From Prevotella sp. (lineage in GTDB: Bacteria; Bacteroidota; Bacteroidia; Bacteroidales; Bacteroidaceae), in NCBI GenBank assembly GCA_017509155.1, contig JAFWQE010000160.1:1-58924 (forward strand): a stretch of 58,924 nt of DNA. Direction: 5' to 3'. Position numbers and translations under genes: made by a program. Positions 1-58,924 of this stretch are shown here, in pieces. The first letter of the stretch is position 1. The number at the start of each line of letters is the position of its first letter. Below the pieces are notes generated by a model. It was given only the letters and a program-made list of their open reading frames with translations. It was not told the origin of the DNA and ran no database searches.

Positions 1-21
1 AAGTGATAAGTGACAAGTTTC

Positions 22-2325
22 TCATGGCAGTGTTTTCTTTTCTGTTATTATTCCGTCAACGATGGCGGCCTCCACTGTCCGTCCGCCGGTGGCATGCAGG
101 CGGAACCGGACGTTCCACTCACGGGGCCAGGCGGGGAAGAGCAGCAGCTCGCCGTCGGGCGTCTCCTGCAAGAGCATCTCCTGCAGGCCAATCATGGCCG
201 CGCCACCGCGGTTTAAGTCGGGCGCCCAGTCGAAACCTGGGTCCCAGAAGGCGGTGAAACGGTAGGGTCCCGGGGACAGCTTCTCTGCGTTCAGCCGCCG
301 GGCCTCGTCGGTGAGTCCAAGGCAGGCGGCCCAGATATTGTCTTGTTTCCAGCCCTTGGTGCTGCGCATTTCCAGGGCGTGGGGGTCTTTCAGGTAGGTG
401 TTGCGCGCTATGTGGAGGTCGGGACGACCGCAGCCGTAGACGCGCCAGGGGAAAACGGGATAGAGCTGGGGCGTCTCTACGTTCTGGATGCGGCTCCACA
501 CCACGGCGGGGGCAATGCAGGTGTCGCCCTGCACGACGCGCAACGGGATGGGGGGCAGGCGCTGCAACAGGCTGTCGGGGTAGGTGGCGGCAGTGGGCTG
601 AGGCGGTGCCTCAGCGTACGACAAGCCGCGGGAGAGATAGCGGCGATAGGCGGTGGCAACGGTGCGGAGGGCGGCGATGGTGCTCGAAGGATTGTAGGCT
701 TGCTTGTAGGTTTCGCAGCCTGAGCCGGGGTAGATGATGAGGTGGCCGTCGGCATCGAGCGCCTTGGCGCCGCGCTGGCGTGCCAACAGCTGGTAGTGTT
801 CGTCGAAGAAGCGGAGGCAGCTTTCAATCATCGGCTCATATTTGCGGATGTCGAGGCCGCCGTATTCATGAGCCAGCAGGGCCATCATGCAGAACTCAAG
901 CGCCGTGTCCCATTCGTATTCGAGCCAAGCATTGCGCTCCACGCCCCAGTCGTCGCCGTCTTTGTGCTTGCCATACTCAGCTGGGTTGGGCAGACCTGAG
1001 TTTTCTATCTGCTCGGAAAAGCAAGCGCCGCGATGGCCCCAGTGGTGCTGCGTCCACAGTTCTGCCGTGGGCAGCATTCTAAGATAGGTATCGAGCTGCG
1101 CCGCCATGAGGTCGGTGTCACCGCTTTTCAGCAACGGCCAGTAGAGGAGCCGCTGGTTCTGTGCCGTCATGGTGCCGCCTCCCCACTTGCGATAATCGGG
1201 CGTAAAAGCGGCGGTTTCATCGGCGAAAACGGGGTCGAAGGTGAACAGTCCGCCATTGAACTTCATAGGCCAGCGTCCACGGGCGTTACAACCCATCATG
1301 AACCGCATCAGCTCGTAGTTGCGCAAGACGGAAAGAAGTGCAGGGTCGTTGCTGTCGGTCTGAATCCAACTGCGCTGCCAGTAGCTGTGCCACCACTGTC
1401 GGCAAAGTCGTGCTGACTTAGCCATGTTGACATCTTGGAACACAAACGGCCCAATTGTGCCGCAACCGTCAACAGCTGTTAACTGGTATTGCTCGTGGCG
1501 CAGGTAACGCAAGTCTATCATCAAGCCGCAGTTTCTGCTGTTCTCAGCTACATAATTCCAAGCGCGATAGTCTGTTCCTGCATAGGTTCCGTCGGTTGTT
1601 CCTGTGAAACGGAAGCCGGGAGCGTACATCTTGCCTCCCATGAGAAGTCCGGCAAGCGGGTTGTCAATATGTGAGGCAACGGTTTGAAGGTTTTCGCGTT
1701 GGAGTGTGAAGTCGAAAACTGTCTGTTGACGGTTGTGATGGAAGAAGCTAAGCTCGTTTTCATGGGCCACGATGCTGTCGGCACGCGTCACCGTACCTTC
1801 GGGTAACACCCATTTGTAGCTGCTCTGCTGGCATTCGGCCTTCGTTAGCGGTCGGTCGCGATAACGCCAGTTCTCGTAACTGAGCATAACCTGTCCCGAT
1901 TGTCGCGTTGACAACGCTACAAACACGACGGGCTGCTCGACGTCCACCCATAGACGAACGCTGACACCGCCGCCTTCTACGGTGATGCAGCCTTCGTCGA
2001 GCGAAAGTGTCTGTCGGAAGTCAGAACCGTTGAACGGCGACGTTTCGAAGTGCAGGCGCCAGCGGCCGGCCTTCAGCAGTGTGTTGTTCTCGTCGAACCA
2101 TCCGCTCTGCGAAACGTAGAAGAGCACATCGCCATTCTCCACCCATACGTTCATGCCGACGTCGCAGCCACCGCACGGCATTGACGCACTGCTGTTGTCG
2201 CTCTGACTGTTCCACACGAGTGGTTCCGGCACATAGTCGGTCGACGAACGGCCGCGCCGGACAGCAGAAAATGCCGATGAAATGGCGAGAAAAGTGAAAA
2301 GCAGAAGGATAAAACGTTGTTTCAT
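22..2325 (-). CDS. Secreted glycoside-hydrolase-like protein, DUF5703 type
   Basis: This 767-residue protein begins with a signal peptide (MKQRF, a hydrophobic run, cleavage near SSAFSA). An upstream in-frame ATG at 2364 would place 13 charged residues before the signal, so I chose the ATG at 2325. The N-terminal half looks like a beta-sandwich. The C-terminal half (from about residue 340) has the helical, Trp- and His-rich look of an (alpha/alpha)6 barrel, for example WTQHHWGHRG and EYEWDTALEF. It is the last gene of a four-gene minus-strand operon with an acetylesterase, a GH106 and a GH2 enzyme, 75 bp after the esterase gene. Known: DUF5703 proteins occur in Bacteroidota polysaccharide loci. 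Inferred: it acts on an oligosaccharide of rhamnogalacturonan type in the periplasm or on the surface. The substrate cannot be read from the sequence. Confidence 0.7.
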   Translation of the reverse strand: MKQRFILLLFTFLAISSAFSAVRRGRSSTDYVPEPLVWNSQSDNSSASMPCGGCDVGMNVWVENGDVLFYVSQSGWFDENNTLLKAGRWRLHFETSPFNGSDFRQTLSLDEGCITVEGGGVSVRLWVDVEQPVVFVALSTRQSGQVMLSYENWRYRDRPLTKAECQQSSYKWVLPEGTVTRADSIVAHENELSFFHHNRQQTVFDFTLQRENLQTVASHIDNPLAGLLMGGKMYAPGFRFTGTTDGTYAGTDYRAWNYVAENSRNCGLMIDLRYLRHEQYQLTAVDGCGTIGPFVFQDVNMAKSARLCRQWWHSYWQRSWIQTDSNDPALLSVLRNYELMRFMMGCNARGRWPMKFNGGLFTFDPVFADETAAFTPDYRKWGGGTMTAQNQRLLYWPLLKSGDTDLMAAQLDTYLRMLPTAELWTQHHWGHRGACFSEQIENSGLPNPAEYGKHKDGDDWGVERNAWLEYEWDTALEFCMMALLAHEYGGLDIRKYEPMIESCLRFFDEHYQLLARQRGAKALDADGHLIIYPGSGCETYKQAYNPSSTIAALRTVATAYRRYLSRGLSYAEAPPQPTAATYPDSLLQRLPPIPLRVVQGDTCIAPAVVWSRIQNVETPQLYPVFPWRVYGCGRPDLHIARNTYLKDPHALEMRSTKGWKQDNIWAACLGLTDEARRLNAEKLSPGPYRFTAFWDPGFDWAPDLNRGGAAMIGLQEMLLQETPDGELLLFPAWPREWNVRFRLHATGGRTVEAAIVDGIITEKKTLP

Positions 2326-2400
2326 TGCTCGTTGTTTGATGATATCGTCAGACCCAATCGTCAATTTTCCGGAGAAAAATCTCGATTATTTCTTGCGAAC

Positions 2401-3861
2401 TTACCAGTCGTCGGTGCGGAAACTGCTGACGGGCAGTCCGTCGCACATCAAGTCGCCCACGGCCCAGTTGCGGAAAGCATAGCGCACGGCGACGGGTTTC
2501 TCCACCTCCTTCGACCTGACGTAGACGCGGTTGCGCTCAATCCAGGTCTCAGCGGGATGGAACACGCGGTCCTCGCCGGCCACCTCGAAGTTCTGACTGT
2601 GGGGCCCGTTCTCGAAGTAAACCCACTCCTTGCTGCGGTCGAAGGCCACCACGGCGGTGTCACCGTGGAACTCCACCTGACCGTTGTAGGCGGCGAAGTC
2701 GGGCAAGCCCTTCACGCCGTAGGTGTTGCTGAGCGCCAACAGGGCGAGACGTTCGCCGGCCTGCCGTTTCTTGCGCGGATGAATGCCGTACTCAAGTCCG
2801 GAGTCCATGAGGACGGCCATGCGGCAGTTGTCCACGGTCTGCTCCACCCTTGCCTGCTGTTCGCGCAGCAGGGCGCTGTTCACGTCCCAGTCGATGAGCG
2901 TGTAATCGTAGGGGGCTATCTGGCAATAGTAGAAGGGGAAGGCGCCCTGTTTCCACTCCTCGCGCCAGCCTTCTATCATACGGGCGAAGAGCGGAGCATA
3001 GTAGTCGTAGCGCGGCACGTTGTCTTCGCCCTGGTACCAGATGACTCCACGCATGCCAAAGCCAATGATGGGCGAGAGCTGTCCGTTGAAGAGGGCGGTG
3101 GGACAGCGCTGGTTGAGCTTCTTCACATCGTCTTCGGTCCAGGGCAGCGTCACCCTCGGGAAGGCGCGAAGCCAGTCGGCTTTCATCCAAGCCTCGCAGG
3201 CAGAGCCGCCGAATGCCGTACAGATGAGTCCCACGGGTACGCCCAATGAGCGGCGCAGGGCGCGGCCGAAGTAATAGGCCGTGGCCGAGAATTCGCGCAC
3301 TGAAGGGGCACTGGCCTCCTGCCAGGTTCCGGCAAGGTCGGCCAAGGGTGTCAGCGAGGCCTTGCGCTTGCCGTAGAACAGGCGCAGCTGGGTGTCGTTG
3401 CACTGCAGCAGTTCCTCTGCGGCGCCCTCCACAGGCTGGCCCTTGAAGCCCTTCATCTGCATCTCCATGTTCGACTGTCCGCTGCAAATCCACACCTCGC
3501 CGATGAGGATATTGTCGAGGCGGAGCGGCTTACCATCGCTGTAAGTTATGGTGTAGGGACCGCCCGCAGAAGGCGTCTGCACGCTGACTTCAAAGCGTCC
3601 GTCGGCATCGGTGCGGGCCTTGTAGGTGCGGTTGTTCCACGAGGTTGTCACGCTGATGTTCTTGCCTGCGGTGCCCTCGCCCAGCTGATCGGCCCAGCCC
3701 CAGAGGCGCACTTCGGTCTGCTGTTGCAGCACCATGCCCGAGCTGAAGAACTGGGGCAGGCGGATTTCGGCGCCAGCGGTGAACGGCAACAGGGTCATGA
3801 GGACGACGGGCAGGAGACAGCGCAGCGGGCGCTGAAGGGTGTCAAAGGGTTTCTGTTTCAT
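2401..3861 (-). CDS. Sialate O-acetylesterase-type SGNH esterase
   Basis: The product is 486 residues with a signal peptide (TLLPFTAGA, then EIRLPQFF). The SGNH/GDS signature ICSGQSNMEM places the likely catalytic serine at residue 130; FGGSAC and GVIWYQGEDN follow as expected for the family, and a DxxH-like block (GLEYGIHPRKK) lies in the C-terminal third. These enzymes remove O-acetyl groups from sugars. The family was named for sialic acid, but members in pectin loci act on acetylated rhamnogalacturonan; the neighbouring GH106 and GH2 genes favour the pectin role, which is inference. The gene starts 21 bp after the GH106 stop on the minus strand, so the two are probably co-transcribed. Confidence 0.85.
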   Translation of the reverse strand: MKQKPFDTLQRPLRCLLPVVLMTLLPFTAGAEIRLPQFFSSGMVLQQQTEVRLWGWADQLGEGTAGKNISVTTSWNNRTYKARTDADGRFEVSVQTPSAGGPYTITYSDGKPLRLDNILIGEVWICSGQSNMEMQMKGFKGQPVEGAAEELLQCNDTQLRLFYGKRKASLTPLADLAGTWQEASAPSVREFSATAYYFGRALRRSLGVPVGLICTAFGGSACEAWMKADWLRAFPRVTLPWTEDDVKKLNQRCPTALFNGQLSPIIGFGMRGVIWYQGEDNVPRYDYYAPLFARMIEGWREEWKQGAFPFYYCQIAPYDYTLIDWDVNSALLREQQARVEQTVDNCRMAVLMDSGLEYGIHPRKKRQAGERLALLALSNTYGVKGLPDFAAYNGQVEFHGDTAVVAFDRSKEWVYFENGPHSQNFEVAGEDRVFHPAETWIERNRVYVRSKEVEKPVAVRYAFRNWAVGDLMCDGLPVSSFRTDDW

Positions 3862-3882
3862 ATTCGTGGTTGTTTTCTATTG

Positions 3883-6800
3883 TCATTTCTGTTCGATGGA
3901 TGTCTTCAGCTGGAGCGGGCCGAGCAGTCCGGCAGGCAGCAGCGTCTGTTCCTTCATGCGGTAACGGGCGTTGGTCCAGATGCCGCCGAAGGGCGACTTG
4001 CCCTGCTCAGCGCCTAAAAGGGCATTGGCCCAGGTGTTGACCACGACCACTTTCAACGTGTTCTTGCCGCGCCGAAGTGCTGGGGTGATGTCCACTTCAT
4101 AGGGGTCTGTCCAGACGATGCCGCAGTCCTTGCCGTTGACATACACATGGGCAACGTCGCAGACTCGTCCGAGCGAGAGGCGGACGGTGCCACGGGGCTT
4201 GCCGCGATGCTGGAAAGTGGTGGTGTAGGTCACATGGCCGCTGTAGTAGCGGATGCTGTCGTCGGGATGCCGGCTCCAGTCAATGAGGCTGTCGGTTTGC
4301 AGGTGCAGGCCGTTGTCGGTGAAGGTGAGCTGCCACGGGGCTGTTTGAAGGGGTGTCGCGGTGAAGCTACGGAAGGGCTGCAGGCCGATGTAGCTGACGG
4401 CCGAACTCAGGAAGACGAAGACGGAGCCGTGGGGCGCCAGCGACACAGAGACGTCGGTGCGCGGCTGGTTGACCGTTGCCTGGGCGGGGTGAGAAAATGT
4501 TGCGGTAAGGGGATGATAGAGAACGACATCGCTATAGAGGCCGCTACGGAAAGAGGCCGTGAACGATTGCTCGCGGTCGGTCTGGTTGGAAAGAAAATAG
4601 ATTTCGCCGAACTCGCCCCGACTGCGGTGCGTATAGGCGATGCCGGGGGGCAGGATGACATCGGGGTCGATGCCGAGCGGCGTAAGGTCGGACTGCGTGT
4701 AGGGACGGTCGATGATGGCGATGCCATGGCTGCGAAGGGCGTCTATCTGGCGCGAGACCTCTGGAGAGAGGCTGTCAACAGGAGGGATGACGAGGGCGCG
4801 GTAGGGATAGTCGTCGCTCCATTGGAGCAGGGCGTCGCGGTTCATGGAATCATATTGGTAGCCGTGCATGGGGTTCACCCAGTCCTTGAGGTCCAGAATG
4901 CCGGCGCTGTGGTTTACGCCTACGGGACTCTCTTCCATAGGCTGGCCGCGGTTCTCCAGTCGTTTGCGCTCGGCAGCCACGCGCTCGGGGCCGAATAAAC
5001 CGGGGAGCAGGGGCACCAAACGGTCGGGAGTGAAGGCGCGACGGGGCATCTCTTCGCCGGTAAACACAGCGATATCGGCCACGGGAGTGCCTTTTTGCAG
5101 CCAGTACTGACAGCGGGTGACGTAGTCGACGAGGGCGCTGGCCTCGGGCATCCACGTCTGGTCGCGCTGGAAGAAAAGGCCGATGCCGTCGAGCGTCATG
5201 CCAGGACGGCGGTCGGTCCACGGGTTATGGGTGAACACATGGAAGAACAATCGGTTCATGCCGAGGGCAAGATTGCGGTCGAGGAGTGGCTTGATCATGG
5301 CGGGCGTCTCGTTCCAGACGCCGCGCACCTCGGTGAATCCCTCGGCCTGGACGACGTTCTTGCCGTAGACATGCGCCGCACTGATGGCATCGAGCATGTC
5401 GTTGGGCTTGTCATGGGTGGGACTGTTGAGCCAGAATTCTCCCATCGGCAGGTCGACATATTTGTAGTGGGTCATGCCGTCGGCAACCATCGTGGGGGCC
5501 ACGCTTTCTGCCGAGAGTTGCACGCCGTAGCGCTCGGCGCGGGACTTGACGGTCTGGAAGAAGACGTCGTGGAGCAGTTCGTCGATGGTGAGGCGTATGT
5601 CGCGGAGCACCTGTTCACCGCCTTCCATGGGAATGCCTGCATAGACAGGCAGATAAGGCAGCAGATCGTAACCGCGACGGCGAAGGAACTCGTCGGCGAA
5701 ATGCGTCGACCAGTTCTGACTGCCGCACTCCCATGAGTCGACGTGCATGTAGCGGATAACGTCGTGGTGTGGCCGTTTCATGAACTCTCCGAACCAATGG
5801 TCTATCTGTTTGTTGACGGCCTCGGCAGAGTATTTGTCGCACTCCAGGCCACGGGCTCCGCCAGCGGTGGCGTTGGTATGTCCTGTGGCGGTGTGGGCAA
5901 AACGCAGGATACGCCAGCGACCCGCAGGAAGCTGGGTGACTCCAGGCTCAAAGGGAATAGGCTTTTCCAAACTATCGGAAATGTCAAAATCTTCGTTTTC
6001 ATCAGCGGAAATGCGCCACACGGCGCCGCTCTTTCCCTCATACAGGTCGATGCAGGCGTCGGATGAGAGGCGCAGGTTCTTTATCTTCAGTGTCGGCGCC
6101 CACTTGGCGGCGTCGAGGTCCTCGCTGCCGGGCTCGGTGCCTTCGGGCGTCCAGCTGAAGCGGAAATGGCGCGCCGTGGTAGTGGGAAGGGAGAATGTGT
6201 AGTTGAAATCGGTGTTCTGCCAGCCTTGTCGCGGCGGAACGAGCTGGCGCACAGGACGGAAGACAAGCCCGTCGTCGCTGGCCTCAATAAGCAGTCGCTG
6301 CGACTGCACGTTGTTGCCACTGGGCTCTACCTGAAGACTGCGGACGGTCTGGGGCTCCGCAAACGAATACATGATGTAGCCGGCTTCTTTGCTTCGGAAC
6401 GTGCCGTTGTCATCGCGCTGGATGGTTCCCGACACTTCGGGCTCGGGAAGGGGCGCTTCGGCGTGCACGGCAAAGGAGGCGATGTCGGCAAAATAGCCCT
6501 CGAAGCCCTGGATGCTTGGCAGAGGGAAGGTCTGTGGGCAACCCTTCGGCACCGTGACGATGGTGTCGCTCCACACCACGCGCTGCATCGACTCCTCGGG
6601 CTTGATCCAAGGTCCGCCGGCAAGAGCGAAGCCGTCGCAGATGTGGATGCCCATCTGCAGGCCGAGAGAGTCGGCCTGCTGCAGGGCGAGGTCGACCATC
6701 TGCCAGAAGCGGGGCGACAGCTGCTGCGCCTCACCATTGTACTCGGGCCGCTCCTGAACGCCGCGAATGGGCATGAGATAGCACCCGCCCAGTCCGGCAT

Positions 6801-6963
6801 CTTTCATGGCCTGCAGGTCGGCACGTATACCTTCGGCCGACACAGCTCCATACATCCAGTACCAAAAGGTCCATGGACGACTCAGCTCGTCGGCTTGCTT
6901 CAAGGACTGAGCGTGGCAGACAACAGAGGCAAGGAGCAGGAAAAGGACAGTCAGTTTCTTCAT
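3883..6963 (-). CDS. GH106-type alpha-L-rhamnosidase
   Basis: This is a 1026-residue secreted enzyme with a signal peptide ending near VVCHA. The N-terminal block SRPWTFWYWMYGAVSAEGI followed by AMKDAGLGG and the later PMGEFW, QAEGFTE and GMNRLFFHVFTHNPW blocks are typical of GH106 and related large rhamnosidase-like hydrolases. Glutamates in DSWE and QAEGFTE are plausible catalytic residues by family analogy. The C-terminal 150 residues look like a galactose-binding-type beta-sandwich (RLSLGRVCDVAHVYVNGKDCG). Known: GH106 enzymes remove alpha-L-rhamnose from rhamnogalacturonan and related glycans. The gene is 18 bp downstream of the GH2 gene. The family call is fairly secure; the exact linkage is not. 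Confidence 0.82.
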   Translation of the reverse strand: MKKLTVLFLLLASVVCHAQSLKQADELSRPWTFWYWMYGAVSAEGIRADLQAMKDAGLGGCYLMPIRGVQERPEYNGEAQQLSPRFWQMVDLALQQADSLGLQMGIHICDGFALAGGPWIKPEESMQRVVWSDTIVTVPKGCPQTFPLPSIQGFEGYFADIASFAVHAEAPLPEPEVSGTIQRDDNGTFRSKEAGYIMYSFAEPQTVRSLQVEPSGNNVQSQRLLIEASDDGLVFRPVRQLVPPRQGWQNTDFNYTFSLPTTTARHFRFSWTPEGTEPGSEDLDAAKWAPTLKIKNLRLSSDACIDLYEGKSGAVWRISADENEDFDISDSLEKPIPFEPGVTQLPAGRWRILRFAHTATGHTNATAGGARGLECDKYSAEAVNKQIDHWFGEFMKRPHHDVIRYMHVDSWECGSQNWSTHFADEFLRRRGYDLLPYLPVYAGIPMEGGEQVLRDIRLTIDELLHDVFFQTVKSRAERYGVQLSAESVAPTMVADGMTHYKYVDLPMGEFWLNSPTHDKPNDMLDAISAAHVYGKNVVQAEGFTEVRGVWNETPAMIKPLLDRNLALGMNRLFFHVFTHNPWTDRRPGMTLDGIGLFFQRDQTWMPEASALVDYVTRCQYWLQKGTPVADIAVFTGEEMPRRAFTPDRLVPLLPGLFGPERVAAERKRLENRGQPMEESPVGVNHSAGILDLKDWVNPMHGYQYDSMNRDALLQWSDDYPYRALVIPPVDSLSPEVSRQIDALRSHGIAIIDRPYTQSDLTPLGIDPDVILPPGIAYTHRSRGEFGEIYFLSNQTDREQSFTASFRSGLYSDVVLYHPLTATFSHPAQATVNQPRTDVSVSLAPHGSVFVFLSSAVSYIGLQPFRSFTATPLQTAPWQLTFTDNGLHLQTDSLIDWSRHPDDSIRYYSGHVTYTTTFQHRGKPRGTVRLSLGRVCDVAHVYVNGKDCGIVWTDPYEVDITPALRRGKNTLKVVVVNTWANALLGAEQGKSPFGGIWTNARYRMKEQTLLPAGLLGPLQLKTSIEQK

Positions 6964-6981
6964 GTTCAGGGCGGAAAAGGG

Positions 6982-9843
6982 TTAATCAAAAACGAACGTT
7001 GCACCAATCATGTCACGGCCTTTCGACCAATAGGGCTGCGCAGAGGGACCGTTCAGGTCAGTGGTGTTCACCTTGTTGCGCACGGCAGGTATCGCCTTGA
7101 GGATGCTGATGCCGGTCTGTGGCAGGTCGAAAAGGATGTGGTCGCGACCGTCGCGCGGCTGATAGATGCCCACATAGTGATGCTCGTCGATGTCGGTGAT
7201 GCCAATGCGACCTTCGGTGGTCTGCAGTTGCATCCACGAAACCTCCGAGAAATAGCCCTTGAACTCTGGATATTCCCACGACTCTCCGGGAATGGGGTCG
7301 TTGTAGTCTGTCGTCCAATAGCCATACTGCGGACCTTCCAGTCGGTTCTGCCAGACGCGATAGGGCCCGCGGCCTACCCATTGCTTGGAGCGCACCTGCT
7401 GCTCGGGGTAGTCGAAACTGATGCCCAGCAGGTCGACAACACCATTGAAGGCGTAGCTGACCGACACACTGACGCGTCCGTCGGGCCAGAACGTCCATGC
7501 CACCTGGTCAATACTGCCGTGGCGATAGTGGGCGATGAGCTCGCCGTACTGCCATTCAAAGTGGTCGAACTGGCCTTGGTCGGCATATTCTGTGTACTGT
7601 GTCTTCTTGTCGAACGCCTGTTTGTCGTCGTGGTTATAGAAACCGTCCTGCGAGCGGTCGGCGCGCTTGGCAGCCACCAATCGCGGACCTTGCAGCGAGA
7701 GCTGACCGCGGGCGGTCTTCACTTGGGTAAGACGGCCGTCCTGTTTCGAGAAGACGTAGGTCTTGCCCTGCGACATAACGGTCAGCTGTGCTTCGTTCTC
7801 GGTGTGGCCCGGCTCTTGGTATGCGCCGATGGAATCGACGATATCCACCTGCGGATTGGGGAAACTCCAGGTGAAGATGTCGCGCCCATGGGGGTCGGTG
7901 GCGCTGATTTCCACCACTTCGGCAAGGCTTTCCGGCAGGCTGAGGGTGGCGGTCTTGCCCGGCTCAACACTGGGAACACGCAGCGTTCCCTGACCCACAA
8001 CGCTCACCTTGTTGTCGCCCATTGCGGGCATGTCAAGCAAACGGTAGCTGAAGCGGCAGTCGCTGAGGTTGGTGAAATCGTAGTGGTTGCACAACTCTAT
8101 CTGGTCGTCGCGAATATTGAGCTCCACGGGACTCCATATCTCTTTAATTGTATAGAACGAACCTTCCTTCTCCATGTGAGGACCTACGATACCGTCGGCA
8201 CCGAAGTTGCCCATGCAGTCCACAATAGCATTCTCAGGGCTCCTCTCCTTTCGGGAGGGGTTGGGGGTGGGCTCCCAGTCGGTTCGCACCACGCCTTGGT
8301 CCATCAGGTCCCACAGGAAGCCACCGGCACAGCGCGGATTCGACATCATCAGCTCCCAATAGTCTTTCAGTCCGGCTCCATGACCGCCGTCGTAGAGTCC
8401 GTGAAGGAACTCGGTGGGCATGAATATCTCCTTCTGACGCATGTACTCGGCGGTTTCTCCCCACGACCGATAGTGCTTGGTCTCGAAGCCGTTGCGGTTG
8501 GCCCAGGGATAGAGGACGACGCGCTGCTGCGGGTCGAACTTCGCGAAGAAGGGTTCCAGGTCGTAGTTGAAGCCGCCCTCATTGCCGTTGCTCCAGAAGA
8601 GAATGGACGGATGGTTGACGTCGCGGGTGACCATTTCCTCCACGAGCTGCGCGCCGTTGATGGTCTCATGGGCCCAATGCCAGCCGGGCAGTTCGCACTC
8701 CACGTAGAGGCCCAGCGAGTCGCAGGCATCGAGAAACTCGGGATCGGCGGGATAGTGGCTGAGGCGCACGGCGTTCATGTTCATCGACTTGATGAGCTCC
8801 ACGTCCTCGATGTTCTTGGCCTTGCTGAGGGTTCGGCCGGTCTCGGGTCGGAAACTGTGGCGGTTGACGCCCTTGATGATGACTTTCTTTCCGTTGACAA
8901 AGAGACCGTCGTCGGCATCGCCGGCATAGCGGTGGCGGTATTCGATGGTGCGGAAACCGAAGCGCTGGCGCTCCACATGAAGGGTCTTGCCCTGCGCGTC
9001 TTTGAGGGTGAACACGGCGGTATAGAGGTGCGGGGTTTCGGCGGTCCACAGACGGGGCTTTCCGGCGGAGAAGTCTACGCGCATCAGGTCGCCGCCCTTG
9101 TGGTCAAAGGTCTTCGAGGCAAGGCGTTTGTTCTGGGAATCGACGATGTCGACGCTGACAGAGCCTTGCGGGAGGGCGCGGTTCAGGTAGACGTCGGCCT
9201 TGAACTGTCCGTCGGCGCGGGCGTCAATGGCCACGCGCTGGATGTTCTGCACGGGTTTGGCCACGATGTAGACGGGGCGCCAGATGCCTCCGAAGTTCCA
9301 GTAGTCGGCGCGGCGCTCGGCCATGTTCACCTGACTGTTGGCGCTCTCCTTCTTCACCGTCACCTCGAGGCGGTTTTTCTTCTTCGGACCAAAGAAGATG
9401 CGGTCGCTGACGTCGAACTGAAACCGCGTGAAGCCGCCTTGATGCAGTCCGCGGCCGGCCTTTCTGCCGTTGATGGTCACCTCGGCGTCCGTCATGACGG
9501 CCTCGAAGGTGAGAAGAATCTGACGGCCTTGCCACGATTGCGGCAGGGTAAACTCGTATTTATACAGGCCTTGCTCGTCGGCAATGCCCTCGGGAGTGGC
9601 TTTTCCGTAGAAGCGCATGCCATACTGATAGGTGCCGAAGCCCTGCAGTTCCCAGCACGAGGGAACGCCAATGGTCGTCCATTCTCCTGCCTTGCGCCCG
9701 TCGGTGCACTTAAACTGCCACTCAACAGTGTCGTCGCAACCATGCCCACTGAGGTATTGCACGCGGGTCTCAACGTCGCTTTGCGCCCACACTGCGCCAC
9801 AAAGGGTTGACAGCAGCAGGCTCATCATCTTTCTTTTTCTCAT
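6982..9843 (-). CDS. GH2 beta-galactosidase-like glycoside hydrolase
   Basis: The 953-residue protein has the three-domain GH2 core: a jelly roll (GVPSCWELQGFGTYQYG), an Ig-like domain and a TIM barrel with NRHSFRPETGRTLSK. The acid/base glutamate is near residue 422 (WSNGNEGG) and the nucleophile near residue 478 (MPTEFLHG), followed by further sandwich domains. I start at ATG 9843, which gives a signal peptide (MMSLLLSTLCGAVWA); 27 extra codons upstream look non-coding. It is the first gene of the minus-strand operon, so it probably initiates attack on galactan or galactosyl side chains of pectin. Odd feature: residues about 523-536 (PTPNPSRKERSP) are encoded by a copy of an intergenic GC-rich palindromic repeat that stays in frame within the barrel. 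Confidence 0.88.
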   Translation of the reverse strand: MRKRKMMSLLLSTLCGAVWAQSDVETRVQYLSGHGCDDTVEWQFKCTDGRKAGEWTTIGVPSCWELQGFGTYQYGMRFYGKATPEGIADEQGLYKYEFTLPQSWQGRQILLTFEAVMTDAEVTINGRKAGRGLHQGGFTRFQFDVSDRIFFGPKKKNRLEVTVKKESANSQVNMAERRADYWNFGGIWRPVYIVAKPVQNIQRVAIDARADGQFKADVYLNRALPQGSVSVDIVDSQNKRLASKTFDHKGGDLMRVDFSAGKPRLWTAETPHLYTAVFTLKDAQGKTLHVERQRFGFRTIEYRHRYAGDADDGLFVNGKKVIIKGVNRHSFRPETGRTLSKAKNIEDVELIKSMNMNAVRLSHYPADPEFLDACDSLGLYVECELPGWHWAHETINGAQLVEEMVTRDVNHPSILFWSNGNEGGFNYDLEPFFAKFDPQQRVVLYPWANRNGFETKHYRSWGETAEYMRQKEIFMPTEFLHGLYDGGHGAGLKDYWELMMSNPRCAGGFLWDLMDQGVVRTDWEPTPNPSRKERSPENAIVDCMGNFGADGIVGPHMEKEGSFYTIKEIWSPVELNIRDDQIELCNHYDFTNLSDCRFSYRLLDMPAMGDNKVSVVGQGTLRVPSVEPGKTATLSLPESLAEVVEISATDPHGRDIFTWSFPNPQVDIVDSIGAYQEPGHTENEAQLTVMSQGKTYVFSKQDGRLTQVKTARGQLSLQGPRLVAAKRADRSQDGFYNHDDKQAFDKKTQYTEYADQGQFDHFEWQYGELIAHYRHGSIDQVAWTFWPDGRVSVSVSYAFNGVVDLLGISFDYPEQQVRSKQWVGRGPYRVWQNRLEGPQYGYWTTDYNDPIPGESWEYPEFKGYFSEVSWMQLQTTEGRIGITDIDEHHYVGIYQPRDGRDHILFDLPQTGISILKAIPAVRNKVNTTDLNGPSAQPYWSKGRDMIGATFVFD
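8237..8275. repeat. GC-rich palindromic repeat inside the GH2 gene
   Basis: The stretch contains CTCTCCTTTCGGGAGGGG followed by TTGGGGGTGGG. It matches the style of the intergenic units at 47731-47866 (CCCTTCGGGAGGG then GGGGTGGG) and at about 45450-45480. It adds about 14 residues in frame to the GH2 enzyme. Confidence 0.75.
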
Positions 9844-9934
9844 CGCGTATGTGTTTTTATTAAGGACGCACGCACGCGCGATTTGTAACTTTCGCCGTCC
9901 CGTTTTCGCGTTCTTTCTGACCAAGGATGGTCAT

Positions 9935-10041
9935 TCAGGAGTTCAGGAGTTCGGGAGTTCAGGAGTTCTCTGCGCTCGAACTTGTTCGCTCTGCTTGCAG
10001 AGAACTCCTGAACTCCTTATATGCAACTCCTGAACTCCTTC
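9935..10041. repeat. AGGAGTT foldback repeat upstream of the methyltransferase
   Basis: Several copies of CAGGAGTTC lie on the left and of GAACTCCTG on the right, around an inner GGAGTTCTCTGC / GCAGAGAACTCC stem. It belongs to the same family as 11925-12040 and 58864-58924. The block sits between the divergent GH2 and methyltransferase genes and makes the upstream part of that methyltransferase reading frame look coding. Confidence 0.85.
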
Positions 10042-10136
10042 ATTATACCCTTCCCCATTCTCCACGCCCTTCGATGGGTACAAAAAAGCAGCAAATGGGT
10101 CTTTCAAGAAAAAAGAAACAGAAGAGAAAGGGCTGT

Positions 10137-11144
10137 ATGAAGCAGAACATGAAACAGTGGATGGCAGCACTGAGGGCTGACAGCCGCGTGGCTGCTATTC
10201 CCATCATGACGCATCCGGGAATAGAGCTGAACGGCGGCACGGTGAGAGAGGCGGTGACCAACGGCCGCATACACGCCGAGGCGGTGCGCGCCATCTGCCA
10301 GCGCTACAAAACGGCGGCGGCAACTACCATCATGGACCTGACGGTAGAGGCGGAGGCCTTTGGCGCCACCATCGCGATGAGCGACGAGGCCGTACCGGCT
10401 GTCAGTGGCAGACTGCTGGAGTCGGCAGAGGACATTGAGGCGCTGAGAGTGCCGGGACTCGCTACGGCTCGCGTGCCGCAGTATCTGAAGGCGTGCCTAC
10501 TGGCGGCACAGGATATCGACCGCCCTCTTTTCGGCGGATGCATCGGGCCGTTCTCACTTGCGGGAAGGTTGTTCGACATGTCGGACATCATGGTGCTCAT
10601 CTATGAAAACCCGAAGGCGGCGCACCTGCTGCTGGAGAAATGCACGGAGTTCATCGCGAAATACTGCTTGGCGATTCGCGAGACGGGGGCCAACGGCGTC
10701 GTGATGGCGGAACCAGCGGCGGGACTGCTGTCGAACGATGACTGCGAAACATTCTCTTCGGCCTACGTCAGAAGCATTGTGGAAAAGGTACAAAACGACG
10801 ATTTCATCGTGGTTTTGCACAACTGCGGCAACACAGGCCACTGCACACGGGCGATGGTCAGCACTCAGGCGGCGGCATTCCACTTCGGCAACAAATGTCG
10901 CATGGCCGACGTCATCAGGGAGGTGCCCGAAGAGGCGCTCGCCATGGGCAACCTCGATCCGGTGACGTTGTTCAAAGACGGCACACCGGAACAAATGGCC
11001 AAAGCTGTAGGACAACTGATGGCTGAGATGCGACCATATCCGAACTTTGTGATTTCAAGCGGATGCGACACGCCACCCCACACGCCGTTCTGCCAGATAG
11101 ATGCTTTCTTCAACGCGGTGGAAGCTGCCAACAAACAGCGATGA
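10137..11144 (+). CDS. UroD-family (MtaA/CmuA-like) corrinoid methyltransferase
   Basis: The product is 335 residues from ATG 10137 (MKQNMKQWMAALRADSR). The frame is open back to 9927, but that part is the AGGAGTT repeat and a Lys-rich stretch and is unlikely to be protein. The fold is the uroporphyrinogen decarboxylase barrel, but the sequence carries the zinc motif of methylcobamide:thiol methyltransferases: His228 and Cys230 (LHNCGN) and Cys310 (SSGCDTPP). This points to methyl transfer between a corrinoid and a thiol rather than heme synthesis. The gene is followed 46 bp later by a MetH activation-domain gene, which supports a cobalamin role. No corrinoid-binding protein is visible in the window, so partner and methyl donor are unknown. 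Confidence 0.8.
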   Translation: MKQNMKQWMAALRADSRVAAIPIMTHPGIELNGGTVREAVTNGRIHAEAVRAICQRYKTAAATTIMDLTVEAEAFGATIAMSDEAVPAVSGRLLESAEDIEALRVPGLATARVPQYLKACLLAAQDIDRPLFGGCIGPFSLAGRLFDMSDIMVLIYENPKAAHLLLEKCTEFIAKYCLAIRETGANGVVMAEPAAGLLSNDDCETFSSAYVRSIVEKVQNDDFIVVLHNCGNTGHCTRAMVSTQAAAFHFGNKCRMADVIREVPEEALAMGNLDPVTLFKDGTPEQMAKAVGQLMAEMRPYPNFVISSGCDTPPHTPFCQIDAFFNAVEAANKQR

Positions 11145-11190
11145 TGGCACAAGGTGTTATGTTGTCGAGGAGAAGTCAGAACAACAGCTT

Positions 11191-11907
11191 ATGCAAACTA
11201 AAGAGTTGACCTTCAATGAATTAGCAATTACCCAAACTGACCTTTATCAGCAAATGGGCTATGGCGGAAGTACACCCGACGAGGGTGTGCGCAGCGAGTT
11301 GCAGGCCGTCGTCGATGAGGTCGCGACATGGATTCGTCCGTGCTATTGCTACACGGTTTGCGAGGGCACGTTAACCATTCATCCCACTCCCACCCTGCGG
11401 GTTCACCCTACGCCTTCGACACCGTCGGAGGCAACGGAAGACATTCTGCTTCCGCTCTCCCCTATCATTGCACGTCAACTACGCGGCGCTACGGCGTTCG
11501 CCTTCTTCGTCTGCACGGCAGGTAGCGAATTTGAACAGTACCAGCAACGGCTGAAACAGGAAAACGACCTGCTCAGGACGTTTCTCGCAGATGCCCTGGG
11601 AAGCGTCATTGCCGAGCGATGTGCCGACAGCATGGAGGAAAGTCTGCAAGACAGCATCGACAAACTGCACTGGCACCGCACGAACCGCTTCAGTCCGGGC
11701 TACTGCGGATGGCCGGTCAGTGAGCAGAAAAAACTATTCAGCCTCTTTCCAACGGCAGAACCCTGCGGCGTCAGACTGCTCGACAGCGCCCTCATGGTGC
11801 CCATCAAATCGGTCAGCGGCATCATCGGCGTCGGGCCGGATGTACGTCGACAAGACTACACCTGTGGCTTTTGCAACATGAAAAACTGCTTCAAACGGAA
11901 TAAATAA
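11191..11907 (+). CDS. Free-standing MetH-type cobalamin activation domain protein
   Basis: This 238-residue protein resembles only the C-terminal AdoMet-binding reactivation domain of methionine synthase. The signature NRFSPGYCGWPVSEQKK lies at about residues 164-180, followed by CGVRLLDSALMVPIKSVSG. It ends with a Cys-rich tail (YTCGFCNMKNC). In MetH this domain donates a methyl group from AdoMet to oxidised cobalamin after reduction. As a separate protein next to a UroD-type methyltransferase it may reactivate that system's corrinoid protein; this is inference. A Pro/Thr-rich loop (IHPTPTLRVHPTPSTPSE, about residues 67-84) interrupts the fold and may be repeat-derived. I chose ATG 11191; an upstream in-frame start at 11101 lies inside the previous gene. 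Confidence 0.78.
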   Translation: MQTKELTFNELAITQTDLYQQMGYGGSTPDEGVRSELQAVVDEVATWIRPCYCYTVCEGTLTIHPTPTLRVHPTPSTPSEATEDILLPLSPIIARQLRGATAFAFFVCTAGSEFEQYQQRLKQENDLLRTFLADALGSVIAERCADSMEESLQDSIDKLHWHRTNRFSPGYCGWPVSEQKKLFSLFPTAEPCGVRLLDSALMVPIKSVSGIIGVGPDVRRQDYTCGFCNMKNCFKRNK

Positions 11908-11924
11908 GGTGGGTTCTATTAAGT

Positions 11925-12040
11925 TACAGGAGTTCTCTGCCAGAGAACTCCTGCGCTCGGCCAAGGGCATCAGGCCTTGGACGCTCTGCTTGCAGAGAAC
12001 TCCTGAACTCCAAGAAGTTGAGCGAATGCGAAACTTGAAT
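11925..12040. repeat. AGGAGTT/AGAACTCC foldback repeat
   Basis: The left arm contains AGGAGTTCTCTGC and the right arm GCAGAGAACTCCTGAACTCC, with an inner CCAAGGGC...GCCTTGG hairpin. The last 40 bases (12001-12040) are identical to the reverse complement of 58864-58903. It fills most of the gap before mnmG. Confidence 0.9.
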
Positions 12041-12108
12041 CATAAAAGAATCAACTGAAAAGCTGTTGATTTTGTTAGACAAACGTGCGCAGTTTCAAAA
12101 ACTTTTTG

Positions 12109-12116
12109 TACTTTTG
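12109..12116 (+). promoter_or_regulatory. mnmG promoter -7 box
   Basis: TACTTTTG matches the Bacteroidota TAnnTTTG motif. It lies 8 bases upstream of the mnmG ATG, so the transcript would have almost no leader. Confidence 0.6.
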
Positions 12117-12124
12117 CACGTGAT

Positions 12125-14014
12125 ATGATACTGAAATACGATGTCATTGTAATCGGCGGCGGTCATGCAGGATGCGAAGCAGCCTGCGCGGCGGCGAGAA
12201 TAGGTGCGGCAACATGTCTCGTAACGATGGACATGAACAAGATTGCGCAGATGTCCTGCAATCCGGCTGTCGGCGGCATCGCCAAAGGACAGATCGTCAG
12301 AGAAATCGATGCTTTGGGCGGTCAGATGGGTATTGTAACCGACCAAAGCAGCATCCAGTTCCGAATGCTCAATCGCTCAAAAGGCCCCGCCATGTGGAGT
12401 CCACGCGCACAATGCGACAGAGAGAAGTTCATCTGGCAATGGCGCAAAAGACTCGATGAAACCGAACATTTGGACATTTGGCAAGACCAGGCAGACGAGC
12501 TCTTGGTGGAAAACGGAGCGGCAGTCGGCGTGAAGACCATCTGGGGAGCGGAACTCAGGGCAAAGGCGGTGGTGATTACCGCAGGCACATTCCTCAATGG
12601 ACTGATGCACGTGGGACGAAAGATGGTGGCGGGAGGACGTATTGCCGAACCGGCAGTGTCCAATTTGACCGAATCCATCGCACAAAACGGCATCAGCTAT
12701 GCGCGAATGAAGACGGGCACGCCGGTCAGAATAGACAGGCGGAGCGTGGACTTCGACCTTTTGGAAGAGCAGCCCGGCGAGAATCCCATCTACGCCTTCT
12801 CCTATCTGGACACGCCACGGCCATCGAAGCAACTGACGTGCTGGACGCTCAAGACCAACGAGGAGGTGCACCGCATCTTGCTCGGCTCAATAGCAGAATC
12901 GCCCCTTTTCAACGGACAAATACAAAGCATCGGCCCACGATATTGTCCCAGCATTGAAACGAAACTGACAACATTCCCCGACAGAGACAGCCATCCACTC
13001 TTCCTCGAACCTGAAGGCGAAGACACCAACGAGATGTATCTCAACGGCTTTTCTTCATCCATGCCGATGGAAGCACAGATAGAAGCGCTGCGAAAGATAC
13101 CGGCGCTGGCCAATGTAAAAGTGTATCGGCCCGGCTATGCCATCGAATACGACTTCTTCGATCCCACGCAACTGAAGCACTCCTTGGAGTCAAAGAAAGT
13201 GAAAGGTCTCTTCTTTGCCGGACAAGTGAACGGAACAACCGGCTACGAAGAGGCAGCCGGACAGGGACTGGTTGCCGGTGTGAACGCCGCACTGTGCGCA
13301 GGCAGCGACGGGGAAACGGAATACAAGCCGTTCGTCATGCACCGCGACGAATCGTATATTGGCGTACTCATCGACGATCTGGTGACGAAAGGCGTGGACG
13401 AACCGTACAGAATGTTCACCTCGCGCGCCGAATACCGCATCCTGCTACGGCAGGACGACGCCGACGCACGACTGACCGAGCGGTCGTACCACATCGGACT
13501 CGCCGACCGAAAGCGCATGGACTGGTGGCTCGAAAAGAAAGCAAACATCGAGAGAATCATCAGTTTCTGCCAGGAAACACCCATCAAAGCGAGCGAAATG
13601 AACGCACATGTGGAGGCACTGGGCACCACTCCCCTGCGCGCCGGATGCAAGCTCATCGACCTGATTTCGCGACCGCAGGTGACGCTCCGCGCCATCGCAC
13701 CCTTCGTGAAGGGACTGCCCGAACTGCTCGACTCTACATTCGCCAACCGCAAGGAAGAAATTGCAGAGGCCGCAGAGATACGCATGAAGTACGCAGGATA
13801 CATAGAACGCGAACGCGTGATTGCCGACAAGATGCACCGACTGGAGGACATCCGCATCAAAGGACGGTTTGACTACAACTCCCTGCAGTCCCTTTCCACC
13901 GAGTGCCGACAGAAACTCATCCGCATCAATCCGGAAACCATCGCCCAGGCAAGTCGCATTCCCGGCGTCTCACCCAGCGACATCAACGTACTGCTCGTGC
14001 TGCTTGGGCGCTAA
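12125..14014 (+). CDS. mnmG: tRNA uridine-5-carboxymethylaminomethyl modification enzyme MnmG (GidA)
   Basis: The 629-residue protein has the FAD-binding Rossmann motif GGGHAGCEAACAAARIG near its N-terminus, the conserved SCNPAVGGIAKGQ block and the long GidA family body ending in the helical ISRIPGVSPSDINVLL region. With MnmE it installs the cmnm5 group at the wobble uridine of certain tRNAs. Length and start are normal for the family. A TAnnTTTG box lies just upstream. The stop codon abuts a perfect parS site. mnmG (gidA) is origin-linked in many bacteria, which fits the parS sites and the DnaA-box cluster in this window. Confidence 0.97.
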   Translation: MILKYDVIVIGGGHAGCEAACAAARIGAATCLVTMDMNKIAQMSCNPAVGGIAKGQIVREIDALGGQMGIVTDQSSIQFRMLNRSKGPAMWSPRAQCDREKFIWQWRKRLDETEHLDIWQDQADELLVENGAAVGVKTIWGAELRAKAVVITAGTFLNGLMHVGRKMVAGGRIAEPAVSNLTESIAQNGISYARMKTGTPVRIDRRSVDFDLLEEQPGENPIYAFSYLDTPRPSKQLTCWTLKTNEEVHRILLGSIAESPLFNGQIQSIGPRYCPSIETKLTTFPDRDSHPLFLEPEGEDTNEMYLNGFSSSMPMEAQIEALRKIPALANVKVYRPGYAIEYDFFDPTQLKHSLESKKVKGLFFAGQVNGTTGYEEAAGQGLVAGVNAALCAGSDGETEYKPFVMHRDESYIGVLIDDLVTKGVDEPYRMFTSRAEYRILLRQDDADARLTERSYHIGLADRKRMDWWLEKKANIERIISFCQETPIKASEMNAHVEALGTTPLRAGCKLIDLISRPQVTLRAIAPFVKGLPELLDSTFANRKEEIAEAAEIRMKYAGYIERERVIADKMHRLEDIRIKGRFDYNSLQSLSTECRQKLIRINPETIAQASRIPGVSPSDINVLLVLLGR

Positions 14015-14030
14015 TGTTTCACGTGAAACA
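14015..14030. promoter_or_regulatory. parS site 1 (ParB binding)
   Basis: TGTTTCACGTGAAACA is the perfect 16-bp palindromic parS consensus. It begins at the base after the mnmG stop codon, in the gap before apt. Confidence 0.88.
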
Positions 14031-14061
14031 AAAATCGGTTAAATCAAATAATATCAACAAG

Positions 14062-14598
14062 ATGGAGAAGAACAACCAACTACTAATGGACAATCTGAGA
14101 TGCATTCCGGATTTTCCGCAAAAGGGAATTAACTTCCGCGACGTGACGACGCTGTTCAAAAGCGCCGAGTGTCTGCAGGAGATGCTCAACGAACTCTACG
14201 AGATCTACAAGGACAAAGGCATCACGAAGATCGTAGGAATAGAAAGTCGCGGCTTTGTCATGGCATCGGCACTGGCCGTGAAGCTCGGAGCCGGCGTCGT
14301 GCTCTGTCGCAAACCGGGAAAGCTGCCGGCAGCTACCGTGCAGGAGAGCTACACAAAGGAGTACGGAACAGATACCATTGAAATCCACAAAGACGCCATC
14401 GACGAGAACGACGTGGTGCTCCTTCACGACGACCTTCTGGCAACCGGCGGCACCATGAAGGCTGCCTACAACCTCGTGAAGAAGTTCAACCCGAAGAACA
14501 TCTACGTGAACTTCATCATCGAAATCAGAGACGAAGGCCTGCACGGACGCGACATCTTCGACAAGGAAACGGAAATCACCACACTCATCGACGTATAA
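14062..14598 (+). CDS. apt: Adenine phosphoribosyltransferase
   Basis: The 178-residue protein (ATG 14062, MEKNNQLLMDNLRCIPDFP) has the Apt hallmarks PQKGINFRDVTTLF, GIESRGFVMASALA and the PRPP loop VVLLHDDLLATGGTM. It salvages adenine to AMP in the cytoplasm. Earlier in-frame starts lie inside mnmG and would add unrelated residues. The gene is bracketed by two parS sites at 14015 and 14717. Confidence 0.95.
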   Translation: MEKNNQLLMDNLRCIPDFPQKGINFRDVTTLFKSAECLQEMLNELYEIYKDKGITKIVGIESRGFVMASALAVKLGAGVVLCRKPGKLPAATVQESYTKEYGTDTIEIHKDAIDENDVVLLHDDLLATGGTMKAAYNLVKKFNPKNIYVNFIIEIRDEGLHGRDIFDKETEITTLIDV

Positions 14599-14716
14599 AC
14601 GGGTGGGGCCTTCTCGCTCACCAGACAAGGCATTTCTATCAACCTAAAGACATCCATCAAGGAAACACAGCGGCACCACCTGCAACGGCTTCGGACAAAG
14701 AAGGCGATACAGGTGG

Positions 14717-14732
14717 TGTTTCACGTGAAACA
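14717..14732. promoter_or_regulatory. parS site 2 (ParB binding)
   Basis: This is a second perfect TGTTTCACGTGAAACA, 702 bp from the first, in the gap between apt and uvrC. Confidence 0.88.
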
Positions 14733-14771
14733 TTTAGCTTCGTATTGTCATCTGAATCTAACGATAACAAC

Positions 14772-16622
14772 ATGAAAAAAGAGGAAAACGAACAGCGCCT
14801 GCAACGCTTGAAACAAATCGTCAGCAACCTTCCTGAGAAACCGGGAAGCTACCAATACTATGACGAGAACGGAGAGATTATATATGTGGGCAAGGCAAAA
14901 AACCTCAAGAACAGGGTTTCCTCATACTTTCACAAAGAAGTAGACCGATATAAGACAAAGGTCCTTGTCAGTAAGATTCAGAACATCACGTACACGGTCG
15001 TCAACACAGAAGAAGATGCACTCCTGCTGGAAAACAGTCTCATCAAGAAATACAAGCCGAAATACAACATTCTTCTGAAAGACGGGAAGACCTATCCGAG
15101 CATCTGCATCACGAAGGAATACCTGCCGCGCATCTTCAGCACACGAAACATCAACAAGAAATTCGGCATCTACTACGGCCCATATAGCCACCTCGGCAGC
15201 ATGAACGCACTCCTGGAATTCATCAAGAAGACCTATCGGCCGCGACCATGCAAGATGCCCATCACGAAAGAAGGCATCGCTCAGGGCAAGTATAAACCGT
15301 GCCTGGAATACCATATCGGCAACTGCGCGGCGCCGTGTGTGGGAAAACAGTCGGTGGAAGCGTACATGGAAGGCATCAGAGAGGCTCAGGAGATACTGAA
15401 AGGAAAGACTAGAAGTCTGCAGAAAGCAACGTTCAACGAGATGCAGAAGGCTGCCGAAGAGCTGCGGTTTGAAGAGGCTGAGGTATTGAAAAGAAGGTAT
15501 CAGGCGCTGGAAACATACGCATCGAAGAGCGAAGTGGTGAGCCATGTCATCGACAATGTGGAGGTGTTCAGCATCACGAATGATGAAAAAATCGCGTTCA
15601 TCAACTACCTGCACGTCACAAACGGAACAATCGACCAGGCGCAGACCTACGAATTCAAGAAGAAACTGGAGGAGACAGAAGAGGAAATACTGAGTCTGGG
15701 CATCGTGCAGATTCGCGAACAGCGCGAGAGCAAGTCGAAGGAAATCATCGTGCCGTTTGAACTCGAGACGCCATTGAAGGACGTCTTGCTGACGGTTCCA
15801 CAACGCGGTGACAAGAAGAAACTGCTCGACCTGTCGGTCATGAACGGCAAGCAATACAAGTTCGACCGCATGAAAAGCGTGGAGAAACTGAACCCAGAGC
15901 AGAAGCAAACGCGCCTGATGAAGGAGCTGCAAAAGGCGCTGAAACTGGAGAAAATGCCCTACCACATCGAGTGTTTCGACAACTCGAACATCTCTGGAAG
16001 CGATGCTGTGGCCGGCTGCGTGGTGTTCAAGGCGATGAAACCGAGCAAAAAAGACTACCGGAAATACAACATCAAGACGGTGACAGGGCCGGATGACTAT
16101 GCGTCGATGCAGGAAGTAGTGCGCCGCCGATACACCAGGATGATGGAGGAAGAAACTCCCCTACCCGACCTGATTGTGACAGACGGCGGCCGCGGACAGA
16201 TGGAAGTGGTGCGCCAGGTAGTGGAGGACGAGCTCCACCTGCACATCCCCATTGCCGGTCTGGCAAAGGACAACCGCCACCGCACGAACGAACTCTTGTT
16301 CGGCTTTCCCCCTGTCGTCATCGGCATGAAAACCGACTCTGAGCTCTTCCATATACTGACGCACATCCAGGACGAGGTACACCGCTACGCCATCACCTTC
16401 CACCGCGACAAGCGCAGCAAGCACGCCCTGCACTCCGAACTCGACGACATCAAGGGCATCGGTCCCAAAACCAAGGACCTGCTGATGAAAAGACTGAAGA
16501 GTGTGAAAAAGATGAAAGAAGCTGATTTACAGACACTTACGGAACTTTTAGGAGCCAATAAGGCCAACCTTGTCTACGAATATTTCCACCAAGAACTTGG
16601 TCGTTTGGAAGAAAAAACGTAA
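14772..16622 (+). CDS. uvrC: Excinuclease ABC subunit C
   Basis: The 616-residue protein carries, in order, the GIY-YIG nuclease (GSYQYYDENGEIIYVGKAKN), the UVR helical hairpin that binds UvrB (AAEELRFEEAEVLKRRYQAL), the RNase H-like C-terminal nuclease (ECFDNSNISGSDAVAG and VTDGGRGQM) and two helix-hairpin-helix motifs (IKGIGPKTKDLL). It makes the dual incisions in nucleotide excision repair. The frame is open from TTG 14745, but ATG 14772 gives the usual N-terminus. Its last codons overlap the promoter of dtd. Confidence 0.97.
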   Translation: MKKEENEQRLQRLKQIVSNLPEKPGSYQYYDENGEIIYVGKAKNLKNRVSSYFHKEVDRYKTKVLVSKIQNITYTVVNTEEDALLLENSLIKKYKPKYNILLKDGKTYPSICITKEYLPRIFSTRNINKKFGIYYGPYSHLGSMNALLEFIKKTYRPRPCKMPITKEGIAQGKYKPCLEYHIGNCAAPCVGKQSVEAYMEGIREAQEILKGKTRSLQKATFNEMQKAAEELRFEEAEVLKRRYQALETYASKSEVVSHVIDNVEVFSITNDEKIAFINYLHVTNGTIDQAQTYEFKKKLEETEEEILSLGIVQIREQRESKSKEIIVPFELETPLKDVLLTVPQRGDKKKLLDLSVMNGKQYKFDRMKSVEKLNPEQKQTRLMKELQKALKLEKMPYHIECFDNSNISGSDAVAGCVVFKAMKPSKKDYRKYNIKTVTGPDDYASMQEVVRRRYTRMMEEETPLPDLIVTDGGRGQMEVVRQVVEDELHLHIPIAGLAKDNRHRTNELLFGFPPVVIGMKTDSELFHILTHIQDEVHRYAITFHRDKRSKHALHSELDDIKGIGPKTKDLLMKRLKSVKKMKEADLQTLTELLGANKANLVYEYFHQELGRLEEKT

Positions 16623-16627
16623 CTTTG
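16620..16627 (+). promoter_or_regulatory. dtd promoter -7 box within the uvrC stop
   Basis: TAACTTTG matches TAnnTTTG and begins in the uvrC stop codon. The dtd ATG is only 4 bases further on, so transcription from here would give a leaderless message. Confidence 0.45.
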
Positions 16628-16631
16628 TGGC

Positions 16632-17084
16632 ATGAGAATCGTCATACAGCGCGTGAACAGCGCCTCCGTCAGCATCGACGGACAAGTGAAGTCGGCCATC
16701 GGCCCTGGCTACCTCATCCTCCTAGGCGTGTGCGAAGAAGACACCAAAGAGGATGTTGACTGGCTCGTACACAAGGTGATCGGTCTGCGAGTCTTCGACG
16801 ATGAGAACGGCGTGATGAACCGCAGCATTATGGACGTCGGCGGCGACATCCTGGTGGTGTCACAGTTCACCCTCTACGCCAGCTACAAGAAAGGCAACCG
16901 GCCCTCGTGGCTCCGCGCCGCCCGCCATGAAGTCTCCATCCCGCTCTACGAGAGCTTCTGCCAACAGCTCTCCCAAGCCCTCGGAAAGCCCGTTGGAACC
17001 GGCGAATTCGGCGCCTACATGAAGGTGGCACTGGAAAACGACGGGCCCGTCACCATTTGTATGGACACGAAGAACAAGGAATAA
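16632..17084 (+). CDS. dtd: D-aminoacyl-tRNA deacylase
   Basis: The 150-residue protein is full length for the family. It shows SQFTLYASYKKGNRPSW and the C-terminal GAYMKVALENDGPVT motif that forms the chiral proofreading pocket. It hydrolyses D-aminoacyl-tRNA (and Gly-tRNAAla) to recycle the tRNA. It starts 9 bp after uvrC and lies first in a tight run of four genes with a small membrane protein, a MazG-like gene and deoC. Confidence 0.95.
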   Translation: MRIVIQRVNSASVSIDGQVKSAIGPGYLILLGVCEEDTKEDVDWLVHKVIGLRVFDDENGVMNRSIMDVGGDILVVSQFTLYASYKKGNRPSWLRAARHEVSIPLYESFCQQLSQALGKPVGTGEFGAYMKVALENDGPVTICMDTKNKE

Positions 17085-17099
17085 ACATTATTAAACACT

Positions 17100-17360
17100 A
17101 TGAGCAAGAATCGCATCGAGACGGCAGCAAACATAGGCTTCTTTGCCGCTATCATCCTCTACTTTGTGTGGCGCTTCACGTCGTATCAGACGGCCATTGC
17201 CAGCGGCTTCCTTGGCCTCGTGGTGAGCCTCGCCACGGCCATTCTGGCCATCGTCATGATGGTGAAGAAGACCGACGGACACGGCATCACGCTCCACAAA
17301 GTGGTGCTCTGCCTGCCCCTATTCTGGTTCCTGCTCAATCAAATACCCGAACTGCTATGA
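17100..17360 (+). CDS. Small three-helix membrane protein, unknown function
   Basis: This 86-residue protein has three predicted membrane segments: NIGFFAAIILYFVWRF, GFLGLVVSLATAILAIVMMV and VVLCLPLFWFLLN. I do not recognise the family. Its stop overlaps the ATG of the MazG-like gene (ATGA), which supports real translation and coupling. Alternative minus-strand frames here have no such context. Confidence 0.7.
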   Translation: MSKNRIETAANIGFFAAIILYFVWRFTSYQTAIASGFLGLVVSLATAILAIVMMVKKTDGHGITLHKVVLCLPLFWFLLNQIPELL

Positions 17361-17683
17361 CCATCAAGGAGGCCCAAGAGGCCGTAGACCGCTGGATCCA
17401 CGACTACGGCGTGCGCTATTTCAGCGAACTCACCAACATGGCCTGCCTCACGGAAGAGGTGGGCGAACTGGCACGCGTCATCGCCCGACAGTATGGCGAC
17501 CAGAGCTTCAAGCCCGGCGAAAAGCCCAATCTGGGCGAAGAGATGGCCGACGTGCTCTGGGTACTTTTGTGTCTGGCCAACCAGACGGGCGTCGACCTCA
17601 CAGAGGAACTGCAGAAATCTATCGAGAAGAAGACATTTCGCGACCGCACGCGACACCTTGACAACCCGAAACTGAAAGCCTGA
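17357..17683 (+). CDS. MazG-like nucleotide pyrophosphohydrolase
   Basis: The 108-residue protein has the all-alpha NTP pyrophosphohydrolase signature: CLTEEVGELARVIAR, with its EExxE metal motif, and later GEEMADVLWVLLCLAN with the second ExxxD site. Such proteins hydrolyse (d)NTPs to monophosphates, often non-canonical ones. The ATG overlaps the preceding stop. A longer frame from 17057 exists but lies over the preceding genes and is not credible. It sits just upstream of deoC, so nucleotide clean-up and deoxyribose salvage are side by side. Confidence 0.85.
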   Translation: MTIKEAQEAVDRWIHDYGVRYFSELTNMACLTEEVGELARVIARQYGDQSFKPGEKPNLGEEMADVLWVLLCLANQTGVDLTEELQKSIEKKTFRDRTRHLDNPKLKA

Positions 17684-17709
17684 ACTACCAAACTTAAAGC
17701 AATCATATT

Positions 17710-18642
17710 ATGGCAGACAAACAAAACAACGGCGCGCTGAATCTGAATGATGACGCCCGCAAAAACAAGTATGAAGAGGCACTGACCAAGTACAACTGCG
17801 ACCTGAACGACGATGAAATCGCCGAAAAAGTGAAGCAGATCATCGCTGAAAAGGTGCACGAGAACGACACACCGGAAGTGAAGCGCTTCCTCTTCGGCAG
17901 CATCGAACTGACCTCCCTGAAGACAACCGACAGCGACGAAAGCATCATGGCCTTCACCGAACGTGTCAACCAGTTCGACACCGAATTTGCCCACCTGCCC
18001 CACGTGGCCACCATCTGCGTCTACCCGTGTTTCGCCAAGACCGTGGCCGACACACTCGAAGTGGACGGCGTGGAGATTGCCTGCGTGAGCGGCAGCTTCC
18101 CTTCCTCACAGGCACGCATTGAGGTAAAGGTGGCCGAAACCGCCCTCGCCGTGAAAGACGGAGCCACGGAAATCGACATCGTGATGCCCGTTGGCAAGTT
18201 CCTCAGCGGCGACTACGAAGGCGTTTGCGACGACATTGCCGAACTGAAGGCCACCTGTGGTGACGCCGCAATGAAGGTCATCCTCGAGACAGGTTGCCTG
18301 AAGACGGCCTCGAACATCAAAAAAGCGTCGATTCTATCGATGTATGCGGGTGCCGACTACATCAAGACAAGCACGGGAAAAGAGAAGATCTCGGCCACCC
18401 CAGAAGCCGCTTATGTCATGTGTCAGGCGATAAAGGAATACTACGAGGAAACCGGAATACAAATAGGTTTCAAGCCTGCCGGCGGCATCAACAGCGTCAT
18501 GGATGCGCTCATCTACTACACCATCGTGAAGGAAGTGCTGGGCGAAAAGTGGCTCACCAACAAGTGGTTCCGACTGGGAACAAGCCGACTGGCCAACATG
18601 CTGCTGTCGGAACTGGAAGGCCAGGACATCAAGTTCTTCTGA
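17710..18642 (+). CDS. deoC: Deoxyribose-phosphate aldolase
   Basis: The 310-residue protein contains the class I aldolase barrel with the Schiff-base lysine in YIKTSTGK and the C-terminal GFKPAGGINS phosphate-binding block. It cleaves 2-deoxyribose-5-phosphate to glyceraldehyde-3-phosphate and acetaldehyde. The N-terminal extension of about 60 residues before SIELTSLKTTDS is longer than in E. coli DeoC but is seen in Bacteroidota-type enzymes. It is the last gene of the dtd cluster; a repeat-filled gap follows. Confidence 0.94.
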   Translation: MADKQNNGALNLNDDARKNKYEEALTKYNCDLNDDEIAEKVKQIIAEKVHENDTPEVKRFLFGSIELTSLKTTDSDESIMAFTERVNQFDTEFAHLPHVATICVYPCFAKTVADTLEVDGVEIACVSGSFPSSQARIEVKVAETALAVKDGATEIDIVMPVGKFLSGDYEGVCDDIAELKATCGDAAMKVILETGCLKTASNIKKASILSMYAGADYIKTSTGKEKISATPEAAYVMCQAIKEYYEETGIQIGFKPAGGINSVMDALIYYTIVKEVLGEKWLTNKWFRLGTSRLANMLLSELEGQDIKFF

Positions 18643-18660
18643 TGAAGGAGCGGCAGAAGC

Positions 18661-18734
18661 TTAGGAGCGGCAGGAGTTTCCGACGATTGTGGAAACAATT
18701 CTAAAAGTATCGTCCGCAAGTCTGGCGCTCCTAA
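18661..18734. repeat. Foldback repeat after deoC
   Basis: TTAGGAGCG at 18661 and CGCTCCTAA ending at 18734 are inverted, with an inner GACGAT / ATCGTC pair. The layout resembles the AGGAGTT...GACGATA foldbacks at 28764 and 39244. It lies between the convergent deoC and polyprenyl synthase genes and could act as a terminator. Confidence 0.6.
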
Positions 18735-18796
18735 ACAGCCAATTTCAGCCATTCAAAATGGCAGTCTCAGCCAGGTAATCTGGCGGTTTTGCCAAA

Positions 18797-18884
18797 CGAA
18801 TCCATTGATTTCGTTCAACGATTCCATTGATTTTGTTCAACAAATCCATTGGAATTGTTCAACAAAACCAATGGATTTGTTGTT
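18797..18884. repeat. 22-bp x 4 array, copy A
   Basis: There are four consecutive 22-bp units with core CCATTGATTTCGTTCAA. Two weaker TGGC-starting units precede them at the same 22-bp spacing (18759 and 18781). Sister arrays lie at 33316, 47449 and 56171. The rest of the 18643-19000 gap holds only the foldback above and CGTATCATTCGTC near 18957, which is shared with the inverted repeat at 37131-37229. Confidence 0.92.
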
Positions 18885-19000
18885 TTATAACGGCAGATTA
18901 TCAGAACGAATCTGACGAAATAAGCGAATAAAACTGTAGGTTTTGGACGAAAGACTTCGTATCATTCGTCCTGTTCGTTGTAGAAAAAGTCCGTTGTTCC

Positions 19001-19978
19001 TTAGAATTCGCGCTTGGAAACATAGTCGACGTAGGTGTCGAGGGCGGTGGCGATGGCCTTGTCGGCAACGTTCTTTGCGATGAAATCGTGGCATTTCAAC
19101 GTCAGCTCCTCCATTTTCTTCAGGGCATAGTCAATGCCGCCCTTCTCCTTCGCATAGTCAACGAGCACGGCTATTTCGTCGGTACTGATGTTGCCGTTCT
19201 TCACCTTGCGCGCCAATTTCTGCATTGCATCGTCGGGATGATTGTTCAGCGCATAGATGATGGGCAGCGTCAGCTTTCCTTCGGCCATGTCGTTTCCGGT
19301 GGGCTTGCCAATCTGGGCTTCGTCGAAATAGTCGAAGATGTCGTCGCGGATCTGGAAAATGGTGCCGATGTGTTTGCCAAAACGGCCGATTTCATCGGTC
19401 TGATGCTCGTCAACGCCTACGGAGATGACCCCGAGCGTGCAGCAACACTCAAAGAGCGCCGCTGTCTTCTTGTTGATGACGTCGAAGTAGACCTCCTCAG
19501 ACAGTCCGTTGTCGGCATTGTTGGTGAGCTGCAGGATCTCGCCATTCGACAGCGTACGTCCGAGCTCGGCGATGCGCCTGAAGATGACCTCGTTGTGCGT
19601 CTGACTGACCTGAAGCAGACAGGTGGAGAGCACATAGTCGCCTACGAGCACCGCCACCTTATTATTATAGCTGGCGTTGACCGACTCCTGACCGCGCCGT
19701 TCGTGGGCCTCGTCGACCACATCGTCGTGAACCAGGCTCGCCGTGTGGAGCAGTTCAAGTCCGAGAGCGGTGCGCAGCGTGGCGTCGCACACGTCGCCAT
19801 AGTTCTTCGCCATCAACAGCGTGAGAAGCGGGCGCATGCGCTTGCCACCCCTCGAACGAATGTGGGCAAGAGCCTGTCCCAGCAGTCCGTCGGAGTGAGA
19901 AAGCGAGCCATCGAACAGTTTTACAAACTGCTCCATCTCGCGTGCTATCGGTGCGTTGATGGTATTCAGATATTCCAT
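19001..19978 (-). CDS. Trans-polyprenyl diphosphate synthase (octaprenyl synthase type)
   Basis: The 325-residue protein carries both Asp-rich motifs, LVHDDVVDEAHERRG and FQIRDDIFDYFDEAQIGKPTGND, plus the GGKRMRP substrate loop. It chains isopentenyl diphosphate onto an allylic primer to make a long prenyl diphosphate, probably the menaquinone side chain in this group. A TTG start at 19999 is possible, but ATG 19978 gives the usual MEYLNTINAPI start. It is divergent from polA, with 87 bp between the two starts. Confidence 0.92.
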   Translation of the reverse strand: MEYLNTINAPIAREMEQFVKLFDGSLSHSDGLLGQALAHIRSRGGKRMRPLLTLLMAKNYGDVCDATLRTALGLELLHTASLVHDDVVDEAHERRGQESVNASYNNKVAVLVGDYVLSTCLLQVSQTHNEVIFRRIAELGRTLSNGEILQLTNNADNGLSEEVYFDVINKKTAALFECCCTLGVISVGVDEHQTDEIGRFGKHIGTIFQIRDDIFDYFDEAQIGKPTGNDMAEGKLTLPIIYALNNHPDDAMQKLARKVKNGNISTDEIAVLVDYAKEKGGIDYALKKMEELTLKCHDFIAKNVADKAIATALDTYVDYVSKREF

Positions 19979-20037
19979 GTTGACGGAAATTTCATGCAAA
20001 ATTAGTCATTTTATTCGGATTAATGAAAAAGATTTCG

Positions 20038-20045
20038 TAATTTTG
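20038..20045 (+). promoter_or_regulatory. polA promoter -7 box
   Basis: TAATTTTG matches TAnnTTTG and lies 20 bases before the polA ATG. Confidence 0.6.
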
Positions 20046-20065
20046 ACCGAAAATACAGATTATTT

Positions 20066-22852
20066 ATGGAGAAATTGTTTCTTTTAGACGCATACGCCCT
20101 GATATATCGGTCGTATTATGCCTTTATCAAGAATCCGCGCATCAACTCGAAAGGTCTGAACACATCGGCCATTCTTGGATTTTGCAACACCCTTCACGAG
20201 GTCATGGAGAAAGAGAAGCCCGCCTATCTGGGCGTCGCCTTCGACCCTCACGGTCCCACCTTCCGCAGCGAGGCCTTTGCAGCCTACAAGGCGCAACGCG
20301 AGGCCACACCCGAGGACATCCGACTGTCGGTGCCCATCATCAAGGACATCCTGGCGGCCATGAACATCCCGGTGCTGCAGGCAGATGGCTTCGAGGCCGA
20401 CGACGTGATTGGCACTTTGGCGAGAAAGGCCGATGAAATGGTGAAAAACGGAAGTCAGAGCGGACTCCACACCTACATGCTGACGCCCGACAAAGACTAT
20501 GGGCAGCTGGTCACTGACAACGTTTCCATCTACCGTCCGCGCCACGGTGGCGGCTACGAGGTGATCGATGTGCAGGGCGTGTGCGACAAGTACGGCATCG
20601 ACAAGCCCGAACGCGTCATCGACCTCCTGGCGCTCATGGGCGACTCGGCCGACAACTTCCCCGGCTGTCCTGGCGTAGGCGAGAAGACGGCCGTGAAACT
20701 TATCAGCCAGTTTGGAACGGTTGAGCAGCTGCTCGACAACACCGCCGACATCAAAGGCAAGCTTCGCGAGAAAGTGGAGGCGGCAGTAGACGACATCAGG
20801 CTGTCGAAGTTCCTGGCCACCATCCGCACCGACGTTCCGGTGGAGCTGCAACTCGACGAACTGCGTCTGTCAACCCCCGACGAGGAAAAACTCACCCAGA
20901 TCTTCGCCGAACTGGAGTTTCGCACCCTCGCAGCGAAAATGTTGAACAAAAAAGAAAATGTGCAAAAAAAAGTAAATTTTCAACCCAGTCTCTTTGAAGA
21001 ATTTGCGCCCGAGGGTGAAGCTGGTGAAAAATTTTCGATTCTCAGAGACATGTCTTCGACTAATCATCAGTATCAACTAATTGAAAATGAGGAAGATGCG
21101 CGAAAAATTTGTGCAGAAATCTTGACAAAACCGTTTGTCAGTTTTGACACGGAAACGACTTCAACCTCTGCGATTGACGCCGAACTCGTGGGTTTGAGCT
21201 TTGCTGTGAAGGAAAATGAGGCGTTTTATGTGGCCATTCCCACTGAACGCAAAGAAGCAATAAAGTTTGTTAATATATTTAAACCACTGTACGAAAACCC
21301 AAAGATTGTTAAGATAGGTCAAAATATCAAATATGATTTGGAGGTGCTAAGAAACTATGATGTCAGACTGGCAGGGCCAATGTGGGACACCATGATTGCC
21401 CATTATCTCATCCAACCGGAGCTGCGCCACAACATGGATTACATGGCCGAGACGATGCTCAACTACCAGACCATCCACATCGATCAGCTCATCGGACCGA
21501 AGGGAAAAGGGCAGAAATCGATGCGCGACCTGCCGCCTGCCGACGTCTATGAATACGCCTGCGAGGACGCAGACATCACCCTTCAGCTGAAGAACAAACT
21601 GGAGCCGATGCTGAAGGAAAAGAATGTGGAGGAGCTGTTCTACGACATCGAGATGCCGCTGGTGGAGGTCTTGGCCGAGATGGAAATGAACGGCGTGCGC
21701 ATCGATACGCAGTCGCTGGCCGAGACATCGGGCATCTTCACCGCCAGAATGAAGCAACTGGAGGCCGACATCTACGAGCTGGCAGGCGAGGAATTCAACA
21801 TTGCGTCGCCCCGACAGGTGGGAGAAATACTGTTCGGAAAAATGAAAATCGTGGACAAGCCCAAGAAGACCAAGACCGGACAATACGTCACTTCGGAGGA
21901 GGTGCTGCAGCAACTGCGCGGCAAGAGCGACATCATAGACAAGATACTGGCGCACAGAGGGTTGAAGAAACTCCTCGGAACATACGTCGATGCACTGCCA
22001 AAACTCATCAACCCACGCACCAACCACATTCACACATCCTTCAATCAAACGGTGACGGCGACGGGACGTTTGTCGAGCAGCGACCCCAATCTGCAGAACA
22101 TTCCCGTGCGAGGCGAGGACGGAAAAGAGATACGCAAGGCGTTCATTCCTGAGCCGGGATGCCTGTTTTTCTCGGCAGACTACAGCCAGATAGAGCTGCG
22201 CGTGATGGCCCATCTGAGCGAAGACGAGAACATGATACGCGCCTTCCAGGAGGGCTACGACATACATGCCGCCACAGCTGCCAATATCTATAAGAAAGGT
22301 GTTGACGAGGTGAGTCGCGACGAACGAACGAAAGCCAAGCGCGCCAACTTCGGAATCATCTACGGCATCACCGTGTTTGGCCTGGCCGAGAGGCTCGACA
22401 TCAGTCGCGAGGAAGCACGACAGCTCATCGACGGTTATTTCGAGGCGTTCCCAAAGGTGCACGAATACATGGAGACATCCAAACAGATGGCGCGCAGCAA
22501 AGGCTATGCCGAGACGTTCTTCCACAGGCGCCGCTACCTGCCAGACATCAATTCGCGCAACGCCACAGTGCGCAATTTCGCCGAGCGAAACGCCATCAAC
22601 GCTCCCATACAAGGCTCCGCCGCCGACATCATCAAGGTGGCCATGATACGCATCTTCCGCCGTTTCCGCGAGGAAGGCATCCAGTCGAAGATGATCCTTC
22701 AGGTGCACGACGAACTCAACTTCTCCGTCGTGCCCGAGGAGAAAGAGCGCGTGCAGGCCATCGTCCTTGAAGAAATGCAGCGCGCCTACGCCCTCCGCGT
22801 GCCCCTGGTTGCCGACTGCGGGTGGGGCGAAAACTGGCTGGAAGCGCACTAA
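20066..22852 (+). CDS. polA: DNA polymerase I
   Basis: The 928-residue protein has the N-terminal 5'-3' exonuclease (LLDAYALIYRSYYAF, LQADGFEADDVIGTLA, GDSADNFPGCPGVGEKTA), a 3'-5' exonuclease-like domain with FDTETTS near residue 366, and the polymerase domain with SADYSQIELRVMAHL, RTKAKRANFGIIYG and ILQVHDELNFSV. It acts in Okazaki-fragment processing and repair. The linker and start of the 3'-5' domain (about 20940-21370) are clearly AT-richer than the rest, with runs of A and T-ending codons. A RAYT transposase and its repeats follow 12 bp after the stop. Confidence 0.98.
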   Translation: MEKLFLLDAYALIYRSYYAFIKNPRINSKGLNTSAILGFCNTLHEVMEKEKPAYLGVAFDPHGPTFRSEAFAAYKAQREATPEDIRLSVPIIKDILAAMNIPVLQADGFEADDVIGTLARKADEMVKNGSQSGLHTYMLTPDKDYGQLVTDNVSIYRPRHGGGYEVIDVQGVCDKYGIDKPERVIDLLALMGDSADNFPGCPGVGEKTAVKLISQFGTVEQLLDNTADIKGKLREKVEAAVDDIRLSKFLATIRTDVPVELQLDELRLSTPDEEKLTQIFAELEFRTLAAKMLNKKENVQKKVNFQPSLFEEFAPEGEAGEKFSILRDMSSTNHQYQLIENEEDARKICAEILTKPFVSFDTETTSTSAIDAELVGLSFAVKENEAFYVAIPTERKEAIKFVNIFKPLYENPKIVKIGQNIKYDLEVLRNYDVRLAGPMWDTMIAHYLIQPELRHNMDYMAETMLNYQTIHIDQLIGPKGKGQKSMRDLPPADVYEYACEDADITLQLKNKLEPMLKEKNVEELFYDIEMPLVEVLAEMEMNGVRIDTQSLAETSGIFTARMKQLEADIYELAGEEFNIASPRQVGEILFGKMKIVDKPKKTKTGQYVTSEEVLQQLRGKSDIIDKILAHRGLKKLLGTYVDALPKLINPRTNHIHTSFNQTVTATGRLSSSDPNLQNIPVRGEDGKEIRKAFIPEPGCLFFSADYSQIELRVMAHLSEDENMIRAFQEGYDIHAATAANIYKKGVDEVSRDERTKAKRANFGIIYGITVFGLAERLDISREEARQLIDGYFEAFPKVHEYMETSKQMARSKGYAETFFHRRRYLPDINSRNATVRNFAERNAINAPIQGSAADIIKVAMIRIFRRFREEGIQSKMILQVHDELNFSVVPEEKERVQAIVLEEMQRAYALRVPLVADCGWGENWLEAH

Positions 22853-22864
22853 AGCGTTTAAGAA

Positions 22865-22934
22865 GACTGCGGCAGTGTCCGTTCTGTTGACTGCGGCAGT
22901 GCCTGTTCTGTAGACTGCGGCAGTGCCGCAGTTT
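22865..22934. repeat. Three tandem 24-bp REP-like units before the RAYT gene
   Basis: GACTGCGGCAGTG begins at 22865, 22889 and 22913, an exact 24-bp period. The third copy completes the palindrome CTGCGGCAGTGCCGCAG. The same palindrome or variants occur at 23407 inside the RAYT gene and at 35471 and 36584 inside the beta-helix gene. Confidence 0.9.
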
Positions 22935-22985
22935 ACTCAACGGGGAAAGAAGAAAGCAAAAGGAAAAGAAGAAAAAAGAGGAGAA

Positions 22986-23993
22986 ATGGACAACAACGGC
23001 ACCCATAGCAATCCTACGAAATGGGAAAGATACGCAAAGGAAAAGAAGCCATCGATGAAGCGTCGCTGCGAACAAAATGACTACCACGACAGGCGTATCT
23101 ACATGATAACCATCGCTACAGAAGGCAGGCGCCCCTTGCTCGGCACTATCAGAGGAAAATCTAACGTTTCTGAAGGAGAAGAAGCACCACATGTGGACCT
23201 GTCTCCTTTGGGCGAGAAAGTCAGAGACTGCTGGATGAGCATCCCTCTTTTCCACCCTCAGATAAGGCACATTAAGCTCTGCATCATGCCAGACCACATT
23301 CATGGCATCCTTTTCGTTACGGAAAGGATGGAAACACATTTAGGTCATGTCGTCAATGGATTCAAAACAGGCACAAGAAAAGCTGCCAAAGAACTTGGGG
23401 TCATTACTGCGACAGTGCCGCAGTCTACAGCGCACGGCCAGCTCTGGGAACCGGGCTACAACGACCGAATCCTCAGCCACGAGGGACAACTGCAGCGCAT
23501 GATGGCCTACCTCGACGACAATCCGCGACGGCTGCTCATCAAACGCGAACACCCAGAATACTTCCGCCAGCTGGGCACCATCACCGTGGCCGGCACACCC
23601 ATGCAGGCCATGGGCAACCGTTTCCTGCTGGACAACCCCGTGAAACTACAGGTGCAATGCTCGCGCAGTCTCACGCCCCAGGAGATAGAACAGCGGAAAG
23701 ACTTCTTCCTGAACGAAGGAACCAGCGGCGCCATCCTCGTCTCACCCTGCATCAGTCCTGGCGAACAGCAGATTGCCACCGCCGCCCTGCAGGCCCATAT
23801 CCCGCTCATCGTGCTCCTGCTAAAGGGCCTCCCACCCTACTTCAAGCCTCAGCCCCGCTACCTCGAAGCCTGTTCCGACGGCCGCCTGCTCATCCTCTCC
23901 CCCTACCCTATCCAGAACCAGCAGCTCACCGACATGCGCCACCGCTGCCTCCATCTCAACGACCTCGCCGACACAATCTGCAATTACTCTTAA
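22986..23993 (+). CDS. REP-associated HUH transposase (RAYT, Y1_Tnp) with C-terminal Rossmann-like domain
   Basis: The product is 335 residues from ATG 22986, preceded by GAGGAG. A GTG start at 22923 would lie in the REP units. The HUH nuclease motif is MPDHIHGILFV. The presumed catalytic tyrosine is in LWEPGYNDRILS, followed by MAYLDDNPRR. After about residue 190 there is an extra domain (NRFLLDNPVKLQVQCSR, GAILVSPCISPGEQQIATAAL, PLIVLLLKGL, GRLLILSPYP) that resembles a DprA/Smf-like Rossmann fold and is not part of the minimal RAYT. Known: RAYTs are domesticated IS200-like nucleases linked to REP palindromes. The neighbouring 24-bp palindromic units, and one copy inside the gene itself (VITATVPQST), fit this. 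Whether it is active is unknown. Confidence 0.87.
   Translation: MDNNGTHSNPTKWERYAKEKKPSMKRRCEQNDYHDRRIYMITIATEGRRPLLGTIRGKSNVSEGEEAPHVDLSPLGEKVRDCWMSIPLFHPQIRHIKLCIMPDHIHGILFVTERMETHLGHVVNGFKTGTRKAAKELGVITATVPQSTAHGQLWEPGYNDRILSHEGQLQRMMAYLDDNPRRLLIKREHPEYFRQLGTITVAGTPMQAMGNRFLLDNPVKLQVQCSRSLTPQEIEQRKDFFLNEGTSGAILVSPCISPGEQQIATAALQAHIPLIVLLLKGLPPYFKPQPRYLEACSDGRLLILSPYPIQNQQLTDMRHRCLHLNDLADTICNYS
23407..23423. repeat. REP-like palindrome inside the RAYT gene
   Basis: CTGCGACAGTGCCGCAG differs from the upstream palindrome by one base and is followed by the same TCTACA-type flank as at 36601. It encodes TATVPQST between the HUH and tyrosine motifs. Confidence 0.75.
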
Positions 23994-24006
23994 ACAATAT
24001 ATAACA

Positions 24007-25260
24007 ATGAATACAGGAAAAAAAGGAGCTCCCGTCAGACAACGCATCGTTTTTCTCGACGCGCTGCGCGGCTTTGCGCTGCTTGGTATCATTCTGGCCA
24101 ACTTCCCGGAGTTCTCTTTATGGACCTTCCAAAGCGAGAAAGTGCTGCTGACAATGGACAGCGCGGCCCCCGACCGCACCGTGCAGTGGCTACTCTATCT
24201 GTTGGTCGACGGCAAGTTCTACACCAATTTCTCGGTGCTTTTCGGCGTCGGTTTCTCCATCATTCTGGAAAATGCAGCGCAGCGCGGCGCCGACGGCATG
24301 CACATTTTCTACCGTCGCATGGCGGTGCTGGCGCTCATCGGCCTCATCCATCTTGTTTTTCTTTGGAGCGGCGACATCCTGTTGCTCTACGCACTGATGG
24401 GCATGTTGCTGCCCCTGTTCCGTCGTTGCACAGACCGTCAGTTGCTCTGCTGGTCGCTGTTCTTCCTGCTTCTGCCCGTGGGAATCGACCTTTTCCGCGA
24501 CCTTTCCGACCGTCCTTTGCCGCAATATCTGTACGATGCGTGGTGGCGATGTGCCAACGAAATGGGCATCAACGAGGAGAACTTCGGCACATGGCTGCGC
24601 GATGCCCACAGCTATCCGGAGATGTTCGCCTTCCTCGTTCAGGGAGCCGTGGAGCGCATGTGGGAGTTTGTCGCAGGCAATCGCTATTTCAAGGTGCTCG
24701 GACTCTTCCTCTTCGGCTATTACATTGGCCGTCGGCGCCTCTACCTTTGGGCATCTAAGGAGGCCACGCCCGATGCCAGAAAGCTGATAACCGTCCTTCT
24801 CATCTCTGCCGCCATAGGCATTCCCAGCTCGTTTCTCCATGCTTACGGCCACACCCCAGGTCACCACTGGGACGGTGTCGTGTATAGTGTGCTCTACGTC
24901 GCCAGCGTCTACCCCACGGGACTGATGTACACCGCCGGCCTCGCCCTACTCTATCGCCGGTTCCCGAAAAACAAACTGTGGCCCGCACTGGCCTATCCCG
25001 GCCGCATGGCGCTGACCAACTACCTGTCGCAGTCCGTCTGCGGTGCCCTGCTGTTCTACGGCATCGGCCTGGGCATGGGAGCCGACATCCCGCTCTATAT
25101 CGCCGAAGTGCTCGCCATCATTGTGTTCCTTTTCCAGATATGCTTCAGCGCCCTGTGGCTCCATCTCTGCCAGTTTGGCCCGCTGGAATGGCTCTGGCGC
25201 ATGCTCACCTACGGCAGGCGCTTCCCGCTGAGACGCAGAAAAAATTCACTAAATTTGTGA
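24007..25260 (+). CDS. DUF418-type (YeiB-like) multi-pass membrane protein
   Basis: The 417-residue protein starts with the family's typical IVFLDALRGFALLGIILANFPEF. It has about 8-10 hydrophobic helices and a C-terminal DUF418 region (YPGRMALTNYLSQSVCGALLFYGIGLGMG, FSALWLHLCQFGPLEWLWRMLTYG). The substrate of this inner-membrane family is not established. It starts 13 bp after the RAYT stop on the same strand. A small inverted repeat (AATTCAC / GTGAATT) spans its stop and may terminate transcription before the toxin gene. Confidence 0.88.
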   Translation: MNTGKKGAPVRQRIVFLDALRGFALLGIILANFPEFSLWTFQSEKVLLTMDSAAPDRTVQWLLYLLVDGKFYTNFSVLFGVGFSIILENAAQRGADGMHIFYRRMAVLALIGLIHLVFLWSGDILLLYALMGMLLPLFRRCTDRQLLCWSLFFLLLPVGIDLFRDLSDRPLPQYLYDAWWRCANEMGINEENFGTWLRDAHSYPEMFAFLVQGAVERMWEFVAGNRYFKVLGLFLFGYYIGRRRLYLWASKEATPDARKLITVLLISAAIGIPSSFLHAYGHTPGHHWDGVVYSVLYVASVYPTGLMYTAGLALLYRRFPKNKLWPALAYPGRMALTNYLSQSVCGALLFYGIGLGMGADIPLYIAEVLAIIVFLFQICFSALWLHLCQFGPLEWLWRMLTYGRRFPLRRRKNSLNL

Positions 25261-25277
25261 ATTCCAGTTTTTTATTG

Positions 25278-25285
25278 TACTTTTG
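25278..25285 (+). promoter_or_regulatory. higBA promoter -7 box
   Basis: TACTTTTG matches TAnnTTTG, with a TTTG about 25 bases upstream. Transcription would begin near 25292, after the only in-frame TTG of the toxin. Confidence 0.6.
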
Positions 25286-25307
25286 CAGCAAAATTAAAGA
25301 AACGGTC

Positions 25308-25610
25308 ATTGAATTTGAACATGAGTTTTTGCAGGAGCTTTATGAGAAAGGCAAATGCAAGAACAAGAAATACAGATTCCAGCCAGCTGTGGTGCAGAAA
25401 TACCAAAAGCGTATAGATACACTGATGGGCGCTACACGTATTGAGGACCTCTTTGCTTTCCATTCGCTGAATTTCGAATCTCTCGAAAACGGATACTACT
25501 CCATTCGCGTGGACTACCACTACCGGCTCATCTTCAGAATCCGACAGGAGAACCAGGAAGCAGTGATGACCATTTGCATGATTTCAGATATAACAAACCA
25601 TTATCAATAG
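25308..25610 (+). CDS. higB: HigB/RelE-family toxin
   Basis: About 100 residues match the HigB/RelE mRNA interferase pattern: IEFEHEFLQELYEKGKCKNKKYRFQP (split here only by reading), then RIEDLFAFHSLNFESL, SIRVDYHYRLIF and a NHYQ end. The frame is open far upstream into the DUF418 gene, but homologues start just before IEFE. In this frame there is no ATG, GTG or TTG between the promoter box and IEFE; only ATT at 25293 and 25308 and ACG at 25302 are present. I put the start at ATT 25308 with low confidence in the exact base. The antitoxin follows after 9 bp, in the toxin-first order usual for higBA. Confidence 0.8.
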   Translation: MEFEHEFLQELYEKGKCKNKKYRFQPAVVQKYQKRIDTLMGATRIEDLFAFHSLNFESLENGYYSIRVDYHYRLIFRIRQENQEAVMTICMISDITNHYQ

Positions 25611-25619
25611 CAGACGATT

Positions 25620-25922
25620 ATGGACAACAGATTACCTACACATCCCGGCGATGTACTGAAAGAAGAACTGGAAAGCCGTGGTATCTCGCAAAAGAAAATG
25701 GCGGAACTGCTGAATGTTCCCTACACTCAGCTGAACGAAATACTGAACGGAAAGCGTCCGGTGTCAACGGACTTTGCCCTAATGATTGAAGCTGCCCTGG
25801 GCATCAACCCCGATATGCTCATCAACATGCAAAACCGCTACAACATGGCCCTCTCACGCCAGAAGCCGTCGTTGGTAAACCGCTTGATGGACATCCGCAG
25901 GGCGTGTGCAGCATTATTATGA
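25620..25922 (+). CDS. higA: HigA-family helix-turn-helix antitoxin
   Basis: The 100-residue protein begins THPGDVLKEELESRGISQKKMAELLNV, the HigA-type XRE helix-turn-helix, followed by LNEILNGKRPVSTDFALMIEAALG. It should neutralise HigB by direct binding and repress the shared promoter at 25278. It lies between higB and ychF. Confidence 0.92.
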   Translation: MDNRLPTHPGDVLKEELESRGISQKKMAELLNVPYTQLNEILNGKRPVSTDFALMIEAALGINPDMLINMQNRYNMALSRQKPSLVNRLMDIRRACAALL

Positions 25923-25945
25923 ATATAAATTAGAAATAAGAAAAT

Positions 25946-27046
25946 ATGGCATTGAAATGTGGTATTGTGGGACTGCCCAATGTGGGCAAGTCTACGCTGT
26001 TTAATTGTCTGTCGAGCGCGAAGGCTCAGGCAGCCAACTTTCCTTTTTGTACGATTGAACCCAACGTGGGCGTCATCACCGTTCCCGACGAGCGACTGAC
26101 GCGGCTGGCCGAACTGGTGCATCCGGGCCGCATTGTGCCCGCCACGTGCGAGATAGTGGACATTGCCGGACTGGTGAAAGGCGCATCGAAGGGCGAGGGA
26201 CTGGGAAACAAGTTCCTGGGAAACATCCGCGAGACCGACGCCATCATACACGTGCTGCGCTGTTTTGAAGACGAGAACATCACGCATGTTGACGGAACCA
26301 TCGACCCCATCCGCGACAAGGAAATCATCGATACGGAACTGCAGCTGAAGGACCTTGAGACCATCGAGAGCCGGTTGGCCAAAACCGAGAAGGCAGCGGC
26401 CGCAGGCAACAAGGAGGCGAAGGTGGAAGCAGGCGTGCTGAAGGCTTACAAAGAGGTGCTGGAACAAGGAAAGAACGCGCGCATTGTGGAGTTCGACACG
26501 AAGGATGAACAGGATGTGGCGCGCAATTTGTTCCTTCTTACGGCCAAGCCCGTGCTATATGTGTGCAACGTAGGTGAGGCCGACGCCAAGAGCGGCAACG
26601 ACTTCACCCGCCGCGTGGAGGCACTGGCCAAGGAGGAAGGCGCCGAGGCCATGGTGATAGCTGCCAAGACCGAGGAGGATATTGCAGAGCTGGAGTCGTA
26701 TGAAGACAAGCAGCTGTTCCTCGAAGAGCTGGGACTGGAAGAGAGCGGTGTGAACCGTCTCATCAAGAAAGCCTACGCCCTGCTCAACCTCGAGACGTTC
26801 ATCACCGCCGGCGAGATGGAGGTGAAGGCCTGGACATACAAGAAAGGCTGGAAGGCACCCCAGTGCGCCGGCGTCATCCACACGGACTTCGAGAAAGGCT
26901 TCATCCGCGCCGAGGTCATCAAGTACGACGACTATATCAAGTATGGCTCAGAGGCTGCTGTCCGCGAGGCTGGCAAGATGGGCGTGGAAGGCAAGGAATA
27001 TGTAGTACAGGACGGCGACATCATGCATTTCCGGTTTAATGTTTGA
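25946..27046 (+). CDS. ychF: Ribosome-associated GTPase/ATPase YchF
   Basis: The 366-residue protein is full length. Walker A is GLPNVGKST near residue 9, followed by FPFCTIEPNVG and DIAGLVKGASKGEGLGNKFL. The N-K-x-E-type specificity loop (YVCNVGEAD) and the C-terminal TGS domain (FITAGEMEVKAWTYKKG, QDGDIMHFRFNV) are present. YchF (Ola1 family) prefers ATP and is linked to the ribosome and stress response. The stop codon overlaps the first unit of the 22-bp array at 27045. Confidence 0.97.
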   Translation: MALKCGIVGLPNVGKSTLFNCLSSAKAQAANFPFCTIEPNVGVITVPDERLTRLAELVHPGRIVPATCEIVDIAGLVKGASKGEGLGNKFLGNIRETDAIIHVLRCFEDENITHVDGTIDPIRDKEIIDTELQLKDLETIESRLAKTEKAAAAGNKEAKVEAGVLKAYKEVLEQGKNARIVEFDTKDEQDVARNLFLLTAKPVLYVCNVGEADAKSGNDFTRRVEALAKEEGAEAMVIAAKTEEDIAELESYEDKQLFLEELGLEESGVNRLIKKAYALLNLETFITAGEMEVKAWTYKKGWKAPQCAGVIHTDFEKGFIRAEVIKYDDYIKYGSEAAVREAGKMGVEGKEYVVQDGDIMHFRFNV

Positions 27047-27132
27047 ATGGATGAAGGATGAAAGATGATGGATGAAGGATTGATAGATGATGGATGAAGG
27101 ATTGATAGATGATGGATGAAGGATTGATAGAT
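27045..27132. repeat. 22-bp x 4 array, GGATGAA family, left of four-helix-bundle gene
   Basis: Four units of 22 bp start at 27045, 27067, 27089 and 27111. The last three are identical and contain GATGGATGAAGGATTGATAG. The units are built from smaller GGATGAA steps. Confidence 0.92.
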
Positions 27133-27160
27133 ATTATGATAAAAACGTAAATGTAAGATT

Positions 27161-27541
27161 ATGGAAGCATTCTATTTTCGGAGATTGGACGTTTATCAAA
27201 ACGCTAAGGCTCTTTCACGTTTTATCTGTCAACTTATCAGGAACTTCCCTGCTGATGAACGCTTCGGTATGTGCAACCAGCTAAGAAGGGCTGTCATGTC
27301 CGTTCCTATCAACATTGCAGAAGGATTTGGAAGGTTCTCTTCAAAGGAAAAGGCTCATTTCATAGAGATTGCATTCGGCTCACTAACCGAAGTAATGTGC
27401 GAACTTGAGATTTGTCTTGACGAACATTATATATCCCAAGAAGAATTCAACGATGCTGAAAACAAGATTATGCTTGTTGCAAAACAGCTTTCAAAGTTAA
27501 GGACATCTGTCCTGAACAACGGTGATTCCATCTACAAATAG
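27161..27541 (+). CDS. Four-helix-bundle protein (S23 / 23S rRNA intervening-sequence type)
   Basis: The 126-residue protein matches the four-helix-bundle family first known from intervening sequences of 23S rRNA genes: FRRLDVYQNAKALSRFICQL, FGMCNQLRRAVMSVPINIAEGFGR, SFGSLTEVMCELEICLDEHYI and AKQLSKLRTSVLN. The function is not established; the fold is shared with Avd accessory proteins of diversity-generating retroelements. The gene is visibly AT-richer than its neighbours, suggesting separate origin. It is flanked on the left by a GGATGAA 22-bp array and on the right by a longer array of the opposite orientation (27613-27833), so gene plus arms form a large inverted-repeat unit between ychF and lgt. 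Confidence 0.88.
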   Translation: MEAFYFRRLDVYQNAKALSRFICQLIRNFPADERFGMCNQLRRAVMSVPINIAEGFGRFSSKEKAHFIEIAFGSLTEVMCELEICLDEHYISQEEFNDAENKIMLVAKQLSKLRTSVLNNGDSIYK

Positions 27542-27612
27542 TTATATCTATTCACACAACTGAATCCCCATCATCTCTCATCATCATCACCCATTTTTCA
27601 CCACTCATCCAC

Positions 27613-27833
27613 CAATCCTTCATCATTCATCCATCAACCCTTCATCACCCACCCATCAATCCTTCATCATTCATCTTTCATCCTTCATCCATTCACCCAC
27701 CAATCCTTCATCCATTCACCCACCAATCCTTCATCATTCATCTTTCATCCTTCATCCATTCACCCACCAATCCTTCATCACTCATCCATCAATCCTTCAT
27801 CATTCATCTTTCATCCTTCATCCATTTAATAAC
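27613..27833. repeat. 22-bp-periodic array, inverted orientation, right of four-helix-bundle gene
   Basis: CAATCCTTCATC or close variants begin at 27613, 27635, 27657, 27701, 27724, 27768 and 27790, giving steps of 22, 22, 44, 23, 44 and 22. The sequence is the reverse complement style of the array at 27045. Similar TTCATCC text continues from about 27566 and past 27854 into lgt. The 27542-27853 gap holds nothing else. Confidence 0.9.
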
Positions 27834-27853
27834 ACTTACAATCCAATAAAAAT

Positions 27854-28759
27854 ATGATACTTACAATCATTCATCCATCATCTTTTATCCTTCATCCATT
27901 GTTCATCAATTGGAATCCGAGCCTCACGTTCGGGCCTTTCCGCTGGTATTCGCTGTGCTGGCTTATCGGACTGGCGCTGGCATATTTCATTGTCAGGAAG
28001 CTGTTTAAAGAACAGAAGATTGACGAGCGGACGGTGATGAAGAACGGAAAAAAGGAAGTGGAGAACGTCTTCGACCCATTGTTCATCTACTGTTTCGTGG
28101 GCATCCTTGTGGGAGCCCGCCTGGGTCACTGTCTGTTTTATCAGCCCGACTACTTCCTGAGCAGCGGACAGCACATCGTGGAGATGCTTCTTCCCATCCA
28201 TTTCCTGCCCGATGGCGGCTGGAAGTTCACCGGCTATGAAGGTCTGGCCAGCCATGGTGGCACGCTGGGCCTGATGATTGCACTGGTGCTCTATGTGCGC
28301 TGGTCGAAGCTCAATGTGTGGACGGTGCTCGACAACATCGCCATCGCCACCGGCACCACGGCCTGTTTTATCCGTCTGGGAAACCTGATGAACAGTGAGA
28401 TCATCGGCAAACCCACCGACCTGCCATGGGCGTTCATCTTCGAGCGTGTTGACATGGTGCCGCGCCATCCCGGCCAGCTCTACGAGGCCATTGCCTACGC
28501 CGTGCTGTTCATTATCATGTGGTGGCTCTATCGCAAAAGCCGCCAAAGTGGCGCGTCGGTGCCGTCGGTGGGCACAGGATTCTTCTTTGGCTTCTGCCTC
28601 ACCTACATCTTCACCTTCCGCTTTCTCATCGAGTTCACCAAGGACATTCAGGAAGACTTCGAGGCCAGCATGCTGCTGAACATGGGCCAGTTGCTCAGCA
28701 TCCCCTTTGTGTTGCTCGGCATTTGGTGCATGGTGAAGGCGTATAAGCGGCGGGCATAG
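27854..28759 (+). CDS. lgt: Prolipoprotein diacylglyceryl transferase
   Basis: The 301-residue membrane enzyme transfers diacylglycerol to the lipobox cysteine of prolipoproteins. It shows [54 protein letters not shown] and the HPGQLYE block. The Lgt body begins at about [10 protein letters not shown]; the residues before it ([15 protein letters not shown]) are encoded by an extension of the ATCCTTCATCC repeat. No later ATG lies before the first conserved block, so the repeat seems to supply the start codon and the first residues. Confidence 0.95.
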
Positions 28760-28763
28760 TGTT

Positions 28764-28956
28764 TAGGAGTTGCAGGAGTTCAGGAGTTACAGGAGTTGAA
28801 GTTTTCTTAGGAGTTGCAGGAGTTCAGGAGTTACAGGAGTTGCAGACGATACGTTTGTGCGCGCTTTTATGGTTATCTGCGGATAAAACTATCGTCTGCA
28901 ACTCCTGTAACTCCTGAACTCCTGTAACTCCTAAAACTAAAAACTGTAACTCCTAA
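28764..28956. repeat. AGGAGTT / GACGATA foldback repeat, copy 1
   Basis: The left arm has two blocks of AGGAGTTGCAGGAGTTCAGG 44 bp apart, ending GCAGACGATA. The centre carries TTATCTGC. The right arm is TATCGTCTGCAACTCCTG with further AACTCCT copies. It lies between convergent lgt and mutS. A second full copy is at 39244-39395 and a half copy at 40902-40964. Confidence 0.92.
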
Positions 28957-28973
28957 GAAAGGAAACTCCTCCG

Positions 28974-31598
28974 TCATTTCCCCCTTAGTATTTTTTTAAT
29001 CTCGTTCAGCTTGTTGAGGGCCTCAACGGGTGTCAGGTTGTTGATGTCCAGATTGAGAATCTCGTCGCGTATCTGGCTGAGCACGGGATCGTCGAGCTGG
29101 AAGAAGCTGAGCTGCACGCCGTCGCGGCTCTGGTTGAGTGTCTCGGCCGACGGTTTGCCGACCCCTACCCCACTGTTGTCCTGTTCCAGCTGTTTCAGAA
29201 TGACGTTGGCGCGCTTCACGATCGACTTCGGCATGCCGGCAATCTGCGCCACATGGATACCGAATGAGTGTTCCGACCCGCCCCTCATCAGCTTTCTCAG
29301 GAAGATCACCTTGTTGTCCACCTCCTTCACGCTGACGTTATAGTTCTTGATACGCGCGAAATTCTTCTCCATTTCGTTCAGTTCGTGATAGTGCGTAGCG
29401 AAGAGTGTGCGGGCGCGTGCCCTGGGATGCTCGTGCAGATGCTCCACAATGGCCCACGCAATGCTGATGCCGTCGTAGGTGCTGGTGCCGCGTCCGAGTT
29501 CGTCGAAGAGCACGAGCGATCGCTTCGACACGTTGTTCAGTATGTTGGCAGCCTCAGTCATCTCCACCATGAATGTGGATTCTCCGAGCGAAATATTGTC
29601 TGAAGCGCCCACGCGGGTGAATATTTTGTCCACAAGGCCTATTCTGGCGCTCTCTGCGGGCACGAAACTTCCTATCTGGGCCATGAGTACGATGAGGGCC
29701 GTTTGTCTCAGCAGAGCCGACTTACCGGCCATGTTCGGGCCCGTGATGATGATGATCTGCTGCTTCTCGGTGTCCAGATAGATGTCGTTGGGCACATATT
29801 TCTCGCCCATGGGCAGTTCGGTTTCAATGACCGGATGTCGCCCCTGGTGGATGTCTATCACGTCGGAATCGTCCACGACGGGACGAATATAGCGATTCTC
29901 TTCCGCCACCTTGGCAAACGACAGGAGGCAGTCCAGATGGGCTATCAGGTTGGCATTGGTCTGGATGGCCGGTATAAACTCCTGCATAGCCACCACCAAT
30001 TCGTTGAACAATCGTGTCTCCAGGGCGAGTATTTTGTCCTCTGCCCCGAGTATCTTCTCTTCATATTCCTTCAGCTCCTGTGTGATGTAGCGCTCGGCCT
30101 GCGCCAGCGTCTGCTTTCTCACCCACTCTGCCGGCACCTTGTCCTTGTAGGTATTCCTCACCTCGAGATAGTATCCGAACACGTTGTTGTAGCCAATTTT
30201 CAGCGACGCGATGCCCGTCTGCTGAGCCTCGCGTTCCTGTATCTTCAGCAGATAGTCCTTGCCGCTGTAGGCGATGTTCCGCAGTTCGTCGAGCGTTTCG
30301 CTCACGCCTGGCTTCATGATTCCGCCTTTCTGCACCAGCTGTGGCGGGTCGTCCACCACCTCTCTGGCGATGCGTTCGCGCAGGCTTTCGCACAGGTTCA
30401 TCTGCTCGCCGATGCGTTTCAGCACCGCGTTGTCGGCAGCCATGCAGGCGGCCTTCACCTGTTCGAGCGACTGCAGCGCCACTTTCAGCGTCACCACTTC
30501 GCGCGGCGACACGCGGCCCGTTGCCACTCTGCTGACGATTCTTTCCAGGTCGCCGACCCGCTGAAACTGCATGTCGACGAGGTCGCGGAACTGCGGTTCG
30601 CGGAAGAAGTAGTCGACCACGTCGAGTCGCTGCTGCACTTTGTCGACGTCCTTCAGCGGGAATATCATCCACCGCCTGAGCTGTCGGGCGCCCATAGGCG
30701 ACACCGTGCGGTCTATCACATCGAGCAATGAGCGCCCGTCTTCCTGCATTGGCTGGACGAGTTCCAGCGAACGCACGGTGAATTTGTCGAGCCTCACGTA
30801 GCGCTCTTCTTCAATACGGGCCAGCGAGGTGATGTGTCCCACCTGCGTGTGCTGGGTCATTTCGAGGTACTGAAGAATGGCTCCACTGGCTATGACGCCG
30901 TTTTTCAGGTGGTCCACGCCGAAGCCCTTCAGGTTTCTCACCGCAAAGTGGCGGAGCAGTTTCTGGCGTGCTGTCTGGTCGGTAAACACCCAGTCGTCGA
31001 GTTCAAACGTAAAGTACCGCGAGCCGAAATAGCGCTCAAAGTCCATCTTCCTGCCCTTTTCAAAGAGCACCTCCTTGGGCTGGAAGTTGCCCAGCAGCTT
31101 TTCCACATGGTCATAGGTACCCTCTCCGGTGAGGAATTCACCGGTTGAGATGTCGAGGAAAGCCACGCCGCAGGCGCCTTTTCCGAAATGCACGGCCGCC
31201 AGGAAGTTGTTTTCCTTGTAGTTGAGCACGTTGTCGCCCATGGCAACGCCCGGTGTCACCAGCTCGGTGATGCCCCTCTTGACGAGCTTCTTGGTGAGCT
31301 TCGGGTCTTCCAGCTGGTCGCAGATGGCCACGCGTCTGCCCGCCCTGATGAGCTTCGGCAGATAGGTGTCGAGGGCGTGATAGGGAAATCCCGCCATCTC
31401 GTCCTTTCCCTTCGAGCCTGCTCCGTTGTTTCTGTGGGTGAGCGTGATGCCCAGGATGCGCGCGGCATCTACGGCATCGTCGCAGTAGGTCTCGTAGAAA
31501 TCGCCACAGCTGAACAGCAGCAGCGCGTCGGGATGTTTCTCCTTCAGCGAGAAAAACTGCTGCATCATGGGCGTCAGGCCTTTATCGTTTTTTGCCAT
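28974..31598 (-). CDS. mutS: DNA mismatch repair protein MutS
   Basis: The 874-residue protein has the mismatch-binding N-terminal domain ([29 protein letters not shown]), the connector and lever domains, and the ABC-type ATPase with Walker [14 protein letters not shown], Walker [17 protein letters not shown] and [12 protein letters not shown]. It recognises mismatches and starts repair. It is divergent from the YncE-like gene and has its own TAnnTTTG box on the minus strand. Confidence 0.98.
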
Positions 31599-31618
31599 TT
31601 CGAAAGATTTTTATCGTG

Positions 31619-31626
31619 CAAAATTA
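31619..31626 (-). promoter_or_regulatory. mutS promoter -7 box
   Basis: On the minus strand this reads TAATTTTG, 20 bases before the mutS ATG. On the plus strand TAACTTTA near 31668 may serve the divergent YncE-like gene. Confidence 0.55.
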
Positions 31627-31702
31627 CATTTTTTCGTCGAGAATGCAAAAATATGAAAGCTTTTTTGTAACTTTACCGCCCAAAACAACAAACAATCCCC
31701 TC

Positions 31703-33235
31703 ATGAACAAGAAACAGCTCCTGCTCATGGTCGCGACCGCCATGCTGACGGGCTCTTTGCAACTGTCGGCACAGACGCAGAAGAAGCCCGCCGCAAAGAC
31801 CACCGTACCCCCGGCCATTCATCCCACCATCGGCACCGAGGCAACATCGGCCGACGGCGAGGTCACCATCCGCCTGATTGCGAAGAAACAGAACTTCGGA
31901 GGCAAGGAACCAGGCACGCAAGACTCCGACATCCACAGTCCGAAGAGCATCAACATCCATCCCGACGGCACCAAATACTACGTCAACTCGCTCGAAGGAT
32001 GCACCACCATCAGCTACGACTTCCGTACGAACAAGAAGCTGCGCGTCATTCGCCACTCCTTCAAAGAGGGCCGCGACGACGCGCTCTGGGCACCTTCGTC
32101 GGGGCTGTATCCGTGGCGCCACTACACCGAAGACCTGAACACCTTCTCCGGAAAACCCGTGGAGAGCACCTTCTCGCACGAAGGCCGCTTCCTCTGGGTG
32201 CCCTATTACCGCCGCACGTTCGACATCAATGCACAGGACCCATCGGCAGTGGCCGTCATCGACACCGAGACCGACAGCATCGTCCGACTGCTGGAAACCG
32301 GACCCCTCCCGAAGATGATCACCACCTCGCCCGACGGAAACCTCGTGGCCATCTCCCACTGGGGCAACAACACCGTGGGACTCATCGACATCAGCAGCGA
32401 CAATCCGAAGGACTGGCACCACACGAAAGTGCTCACCGTAGACTACGAACTGAAGCTCGACTTCCCACTCGACGAGCAGGTAGACCGCGACAACGACAGC
32501 GGCTACGCACTGCGCGGCACGGTGTTCACGCCCGATGGCCGCTACCTGCTTGTTGGCTGCATGGGCGGAGGCGGAGGCATTGCCGTCATCGACACGCAGA
32601 CCAAGGAATACCTCGGCCGCGTCATGGGCATGATGGCCAACGTGCGCCACATCCTCATCTCGCACGGATACCTCTACCTAAGCATCAACCGCACGGGCTA
32701 TGTGCAGCGCATCGCCCTCGACAGCTTCATGCAGGCGGCCCACCAGATGAAAAACAAACTCGCCACAGCAAAAGGCTGGGAGAGCTGCAAGGTGGGCGCC
32801 GGCGCACGCACCATCAGCATCACGCCCGACGGACGCTACGTCTTTGCGGCCTGCAACCTGGCATCGGCACTCTACGTGGTCGACACCAAGAGCATGAAGG
32901 TCATCACGACCATCGAGGTCGATTCCTATCCCGTAGGCCTCGACATCTCCACCGATGGCTGCTACGTGTTCACAACATCGCAGGGCCGGGGCAAGGAAGG
33001 CGGCAACGCCGTCAACATATTCCGCGTGGACTACAAGCACCCGCCGGTGGTGGAAAAGGGCATTCAGATGGAGGCCCGACGCAAGGCTGCCGCCACCCAG
33101 GAGCCAACGGATGAAGAGGACGACGCCAAATGGCTGGGCCTGGACAGTGGCACCGCCACGGCAGCCTTGGCTTGCACGGGCGGCGTACTCCTCATTCTCG
33201 GAGCCACAATGCTCTATCGCCACATGCGCAACTAG
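31703..33235 (+). CDS. Secreted YncE-like beta-propeller protein with C-terminal anchor
   Basis: The 510-residue protein (ATG 31703) starts with a signal peptide (LLLMVATAMLTGSLQLSAQ). It then has propeller blades of the YVTN/YncE kind: SPKSINIHPDGTKYYVNSL, PKMITTSPDGNLVAISHWGNNTVGLID, LRGTVFTPDGRYLLVGC, ISITPDGRYVFAACN and YPVGLDISTDGCYVFTTS. A single membrane segment (AALACTGGVLLILGATMLY) ends the protein, so it is probably anchored with its propeller in the periplasm. An in-frame start at 31592 overlaps mutS and is unlikely. Ligand and partner are unknown. Confidence 0.82.
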   Translation: MNKKQLLLMVATAMLTGSLQLSAQTQKKPAAKTTVPPAIHPTIGTEATSADGEVTIRLIAKKQNFGGKEPGTQDSDIHSPKSINIHPDGTKYYVNSLEGCTTISYDFRTNKKLRVIRHSFKEGRDDALWAPSSGLYPWRHYTEDLNTFSGKPVESTFSHEGRFLWVPYYRRTFDINAQDPSAVAVIDTETDSIVRLLETGPLPKMITTSPDGNLVAISHWGNNTVGLIDISSDNPKDWHHTKVLTVDYELKLDFPLDEQVDRDNDSGYALRGTVFTPDGRYLLVGCMGGGGGIAVIDTQTKEYLGRVMGMMANVRHILISHGYLYLSINRTGYVQRIALDSFMQAAHQMKNKLATAKGWESCKVGAGARTISITPDGRYVFAACNLASALYVVDTKSMKVITTIEVDSYPVGLDISTDGCYVFTTSQGRGKEGGNAVNIFRVDYKHPPVVEKGIQMEARRKAAATQEPTDEEDDAKWLGLDSGTATAALACTGGVLLILGATMLYRHMRN

Positions 33236-33252
33236 CCATTTCGGCGAAATAA

Positions 33253-33403
33253 ATCTGCCGTTTTTCTTTCATTAATCTGACGTTTTTTTTCAATTCATCT
33301 GCCGTTTTTCTTCAACCATTCCATTGAAATAGTCCAGCCATTCCATTGATTTTGTTCAACCATTCCATTGAAATCGTTCGACCATTCCATTGGATTCGTT
33401 TCA
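33253..33403. repeat. 22-bp array, copy B, with extra leading units
   Basis: The core is four 22-bp units at 33316, 33338, 33360 and 33382 with CCATTCCATTGATTTTGTTC. Leading units ATCTGCCGTTTTTC start at 33253, 33275 and 33297, also 22 bp apart. This fills most of the 33236-33454 gap. Confidence 0.92.
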
Positions 33404-33454
33404 GGAAACCGTCAGAATAACTCCTTAAAATTGCAGAACCATCAACCCGAATTT

Positions 33455-34588
33455 ATGAAAAAGACCATTGCCATTGCAGCTTTCTGCACGCTCACATTGT
33501 CGTGTACCGGCAACTCTCCCCTCAACGGCGGTCGCGCCAATGGCGGCGACACCACGTCGGTAGCGCCCGAACGCCACCTCAGTCTGCTCATCGCCGGCGA
33601 CCTGATGCAGCACGAGCCTCAGATCAAGGCAGCCCGTCGCGCCGACGGCAGCTACAACTACGACGAGTGCTTCAGTCGCGTGAAGAACGAGATAGAGCGG
33701 GCCGACGTGGCCATTGCCAACTTCGAGGTGACGCTCGGAGGTCCTCCCTACCGTGGCTATCCGCAGTTCTCGGCCCCCGATGAATACCTTAACGCCTGTC
33801 TGAAGGCGGGCTTCGACATCATGCTCACGGCCAACAACCACTGCCTGGACAGCTATCAGCGCGGACTGGAGCGCACCATCCACGTCATGGACTCGCTCCA
33901 CGTGCCCCATCTGGGCACCTATGTGAACCCGCAGGAGCGCCAGCGGCAGTATCCCTTCCTGCTCGAGCAGAACGGTATACGCGTAGTGCTGCTCAACTTC
34001 ACCTACGGCACCAACGGACTGAAGGTGAAGGAACCCAACGTGGTGAACTACATGGACACCACCGAGATTGCACGCGACATCGTGAAGGCTCGCACAACTA
34101 TGAACCCCGACGTGATTATCGCCATTCCCCATTGGGGCATTGAATACCAGACACTGCCGTCGAAAGAGCAGCGCCTGATAGCGCAGTGGCTCCTCGACCA
34201 TGGCGTCGACCACGTCATCGGCGGCCATCCCCACGTGGCACAGCCGCTCGAACTGCTCAACGGCGGCCGCAACCTGGTGGCCTATTCGCTGGGCAACTTC
34301 ATCAGCAACCAGTCGAAACCCAACACCTACGGCGGCTACATGGTGCGCATGGAGTTCACCAAGAACGACAGCACGACGGTGCTCTCGCACAGCGGCTACA
34401 GCATCTACTGGGTGAGCCGTCCGGCAGACACCGGCAACCGCCACAACTATCGGGTGCTGCCCATCGACGAACCCGACAGCGCCCTGACGCCTACTGAGCG
34501 CACCAAGCGCAACACCATCCGTTCGGCCATGCGCCAGCTCTTCGAGAAGAACAACAAGGGAGGCATCAAGGAATACATCTTCAAATGA
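33455..34588 (+). CDS. CapA-family (poly-gamma-glutamate synthesis type) lipoprotein
   Basis: The 377-residue protein has a lipoprotein signal with Cys after CTLTLS. It shows the metallophosphoesterase-like CapA core: LLIAGDLMQHEPQI, ADVAIANFEVTLGG, DIMLTANNHCLDSYQRG, IIAIPHWGIEYQTLPS, GGHPHVAQPLELLNGG and VAYSLGNFISNQ. CapA proteins are tied to polyglutamate capsule retention, but single genes of this family are common in Bacteroidota without capsule genes, so the substrate is open. The stop overlaps the next start (ATGA), implying co-translation with the beta-helix protein. Confidence 0.87.
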   Translation: MKKTIAIAAFCTLTLSCTGNSPLNGGRANGGDTTSVAPERHLSLLIAGDLMQHEPQIKAARRADGSYNYDECFSRVKNEIERADVAIANFEVTLGGPPYRGYPQFSAPDEYLNACLKAGFDIMLTANNHCLDSYQRGLERTIHVMDSLHVPHLGTYVNPQERQRQYPFLLEQNGIRVVLLNFTYGTNGLKVKEPNVVNYMDTTEIARDIVKARTTMNPDVIIAIPHWGIEYQTLPSKEQRLIAQWLLDHGVDHVIGGHPHVAQPLELLNGGRNLVAYSLGNFISNQSKPNTYGGYMVRMEFTKNDSTTVLSHSGYSIYWVSRPADTGNRHNYRVLPIDEPDSALTPTERTKRNTIRSAMRQLFEKNNKGGIKEYIFK

Positions 34589-37059
34589 AGCGCCGCTACG
34601 CCGCCTTCGTCCTGCTGGTCTGCTGCTGGTGCCTCTCACCGTCGGCAGCCCAGCCCCTTTCTTCTTCCGCCTCCCCCTCCCCAGGGCTCAGCGTAGGCAG
34701 AGGCACCGCCTCTGCTCCCCCCGCCCTCGGCCCCAAAGCCCTGCTCGTAGACCCATCGGCCACCCCTCAGCAGCTGTCGTCGTCGCCCTACATCTTCACC
34801 ACCTTTCAGGAGGCCATCGCCCATCTCTTCCCCGGCACTTCGCCATCGGACCGCATGACCATCTACCTGAAGCCGGCCGTCTACTGGCTCGACAACCCCG
34901 ACGACCCAGCCGTTCGCGAGGGCCAGAACAACCGGCCGCCCATCGCCATGACAGTCAACTGTCCGTGGCTGCAGATCATCGGCCTCTCGGAAAACCCGCA
35001 GGATGTGGTGCTGGCAGTGAACCGCGGACAGACGCAAGGCGCCGTGGGCAACTTCACCATGCTGAGCTTTCATGGCGACGGACTGCACCTGGAGAACCTT
35101 ACGCTGGGCAACTACTGCAACGTAGACCTTGTCTATCCGCGCGACACCACACAAAACCGGCCGCGCCGCGCCGACGCCATCACGCAGGCACAGCTGGCCT
35201 TTGCCGACGGCGACTTCCTGACGGCGGACAACTGCCGCTTCATATCGCGCCTGAACACCTGTCCACTCAACGGCGGCAAACGCACCATCTTCACCCGCTG
35301 CCACTTCGAAAGCACCGACGATGCACTCGAAGGTCGCGCCCTCTATCGGCAATGTGAGTTCGTGTTCCACAGCAGCAAGCCCTTCTACATGACCAGTCGC
35401 GCCGGCGCCATCATGCTCGACAGCGACTTCCATCTCCTCACTTCTCCTCCATCCTCCCCCGTTCTGTACACTGCTGCACCGCAGCAGTCGGCCCGTCAGT
35501 TTTTCACCAAGGTCACCTCTCCCCTCATTCTTGCGCGCTGCCGTTTCCATACGGCCAGCCCCGACTTGCTGTCCATCGCCTGGACGCCCTACCCTTCGGC
35601 CACCTTGCGCTGTTATGAACAGGCCCTCACCTTGAACGATAAGCCCTTCAGCATGGCAACAGCAGCGCCCGAGAACACCGTGCAGCTGCCCGAGAACCCA
35701 TGGAAAGAACGCTTCGACCAACTGAATACTGCCTCGACGGACGAGCTCTTCACCCTGCTCGACCAGCTTGCCATCCACGCCGAACTGTCGCCACAGGAAA
35801 CCCATATCATCGGCGACTCCACCCTCAGCTACACCCTCAGCTACTACACATTGGGCGACCGACTGCTGAAAACCGCCTCAGGGCCGTCGTATGACGCTAA
35901 AAACCCCACGGACACACTACAGACCCAACTCGTGGAGAAAACGGCTGAGAACGGCCTGAAAGCTGCTGCTGCCATATTTATACGTCCCACGCTGCTGCCG
36001 TCGCCGGCGGTTTTGCGCCAGCCGGTCGTCAAAAACGCTGGACAAGGACTGCTTGCCGTCGACTATGAACTGCAGCTCGACGGTCGCGACGACCACAGTC
36101 TCGTCACATGGTACCGGTGCACCGACAAGAAGGGAAACAACGCCCTTCCCGTGGCGGTCAGTCGCATGGACAAGCCAGAGACCACATATCGCCTGCAGCC
36201 CGGCGACGCCGGCCACTACATGATGGTGCGGCTGGAGCCAAAGCATGTGAGGAGCAACGGCGGCAAAGCTGTAACTTCCATCTACAGGAAAAAGATAAAG
36301 GAAAAGGATGTGGCGATGCCATACGTTTTGGAAACCGATTTCCAAAACTTCCCGACGGAGCCGCAGCCGGCGATAGGGGAGGGGCTCTGGACGCTCGACG
36401 GCTATAAACCCGCCGACACCGATCGTCAGCCGTGGCAGCCAAAGGCCGACAGCTGGTTCTATGGAAGCGGCATCGACGGCCACCGCGGAACCGGTCTTCT
36501 GCAAAAGGAAAAAGGTGCCCGGCTGCTCTATACTCCCACCCGCGCCCAGCTGTCTCAAAGCCCTTCCTCTCCTGTTGAGCAAACTGCGGCAGTGCCGCAG
36601 TCTACAACCATGGCGGTCACCTGGCGCATGGACCCGGGAAAGACGGCCGGACAAGGCTTCGGCAGTGCCACCGACCAATATCTCGACCTCTACATCCACT
36701 ACGATGCCACGACGCGCTCAGGCTACGGGCTTCGCATCATCCGTACCACGAAACACGCCAATGCCGTCGACATGATGCTGATGCGATTCGAAGAGGGTAG
36801 GGGAGAGGCGCTCACAGAACCAGTTTCCACTACCTGCTTCCTGCCGGACTGCACCGTCCGTCTGTGGACATCAGACGGACAACTCTACGCTCATGTGAGC
36901 ACCACGACGCCACAACGCGAAAGCACGCTGGCCAAAGAGGTGAACCTCAGTTGTCACATTCCGCCCACCACAGCCTATGGTCTCGGACTCCAACACACCG
37001 GATCGGTGGGGGCAAGCGCCATCATGCTCCACAGCGTAAAAGCACAATGGCAACGCTGA
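34585..37059 (+). CDS. Secreted right-handed beta-helix protein, pectinesterase-like, with C-terminal domains
   Basis: The 824-residue protein has a signal peptide, then a beta-helix region (ENLTLGNYCNVDL, LTADNCRFISRLNTCPLNGGKRTIFTRCHFESTDDALEGRALYRQCEFVF) resembling the pectinesterase / pectate-lyase fold. I do not see the canonical pectinesterase catalytic motifs intact, so activity is uncertain. A middle Ig-like part (PAVLRQPVVKNAGQGLLAVDYELQLDG) and a lectin-like C-terminal domain (LYIHYDATTRSGYGLRIIR) follow. Two REP-like palindromes lie in frame (35471 and 36584) and a low-complexity Pro/Ser stretch follows the signal, so the gene has taken in repeats at linker positions. It overlaps the CapA gene by 4 bp and converges on the PL11 lyase gene. 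Confidence 0.7.
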   Translation: MKRRYAAFVLLVCCWCLSPSAAQPLSSSASPSPGLSVGRGTASAPPALGPKALLVDPSATPQQLSSSPYIFTTFQEAIAHLFPGTSPSDRMTIYLKPAVYWLDNPDDPAVREGQNNRPPIAMTVNCPWLQIIGLSENPQDVVLAVNRGQTQGAVGNFTMLSFHGDGLHLENLTLGNYCNVDLVYPRDTTQNRPRRADAITQAQLAFADGDFLTADNCRFISRLNTCPLNGGKRTIFTRCHFESTDDALEGRALYRQCEFVFHSSKPFYMTSRAGAIMLDSDFHLLTSPPSSPVLYTAAPQQSARQFFTKVTSPLILARCRFHTASPDLLSIAWTPYPSATLRCYEQALTLNDKPFSMATAAPENTVQLPENPWKERFDQLNTASTDELFTLLDQLAIHAELSPQETHIIGDSTLSYTLSYYTLGDRLLKTASGPSYDAKNPTDTLQTQLVEKTAENGLKAAAAIFIRPTLLPSPAVLRQPVVKNAGQGLLAVDYELQLDGRDDHSLVTWYRCTDKKGNNALPVAVSRMDKPETTYRLQPGDAGHYMMVRLEPKHVRSNGGKAVTSIYRKKIKEKDVAMPYVLETDFQNFPTEPQPAIGEGLWTLDGYKPADTDRQPWQPKADSWFYGSGIDGHRGTGLLQKEKGARLLYTPTRAQLSQSPSSPVEQTAAVPQSTTMAVTWRMDPGKTAGQGFGSATDQYLDLYIHYDATTRSGYGLRIIRTTKHANAVDMMLMRFEEGRGEALTEPVSTTCFLPDCTVRLWTSDGQLYAHVSTTTPQRESTLAKEVNLSCHIPPTTAYGLGLQHTGSVGASAIMLHSVKAQWQR
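35471..35487. repeat. REP-like palindrome in the beta-helix gene, copy 1
   Basis: CTGCTGCACCGCAGCAG is preceded by GTTCTGTACA, matching the GTTCTGTtGA linker between the RAYT-side units. It encodes TAAPQQSA in frame. Confidence 0.7.
36584..36600. repeat. REP-like palindrome in the beta-helix gene, copy 2
   Basis: CTGCGGCAGTGCCGCAG is identical to the RAYT-side palindrome and is followed by TCTACA. It encodes TAAVPQST in frame near residue 668. Confidence 0.85.
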
Positions 37060-37130
37060 CATACACGAATGAACGTTTATTCTTTACAACGAATTTTTTA
37101 TTTTTCTACAACGAATTTGTTTTCTTTCAA

Positions 37131-37229
37131 CAACGAATTTGACGAATGATACGAAATCCTTTTGCTTAGCTGTGGATTAAAACCAATATCAGCTGCAAAG
37201 TCATTTCGTATCATTCGTCAAATTCGTTG
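37131..37229. terminator. Perfect 27-bp inverted repeat between convergent genes
   Basis: The arm 37131-37157 (CAACGAATTTGACGAATGAT, then ACGAAAT) is repeated inverted at 37203-37229 with a 45-bp loop. Upstream, ACGAAT cores at 37089, 37111 and 37133 are 22 bp apart. It lies between the beta-helix gene and the PL11 gene and is a plausible two-way terminator. Part of the arm recurs near 18957, also between convergent genes. Confidence 0.7.
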
Positions 37230-37261
37230 TCGTAATAAAAAATATTCGTTGTTGAAACCAG

Positions 37262-39208
37262 CTATTCGTTTTCGATGCGTTTTGCAGTGCCAGGAAGGTA
37301 ATATCCGATGTGCGGGGGCTGGTTATAGCTGGTTTGCTGCCAGGCAATGGAGAGGCGGTAGATGGGGTCTGTCAACAGACAGGGGACTACATAGTCAGTA
37401 GGGATGGTGGTGGTGTAGAGATAGAGGTTCTCAGCGTCACTGAGAATGAGCTCTTCGCGCCAGTCACCGATGAGGTCGCACTGCAGATTAGGGTTCTGTT
37501 TTGTGCCGTTAATGCTGCGTCCTTCGAAGGTTGCGAGCACCGTGGGCTCTGCGTCTGCAGTGAGTTTTGTGATGGCGTAAGGACGTCGGAAACCGCCATC
37601 GTTGAGTTCTTCCTGCAGGTCGCCGTCCCAATAGATGCGGAAATTGATGCTCTGCCTGCTGTTCCTGACCACCTGACCTGTCTTCGCACTGCGCGGCTGT
37701 TGCTCGTCGATGGAGTAGAAGACGGCCTCTTCGCAGTCGGGAACCAGAAATCCGCACATGCCGCGCCCATTGTCGATGCCGATGTGTCCGCCTTTGAGCA
37801 GCACCTCACCTGTGGCGGCATCGTGGAGGTCCCACGAGAACGGACCGCGGTTTTCGTGGACATCAAACACCTGCAGTCCTTTTCTGTCAGGGATAAACGT
37901 ACCCAGATGGATGGCGTCGCCGTGGCCATAGCCCACGCTATAGAGCAGTTGTCCGTCGTCATCAAGCGCTGCCGAGCCCCACAGAATCTCGTCCTTGCCG
38001 TCGCCATCCACATCGGCCACGCAGAGATTGTGGTTGCCATTGCCGTGCATGGTGTAGCGTTCCTCGCCCGAAGTACTTGAACGATAGGTACTTTCAGTCT
38101 TTTTCCATTGTGCATCATAATGAACCACATCGGTGTTGCTCATCGAGGCGTGGAGCCAGCGATGACGCAGCTGACGGCCATCGAAATCGACGGCCCAGAT
38201 GAATGCCTTCGTGTAGTAGCCGCGACAGAACACTGCAGAGTGGTGCGTTCCGTCGAGACTGGCCACGGCAGCCAGATAGCGCTCGCCACGGTTTCCGCTC
38301 TTGTCGCCCCATTCGGCTGTATATTCGGGCTGTGGATTCTTCGCATTGACGCCGAAAGAACGGTCGGGATTGTACCATGTTGTGTGGATGGCGTGGCCGT
38401 CTTTTCCACTGAACACCGTCACATATTCAGGTCCCTGCAGGATGTGTCCGCTGTCCTCGCGATAGAGCTTCTGATTGTCTGTAGACTGAAGAATCGTCGG
38501 ATCGGTGGCGGCTTTAGACACATAGTTGCCCTTGGCGTCCAGAGAACCGGCCGACGTCTTGCACATCAGCTCGGCCGAACCGTCGCCATCGAAGTCGTAG
38601 ACCAAGAATTGGGTGTAGTGAGCGCCTGCGCGGATGTTCGGGCCGAGGTTGACTCGCCACACCAAGGTACCGTCGAGCTTCAGACAATCAATATATACTG
38701 AACCGGTGATGCCACGATGTGAGTTATCGTGAGCGTTTGAAGGGTCCCATTTCAGGAACAGTTCCATCTCACCGTCGCCGTCGATGTCGCCGATGGAACA
38801 ATCGTTGGGCGAATAGAAAGCCATTCCGTCATTGGCCGGACGCTGCAGCGGAATGCGCAGACAGGCATCATTCCAGGGGCGTGCCTTGGCCGTTTCCACC
38901 GTCTTGCCCTGACCATCCAACACTCTCAGCTCATAGCTATCGTCGGTGCTGCCCGGCTTGGTGTCCACATAATTGGTGCCTTTCAGCGTCTTCAGCATCA
39001 CGCCATTGCGCCACAGCTGATACGAAAAACGCTCGGCATCCTGCTGGAAATAGCGCCACGAAAGGAAGGTCTTGCCATCGTTGTTGCGCACCGCGACGAG
39101 TCCACGATTCAGTTTTTCCTGTTGCAGGTCGGCACGATAGGCGGGCTGCGCATACATTCCCAGCGACAGCAACAGCAGGATTGTTTTAGTAAATAGTCTT
39201 TTTTTCAT
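37262..39208 (-). CDS. PL11 rhamnogalacturonan lyase
   Basis: The 648-residue secreted protein (signal ending near LGMYAQ) has the eight-bladed propeller of family PL11. The calcium-site repeats are visible as DIDGDGEMELFLKWDPSNAHDNS, VYDFDGDGSAELMCKT, VADVDGDGKDEILWG and GDWREELILSDAENL; GPEYVTVFSGKDG and HGNGNHNLCV are also typical. PL11 enzymes cleave the rhamnose-galacturonate backbone of rhamnogalacturonan-I by beta-elimination. Length fits single-domain PL11. It fits with the GH106/GH2/esterase operon at 22-9843. The start is preceded by a foldback repeat, so its promoter may lie in the repeat. Confidence 0.96.
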   Translation of the reverse strand: MKKRLFTKTILLLLSLGMYAQPAYRADLQQEKLNRGLVAVRNNDGKTFLSWRYFQQDAERFSYQLWRNGVMLKTLKGTNYVDTKPGSTDDSYELRVLDGQGKTVETAKARPWNDACLRIPLQRPANDGMAFYSPNDCSIGDIDGDGEMELFLKWDPSNAHDNSHRGITGSVYIDCLKLDGTLVWRVNLGPNIRAGAHYTQFLVYDFDGDGSAELMCKTSAGSLDAKGNYVSKAATDPTILQSTDNQKLYREDSGHILQGPEYVTVFSGKDGHAIHTTWYNPDRSFGVNAKNPQPEYTAEWGDKSGNRGERYLAAVASLDGTHHSAVFCRGYYTKAFIWAVDFDGRQLRHRWLHASMSNTDVVHYDAQWKKTESTYRSSTSGEERYTMHGNGNHNLCVADVDGDGKDEILWGSAALDDDGQLLYSVGYGHGDAIHLGTFIPDRKGLQVFDVHENRGPFSWDLHDAATGEVLLKGGHIGIDNGRGMCGFLVPDCEEAVFYSIDEQQPRSAKTGQVVRNSRQSINFRIYWDGDLQEELNDGGFRRPYAITKLTADAEPTVLATFEGRSINGTKQNPNLQCDLIGDWREELILSDAENLYLYTTTIPTDYVVPCLLTDPIYRLSIAWQQTSYNQPPHIGYYLPGTAKRIENE

Positions 39209-39243
39209 TGTTCGTAGTTGTTTTGCTTCTTTATTTATATTGC

Positions 39244-39395
39244 TTAGGAGTTACAGGAGTTCAGGAGTTGAAGTTATCTTAGGAGTTGCAGGAGTTCAGG
39301 AGTTGCAGGAGTTACAGACGTCACTTTCATGCTTTATCTGCTCATTAAACTATCGTCTGCAACTCCTGTAACTCCTGCACTCCTGTAACTCCTAG
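39244..39395. repeat. AGGAGTT / GACGATA foldback repeat, copy 2
   Basis: This has the same layout as 28764-28956: AGGAGTTACAGGAGTTCAGG blocks, a TTATCTGC centre, then TATCGTCTGCAACTCCTG and AACTCCT copies. It separates nadA from PL11. Confidence 0.92.
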
Positions 39396-39403
39396 CCAAA
39401 TAC

Positions 39404-40417
39404 CTATGACAGCGAAAGCATCCTTTCGATGGGCTTCACGGCCTCGCGACGGATGTCTTCCGGCACATCGACCGACGGCCACTCGTATTTTAAGGCGTTG
39501 TAGAGCTTAAGAAGCGTGTTCATCTTCATGTAGTCGCACTCGTTGCAGTGGCAGCCAATACTGCCTTCGCTCACCTCTGGCGGCACCGGGTAGAACGTCT
39601 TGCCCTCGCACTGCCGCTCTATCTCGTGCAGGATTCCGGCCTCGGTGGCGATGATGAACTCCTGTTTGTCGCTCTCTATGCAGTATTTCAGGATGACGGC
39701 GGTGCTGCCCACCACATCGGCCAGTGCCAGAACGGGTCCCTTACATTCTGGATGAGCCAGCACCACAGCGTCGGGATGCTCCTTCTTCAATGCCACGATG
39801 GCCTCGGGCGAGAAACGCTCGTGCACATGACAACCACCGTTCCACAGCAGCATCTCGCGTCCGGTGATGCCGTTGATATAGCTGCCGAGGTTGTAGTCAG
39901 GACCAAAGATAATCTTCGCATCCTGCGGGAATGTGTCGATCACTTTCTTGGCATTGCCACTCGTCACCACCACATCGGTCAGCGCCTTCACGGCAGCTGT
40001 GGTGTTCACATACGACACCACCTGGTAGCCTTCATGCTCTTCCTTGAACTTCTTCAGGTCGTCGGCGCGACAAGAGTCGGCCAGAGAGCATCCGGCATTC
40101 AGGTCGGGACAGATGACCAGTTTGTCGGGACACAGAATCTTGCACGTCTCCGCCATGAAGTGCACACCGCACATCACGATGACACGCGCATCGGTCTTGG
40201 CCGCCTGTTGCGCCAGCGCCAGCGAGTCACCAATGAAGTCGGCCACCTGTTGTATTTCACTCCGCGTGTAGTAGTGCGCCAGTATGACGGCATCTTTCTC
40301 CTTGGCCAGCCGTCTTATTTCCGTTGCCAGGTCCACATCGTCGGCCACCGGCTCGTCGATAAATCCCTGTTCTTTCCACTCCTTTTTGAGGTTTTCCTTT
40401 TGGTTTTCAACAATCAT
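39404..40417 (-). CDS. nadA: Quinolinate synthase
   Basis: The 337-residue protein has the NadA signatures ILAHYYTRSEIQQVADFIGDS, VIVMCGVHFMAETCKIL, GCSLADSC, HPECKGPV and the cluster cysteines including IGCHCNECDYMKMN. It condenses iminoaspartate with dihydroxyacetone phosphate to quinolinate in NAD synthesis, using a 4Fe-4S cluster. nadB and nadC are not in the window. A minus-strand TAnnTTTG box lies 207 bp upstream inside the DnaA-box region. Confidence 0.97.
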   Translation of the reverse strand: MIVENQKENLKKEWKEQGFIDEPVADDVDLATEIRRLAKEKDAVILAHYYTRSEIQQVADFIGDSLALAQQAAKTDARVIVMCGVHFMAETCKILCPDKLVICPDLNAGCSLADSCRADDLKKFKEEHEGYQVVSYVNTTAAVKALTDVVVTSGNAKKVIDTFPQDAKIIFGPDYNLGSYINGITGREMLLWNGGCHVHERFSPEAIVALKKEHPDAVVLAHPECKGPVLALADVVGSTAVILKYCIESDKQEFIIATEAGILHEIERQCEGKTFYPVPPEVSEGSIGCHCNECDYMKMNTLLKLYNALKYEWPSVDVPEDIRREAVKPIERMLSLS

Positions 40418-40479
40418 ATTATTATTATCTTTGTTTTTTTAATTTTTAAATTTATAAGAAATGAATAAGATGATGTGGC

Positions 40480-40774
40480 GTTGATAAGTTGAAAACTTTT
40501 GCCCAAAATATTTGGTTTTTACGTTATCCACTTGAGAGAAAATTTTTTCAACAGCAAGTGTTTATTGTTAGTTCTTCACTTTTAGCGCTTTACATCAGTT
40601 ATGCACAATTGTTCTTTTCGGTGCAAAATTAATAAGTTTATATCTTTTTTCATCCAAAAATCGTGGAAAAAAACTTAATAAGTGGTGGAAAACTCATGGG
40701 ATAACCACATATCAACACATAGGGTAGGGGATAATTGTGGATAAATGCACAAGTTATCCACAAAGTTATCAACA
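40480..40774. other. Candidate replication origin: DnaA-box cluster
   Basis: Perfect TTATCCACA boxes lie at 40736-40744 (minus) and 40754-40762 (plus). TTATCAACA is at 40766-40774 and TTATCCACT at 40524-40532. Weaker 7-of-9 matches lie near 40480, 40696, 40702 and 40709. The surroundings are very AT-rich (40430-40660 and 41030-41100). The 40418-41178 gap separates divergent nadA and the TonB receptor gene. Being 26 kb from two parS sites supports an origin. DnaA binding or unwinding is not shown by sequence alone. Confidence 0.62.
40624..40631 (-). promoter_or_regulatory. Minus-strand -7 box toward nadA
   Basis: It reads TAATTTTG on the minus strand, facing nadA. A promoter here would give a leader of about 200 bases. 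Confidence 0.4.
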
Positions 40775-40794
40775 ATAAAAAAGAGGAAAAAAGG

Positions 40795-40875
40795 GAAGCC
40801 CCATGTACGGAAAGTCGAAGCCCTATGTACGGAAAGTCGAAGCCCCCCTTACGGCCCCCGAGGGGGCTTCTATAG
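40795..40875. repeat. 22-bp x 3 array ending in GCCCCCGAGGGGGC hairpin
   Basis: GAAGCCCCATGTACGGAAAG-type units begin at 40795, 40817 and 40839, exactly 22 bp apart. The third runs into the hairpin GCCCCCGAGGGGGC (40854-40867) and CTTCTATAG. The same family is found in leuS (55514) and the phosphodiesterase gene (45636). Confidence 0.9.
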
Positions 40876-40901
40876 TTTTTGATGCAGGTGTTTAGTGCAA
40901 A

Positions 40902-40964
40902 AACCTATCGTCTGCAACTCCTGTAACTCCTGCAACTTCTGAACTCCCGTAAGTTAAACTCCTA
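40902..40964. repeat. Half copy of the AACTCCTG foldback repeat
   Basis: CTATCGTCTGCAACTCCTGT and following AACTCC copies match only the right arm of the foldbacks at 28764 and 39244. No left arm is present. Confidence 0.85.
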
Positions 40965-41178
40965 AATAAGATTATGTAATTATGCGATGAACGGGTTTTT
41001 ATTGCATTTCGCTGACTTTTAGTGCGTTAAGATACATTTTTTATACCGTTTTTTTTATAAATGTATAAAAACAAAGGAAAAAGTTTGTGTAGTTCATTTA
41101 AAATACCGACATTTGCACGCGATATGCAATAGCTACGGCTATCTATGGTTTTAGTTTTTTAAAGTAAAAAGAAACAGG

Positions 41179-43920
41179 ATGAAAAAACAGATGATTCTGG
41201 TGGCGGCCTTTGGCCTTCTCATTTGGGAAGCTAAGGCTGACAATGGAGTTGTTGTAGAAAACGAAGTTCCCGTTGATTCGCAGTTTGTGTGGAACAAAAA
41301 CCTCGACGAGGTGGTGGTGACCGGACAAGGAGGCGCCATTGCCAAGCGACGGTTGTCGTCGAACATCACTAAACTAAGTGCTGAAGAACTGAGCCTCTTC
41401 CCCACGAACCGCATCGACCAGATGCTTCAGAACGCGCTGCCCAATGTTCAGGTGACGCTCACCAACGGACAGCCTGGCACCACGTCGATGATCAAGAGCC
41501 GCGGCCTTTCGTCGGCTTTCACCAACTCAACGCCCGTGATCTACGTCGACGGTGTGCGTGTTGACAACCTCAACACTGGCTCGTCGCTGTTCAACGTGCT
41601 CAATAATGCCTACGGAAATATTAACGGCCAGACGGCCGCATCGAGCGCCATCGGTGACATTCCCATGGAGAACATCGACCACATAGAGTATGTTCCGGGC
41701 GGTGCCGCCACCACGCTCTATGGCTCAGATGCCGCCAACGGCGTCATTCAGATATTCACCAAGAACCACGGCTCTGGCCGTTTCAACGCGACATTCACCA
41801 CACAGCTGGGACTGGATGTGGCCAACAGTCAGTTCTATCATTTCGACCGCACCAAGGACCTGCTCCATGAAACGGGCTTCCAACAGCGCTATGGCGTGGC
41901 CTTCAGCGGCGGAACAGAGCGCATGGGTTACTCACTCGGTGCCAGTATGAGTCAGAATACCGGGACCATTATCCACCAGGGCAACGAGCAGAAGAAATAC
42001 GACATCCGCTTCGGTTCTTCCATTCGCATGAACTCCATCCTGAAGTACACCAGCTCCTTTGGCTTCGTTGCCGAGAGCTATCGCCGCAACCGCAACGGCA
42101 ACCAGGGCTACTACACTGGCCTTTGGTTTACGGAAGGCGCTGCCGCAGCCAACTTCACCTACACTGCTCAGGACGGAACCCAGCGCAACTTCATGGCCGA
42201 CATCGATGCCGCCAGCGACTACGAGTATGCCATGATGAAGCAGTTTGTGTCGAAGGCAGAGGAACTCCAGGACCATAAGGAAGACGTAAAACGCTTCCAG
42301 ACCTCGCAGCAGCTGGAGCTGACCCCGATAAAAGACCTCACCATCCACGCCACCCTCGGTCTGGACTATCGCTACAACACCGACAAGCTGGTGGAGACCA
42401 ACCGCTACATTATCCACACCCAGATGAAGCCAGAAGGCACCACCGACGCCGGAAGCGTGGGCAACTACGACCGCAACTACTACGGCATCACCGGCGAACT
42501 CAACGGCCAGTGGAAGCTTTACAAGGGCGAATGGCTGAGCAACATACTGACTGGCGGTTTCCAGTACTTCAGTACACACGACCACCAGAGTCTCTACAAA
42601 GGCCAGAACCTGCGCGACGGAGCCCGCATCATGAGCGGAGCCGGCACCATTTATGCCGACGAATGGATGAGCAATCTGCACAGCTACGGCGCCTATATTC
42701 AAGACAATGTGGGCCTGTGGAACCGCTATTACCTCGACCTCGGGGCACGCGTGGACTACAACACCGCTTTCGGCGACCAGGTGGGATGGCAGTTCTATCC
42801 TAAGATAGGTATGTCCTACATCCTCTCAGATGAGCCTTGGATGCAGCCATTGGTGGACAGCCGGTGGGTGAACCTGGTGCGACTGATGGCCAACTACGGC
42901 GTGGCCGGCAGCTATCCGCCCGCCTTTGAATACCAGCGCACCATAGACGTGAGCTCCTATCTGGACAAACAGGCCAACACCTTCGGAAAGAACGGCAACC
43001 CCAATCTGGGACCTGAGAAGAAGCACTCCTACGAATTCGGCTTCCAGGGAACCTTCTTCAACAACATTCTGAACATTGGTCTCACCTATTATTATGCACT
43101 CACGCGCGACGCTTTGTTCAGCGTTCCCACACTGCCGTCGTCGGGACAGAGCAGCACCTATCTTGCCAACATCGGAAAAATCCGCAACCGTGGCATCGAG
43201 ATGTTCCTCGGTGTGAACATCATCAACACCAAAGACTGGGGACTCAATGTGAAGGGATCGCTCAACACCAACGACAACAAGGTGCTCTCAACGGGCGGCA
43301 TCGTGCCCTTCGCCATTGGCGGTTTCTCGTCGAGAACCATCATCACCGTGGTGGAAGAAGGCAAGTCGGTGGGATTCCTTCGTGGAACCAGCACGTCGCT
43401 CAATGCCGACGGCACCGTCAACGAGACGCTTTATAACCAGGATTTGGGACGCACCGTGCCCACCCTCTATGGCAACTTCACCCTCTCAGCCCGCTGGCAG
43501 CGCCTGAATCTTACGCTGACTGGCGACTACCAGACGGGAGCCTACGTGCACTCTTTCGACAGACAGTTCCGCTTTGCCAAGGGAATTCACGACGACGCCA
43601 TACCCGACGCAGCCCTTCAGGGCACCACGCAGGCCAAGTCGTGGCTCAACTTCACCAACTTCTTTGTGGAGAAAGCCGACTTCCTGAAAATCCGCAACAT
43701 CGGACTCGACTATACGTTCACGTTCAGCCACCTGAAGCTTCGCGAGCTCAGTCTTGCCTTCAACGTCTACAATCCGCTGTCGATTACCAGCAGCAGCGTG
43801 GACCCCGAGGCCGTGCTCAGTGGCGCACGCACCCAGGGAGCCGTGGCAACGGGCGGACTCAGCTACAGCAGCTACAGTCTGCCACGACAGTATGTGCTCA
43901 CGGCGAAACTGACGTTTTAA
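41179..43920 (+). CDS. TonB-dependent outer-membrane receptor (SusC-like)
   Basis: The 913-residue protein has a signal peptide, a TonB-box-like stretch (NLDEVVVTGQGG) and the plug domain (RIDQMLQNALPNVQVTLTNGQPGTTSMIKSRGLSS, TPVIYVDGVRVDNL, IEYVPGGAATTLYGSDAANGVIQIFTK). A 22-strand-type barrel follows, ending in the usual aromatic C-terminus (QYVLTAKLTF). It lacks the N-terminal carboxypeptidase-like extension of classic SusC proteins. It imports a ligand with TonB energy. The next gene encodes a SusD-like lipoprotein and the third a phosphodiesterase, so the ligand may be a phosphate ester or a product released from one; this is inference. Confidence 0.93.
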   Translation: MKKQMILVAAFGLLIWEAKADNGVVVENEVPVDSQFVWNKNLDEVVVTGQGGAIAKRRLSSNITKLSAEELSLFPTNRIDQMLQNALPNVQVTLTNGQPGTTSMIKSRGLSSAFTNSTPVIYVDGVRVDNLNTGSSLFNVLNNAYGNINGQTAASSAIGDIPMENIDHIEYVPGGAATTLYGSDAANGVIQIFTKNHGSGRFNATFTTQLGLDVANSQFYHFDRTKDLLHETGFQQRYGVAFSGGTERMGYSLGASMSQNTGTIIHQGNEQKKYDIRFGSSIRMNSILKYTSSFGFVAESYRRNRNGNQGYYTGLWFTEGAAAANFTYTAQDGTQRNFMADIDAASDYEYAMMKQFVSKAEELQDHKEDVKRFQTSQQLELTPIKDLTIHATLGLDYRYNTDKLVETNRYIIHTQMKPEGTTDAGSVGNYDRNYYGITGELNGQWKLYKGEWLSNILTGGFQYFSTHDHQSLYKGQNLRDGARIMSGAGTIYADEWMSNLHSYGAYIQDNVGLWNRYYLDLGARVDYNTAFGDQVGWQFYPKIGMSYILSDEPWMQPLVDSRWVNLVRLMANYGVAGSYPPAFEYQRTIDVSSYLDKQANTFGKNGNPNLGPEKKHSYEFGFQGTFFNNILNIGLTYYYALTRDALFSVPTLPSSGQSSTYLANIGKIRNRGIEMFLGVNIINTKDWGLNVKGSLNTNDNKVLSTGGIVPFAIGGFSSRTIITVVEEGKSVGFLRGTSTSLNADGTVNETLYNQDLGRTVPTLYGNFTLSARWQRLNLTLTGDYQTGAYVHSFDRQFRFAKGIHDDAIPDAALQGTTQAKSWLNFTNFFVEKADFLKIRNIGLDYTFTFSHLKLRELSLAFNVYNPLSITSSSVDPEAVLSGARTQGAVATGGLSYSSYSLPRQYVLTAKLTF

Positions 43921-43983
43921 ATGGATGAAAGATGAGGGATGAGGGATGAAAGATGAGGGATGAAGGATGAAAGATGAAGGATT
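43921..43983. repeat. GGATGAA heptamer repeat
   Basis: GGATGAAAGATGA recurs at 43923, 43944 and 43965, a 21-bp step (three heptamers). It belongs to the same family as 27045 and 51825 and lies between the receptor and SusD-like genes. Confidence 0.85.
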
Positions 43984-44011
43984 TATAGTTTATTTTAGAA
44001 AGAAAAAAGAA

Positions 44012-45436
44012 ATGAAGACATTCAGGAATATCATCATAGGAATGACGGTTGGCGTGCTGACAGGTTGCGATCTGGTGGAGCCGGATGAGATTGTCAACCC
44101 CAACGTAGACGAAAAAACGTTTCTCGATTCTGACAATCCCATGGAGACATGGCTGAACGGAACCGAGAAACAGCTGGCACTCGACATGTCGGACTTCGTG
44201 GAACTCATGGAGATACTCTCGGACAACTATTTCAACAACTATACACGTTCGAGCAAGGTGTTCGACATTCCGCAGCTGCTCTACACCGATGCCGACGTGA
44301 CCAAACTGCAGCGCCACGTGGGTGAATTGCGCGAGATGGCCGACTACGGACTGACAACCGTGGCCGCCGCCGACAAGAATACCACCTCTGCCGACCGCTT
44401 CCGCCTGCTCTGCGTCAAAGCCTATTCGTTTGTGCTCGCCGGCGATTTCTTCCGCGCATTGCCCATGGAGAACAGGGGAGAGGCGCAGGAATGGAACGCG
44501 CAGATGGCGCAGGCGCTCACCATACTCGACGAAGCACTGCCGCTGGCGCAGTCGGCCGACGACCGTGCCTTTGTGCACACGCTGGCTGCCAGGGCCGCCT
44601 ACAGGCTGGGTGAGCGCGACAAGTCCGTCAGCCATGCGCAGCAGGCGCTAAAAGAATCGGCCACACTCTGCCGCCAAGTGCAGTTCGACAGCAAGAACGG
44701 TGTGTTGAACACTGCCCAGGAAGCCATCTGGAGCGATTGGTTCCAACCGCTGCCAAGGCTCGACTTCCTCGACCCGAAATACTTCCAGATGAGCAGCACT
44801 GACCAGTGTCCTATCACCATTGCAAAGGCCGAGGAAAACCATCTGATCCTGGCTGAGGCTGCACTCTCCACGGGCAGGCTCGATGAGGCCAAGACCCACC
44901 TGCGCAACCTGCTGCGGCTGGTGAAGTCGCGTCCCGTGCAGGAAGGCATCAACGACCAGCTGGAAGGACGCTACAATGGCGGTCTGAAATCGTTCCCCAA
45001 CGAGCCCGACCTGCTTGTTCAGGCCTCGCCAAACGACTCTCTTCGCGCCGGACTTATCATCGACCGTCGTCCGCCGTTCCTCATTTCGGTGCCTTACATC
45101 TCCGGCACTTCCGTGACCGAAGCGATGATCGACGGTCTCACAGACCACGACAGCGCCCTGGAACTGGTCTATCTCATGCGTCAGGAGGTGTTCTTCGCCG
45201 AAGGCCGTCGCGTAGCTGATCTTGGCATCCGTCTGCCTCTCTGCGAGGTGGAAGCGGCAAATCAGTCCAACCCACAAGCCTACACAGAGGCGTGGATTCC
45301 CTCGTTCGTGCCCCAGAACTACGGACTCGATGACTTCACCATGGACGCTGCAGCCCGCACAGTCACCATCCGCTACAACATGAACCGCATCATTGCGGAG
45401 CATGCGAAGGAGAAAGACGTCGCGCCGTTTGAGTGA
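44012..45436 (+). CDS. SusD/RagB-like outer-membrane lipoprotein
   Basis: The 474-residue protein (ATG 44012) has a lipoprotein signal with the Cys in VGVLTGCDLVEPDE. The SusD-type helical (TPR-like) body follows, with DFFRALPMENRGEAQEWN, ALTILDEALPLAQSADDRAFVHTLAARAAYRLGE and ILAEAALSTGRLDEAKTHLRNLL; the C-terminal half ends with LVYLMRQEVFFAEGRRVADLG. SusD-like proteins sit over the SusC-like barrel and capture ligand at the cell surface. A start at 43967 lies in the repeat and gives no signal peptide. Confidence 0.88.
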   Translation: MKTFRNIIIGMTVGVLTGCDLVEPDEIVNPNVDEKTFLDSDNPMETWLNGTEKQLALDMSDFVELMEILSDNYFNNYTRSSKVFDIPQLLYTDADVTKLQRHVGELREMADYGLTTVAAADKNTTSADRFRLLCVKAYSFVLAGDFFRALPMENRGEAQEWNAQMAQALTILDEALPLAQSADDRAFVHTLAARAAYRLGERDKSVSHAQQALKESATLCRQVQFDSKNGVLNTAQEAIWSDWFQPLPRLDFLDPKYFQMSSTDQCPITIAKAEENHLILAEAALSTGRLDEAKTHLRNLLRLVKSRPVQEGINDQLEGRYNGGLKSFPNEPDLLVQASPNDSLRAGLIIDRRPPFLISVPYISGTSVTEAMIDGLTDHDSALELVYLMRQEVFFAEGRRVADLGIRLPLCEVEAANQSNPQAYTEAWIPSFVPQNYGLDDFTMDAAARTVTIRYNMNRIIAEHAKEKDVAPFE

Positions 45437-45591
45437 AAAACCAGTCAAACCCACCCCAACCCTCCCCAAGGGAGGGAGTGCATAGGCGCTAAGGAGCACT
45501 CCGTCTTTATCATTTAGGCACGTTGTGTCGCAGTTTCTTTATCATTTATCATTGATCATTTATCATTTAGGCGCGTAGCGCCGCAGAAAAG

Positions 45592-46926
45592 ATGTTAAGT
45601 TTTATATTCCTTTTAACCTCCTTGTTTAGTATAGAAGCCCCCTCGGGGGCAGTAGGGGGGGCTAACCCTCTTTCCGTAGGGGTAGCTAACTCTCTTACTT
45701 CTCCCCGCTACGTCATCCTCATCACCATCGACGGCATGCGTGCAGAAATGATTGACGACCCAAATATGCCGTCGCCCTTCCTGAAGCGGATGAGTCGTGA
45801 AGGACTGCGCGTGGACCGCGTCATAGGCGTTCCGCCAGCCGCCACATATCCCTCGCACACCACACTGGTGACGGGAGAAGTGCCGGCGCGTCACCGCGTG
45901 TTCTACAACCGGCCTTTCCTCTGGAACAAGGACACAGCGCGCATCAGCTACTGGTATGCCGACAGCATAGCCGTGCCAACCATCTGGCAGCGCGCCCACG
46001 AAGCAGGACTGAAGACCGCCTCGCTCTTCTGGCCCGTGTCCACGGGAAGCCCCTATATCGACTACAACGTGCCAGAGTTCTGGTCGCTCGACTACAGTTG
46101 CGACCAGATGGAATACATCAAGCCCTCGTGTACACCACTGGGCATCCTCGACGAACTGGAGCAGAATGCCTGCGGAAAACTCGACACCATCACCTATCAG
46201 GCGGGTTCCTTGCAGCGCGACGGCCGCACCGCCGCCATGGCCAACTACCTGATGAACCACTACCAGCCGCAGCTGATGACCATCCATCTCATCACCACCG
46301 ACTACAGCCAGCACGCCCTGGGCACGCAGAGTCAGCAGCTTCTGGAGGATGTAGGCAGTGCCGACCATGCCGTGGGAACCATTATTGAGAACCTGCGGCT
46401 GACGCACCGGCTGGACAGCACCGTAGTCATCGTGACGGGCGACCACGGCTTCTGCGACTATTCGCAGACGCTCAGTCCCAACGTGTGGCTCACCGAGGGC
46501 GGACTGCTCAGTAGTGAGCCCGGCGGCGAATGGAAAGCCTGCTTCTATGCAGGCGGCAACACCAGCTTCCTCTATCTGAAACGTGGCGGCGACAAGAAGA
46601 CACTCCGTCGCATCCGTCAGCTCATCGACCGTCTGCCTGCCGACCAGCGCAGCCTGTTCCGTGTGGTGGAGAAAGACGAGCTCACTGCCAAGGGTGCCGA
46701 CCCAGCAGCAGTGCTTGCCCTCGAGCCTGTGGTGGGCGTGGCCATGACAAACAACAGAACAGGCGCCGTGGTTTCCCAACGCAAGGGCGGCACGCATGGA
46801 TTCATCAGCGGACAAGACGCCACTACGCTCATCGCATGGGGCGCAGGCATCACGCCACAACGACAGGACACCATCCGCCAGACGGCCATAGCACCTTGGA
46901 TTCTCACCATGTTGGGCTGTCGCTGA
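45592..46926 (+). CDS. Nucleotide pyrophosphatase/phosphodiesterase-type alkaline phosphatase superfamily enzyme
   Basis: The 444-residue exported protein shows the ENPP pattern: metal-binding Asp in ILITIDGMRAEM, the nucleophile Thr in PAATYPSHTTLVTGEVPARH, HLITTDYSQHALG, VTGDHGFCDY and GGTHGFIS. It should hydrolyse phosphodiester or pyrophosphate bonds outside the inner membrane. It is third in the TonB receptor / SusD operon. Residues about 16-37 ([20 protein letters not shown]), between the short hydrophobic signal and the catalytic domain, are encoded by the GCCCCC/GGGGGC repeat family at 45636-45702. The gap 45437-45591 contains another GC-rich palindrome and two TTTATCATTTAGGC repeats. 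Confidence 0.88.
   Translation: MLSFIFLLTSLFSIEAPSGAVGGANPLSVGVANSLTSPRYVILITIDGMRAEMIDDPNMPSPFLKRMSREGLRVDRVIGVPPAATYPSHTTLVTGEVPARHRVFYNRPFLWNKDTARISYWYADSIAVPTIWQRAHEAGLKTASLFWPVSTGSPYIDYNVPEFWSLDYSCDQMEYIKPSCTPLGILDELEQNACGKLDTITYQAGSLQRDGRTAAMANYLMNHYQPQLMTIHLITTDYSQHALGTQSQQLLEDVGSADHAVGTIIENLRLTHRLDSTVVIVTGDHGFCDYSQTLSPNVWLTEGGLLSSEPGGEWKACFYAGGNTSFLYLKRGGDKKTLRRIRQLIDRLPADQRSLFRVVEKDELTAKGADPAAVLALEPVVGVAMTNNRTGAVVSQRKGGTHGFISGQDATTLIAWGAGITPQRQDTIRQTAIAPWILTMLGCR
45636..45702. repeat. GCCCCC/GGGGGC repeat in the phosphodiesterase gene
   Basis: It carries GAAGCCCCCTCGGGGGCAGT, then two GGGCTAAC / GGTAGCTAAC units 23 and 22 bp apart. About 28 bases are the reverse complement of the copy in leuS near 55518. 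Confidence 0.88.
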
Positions 46927-46993
46927 CAGCGCTTTCGAAGACACAGCTTACCAGATTTCGTGCCCTGCGGTGAGCTCGGCGACTTGAATAAAT

Positions 46994-47045
46994 AAAGCAT
47001 TTGCAAGGCAAAGATTTGTCTATCGCCTTGCAAATGCTTTTTTAT
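46994..47045. terminator. Strong stem-loop terminator
   Basis: AAAGCATTTGCAAGGC (46994-47009) and GCCTTGCAAATGCTTT (47025-47040) form a perfect 16-bp stem with a 15-base loop, followed by a T run. It lies 68 bp after the phosphodiesterase gene and could end transcription from either side. Confidence 0.88.
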
Positions 47046-47104
47046 GGTAACAATATTGCAGTTGGCCTGACGTTTATACCCGTGAATCGTCTACATGTTT
47101 TCTG

Positions 47105-47228
47105 GCGCAGCCACTCCCCTCCCATTTCAGGGGAGGGGTAGGGGTGGGGTGCGCGTAAACCCTGCGCACGAAAGATTTGTACCCCACCCCTGCACCCCTC
47201 CCCTCAGATGGGAGGGGAGTGGCTGCGC
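47105..47228. repeat. 124-bp nested palindromic element
   Basis: Outer arms of 21 bp (beginning GCGCAGCCACTCCCCTCC at 47105, inverted at 47208-47228) are perfect. Inside, GGGGAGGGGTAGGGGTGGGG faces CCCCACCCCTGCACCCCTCC and GTGCGC faces GCGCAC. No gene is visible in 46927-47869; that gap holds the terminator, this element and three further repeat blocks. Confidence 0.88.
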
Positions 47229-47413
47229 ACAGATGGAAAGACATATATGAAACGGAATACGAAACTTCATTCCTCTCTTAACTTTGTGGAGGTGCCTGTA
47301 TGACGCCATCTGCTATATTTTTGATTTTTTATTGGCAGCTTGACAGGCATTTTGTCGCCAGCCAAACGGCCACCCTTCCATGCAAAACCGACAAAAAGAA
47401 GCGGTGAAAACGA

Positions 47414-47600
47414 CAGTTGGAACCAACAAAAGTGCCAGTTTAGCGGAACAAATCCATTGAATTCGTTCAACAATGTCAATGGAATCGCTCAACAAAATCA
47501 ATGGAATTGTTCAACAAAACCAATGCCTTCGTTTCCCAAAAGCGCCAGTTTGACTTTCTGAAACCGACAATCCGCCTGCGACGTTTTGTCAATCTGCCTG
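47414..47600. repeat. 22-bp array, copy C, with leading and trailing units
   Basis: The four core units (47449-47536) contain CCATTGAATTCGTTCAAC or AATGGAATTGTTCAAC. Leading units with CAGTT begin at 47414 and 47436 and trailing units with GCCTG at 47574 and 47596, all spaced by 22 bp. Confidence 0.9.
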
Positions 47601-47639
47601 CGGCCATTCACCAAGCTTGGGCAGCCGTGGCTGCAGTCA

Positions 47640-47690
47640 GGGGCTGCGGAGGTGGTGATAAGGGGCTGCGGAGATACCGCAGCCTACAGA
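47640..47690. repeat. 22-bp direct repeat GGGGCTGCGGAG with palindromic tail
   Basis: GGGGCTGCGGAG begins at 47640 and 47662, 22 bp apart. The second copy continues into CTGCGGAGATACCGCAG, which resembles the RAYT-type palindrome. Confidence 0.75.
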
Positions 47691-47730
47691 ACCTTCCGCA
47701 GAAAAGCCCCCCCTTTTTTCCTTTCTGCGC

Positions 47731-47866
47731 CTCTGAACTCCCTCCCTTTGGGAGGGCCGGGGTGGGTCTTTTCGCCTCTGAACTCCCTCCCTTCGGGAGG
47801 GCCGGGGTGGGTTCTTTCCGCCTCTGTATTCCTTCTTTGGGAGGGCCGGGGTGGGTTCCCTCCCTC
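47731..47866. repeat. Three tandem 45-bp GC-rich REP-like units
   Basis: Units begin at 47731, 47776 and 47822 with CTCTGAACTCCCTCCCTT (the third degenerate). Each carries a TTTGGGAGGG or TTCGGGAGGG fold and CCGGGGTGGGT. They stop 3 bp before the porZ stop codon. Confidence 0.9.
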
Positions 47867-47869
47867 CTT

Positions 47870-50299
47870 TTAGTTCACGATGGCCACCTTGCAGACGATG
47901 CCTTTCTTGCCCTCGCTGGTGGCGGTGTGCACCATGTAGACTCCCGAGGCGACGCGACGGCCGTTGAGGTCGCGGCCGTCCCATTCGAAGCTGCCGCCGC
48001 TGCTGCGCCCCTCTGCCACGAGGTAACCGCTCGAAGAAAGAATCTTCACGTCGGCATTCATGGTGAGACCAGTGATGGTGATGGGGCCGGTATAGTCGGG
48101 ATGTACGGGGTTGGGATAGGCGTGTACGTTGTCCTTCGTCATCTCGTCGTAGGTCTGCGTAGCGTCGCTCTGGTAGGAGCAGAGGCCGTTTTTGGTGCCG
48201 AAGAACACCACGCCCGTGTTGCTGTTGATGGCGATTGACTCGATGTAGTCGGCGAGCAGCGGACTGTTTTCCATGGTGAAGTGGAGGAGCACCTGCTGGT
48301 TGTCGCTGCTGATGAGGTAGACGCCGTTGTTGAAGGTTCCAATCCATTTGCGGTTGGCCCCGTCTACGGCGATGGCCGAGATGTCGGTGTCGGCCAGCAG
48401 ATAGTCGGCGAAGTTGGTGCCGTCGTTGCGCGCTATCTTCAGCTGTGTGAGCTGTGTGGGCGATGAGGTGGGCGTGCTGCCGGCCGGAATCATGAACAAG
48501 CCGACGTCGGTGCCTACCCAAACGTTGTCGTCTTTGTCTATGTCGAGGGCATGAACGCCGTCCACTACATTCACCACGTTGCCGTCCTGGTTGGCGAAAG
48601 GCTTGCAGAATGACAGCAGGTCGCCGTTGGTGGGGTTGAAGCAATACACCGCCGGCAGGAAGCCATGATCGACGCAGAACCAGAGCCTTCCCTTACTGTC
48701 GAAGTGCGGATGTCGCGTGTTGCGCACGTTTCCCATGTTGGTTTCCACGAGTTCCTTCGGTGTGTGGTTCTCCCATTCGCCGTCGTGTCTGAGCTTCAGG
48801 ATGCAGTTGTTGGAGTAGCCGTTGAGCACCCACAGGTCGCCATTGTCTTCGAAGAGCACGCCCGGAACCTCCACATAGAGAAAACTGTTGCCCGCCGCTG
48901 TGGTGAGCGGACTGTTGGTATAGGTCCAGTGCCTGAGGAACTTGCCGTCCTTGAACTCGTAGACGCCCGAGCGCGAACCCACCACCACGTGGGTGGAGTC
49001 GAGCGGATCGATGTCGGAACAACAGATGTCGCTGTAGGTGATGTTGGTGTATTGCTTGATGTCGTCTTCAAACACCACCCACGTGCCGTCGGGCTTGAGC
49101 ATCTGTATGGCGGCCTTTCGGTTTTCCTTTTCCGATAGCCATAGCTGGTTGTCGCCCGACAGTCCGCCGTCGGTGCCAATAAGATAGCCGTCGCGATAGC
49201 GCAGCGAGAACCACCAGTTGTACTTCAGGTTGTTCACGCGGATGCCGCTGGCGGTGACGGTGAACGGTGAGGCCGAGGCGGAAGAATCCGTTGTCTCGCC
49301 CTGCTTCTTGAGCTGTATGATGCTCTTGTCTTCAGACGAGCACACCCAGTAGCAGCGGTTGGCATTGTCGTAGGTGAGGCATTCCATGTCGGGCAGTGCA
49401 TAGTTATCCACGCTGTTGCCATACACCTCGTAGACGTTGTTGTCTTTTGTGAAGATGATATGCTCGTTCTGGCAGTTGATGTTGTACACGGGTTCCACGT
49501 AGTTCTTGTTGTTTCGCTGTCGCTCGCTTTTCGTCTCCAGCAGCTTGGTGCTGGTGATGCCGTTGGGCGTGATGTCGTATTGGTTCATGGTATACACCTT
49601 CGTTTTGTAGCTCAGTCCCATGACGGTCTCCACTTCGTCTGTCACCTCGAATCCGATGATGAGTCCTTTGCTGATGTAGAGATGGTCGCACTTGGGCGCC
49701 GGTTGCTGCGACCAGCTGTTGCTGTCGAGCAGGTTGTCGGTCTGCTTTCCCACGAAGAGCGTCTCCTTTTCCTTGCTCATGGCGTAGATGATGTTGTCTT
49801 TCACCAGCACTGTGCTGATGTTGCAGTTCAGTCGGAACGTGTTGTCGATGACCTTGTTGCGCAGGTTGATCTTCATCACGCCGAAGGCTGTGGCCAGGTA
49901 GGCGTACACACCGTCGATGTAGATGTCGTTGATGGTCTTGTCCTCGGTGGTGTATTTGGTCTTGTAGCTGGCAATGTTGACGATGTTGCCTTCGGTGTCG
50001 AGGAAGTCGAAGTTGTAGTCGTCGTAGACGATGAACAGCTGCTTGGCGGCGCTGCACCATGCGATGCGGCTGATGATGTTGCTGCTCAGCCCGTTGCTCT
50101 GCATGTATTCGTCGATGGTCTGGTCGTTCAGATTGTAGGAGAACATGGAGTTGGAGGCCAGCACGAACACCTTGTTGCCGGCGGGCTCTATGTGGCTGAC
50201 GTCGTAGTAGCTGCGGTAGGAGTTCCACTTGCTTGACTGTGCCAGGCTGGTCGTCAGCAGGGCCATCAGTATGATTGCTGTTGTGAGGAGTCTCTTCAT
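47870..50299 (-). CDS. porZ: Type IX secretion system protein PorZ
   Basis: The 809-residue protein has a signal peptide (LLTTAIILMALLTTSLAQ) and two regulator-type propellers, with YDVSHIEPAGNKVFVLASNSMFSYN at the start and ALDIDKDDNVWVGTDVGLF later. The C-terminal T9SS-type domain reads AYPNPVHPDY, VKILSSSGYLVAEG, GSFEWDGRDLNGRRVASGVYMV. This matches PorZ, a surface component of the attachment complex that, in Porphyromonas gingivalis, helps deliver anionic LPS to PorU-processed cargo. The start overlaps the stop of the GT2 gene by 4 bp. Confidence 0.9.
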   Translation of the reverse strand: MKRLLTTAIILMALLTTSLAQSSKWNSYRSYYDVSHIEPAGNKVFVLASNSMFSYNLNDQTIDEYMQSNGLSSNIISRIAWCSAAKQLFIVYDDYNFDFLDTEGNIVNIASYKTKYTTEDKTINDIYIDGVYAYLATAFGVMKINLRNKVIDNTFRLNCNISTVLVKDNIIYAMSKEKETLFVGKQTDNLLDSNSWSQQPAPKCDHLYISKGLIIGFEVTDEVETVMGLSYKTKVYTMNQYDITPNGITSTKLLETKSERQRNNKNYVEPVYNINCQNEHIIFTKDNNVYEVYGNSVDNYALPDMECLTYDNANRCYWVCSSEDKSIIQLKKQGETTDSSASASPFTVTASGIRVNNLKYNWWFSLRYRDGYLIGTDGGLSGDNQLWLSEKENRKAAIQMLKPDGTWVVFEDDIKQYTNITYSDICCSDIDPLDSTHVVVGSRSGVYEFKDGKFLRHWTYTNSPLTTAAGNSFLYVEVPGVLFEDNGDLWVLNGYSNNCILKLRHDGEWENHTPKELVETNMGNVRNTRHPHFDSKGRLWFCVDHGFLPAVYCFNPTNGDLLSFCKPFANQDGNVVNVVDGVHALDIDKDDNVWVGTDVGLFMIPAGSTPTSSPTQLTQLKIARNDGTNFADYLLADTDISAIAVDGANRKWIGTFNNGVYLISSDNQQVLLHFTMENSPLLADYIESIAINSNTGVVFFGTKNGLCSYQSDATQTYDEMTKDNVHAYPNPVHPDYTGPITITGLTMNADVKILSSSGYLVAEGRSSGGSFEWDGRDLNGRRVASGVYMVHTATSEGKKGIVCKVAIVN

Positions 50300-51195
50300 T
50301 TGTCTGTCTTTTTTATATAATGTGCAAAATAGAGTAGCTTATATATATTAAACAGGAAAAGTGGCGGATTATTGTGTATGAGTGAATTTCTGAGCTTTTT
50401 TCCCGTCATTTTGTACAGAAAAGCGAGAAAAACGTCGGCGCGGACGCGCGAAAGTGTGCGAAAATGTGCGAGCAGGGGCGAGAATCCGGCCAGTTCGCTG
50501 CGGAATGTGGCCAGCGAGCGCAGGCCTTCCTCGGTCTTGTCTATGAAATGCGCGTTGTCTTCGTAGTGGCAGAAGCTGAGCGGGTTGTCGATGTGGACGA
50601 TGGGAATGGCTTTCTGCTCGAGCTGCTTGCCCCAGAGCACGTCTTCGTAGCCATAGTGGCGGAAGCGCTCGTCGAAGGGATGGGCGGCCATGATCTGTCG
50701 CTCAACGAGGAAGTTGCTGGTGTGGAAGTCGTGGTAGGGATGCTGGCTGCGCACCTCTGCGCTGTGGTTCAGGCGGTGGGCCTGCTCATATCGGTGGCGC
50801 AGGTTGGGCGGGGTTTCTTCCGATGGGTGTTGGTCTGTGGTGTAGCCACCGTAGACGAGCGGGCCCTCGGTCTGCAGATAGGTGGCAATGAATGTGGGGT
50901 TGTGGAGCTCCATGTCGCCGTCGCAGAAGAGCAGCCACGCATAGCGGGCCTCACGGGCCAGGAAGTTGCGGATGGCGGCGCGGCCCACATTATTCGGTCT
51001 CACCACATAGCGCACATGGTCGAGGCGCTCGATGGCGCGGTTGTCTTCGATGAAGTCGCGGCACGGAGAACCATCGTCGGCCACCACAATCTCGAAATCG
51101 ATGCCTGCCTTGGCGCACTGCTCATGGAGGGCATAGACCAGCTGGGTGCACGAACACTCGTAGACGGGGAGCAGTACGGACAGTTCTTTCCTCAT
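50296..51195 (-). CDS. Family 2 glycosyltransferase
   Basis: The 299-residue protein has the GT-A start ELSVLLPVYECSCTQLV, the nucleotide-sugar site FEIVVADDGSPCRDF, the metal-binding LLFCDGDMELHNP and the later FHTSNFLVER and GYEDVLWGKQLE. It transfers a sugar from an activated donor; acceptor and sugar are unknown. Translational overlap with porZ suggests a role in surface polysaccharide or LPS made for type IX cargo anchoring, which is inference. Confidence 0.88.
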   Translation of the reverse strand: MRKELSVLLPVYECSCTQLVYALHEQCAKAGIDFEIVVADDGSPCRDFIEDNRAIERLDHVRYVVRPNNVGRAAIRNFLAREARYAWLLFCDGDMELHNPTFIATYLQTEGPLVYGGYTTDQHPSEETPPNLRHRYEQAHRLNHSAEVRSQHPYHDFHTSNFLVERQIMAAHPFDERFRHYGYEDVLWGKQLEQKAIPIVHIDNPLSFCHYEDNAHFIDKTEEGLRSLATFRSELAGFSPLLAHFRTLSRVRADVFLAFLYKMTGKKLRNSLIHNNPPLFLFNIYKLLYFAHYIKKTDK

Positions 51196-51247
51196 GGGTG
51201 GTGGCTGTTGGATGATGGGCGTTGGATGGTGGTGGCTGGCCGGAAGG

Positions 51248-51826
51248 CTATGCGTTGAGCAGGTAGGCAGCCAGCTGGGCCGTAGCCCTTGCCCGGTGGG
51301 AGATGCGGTTCTTTATGTCCATGCCCAGTTCGGCGAAAGTCTGGTCGTAGCCGTCGGGCATGAAGATGGGGTCGTAGCCGAAACCTTCGGCACCGCTCTT
51401 CTCGCGGGTGATGGTTCCGTTCACGATGCCCTCGAAGAGCTTCTGCTCGTTGCCCTGCAGCAGGGCGATGACGGTGCGGAAGCGGGCTGCACGGTTGTCC
51501 TCGCCATCGAGCTTTTGCAGCAGCTTCTGCATGTTGGCCTCGCTGTCGTGACCTTCTCCGCCGGCATAGCGCGCCGAGTAGATGCCGGGCTCGCCGCCAA
51601 GGGCATCCACCTCAAGACCTGTATCGTCGGCGAAGCAGTCGTAGCCGTATTTGTCGCGTATGTAGCGGGCTTTCTGAAGGGCATTTGCCTCCAGCGTGGT
51701 GCCGGTTTCGGGAATGTCGTCGTGGCAGCCGATGTCGCTCAGCGACAACACTTCTATCTTGTGGCCCAGAATCTGCCTGATTTCGGAGAGCTTGTGGGCA
51801 TTGTTGGTGGCGAAGACTATTTGCAT
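51248..51826 (-). CDS. rdgB: XTP/dITP diphosphatase (RdgB/HAM1)
   Basis: The 192-residue protein shows [15 protein letters not shown], the [24 protein letters not shown] block, [20 protein letters not shown] and the terminal SHRARA. It removes deaminated purine nucleotides (ITP, dITP, XTP) from the pool. Its start codon overlaps the first unit of the 44-bp array, so the array occupies the region where its leader and promoter should be. It lies 52 bp upstream of the GT2 gene on the same strand. Confidence 0.96.
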
Positions 51827-52088
51827 GGATGAAGGGTGATGGATGAAAGATGAAGGTTTTTTACTGTTATGGATGAAGGGTGGTGGATGAAAGATGAAGG
51901 TTTTTTACTGTTATGGATGAAGGGTGGTGGATGAAAGATGAAGGTTTTTTACTGTTATGGATGAAGGGTGATGGATGAAAGATGAAGGTTTGGTACTGTT
52001 ATGGATGAAGGGTGGTGGATGAAGGATGAAGGTTTTTTACTGTTATGGATGAAGGGTGGTGGATGAAGGAAGAAAGGTTTTTACGGTT
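51825..52088. repeat. 44-bp x 6 tandem array, GGATGAA family
   Basis: ATGGATGAAGGGTG starts at 51825, 51869, 51913, 51957, 52001 and 52045, exactly 44 bp apart. Each unit ends in GTT after a T run and TACTGTT. Units differ at only a few positions. The array fills the gap between rdgB and the YitT-like gene. Confidence 0.97.
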
Positions 52089-52110
52089 GCTGGGGTGGGG
52101 GAGGGGTGGA

Positions 52111-53040
52111 TTACTCCTTGTGCTTTTGCTTTACCTTGACCTTGATGGGGTCGAAGCCCTCACCGAAGACACCGATGACGGCGCTCTGCGACACAAAGGC
52201 TTTGGGGTCGAGGTGCTTGATGATGCGGAAGATGGTGGCGCTCTCGTTCTTCTTGGCCAGTATGCAGAGCACCTTGCGCTCTTGTCCTGTGTACCATCCA
52301 TGGCCGTCGAGGATGGTCACGCCGTGGTCCATTTTCGTGCCAATCTGGTTGGCTATCTCCTGCCATTTGTCAGAGAAGATGAGGAACTGCACAGACGAGC
52401 GCTGGCGGTTGTAGATGTAGTCGAGCATGTAGTTCTCGATGACCAGCGTGCAGAAACCAAACACCACCATGTAGGAGCGCTGGAGAATGGTGCCGAAGGT
52501 TGGAATGAAGAGACAGCTTCCCACAATGATGAAGTCGACAAACACGAGCACCGTGCCGAGCGACATGTTGTAGAACTTGTTCACCGACGCCGCAATGATG
52601 TCGGTACCGCCCGTCGATCCGTTGTTCAGGAAGACAATGCCCAGCGCCGAGCCTGTCATCAGACAGCCCACGATGAGCGACATGAAGTCCTGGCCTTCGC
52701 CCAGTATCTTCACCATTTCCCCGGCCTCGTTGCGCGGAACGAGCTCTTTCATCAGACCCAGCAGGAAGGTTAGCATCAGGATGGCGTATATGGTCTTCAC
52801 CAGAAACTTCCATCCCAGTATCTTCAGGCCTACGATGAGCAGGGCCGCATTCACCAGAAAATAGGTGTACTGGTTGGGGAAGGTGGTGGCATATTCCACA
52901 ATGGCAGCGATACCAGCCACGCCACCCGTCACAATCTCATAGGGCATGAGAAAGAACGTAAAGCCGAAAGAATACAGCACGAGGCCAAGGGTTATGCCAG
53001 CATAATCCTTAGCCTCGTTCCATATAATCTGTCTGTCCAT
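52111..53040 (-). CDS. YitT-family membrane protein (DUF161 + DUF2179)
   Basis: The 309-residue protein has five or so hydrophobic helices with family blocks (GLVLYSFGFTFFLMPYEIVTGGVAGIA, GSALGIVFLNNGSTGGTDIIA). The C-terminal soluble DUF2179 domain reads HGVTILDGHGWYTGQERKVL, IFRIIKHLDPKAFVS. The role of the family is not established. It lies 71 bp downstream of leuS; the gap holds a small TCCAGA-based hairpin set that may terminate leuS. Confidence 0.92.
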   Translation of the reverse strand: MDRQIIWNEAKDYAGITLGLVLYSFGFTFFLMPYEIVTGGVAGIAAIVEYATTFPNQYTYFLVNAALLIVGLKILGWKFLVKTIYAILMLTFLLGLMKELVPRNEAGEMVKILGEGQDFMSLIVGCLMTGSALGIVFLNNGSTGGTDIIAASVNKFYNMSLGTVLVFVDFIIVGSCLFIPTFGTILQRSYMVVFGFCTLVIENYMLDYIYNRQRSSVQFLIFSDKWQEIANQIGTKMDHGVTILDGHGWYTGQERKVLCILAKKNESATIFRIIKHLDPKAFVSQSAVIGVFGEGFDPIKVKVKQKHKE

Positions 53041-53111
53041 GATTGTCGTTTCCTTTTCTGGATTGTCCAGATTGTCCAGAATAACCAGACTGTCTGGACC
53101 AAATAGAATCT

Positions 53112-56051
53112 CTATTTTACCACAATGTTGACCATGCGCTTGGGCACCACGATGACCTTGACGACCTTTTTGTCGCCAATGTACTTCTGTGCGCGCTCGT
53201 CGGAAAGCACGGCCTGCTCAATGGTCTTGTTGTCGGCATCGGCGGGGAATTCCATCTCCAGGCGCGTCTTTCCGTTGAAGGCCACGCCCAGCTTGACGCT
53301 GCTCTCCACCAGATACTGCTCATCCCACGAGGGCCACTGCGCGTCGCACACCGAGCCCGTGCCGCCAAGCATCTCCCAGAGTTCCTCGGCAATGTGGGGA
53401 GCAAACGGCGCAATGAGCGTCACCAGGGTGCGCATCACCTGCTTGTTTGCACACTTCATCGACGAAAGCTCGTTCACGCAGATCATGAACGCAGAGATGC
53501 TGGTGTTGTAGGAGAACTGAGGAATGTCCTGCGACACCTTCTTGATGAGCTTGTGAACGCTCTTCAGCTCGTCCTTTCCCGGCTGTTCGTCCGAGCTGGC
53601 GCCCGTTGCAAGGTTCCAGAATTTCTTGAGGAAGCGGTGGCAACCGTCTATGCCGTTGGTGTCCCAAGGCTTCGACTGCTCCACGGGACCGAGGAACATC
53701 TCATACAGACGCAGCGTGTCGGCACCGTAGCGCTCCACAATCATGTCGGGATTCACCACGTTGAACATCGACTTCGACATCTTCTCGATGGCCCAGCCGC
53801 ACACGTATTTGCCGTCCTCGAGAACAAACTCGGCGTCGTTGTATTCCGGACGCCACGCCTTGAATGCCTCCACGTCGAGCACATCGTTCGACACAATGTT
53901 CACGTCAACGTGTATGGGCGTCACGTCGGCATAGTCTTTCTTCAGACCGAGTGACACAAACACCGGATGGCCTTTCTCCTGACTGGCCACGTTGTCGCGG
54001 TAGACGAAGTTGGAGCGTCCCTGAATCATGCCCTGGTTGACGAGCTTCTGGAACGGCTCGTCCTTGCACGAAACACCGAGGTCGAAGAGGAACTTGTTCC
54101 AGAAGCGCGAGTAGATGAGGTGGCCGGTGGCATGTTCGGTGCCGCCCACGTAGAGGTCCACGTTCTGCCAGTACTGGTCGGCTTCCTCCGACACCAGTGC
54201 GTTCTCGTTCTTCGGATCCATATAGCGCAGGTAGTAGGCCGAGCTGCCGGCGAAGCCCGGCATGGTGTTCAGCTCCAGCGGGAACACCGTCTTGTGGTCG
54301 ATAGCACTGCAATCGACTACTTGACAGTTTGCAGTGTCCCAGGCCCATTTCCTGGCGTGGCCCAGCGGGGGCTGTCCGTCCTCGGAGGGCTTGTAGTGGC
54401 TCACCTCTGGCAGTTCGAGGGGCAGGCACTGCTCGGGTATCATATAGGGCATGCCGTCCTTGTAGTACACGGGGAACGGTTCGCCCCAATAGCGCTGGCG
54501 AGAGAAGATGGCGTCGCGCAGGCGGTAGTTCACCTTCACGCGGCCAAGGCCTTTCTCCGTCACGTATTCCTTCGTCTTCTGTATGGCTTCCTTCACGGTC
54601 AGGCCGTTCAGGGAGAACTCTCCGTTGGAGCTGTTCATCACGATGCCTTCCTTGGCATCGAAACTTTCCTCGCTCACATCGGCACCTTCGATGAGCGGAA
54701 TGATGGGAAGGTCGAAGTGGCGCGCAAAGGCATAGTCGCGAGAGTCGTGGGCTGGCACCGCCATGATGGCGCCCGTGCCGTAGCCGGCCAGCACATATTC
54801 GGCTATCCAGATGGGGATTTGCTTGCCTGTCAGGGGATTGATGGCGTAGCTGCCTGAGAAGACGCCCGTCACCTTGTGGTCCATCTGGCGCTCGCGCTCC
54901 GTGCGCTTCTTTACATAGGCCAGATATTCCTCCACCTCGGCTTTCTGCTCGGGCGTGGTCAGCTGTTCAACCAGCTCGCTCTCGGGTGCCAGTACCATGA
55001 ACGTAACGCCGAAGATGGTGTCGGCACGCGTGGTGAAGATGGTGAACGACTGCGCTTCTCCGCTGCCTCCAGCCACCTTGAATTCCATCTCAGTACCCTC
55101 AGACCGGCCAATCCAGTTGCGCTGTGTCTCCTTCAGAGAGTCGGTCCAGTCTATCTCGTCAAGACCATCGAGCAGACGCTGGGCATACGCCGAGACGCGC
55201 AGACACCACTGACGCATCTTCTTCTGAACGACAGGGAAGCCGCCGCGAACACTCACACCGTCCACCACTTCATCGTTGGCCAGCACCGTGCCCAGACCAG
55301 CACACCAGTTCACCATCGTCTCGCCCAGGTAGGCAATGCGGTAGTTCATCAGCACCTCCTGCTGCTCTTTCTCGCTCATGGCCTTCCATTCGTCGGCCGT
55401 GAAACTGAGTTCTTCGCTCTGCGCCACGTCGTAGTTCTCCAGACCCTTCGTGCCGTTCTGCTCGAAATAGGCTATGAGTTCGGCGATGGGATGGGCTGCA
55501 ATTGAAGAGTTACCGGCCCCCCCTACTGCCCCCGAGGGGGCTTCTTTAGTATTGGAAGATGTAACTATCGTGTCCCCCTCGGGGGACGACAGGGGGGCTA
55601 ACTTTCTTCCATAGTAGCTCCCGAACATCTTCTGGAACGCCCATTGCGTCCACTTGTAGTAGATGGGCTCGCAGGTGCGCACCTCGCGTTCCCAGTCAAA
55701 CGAGAAGCCAATCTTGTCGAGCTGCTCACGATAGCGCTTGATATTGGCCTCGGTGGTGATGGCCGGATGCTGGCCCGTCTGTATGGCATACTGCTCGGCG
55801 GGAAGGCCGTAGGCGTCGTAGCCCATCGGGTTCAGCACGTTAAAGCCCTGCTGACGCTTGAAACGCGCGTAGATATCGCTGGCAATATAGCCCAGCGGAT
55901 GGCCCACATGCAAGCCCGCACCGCTCGGGTAGGGGAACATGTTGAGCACGTAGAACTTCTTTCTCTGCTTGTCTTCAACAACGCGGTAGGTTTTCTCGTC
56001 CACCCAGCGCTGCTGCCATTTCTTCTCAATTTCTCTGAAGTTGTATTCCAT
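53112..56051 (-). CDS. leuS: Leucyl-tRNA synthetase with repeat-derived insertion
   Basis: The 979-residue class I synthetase has the HIGH-type motif in [16 protein letters not shown], the editing domain ([39 protein letters not shown]), KMSKS in [14 protein letters not shown] and the anticodon-binding C-terminus. It charges tRNALeu. Between residues about 151 and 180 ([12 protein letters not shown] to [11 protein letters not shown]), within the insert-rich region before the editing domain, there is an extra segment encoded by two GC-rich hairpins at 55514-55602. The frame is intact on both sides, so the enzyme is presumably functional. A TAnnTTTG box lies upstream on the minus strand. Confidence 0.97.
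55514..55602. repeat. GCCCCC/GGGGGC repeat inserted in leuS
   Basis: Two hairpins, GCCCCCGAGGGGGC and TCCCCCTCGGGGGA, are joined by an AT-richer spacer. The first with its flank (CCCCCCTACTG, CTTCT) matches the copies at 45636 (inverted) and 40854. Confidence 0.9.
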
Positions 56052-56073
56052 ATTAAATAAGTATTTTGCGGTG

Positions 56074-56081
56074 CAAATTTA
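56074..56081 (-). promoter_or_regulatory. leuS promoter -7 box
   Basis: It reads TAAATTTG on the minus strand, 22 bases before the leuS ATG. Confidence 0.6.
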
Positions 56082-56170
56082 CGCTTTTTCCCGCATACAG
56101 GCAATAAAAACAACGGTTAATTGCTTCTTTTTTGTTAAACACACGCCTCCATTTCGCCAAATTCGAGAAA

Positions 56171-56258
56171 CGATACCATTGATTTCGTTTAACCATTCCA
56201 ATGATTTCATTCAACAAAACCAATGGATTCGTTCAACAAAACCATTGTTTTTGTTTCT
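56171..56258. repeat. 22-bp x 4 array, copy D
   Basis: Four 22-bp units at 56171, 56193, 56215 and 56237 contain ACCATTGATTTCGTTTAA or CCAATGGATTCGTTCAAC. Trailing GCC-containing units at 56266 and 56288 keep the 22-bp step. The 56052-56388 gap holds otherwise only the leuS promoter. Confidence 0.92.
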
Positions 56259-56388
56259 TGAAAACGCCCTTTTTCCTTCATCATTCTGCCAAAAAACCTC
56301 CCTGAAACTACAAAAAAACGGACGGAACATTTTCATTCCAAGAAACAAAAATCCCTGCCTATCTGTTCGAAGGGCAGGGTATGCAGAG

Positions 56389-56655
56389 TTACTTTGAATA
56401 ATGGAACCGAAGTGAAAAAACATATACATAGATGCGTCCACTACTAATGGAATAGACCATTCGGTGTTTTTCATTAATGCGTCGACTCCATTTGCCTTGT
56501 TCTCCTTTCAGCGGTTCTGGCTTACCAATGCCAGAAAAAGGGTGCTTCTGAATGTCTTCAAGCAATGCTCTGATGCGTTTCAAGATGCGCTTGTCGCCTT
56601 TTTGCCTCCAGTATTCCAAATCTTCGATGGCCTGGGAGAGGAATGCTATTTCCAT
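56389..56655 (-). CDS. YoeB/Txe-family toxin
   Basis: The 88-residue protein matches YoeB: MEIAFLSQAIEDLEYWRQKGDKRILKRI, HPFSGIGKPEPLKG, GKWSRRINEKHRMVYSI and an aromatic/His C-terminus (SLRFHYSK) that in YoeB carries the catalytic residues. It is a ribosome-dependent mRNA interferase by family. It overlaps the antitoxin gene by 10 bp and is AT-richer than nearby genes. Confidence 0.93.
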   Translation of the reverse strand: MEIAFLSQAIEDLEYWRQKGDKRILKRIRALLEDIQKHPFSGIGKPEPLKGEQGKWSRRINEKHRMVYSISSGRIYVYVFSLRFHYSK

Positions 56656-56885
56656 ATTTCGTCTAAGTTCATGACCTTGAAATTACCATTCTTGATATCT
56701 TCATCTCCTTGCCGGATAATCTCAACCAACTCAGGTGAAGACATGATATGCTCCGTCTCGTCCATTGCCTGCTTTTGTGCAGTCAACTTTTTCAGATACT
56801 TGATGGCCTTCTTCATCAGTCCTTCATCTTCAGCAATGATGCTCAGTTCACGGAATAGTTCCGCATTCAGTTGCATTGATGTCAT
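56646..56885 (-). CDS. Antitoxin of the YoeB pair
   Basis: The 79-residue acidic protein (MTSMQLNAELFRELSIIAEDEGLMKKAIKYLKKL, reading in two helices) ends in NFKVMNLDEIWK, a typical toxin-wrapping tail. It is not the classic YefM sequence but sits directly upstream of and overlaps yoeB, the standard antitoxin-first order. It likely represses the promoter at 56912. Confidence 0.85.
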   Translation of the reverse strand: MTSMQLNAELFRELSIIAEDEGLMKKAIKYLKKLTAQKQAMDETEHIMSSPELVEIIRQGDEDIKNGNFKVMNLDEIWK

Positions 56886-56911
56886 AACTTATACTTATTG
56901 GTTTCTGATGG

Positions 56912-56919
56912 CAAAATTA
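56912..56919 (-). promoter_or_regulatory. Toxin-antitoxin promoter -7 box
   Basis: It reads TAATTTTG on the minus strand, 26 bases before the antitoxin ATG. Confidence 0.6.
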
Positions 56920-57006
56920 GTTATTTATTTCGAATAAACAAAGAAAACGACGATAAAACAATGAAAGAGCTGAATTTCAATGCTGTTCCGCCTACGGTCT
57001 TGTAGG

Positions 57007-58305
57007 CTACGGTACATCCGCAGCCCCTGCATATCCGTCGAGCTTCTGGAGGTAATACTGCCGGAAGTCGTCCCATTTGTAGTAGGGTGCCATCGACTGG
57101 TCGGCGAGTGGCAGCGTGGCTTCGTCTTCGTTGAGCAGCGCTTTCACGAGAATGGGCCCGCCCTTTTTCTTGTTGCGGTAGAACACCAGCTGCACGTTGG
57201 CGCCCATGGGGAAGATGTTGTAGTTGTGCCATCCCTGCGCGTTCACGTCGTCGATTTCCATCTGGCGGTCGTAGCCGTTGAGGCCGAGCAGGCAGGTGAG
57301 CGGCATCACCATGGTCTCATGGCCGAAACGCAGCGTGGCGCCGGGGGCGTCGAGCTGCAGGCAGGAGTCTGCCTGATGGATGATGTTGCGCAGCAGGTTG
57401 CGCTGTGAGAAGGGCTGCACGCCGCCGCTCAGCGACGACGGACCGTAGGTGATGTACCACCACGCGTTGTTCTGTTGCCAGAACTCATACAGCTCTTCCT
57501 TCGTGAACACGTCGTAGAGCGTGAACTCCTTGCGCTTCTCTGTGCTCTGTAGGTTGCTCGCATGCTTGAAAAGTAGGCTCACCAGGCGCTCGCCGTCCAC
57601 GTTGTACTTGGCGTAGTCGGCATCGCTGAACAGTCGCGCCAGCACCGCCTCGTAGGGGTTGTGCTTCGCCTTGTAGGCGTCGAACATCATCCGCGCCCGC
57701 TGAGGGAACTTCATGGCGTCGAGCTTTTTGTCGGGCTGGTTCATGTAGTACATGTCGTGTTCCGACGCGTCGTGGGTGATGCGCAGCCGCGGGTTCTTGA
57801 TGAGAAGCTCCTGCAGCTCGTTCTCCATCGACAGGATGCAGCGAATGACCACCGTACTCTTGGCGTCGATGCACACATCTCCGGCGAACACCTGCGGGAA
57901 TCTTTCGTACATGCGTCGCGCTATCTGGCGGTGCTGTTCGGCGCCCAGGGGCGACAGTTCGCCCGTTCGCTTCCTGCTCTCCTCGCGTATCTGTCGCATG
58001 CGGCCGAGCACGTCGTGGCCCAATGCTGTCAGCTTGCCCAGACTGTCGGCACGTTGCAGTGTCGCGAGGGGCCAGTCGTAGTCGGTGTCGCCAATCAGAT
58101 AGCGCGACCCGTGTCGCCCGTAGTGGCTCAGATAGAAAGGCTCGTAGCCCCGCGGAGCCTTCGTCAGCGCCTTCTGAGGGCCACGGTAGGCCACATAGTT
58201 ACTGCCCGTCAGCGCCGGGTTGGCCATCACTTCCTCGCGCGCCTCCTGCGCCGTCGCGGCCAACGAACCGGCAACAATCATCAGCACAAAAAATGTCTTT
58301 CTCAT
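57007..58305 (-). CDS. Multiple inositol polyphosphate phosphatase-type histidine acid phosphatase
   Basis: The 432-residue protein (ATG 58305) has a signal peptide (TFFVLMIVAGSLAATAQ) and the catalytic His in LSHYGRHGSRYLIG. The proton-donor block is RFGHETMVMP near residue 330, an HxT-type variant of the usual HD/HAE. The overall match is to bacterial MINPP (phytase-like) enzymes of gut Bacteroidota, which remove phosphates from inositol polyphosphates in the periplasm or on the surface. An upstream in-frame ATG at 58485 gives no signal peptide directly at the start and is less likely. It has its own TAnnTTTG box. Confidence 0.87.
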   Translation of the reverse strand: MRKTFFVLMIVAGSLAATAQEAREEVMANPALTGSNYVAYRGPQKALTKAPRGYEPFYLSHYGRHGSRYLIGDTDYDWPLATLQRADSLGKLTALGHDVLGRMRQIREESRKRTGELSPLGAEQHRQIARRMYERFPQVFAGDVCIDAKSTVVIRCILSMENELQELLIKNPRLRITHDASEHDMYYMNQPDKKLDAMKFPQRARMMFDAYKAKHNPYEAVLARLFSDADYAKYNVDGERLVSLLFKHASNLQSTEKRKEFTLYDVFTKEELYEFWQQNNAWWYITYGPSSLSGGVQPFSQRNLLRNIIHQADSCLQLDAPGATLRFGHETMVMPLTCLLGLNGYDRQMEIDDVNAQGWHNYNIFPMGANVQLVFYRNKKKGGPILVKALLNEDEATLPLADQSMAPYYKWDDFRQYYLQKLDGYAGAADVP

Positions 58306-58339
58306 ATCGATTCTCAATCGTGATTCGTTATTGTCGATG

Positions 58340-58347
58340 CAAATGTA
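58340..58347 (-). promoter_or_regulatory. MINPP gene promoter -7 box
   Basis: It reads TACATTTG on the minus strand, 34 bases before the ATG. Confidence 0.6.
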
Positions 58348-58768
58348 CACAAAAAACGTGATTTCAGAGCCAATTACCTTCAGAAAAAGTGCTATTAGAG
58401 TTTGAAAAACAGGTGGACAAAGAACAAAAGCACCTTCATATTGCTGTTTTATTCGATGTCTTAAATCTCCGTTTCGCCTGAGCACATACTCTCGTCAACA
58501 AGCCGTCAAAAGCATTTTGATTACCTTTTTACCATTTTTGGTAATATAGTAATGGGCAGAGTGTGACTCTGTTTGCAGAGAACTCCCGAGAGTTAAGTTA
58601 GTTCATACAATAAAACAACCATTTCATACACCAATCGAGAAATCCTTTGGAATGTTACCGTTCTACACCTTAAATTTATGGCAAAAAACAATGAGGCTTA
58701 GCTACTTTACAGTGGCAAAGCTGTCAATTCAGCATTCATAACAAGTAAATCAGCAAAATAATAAAGAA
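58348..58768. other. Gene-free AT-rich interval
   Basis: No convincing gene is seen. It contains a partial CTCTGTTTGCAGAGAACTCC motif at about 58568 that belongs to the AGAACTCC foldback family, and AT-rich sequence that should hold the promoter of the gene at 58769. Confidence 0.6.
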
Positions 58769-58924
58769 ATGAAAGGATTTATCAAAGGCATTCTTTTGGA
58801 CATACTATTAATCATAGTATTTTGCCTGTTAGGGGAATATTGCCCGGTGTTATCTATAATTGCATTCAAGTTTCGCATTCGCTCAACTTCTTGGAGTTCA
58901 GGAGTTCAGGAGTTACAGGAGTTG
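58769..58924 (+). CDS. Partial small membrane protein, runs off the window
   Basis: The frame from ATG 58769 is open to the window end. It begins MKGFIKGILLDILLIIVFCL, with one hydrophobic helix and then LGEYCPVLSIIAFKFRIRSTSW. From about residue 33 it is encoded by the AGGAGTT repeat, so the true gene may be a short peptide that the repeat has extended. I do not recognise it. Confidence 0.4.
   Translation, partial: MKGFIKGILLDILLIIVFCLLGEYCPVLSIIAFKFRIRSTSWSSGVQELQEL
58864..58924. repeat. AGGAGTT repeat, partial at the window end
   Basis: 58864-58903 is the exact reverse complement of 12001-12040, followed by AGGAGTTCAGGAGTTACAGG to the end. Confidence 0.92.

What the first reader, a model, noticed from the sequence alone, without database searches (positions are those of the whole stretch)
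18759..56300. Ten or so sequence-unrelated tandem arrays share a 22-bp (or 44-bp) period
Seen: exact 22-bp steps at 18797 (x4), 27045 (x4), 27613 (22/44 steps with one 23), 33253 and 33316 (x3 then x4), 37089 (x3 cores), 40795 (x3), 47414-47600 (core x4 plus flanks), 47640 (x2), 56171 (x4), and 44-bp steps at 51825 (x6). The sequences differ between families, yet unit length is constant. Constant length without constant sequence suggests a process that measures length, for example a protein covering two helical turns, or a copying or ligation step with a fixed footprint. This is inference; I know of no described system for it.
Basis: partly seen in the sequence, partly recalled or inferred. 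Interest (0 to 1): 0.8.

Follow-up and report, generated by a model that had tools for sequence, protein, structure and literature searches.

The report
Evenly spaced 22-base palindrome arrays
Genomes of rumen Prevotella and related gut bacteria carry many short DNA elements built of palindromes spaced exactly 22 bases apart; in the stretches of this genome that were examined they sit roughly every 14,000 bases and not close together, which looks like an undescribed set of protein-bound landmarks along the chromosome.

Summary
The 22-bp peak is real and genome-wide, but the window's arrays are not ten unrelated families. Four places (18728-18947, 33248-33467, 47381-47600, 56102-56321) are copies of one 220-bp element: three outer, four inner and three outer imperfect palindromes at exact 22-bp steps. 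In 795 kb of this genome all 41 arrays found have exactly four inner units. Intervals between them are at least 8.2 kb (median 14.3 kb, CV 0.30; random gap choice 0.86, 0 of 10,000 draws as even). A second array type occurs where the first is missing. Relatives carry dispersed arrays with the same step but other palindromes, including Bacteroides mediterraneensis (25 of 25 arrays with four units). In 244 kb from other Bacteroidales families none stood above chance. Palindrome halves do not covary, which argues against RNA hairpins. Best reading: platforms for an unknown dimeric DNA-binding protein acting as chromosome landmarks. Binding is inferred from sequence; protein and function are not identified. 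A mobile element that keeps its distance is the main rival. The window's heptad arrays are unrelated. The papers searched held no description.

The parts
18728..18947 (+). 10-dyad element 1: three outer 22-bp units (18728-18793), four inner (18794-18881), three outer (18882-18947)
   Evidence: 220-position profile score 216; between the DeoC-family aldolase ORF and the polyprenyl synthetase ORF
33248..33467 (-).
   Evidence: score 144, the lowest of the 41
47381..47600 (-). 10-dyad element 3: outer 47381-47446, inner 47447-47534, outer 47535-47600
   Evidence: score 229; between a phosphodiesterase-family ORF and the PorZ-like ORF
56102..56321 (+). 10-dyad element 4: outer 56102-56167, inner 56168-56255, outer 56256-56321
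   Evidence: score 168; upstream of leuS 53112-56051 (-); my ORF caller also has a 119-aa ORF over it

Best explanation
Each element is a platform of ten (3+4+3) DNA dyads, 22 bp centre to centre (about two helical turns), so that ten dimers of one DNA-binding protein, or of two related ones, could bind cooperatively on nearly one face of the helix; the four inner dyads are the core. Elements lie between genes, with a median interval of about 14 kb and none closer than 7.4 kb in any list for this genome. The most likely role is chromosome-wide: anchor or barrier sites that divide the chromosome into loops or supercoil domains. Each lineage has its own palindrome, which would mean that protein and sites change together while the geometry is kept. 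Shown here: the anatomy, the exact step, the fixed unit number, intergenic placement, even spacing, changing sequence between species, lack of base-pair covariation. Inferred: protein binding, cooperativity, and the role in chromosome organisation. The protein is not identified.
For: Exact register: outer units at offset 0 in 44, 42, 44 | 44, 42, 43 of 44 elements, falling to 10 and 16 of 44 at the fourth unit out. Exactly four inner units in 41 of 41 arrays in 795 kb, with two weak solitary hits, and in 43 of 44 in an earlier, partly overlapping set. Some positions 98-99% fixed while others are two-fold degenerate. Halves do not covary: Watson-Crick pairings at, near or below the number expected of independent halves; G-T 106 vs A-C 126 mismatches in oriented units; pairings below expectation also in four other genomes. 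Even spacing: 28 intervals on 13 contigs, minimum 8.2 kb, CV 0.30 against 0.86 (or 0.83, gaps weighted by length) for random choice among 166 intergenic gaps, 0 of 10,000 draws as even. Listed arrays of other genomes, intervals under 8 kb: G010 0 of 38 (P 0.0016), Bacteroides G040 0 of 15 (P 0.02), G006 0 of 13 (P 0.13). No array inside an ORF call among 111 in four other genomes. No preferred neighbour family and no consistent gene orientation. Same 22-bp dyad architecture with other sequences in relatives.
Against: No protein was found. G016 breaks the spacing rule (7 of 39 intervals under 8 kb, including pairs 0.7-1.6 kb apart). In a longer, capped list for this genome the smallest of 37 intervals is 7.4 kb. 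Unit number is not four everywhere (modal 6 in G006, 5 in G010 and G016). One congener, G009, showed no lag-22 window in 60 kb, and G003 two against a control mean of 0.6. Several genomes hold more than one array type: in only 7 of 14 species (other than own and G016) with at least two sampled arrays were those arrays clearly alike. Similar palindromes are rare even between close species (13% of pairs at leuS identity 92% or more), which is fast turnover for hundreds of needed sites.
Confidence: 0.45

Rival explanations
1. A non-autonomous mobile element (MITE-like) whose transposase binds 22-bp repeats and whose target immunity keeps copies apart, by analogy with Tn7: copies spread through intergenic DNA, and each lineage hosts its own family.
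For: Dispersed family with some closely similar copies, outer units included (L006, L015-L017, L021, L022). The minimum distance between copies could be target immunity. [quoted passage not shown] BrickBuilt of P. gingivalis is a dispersed minisatellite within a MITE. A process with an 8 kb exclusion zone and otherwise random placement would give a CV near 0.44 (my estimate, not simulated), not far from the 0.30 and 0.37 (both types) seen. Some G016 arrays have longer conserved flanks.
Against: No target-site duplication stood out at the element ends in 44 copies (the best matches lay inside the outer units). The pattern of fixed and varying positions with a fixed unit number looks like long selection on binding sites rather than a recent burst. 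No transposase family is among the 25 commonest neighbour families listed in either scan. Tn7 sites are not palindromes (recalled). The search for the Mu/Tn7-type transposase domain was uninformative: 0 of 6 genomes, but its 14 controls did not ring either.
Confidence: 0.25
2. Operator arrays of an abundant regulator that binds as a multimer of dimers, such as an Lrp/AsnC octamer (four dimers, DNA wrapped), acting on transcription near each array.
For: Four dyads at two-turn spacing suit an octamer of four dimers (architecture recalled). AsnC-domain genes occur in five of six array-bearing genomes searched; in this genome one such ORF (domain at C82:879-1076) begins about 230 bp from an array (C82:182-268).
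Against: No AsnC domain hit in G005, which has arrays (assembly 86% complete). AsnC genes also occur in two of three genomes of other families. Arrays do not favour promoters or any gene class. Modal unit number is 5-6 in three genomes. Even spacing is not expected of operators.
Confidence: 0.15
3. Structured RNA: the palindromes act as hairpins in a transcript.
For: Units are palindromic.
Against: No covariation; A-C mismatches as common as G-T in oriented units; exact helical step; no Rfam family in the window at gathering scores.
Confidence: 0.03

Closest known systems
BrickBuilt minisatellite/MITE of Porphyromonas gingivalis (PMC4596501; outline and abstract, passages, section 5 and section 7 part 1 read)
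   Same: Dispersed intergenic tandem repeat of near-equal unit (23 nt) in a Bacteroidales species; one copy lies next to leuS, as here
   Different: 1 to 22.8 repeats per copy, leader and tail with IS5-type terminal inverted repeats, 19 copies; here 22-bp palindromic units, fixed number, exact step, even spacing
REP / BIME elements
   Same: Many intergenic palindromic repeats; BIMEs are discussed as supercoil barriers (PMC6907758, passages)
   Different: Not tandem dyads at a two-turn step and not known to be evenly spaced (recalled)
Iterons and the lambda O sites
   Same: Tandem sites at about two helical turns; lambda ori has four quasi-palindromic sites (recalled)
   Different: Those sit at one replication origin per replicon; here dozens of arrays along the chromosome
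Tn7 right end (TnsB sites)
   Same: Four 22-bp sites side by side; target immunity (PMC11406308, passages)
   Different: Transposon end with partially overlapping sites; no duplication seen here

Membership tests
BrickBuilt / MITE | terminal inverted repeats and target-site duplication | tested here: inconclusive
   no duplication stood out in 44 copies; terminal inverted repeats were not searched separately; conservation stops with the third outer unit
BrickBuilt / MITE | 23-nt unit, variable repeat number | tested here: not met
   22 bp; four inner units in 41 of 41; repeat number does vary in G006, G010 and G016
REP/BIME | single or paired 20-40 nt palindromes able to form hairpins | tested here: not met
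   two weak solitary hits against 41 tandem fours in 795 kb; no pairing covariation
Iterons | direct repeats at a replication origin beside a rep gene | tested here: not met
   arrays spread over the chromosome; no recurrent neighbour family
Tn7/Mu-like transposon ends | Mu/Tn7-type transposase encoded in the genome | tested here: inconclusive
   0 of 6 genomes, but 0 of 14 controls rang either
Lrp/AsnC operators | AsnC-domain regulator present in every array-bearing genome | tested here: inconclusive
   5 of 6; none found in G005, 86% complete
CRISPR | repeats separated by unique spacers | tested here: not met
   units adjoin, no spacers

The most novel reading that the evidence does not exclude
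A chromosome-wide set of evenly spaced, sequence-addressed landmarks (probable domain barriers) in Bacteroidaceae: fixed-number 22-bp dyad platforms for an unknown protein, with the geometry conserved and the recognised palindrome changing from lineage to lineage, so that protein and sites share a fast-changing 'dialect'.
Probability: 0.4. Interest if true: 0.95.

Novelty: categorically new. Interest (0 to 1): 0.82.

Why it matters
What physically bounds supercoil domains in bacteria is open: a review of the E. [quoted passage not shown] A set of DNA elements with a fixed form and a minimum spacing of about 8 kb would be a directly testable candidate in a common gut family. Even if the role is different, a geometry kept while the sequence changes between species is a clean case for studying how DNA-binding proteins and many sites change together, or how an element spreads while keeping its distance.

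Tried and rejected
RNA hairpins: rejected by the covariation test (in one search units were not turned to one orientation, so its G-T/A-C counts are not informative, its pairing counts are). Transposition marks: no target-site duplication stood out. Gene-class regulator: no enriched neighbour family. Origin or terminus bias: 30 stretches sampled along G016 hold arrays throughout, but origin and terminus were not located and no test was made. Orthology of arrays: gene order upstream of leuS is too variable to pair arrays one to one; arrays are enriched in the 2 kb upstream of leuS (29 arrays in 146 one-kb windows, against 46 arrays in about 1,100 others), which may only reflect a long gap there. 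Palindrome similarity against leuS identity: weak (Mantel r 0.11, P 0.008); 13% of pairs at 92% identity or more are alike (above 0.55), 2-4% below that, with some alike pairs at 79-88%. Mu/Tn7 transposase domain: uninformative. Orientation of consecutive arrays alternates in 19 of 28 pairs, not significant by my estimate. Lag-22 counts were inflated by masked runs and were redone with N masked. One search stopped on a script error after its first tests; the rest was run. The literature searches (listings seen) cover only the open-licence library; no description of these arrays was seen there.

Limits on the counts: contigs for one search were chosen for length and mostly because they were known to hold arrays, so density is biased upward (41 in 795 kb, one per 19 kb); intervals cut by contig ends are not counted, and before the second type was known C138 alone had 65 kb without an array. 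The longer list of 37 own intervals (minimum 7.4 kb) and the lists for G006, G010, G016 and G040 are incomplete (40 candidates scored per search; 148). The inner profile was trained on 29 copies, some of which lie on the scanned contigs. About 1-40 kb per other family cannot exclude arrays in any one family. Pfam scans of array neighbours used 80 of 81 own-genome ORFs and 148 of 158 from three other genomes; only the 25 commonest families of each are listed.
Full report
WHAT IS THERE. The window is one contig (C172) of a 3.44 Mb, 229-contig assembly (82% complete, 6% contaminated). A leuS search placed it among rumen Prevotella-like Bacteroidaceae (best hit 84% identity). Printed at 22 bases per line, four of them turn out to be one family. 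Searching the genome with the first (87 bp) gave 76 matches at E<=1, both strands counted, from 40 scored of 130 candidates. The best 41 rows nearly all run from end to end of the query, and many places match on both strands because the unit is palindromic.

ANATOMY. In 455 kb, 88 inner units were found, in 22 groups of exactly four. Aligning 44 distinct copies shows ten units of 22 bp. The four inner ones read about AACRAWTCCATTGATTTYGTT. The three on either side share a different palindrome (AAACTG-CAGTTT). With leave-one-out profiles, the six outer units lie at exactly the expected place in 44, 42, 44, 44, 42 and 43 of 44 copies, dropping to 10 and 16 of 44 one unit further out. The element is therefore 220 bp, 3+4+3. 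A 220-position profile finds the same 41 places on 13 contigs as the inner profile. In these 795 kb all 41 arrays have four inner units; there are two weak solitary hits. One copy outside that set has five.

DNA OR RNA. In 176 oriented inner units, symmetric positions pair about as often as independent halves would, in places less often, and G-T mismatches (106) do not exceed A-C mismatches (126). Pairings were below the independent expectation in four other genomes too (579 vs 592, 982 vs 1121, 836 vs 847, 716 vs 805). This argues against hairpins in RNA and for a dyad read in double-stranded DNA. T facing A at positions 8/14 was never seen, although about 12 would be expected, as if at least one half must be strong (my reading).

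PLACE. None of 111 arrays examined in four other genomes lies inside an ORF call. My ORF caller put 6 of 44 own-genome arrays inside one: five ORFs of 105-147 aa and one of 633 aa at a contig end. Gene orientation is near the background in this genome and differs between genomes. Neighbouring proteins are diverse: 80 scanned, 109 Pfam families, at most two members each; in three other genomes 148 scanned, 209 families, the commonest being the TonB plug with six.

SPACING. On 13 contigs (795 kb) the 28 intervals between arrays run from 8.2 to 25.8 kb (median 14.3, CV 0.30). Dealing 41 arrays at random among the 166 intergenic gaps of 200 bp or more gives on average 9.9 intervals under 7 kb (observed 0) and a CV of 0.86 (9.2 and 0.83 with gaps weighted by length); 0 of 10,000 draws reached the observed values. 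An earlier test on six stretches agreed (0 of 17 intervals under 8 kb, 5.7 expected, P 0.0002). A longer but capped list gives 37 intervals with a minimum of 7.4 kb. A second array type, with unit core CGGACTCGAGTAG, was found six times, on C16, C193 and C138, never within 17 kb of the first type. Both types together give 47 arrays and 34 intervals, minimum 8.2 kb, maximum 33.7 kb, CV 0.37. The listed arrays of G010 (0 of 38 intervals under 8 kb, P 0.0016), of Bacteroides G040 (0 of 15, P 0.02) and of G006 (0 of 13, P 0.13) agree; G016 does not (7 of 39, 4.0 expected). Those lists are incomplete.

RELATIVES. With blastn the inner sequence gives in 23 congeners only two weak matches (E 0.02 and 0.09); a profile of it gives 46 weak matches in G005 and 8 in G006 (best E about 1e-6). 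The architecture is wider. Windows repeating at lag 22 (N masked) against the mean of nine control lags: own 36 vs 1.7 (455 kb), G016 54 vs 0.4 (592 kb), G010 5 vs 0.2, G006 6 vs 0.1, G005 1 vs 0, G004 2 vs 0.1, G003 2 vs 0.6, G009 0 vs 1.0, 80 named leuS loci 68 vs 3.0 (1,583 kb), other Bacteroidales families 1 vs 1.8 (244 kb). Palindromy is strongest at period 22 (dyad score 0.587 vs 0.362 column-shuffled, 157 arrays, 55 genomes). Arrays within a genome resemble each other (0.604, 1,703 pairs, mostly own and G016) more than between genomes (0.299, 10,542 pairs), but of 14 other species with two or more arrays only seven exceed the between-species mean plus two SD. Whole-genome searches gave: Bacteroides mediterraneensis (G040) GTTTCCC....GGGAAAC, 25 of 25 arrays with four units and 75 of 75 steps of 22; G006 CAAAACC-GGTTTTG, modal six units; G010 TAAAAG-CTTTTA, modal five; G016 GTAA-TTGA-TCAA-TTAC, modal five. 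G005 has CAAAATCAGTGATATTG-type units in three- to four-unit arrays. In G040 weaker conserved units, about two on each side, flank the core.

HOW IT MAY WORK. Exact two-turn spacing, fixed number, dyads and the near-absence of isolated sites point to cooperative assembly of dimers (inference). Even spacing without regard to gene type or orientation points to a chromosome-wide role; domain barriers are the closest open question (PMC6907758, passages read). The main rival is an element that spreads with target immunity, as Tn7 does (PMC11406308, passages). The present data do not exclude it, since an 8 kb exclusion alone would give much of the observed evenness.

AGAINST THE STORY. No protein is identified; an AsnC-family gene next to one array is only a lead. 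G009 and G003 give little or no support; G016 departs from the spacing rule; unit number varies between species; similar palindromes are rare even between close species.

KNOWN? BrickBuilt (abstract, passages, section 5 and part 1 of section 7 read) is the nearest description and differs in unit length, number, ends and copy number. That paper also notes that 22-nt repeats had been listed in P. gingivalis W83 without places. The REP survey (word search and passages) holds neither 'Prevotella' nor 'tandem' in its main text. The ten literature searches showed no description of these arrays (listings only for most papers).

Noticed in passing
window 27044-27132, 27597-27898, 43923-43982, 51825-52088: GATGAAG heptad-based arrays with periods 7, 21, 22, 44 and 133; a separate dispersed family (42 matches in the genome at E<=0.001 with the 51825 array as query, 40 of 62 candidates scored).
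   Followed up: partly
window 28761-28967, 39246-39393, 40912-40947, 58893-58923: Arrays of AGGAGTTGC / CTGTAACTC with 8-9 and 17 bp periods, a third repeat family.
   Followed up: no
window 47728-47858: 45-bp repeat with CTCCCTCCCTTTGGGAGGGCCGGGGTGGG, 2.9 copies.
   Followed up: no
G000 C16:105992, C193:14763, C138:13422, 22134, 31672, 88809: Second 22-bp array type (CGGACTCGAGTAG core) in stretches without the first type.
   Followed up: partly
G000 C138:60001-80000: Low GC (0.42) and odd tetranucleotide make-up inside a contig poor in type I arrays.
   Followed up: no
G016 loci L159, L160, L164, L169, L170, L174, L177: Arrays flanked by a longer conserved repeat (F1/F2) that looks itself to be in 22-bp register; in L169 F1 and F2 adjoin without a core.
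   Followed up: partly
L028 (G000 C82:182-1103): AsnC/Lrp-family ORF about 230 bp from an array.
   Followed up: partly
window 27161-27541: ORF matching the 23S rRNA-intervening sequence protein family, between two heptad arrays.
   Followed up: no
80 leuS loci L079-L158: 22-bp arrays are enriched in the 2 kb upstream of leuS across species with different palindromes; BrickBuilt_12 of P. gingivalis also adjoins leuS.
   Followed up: partly
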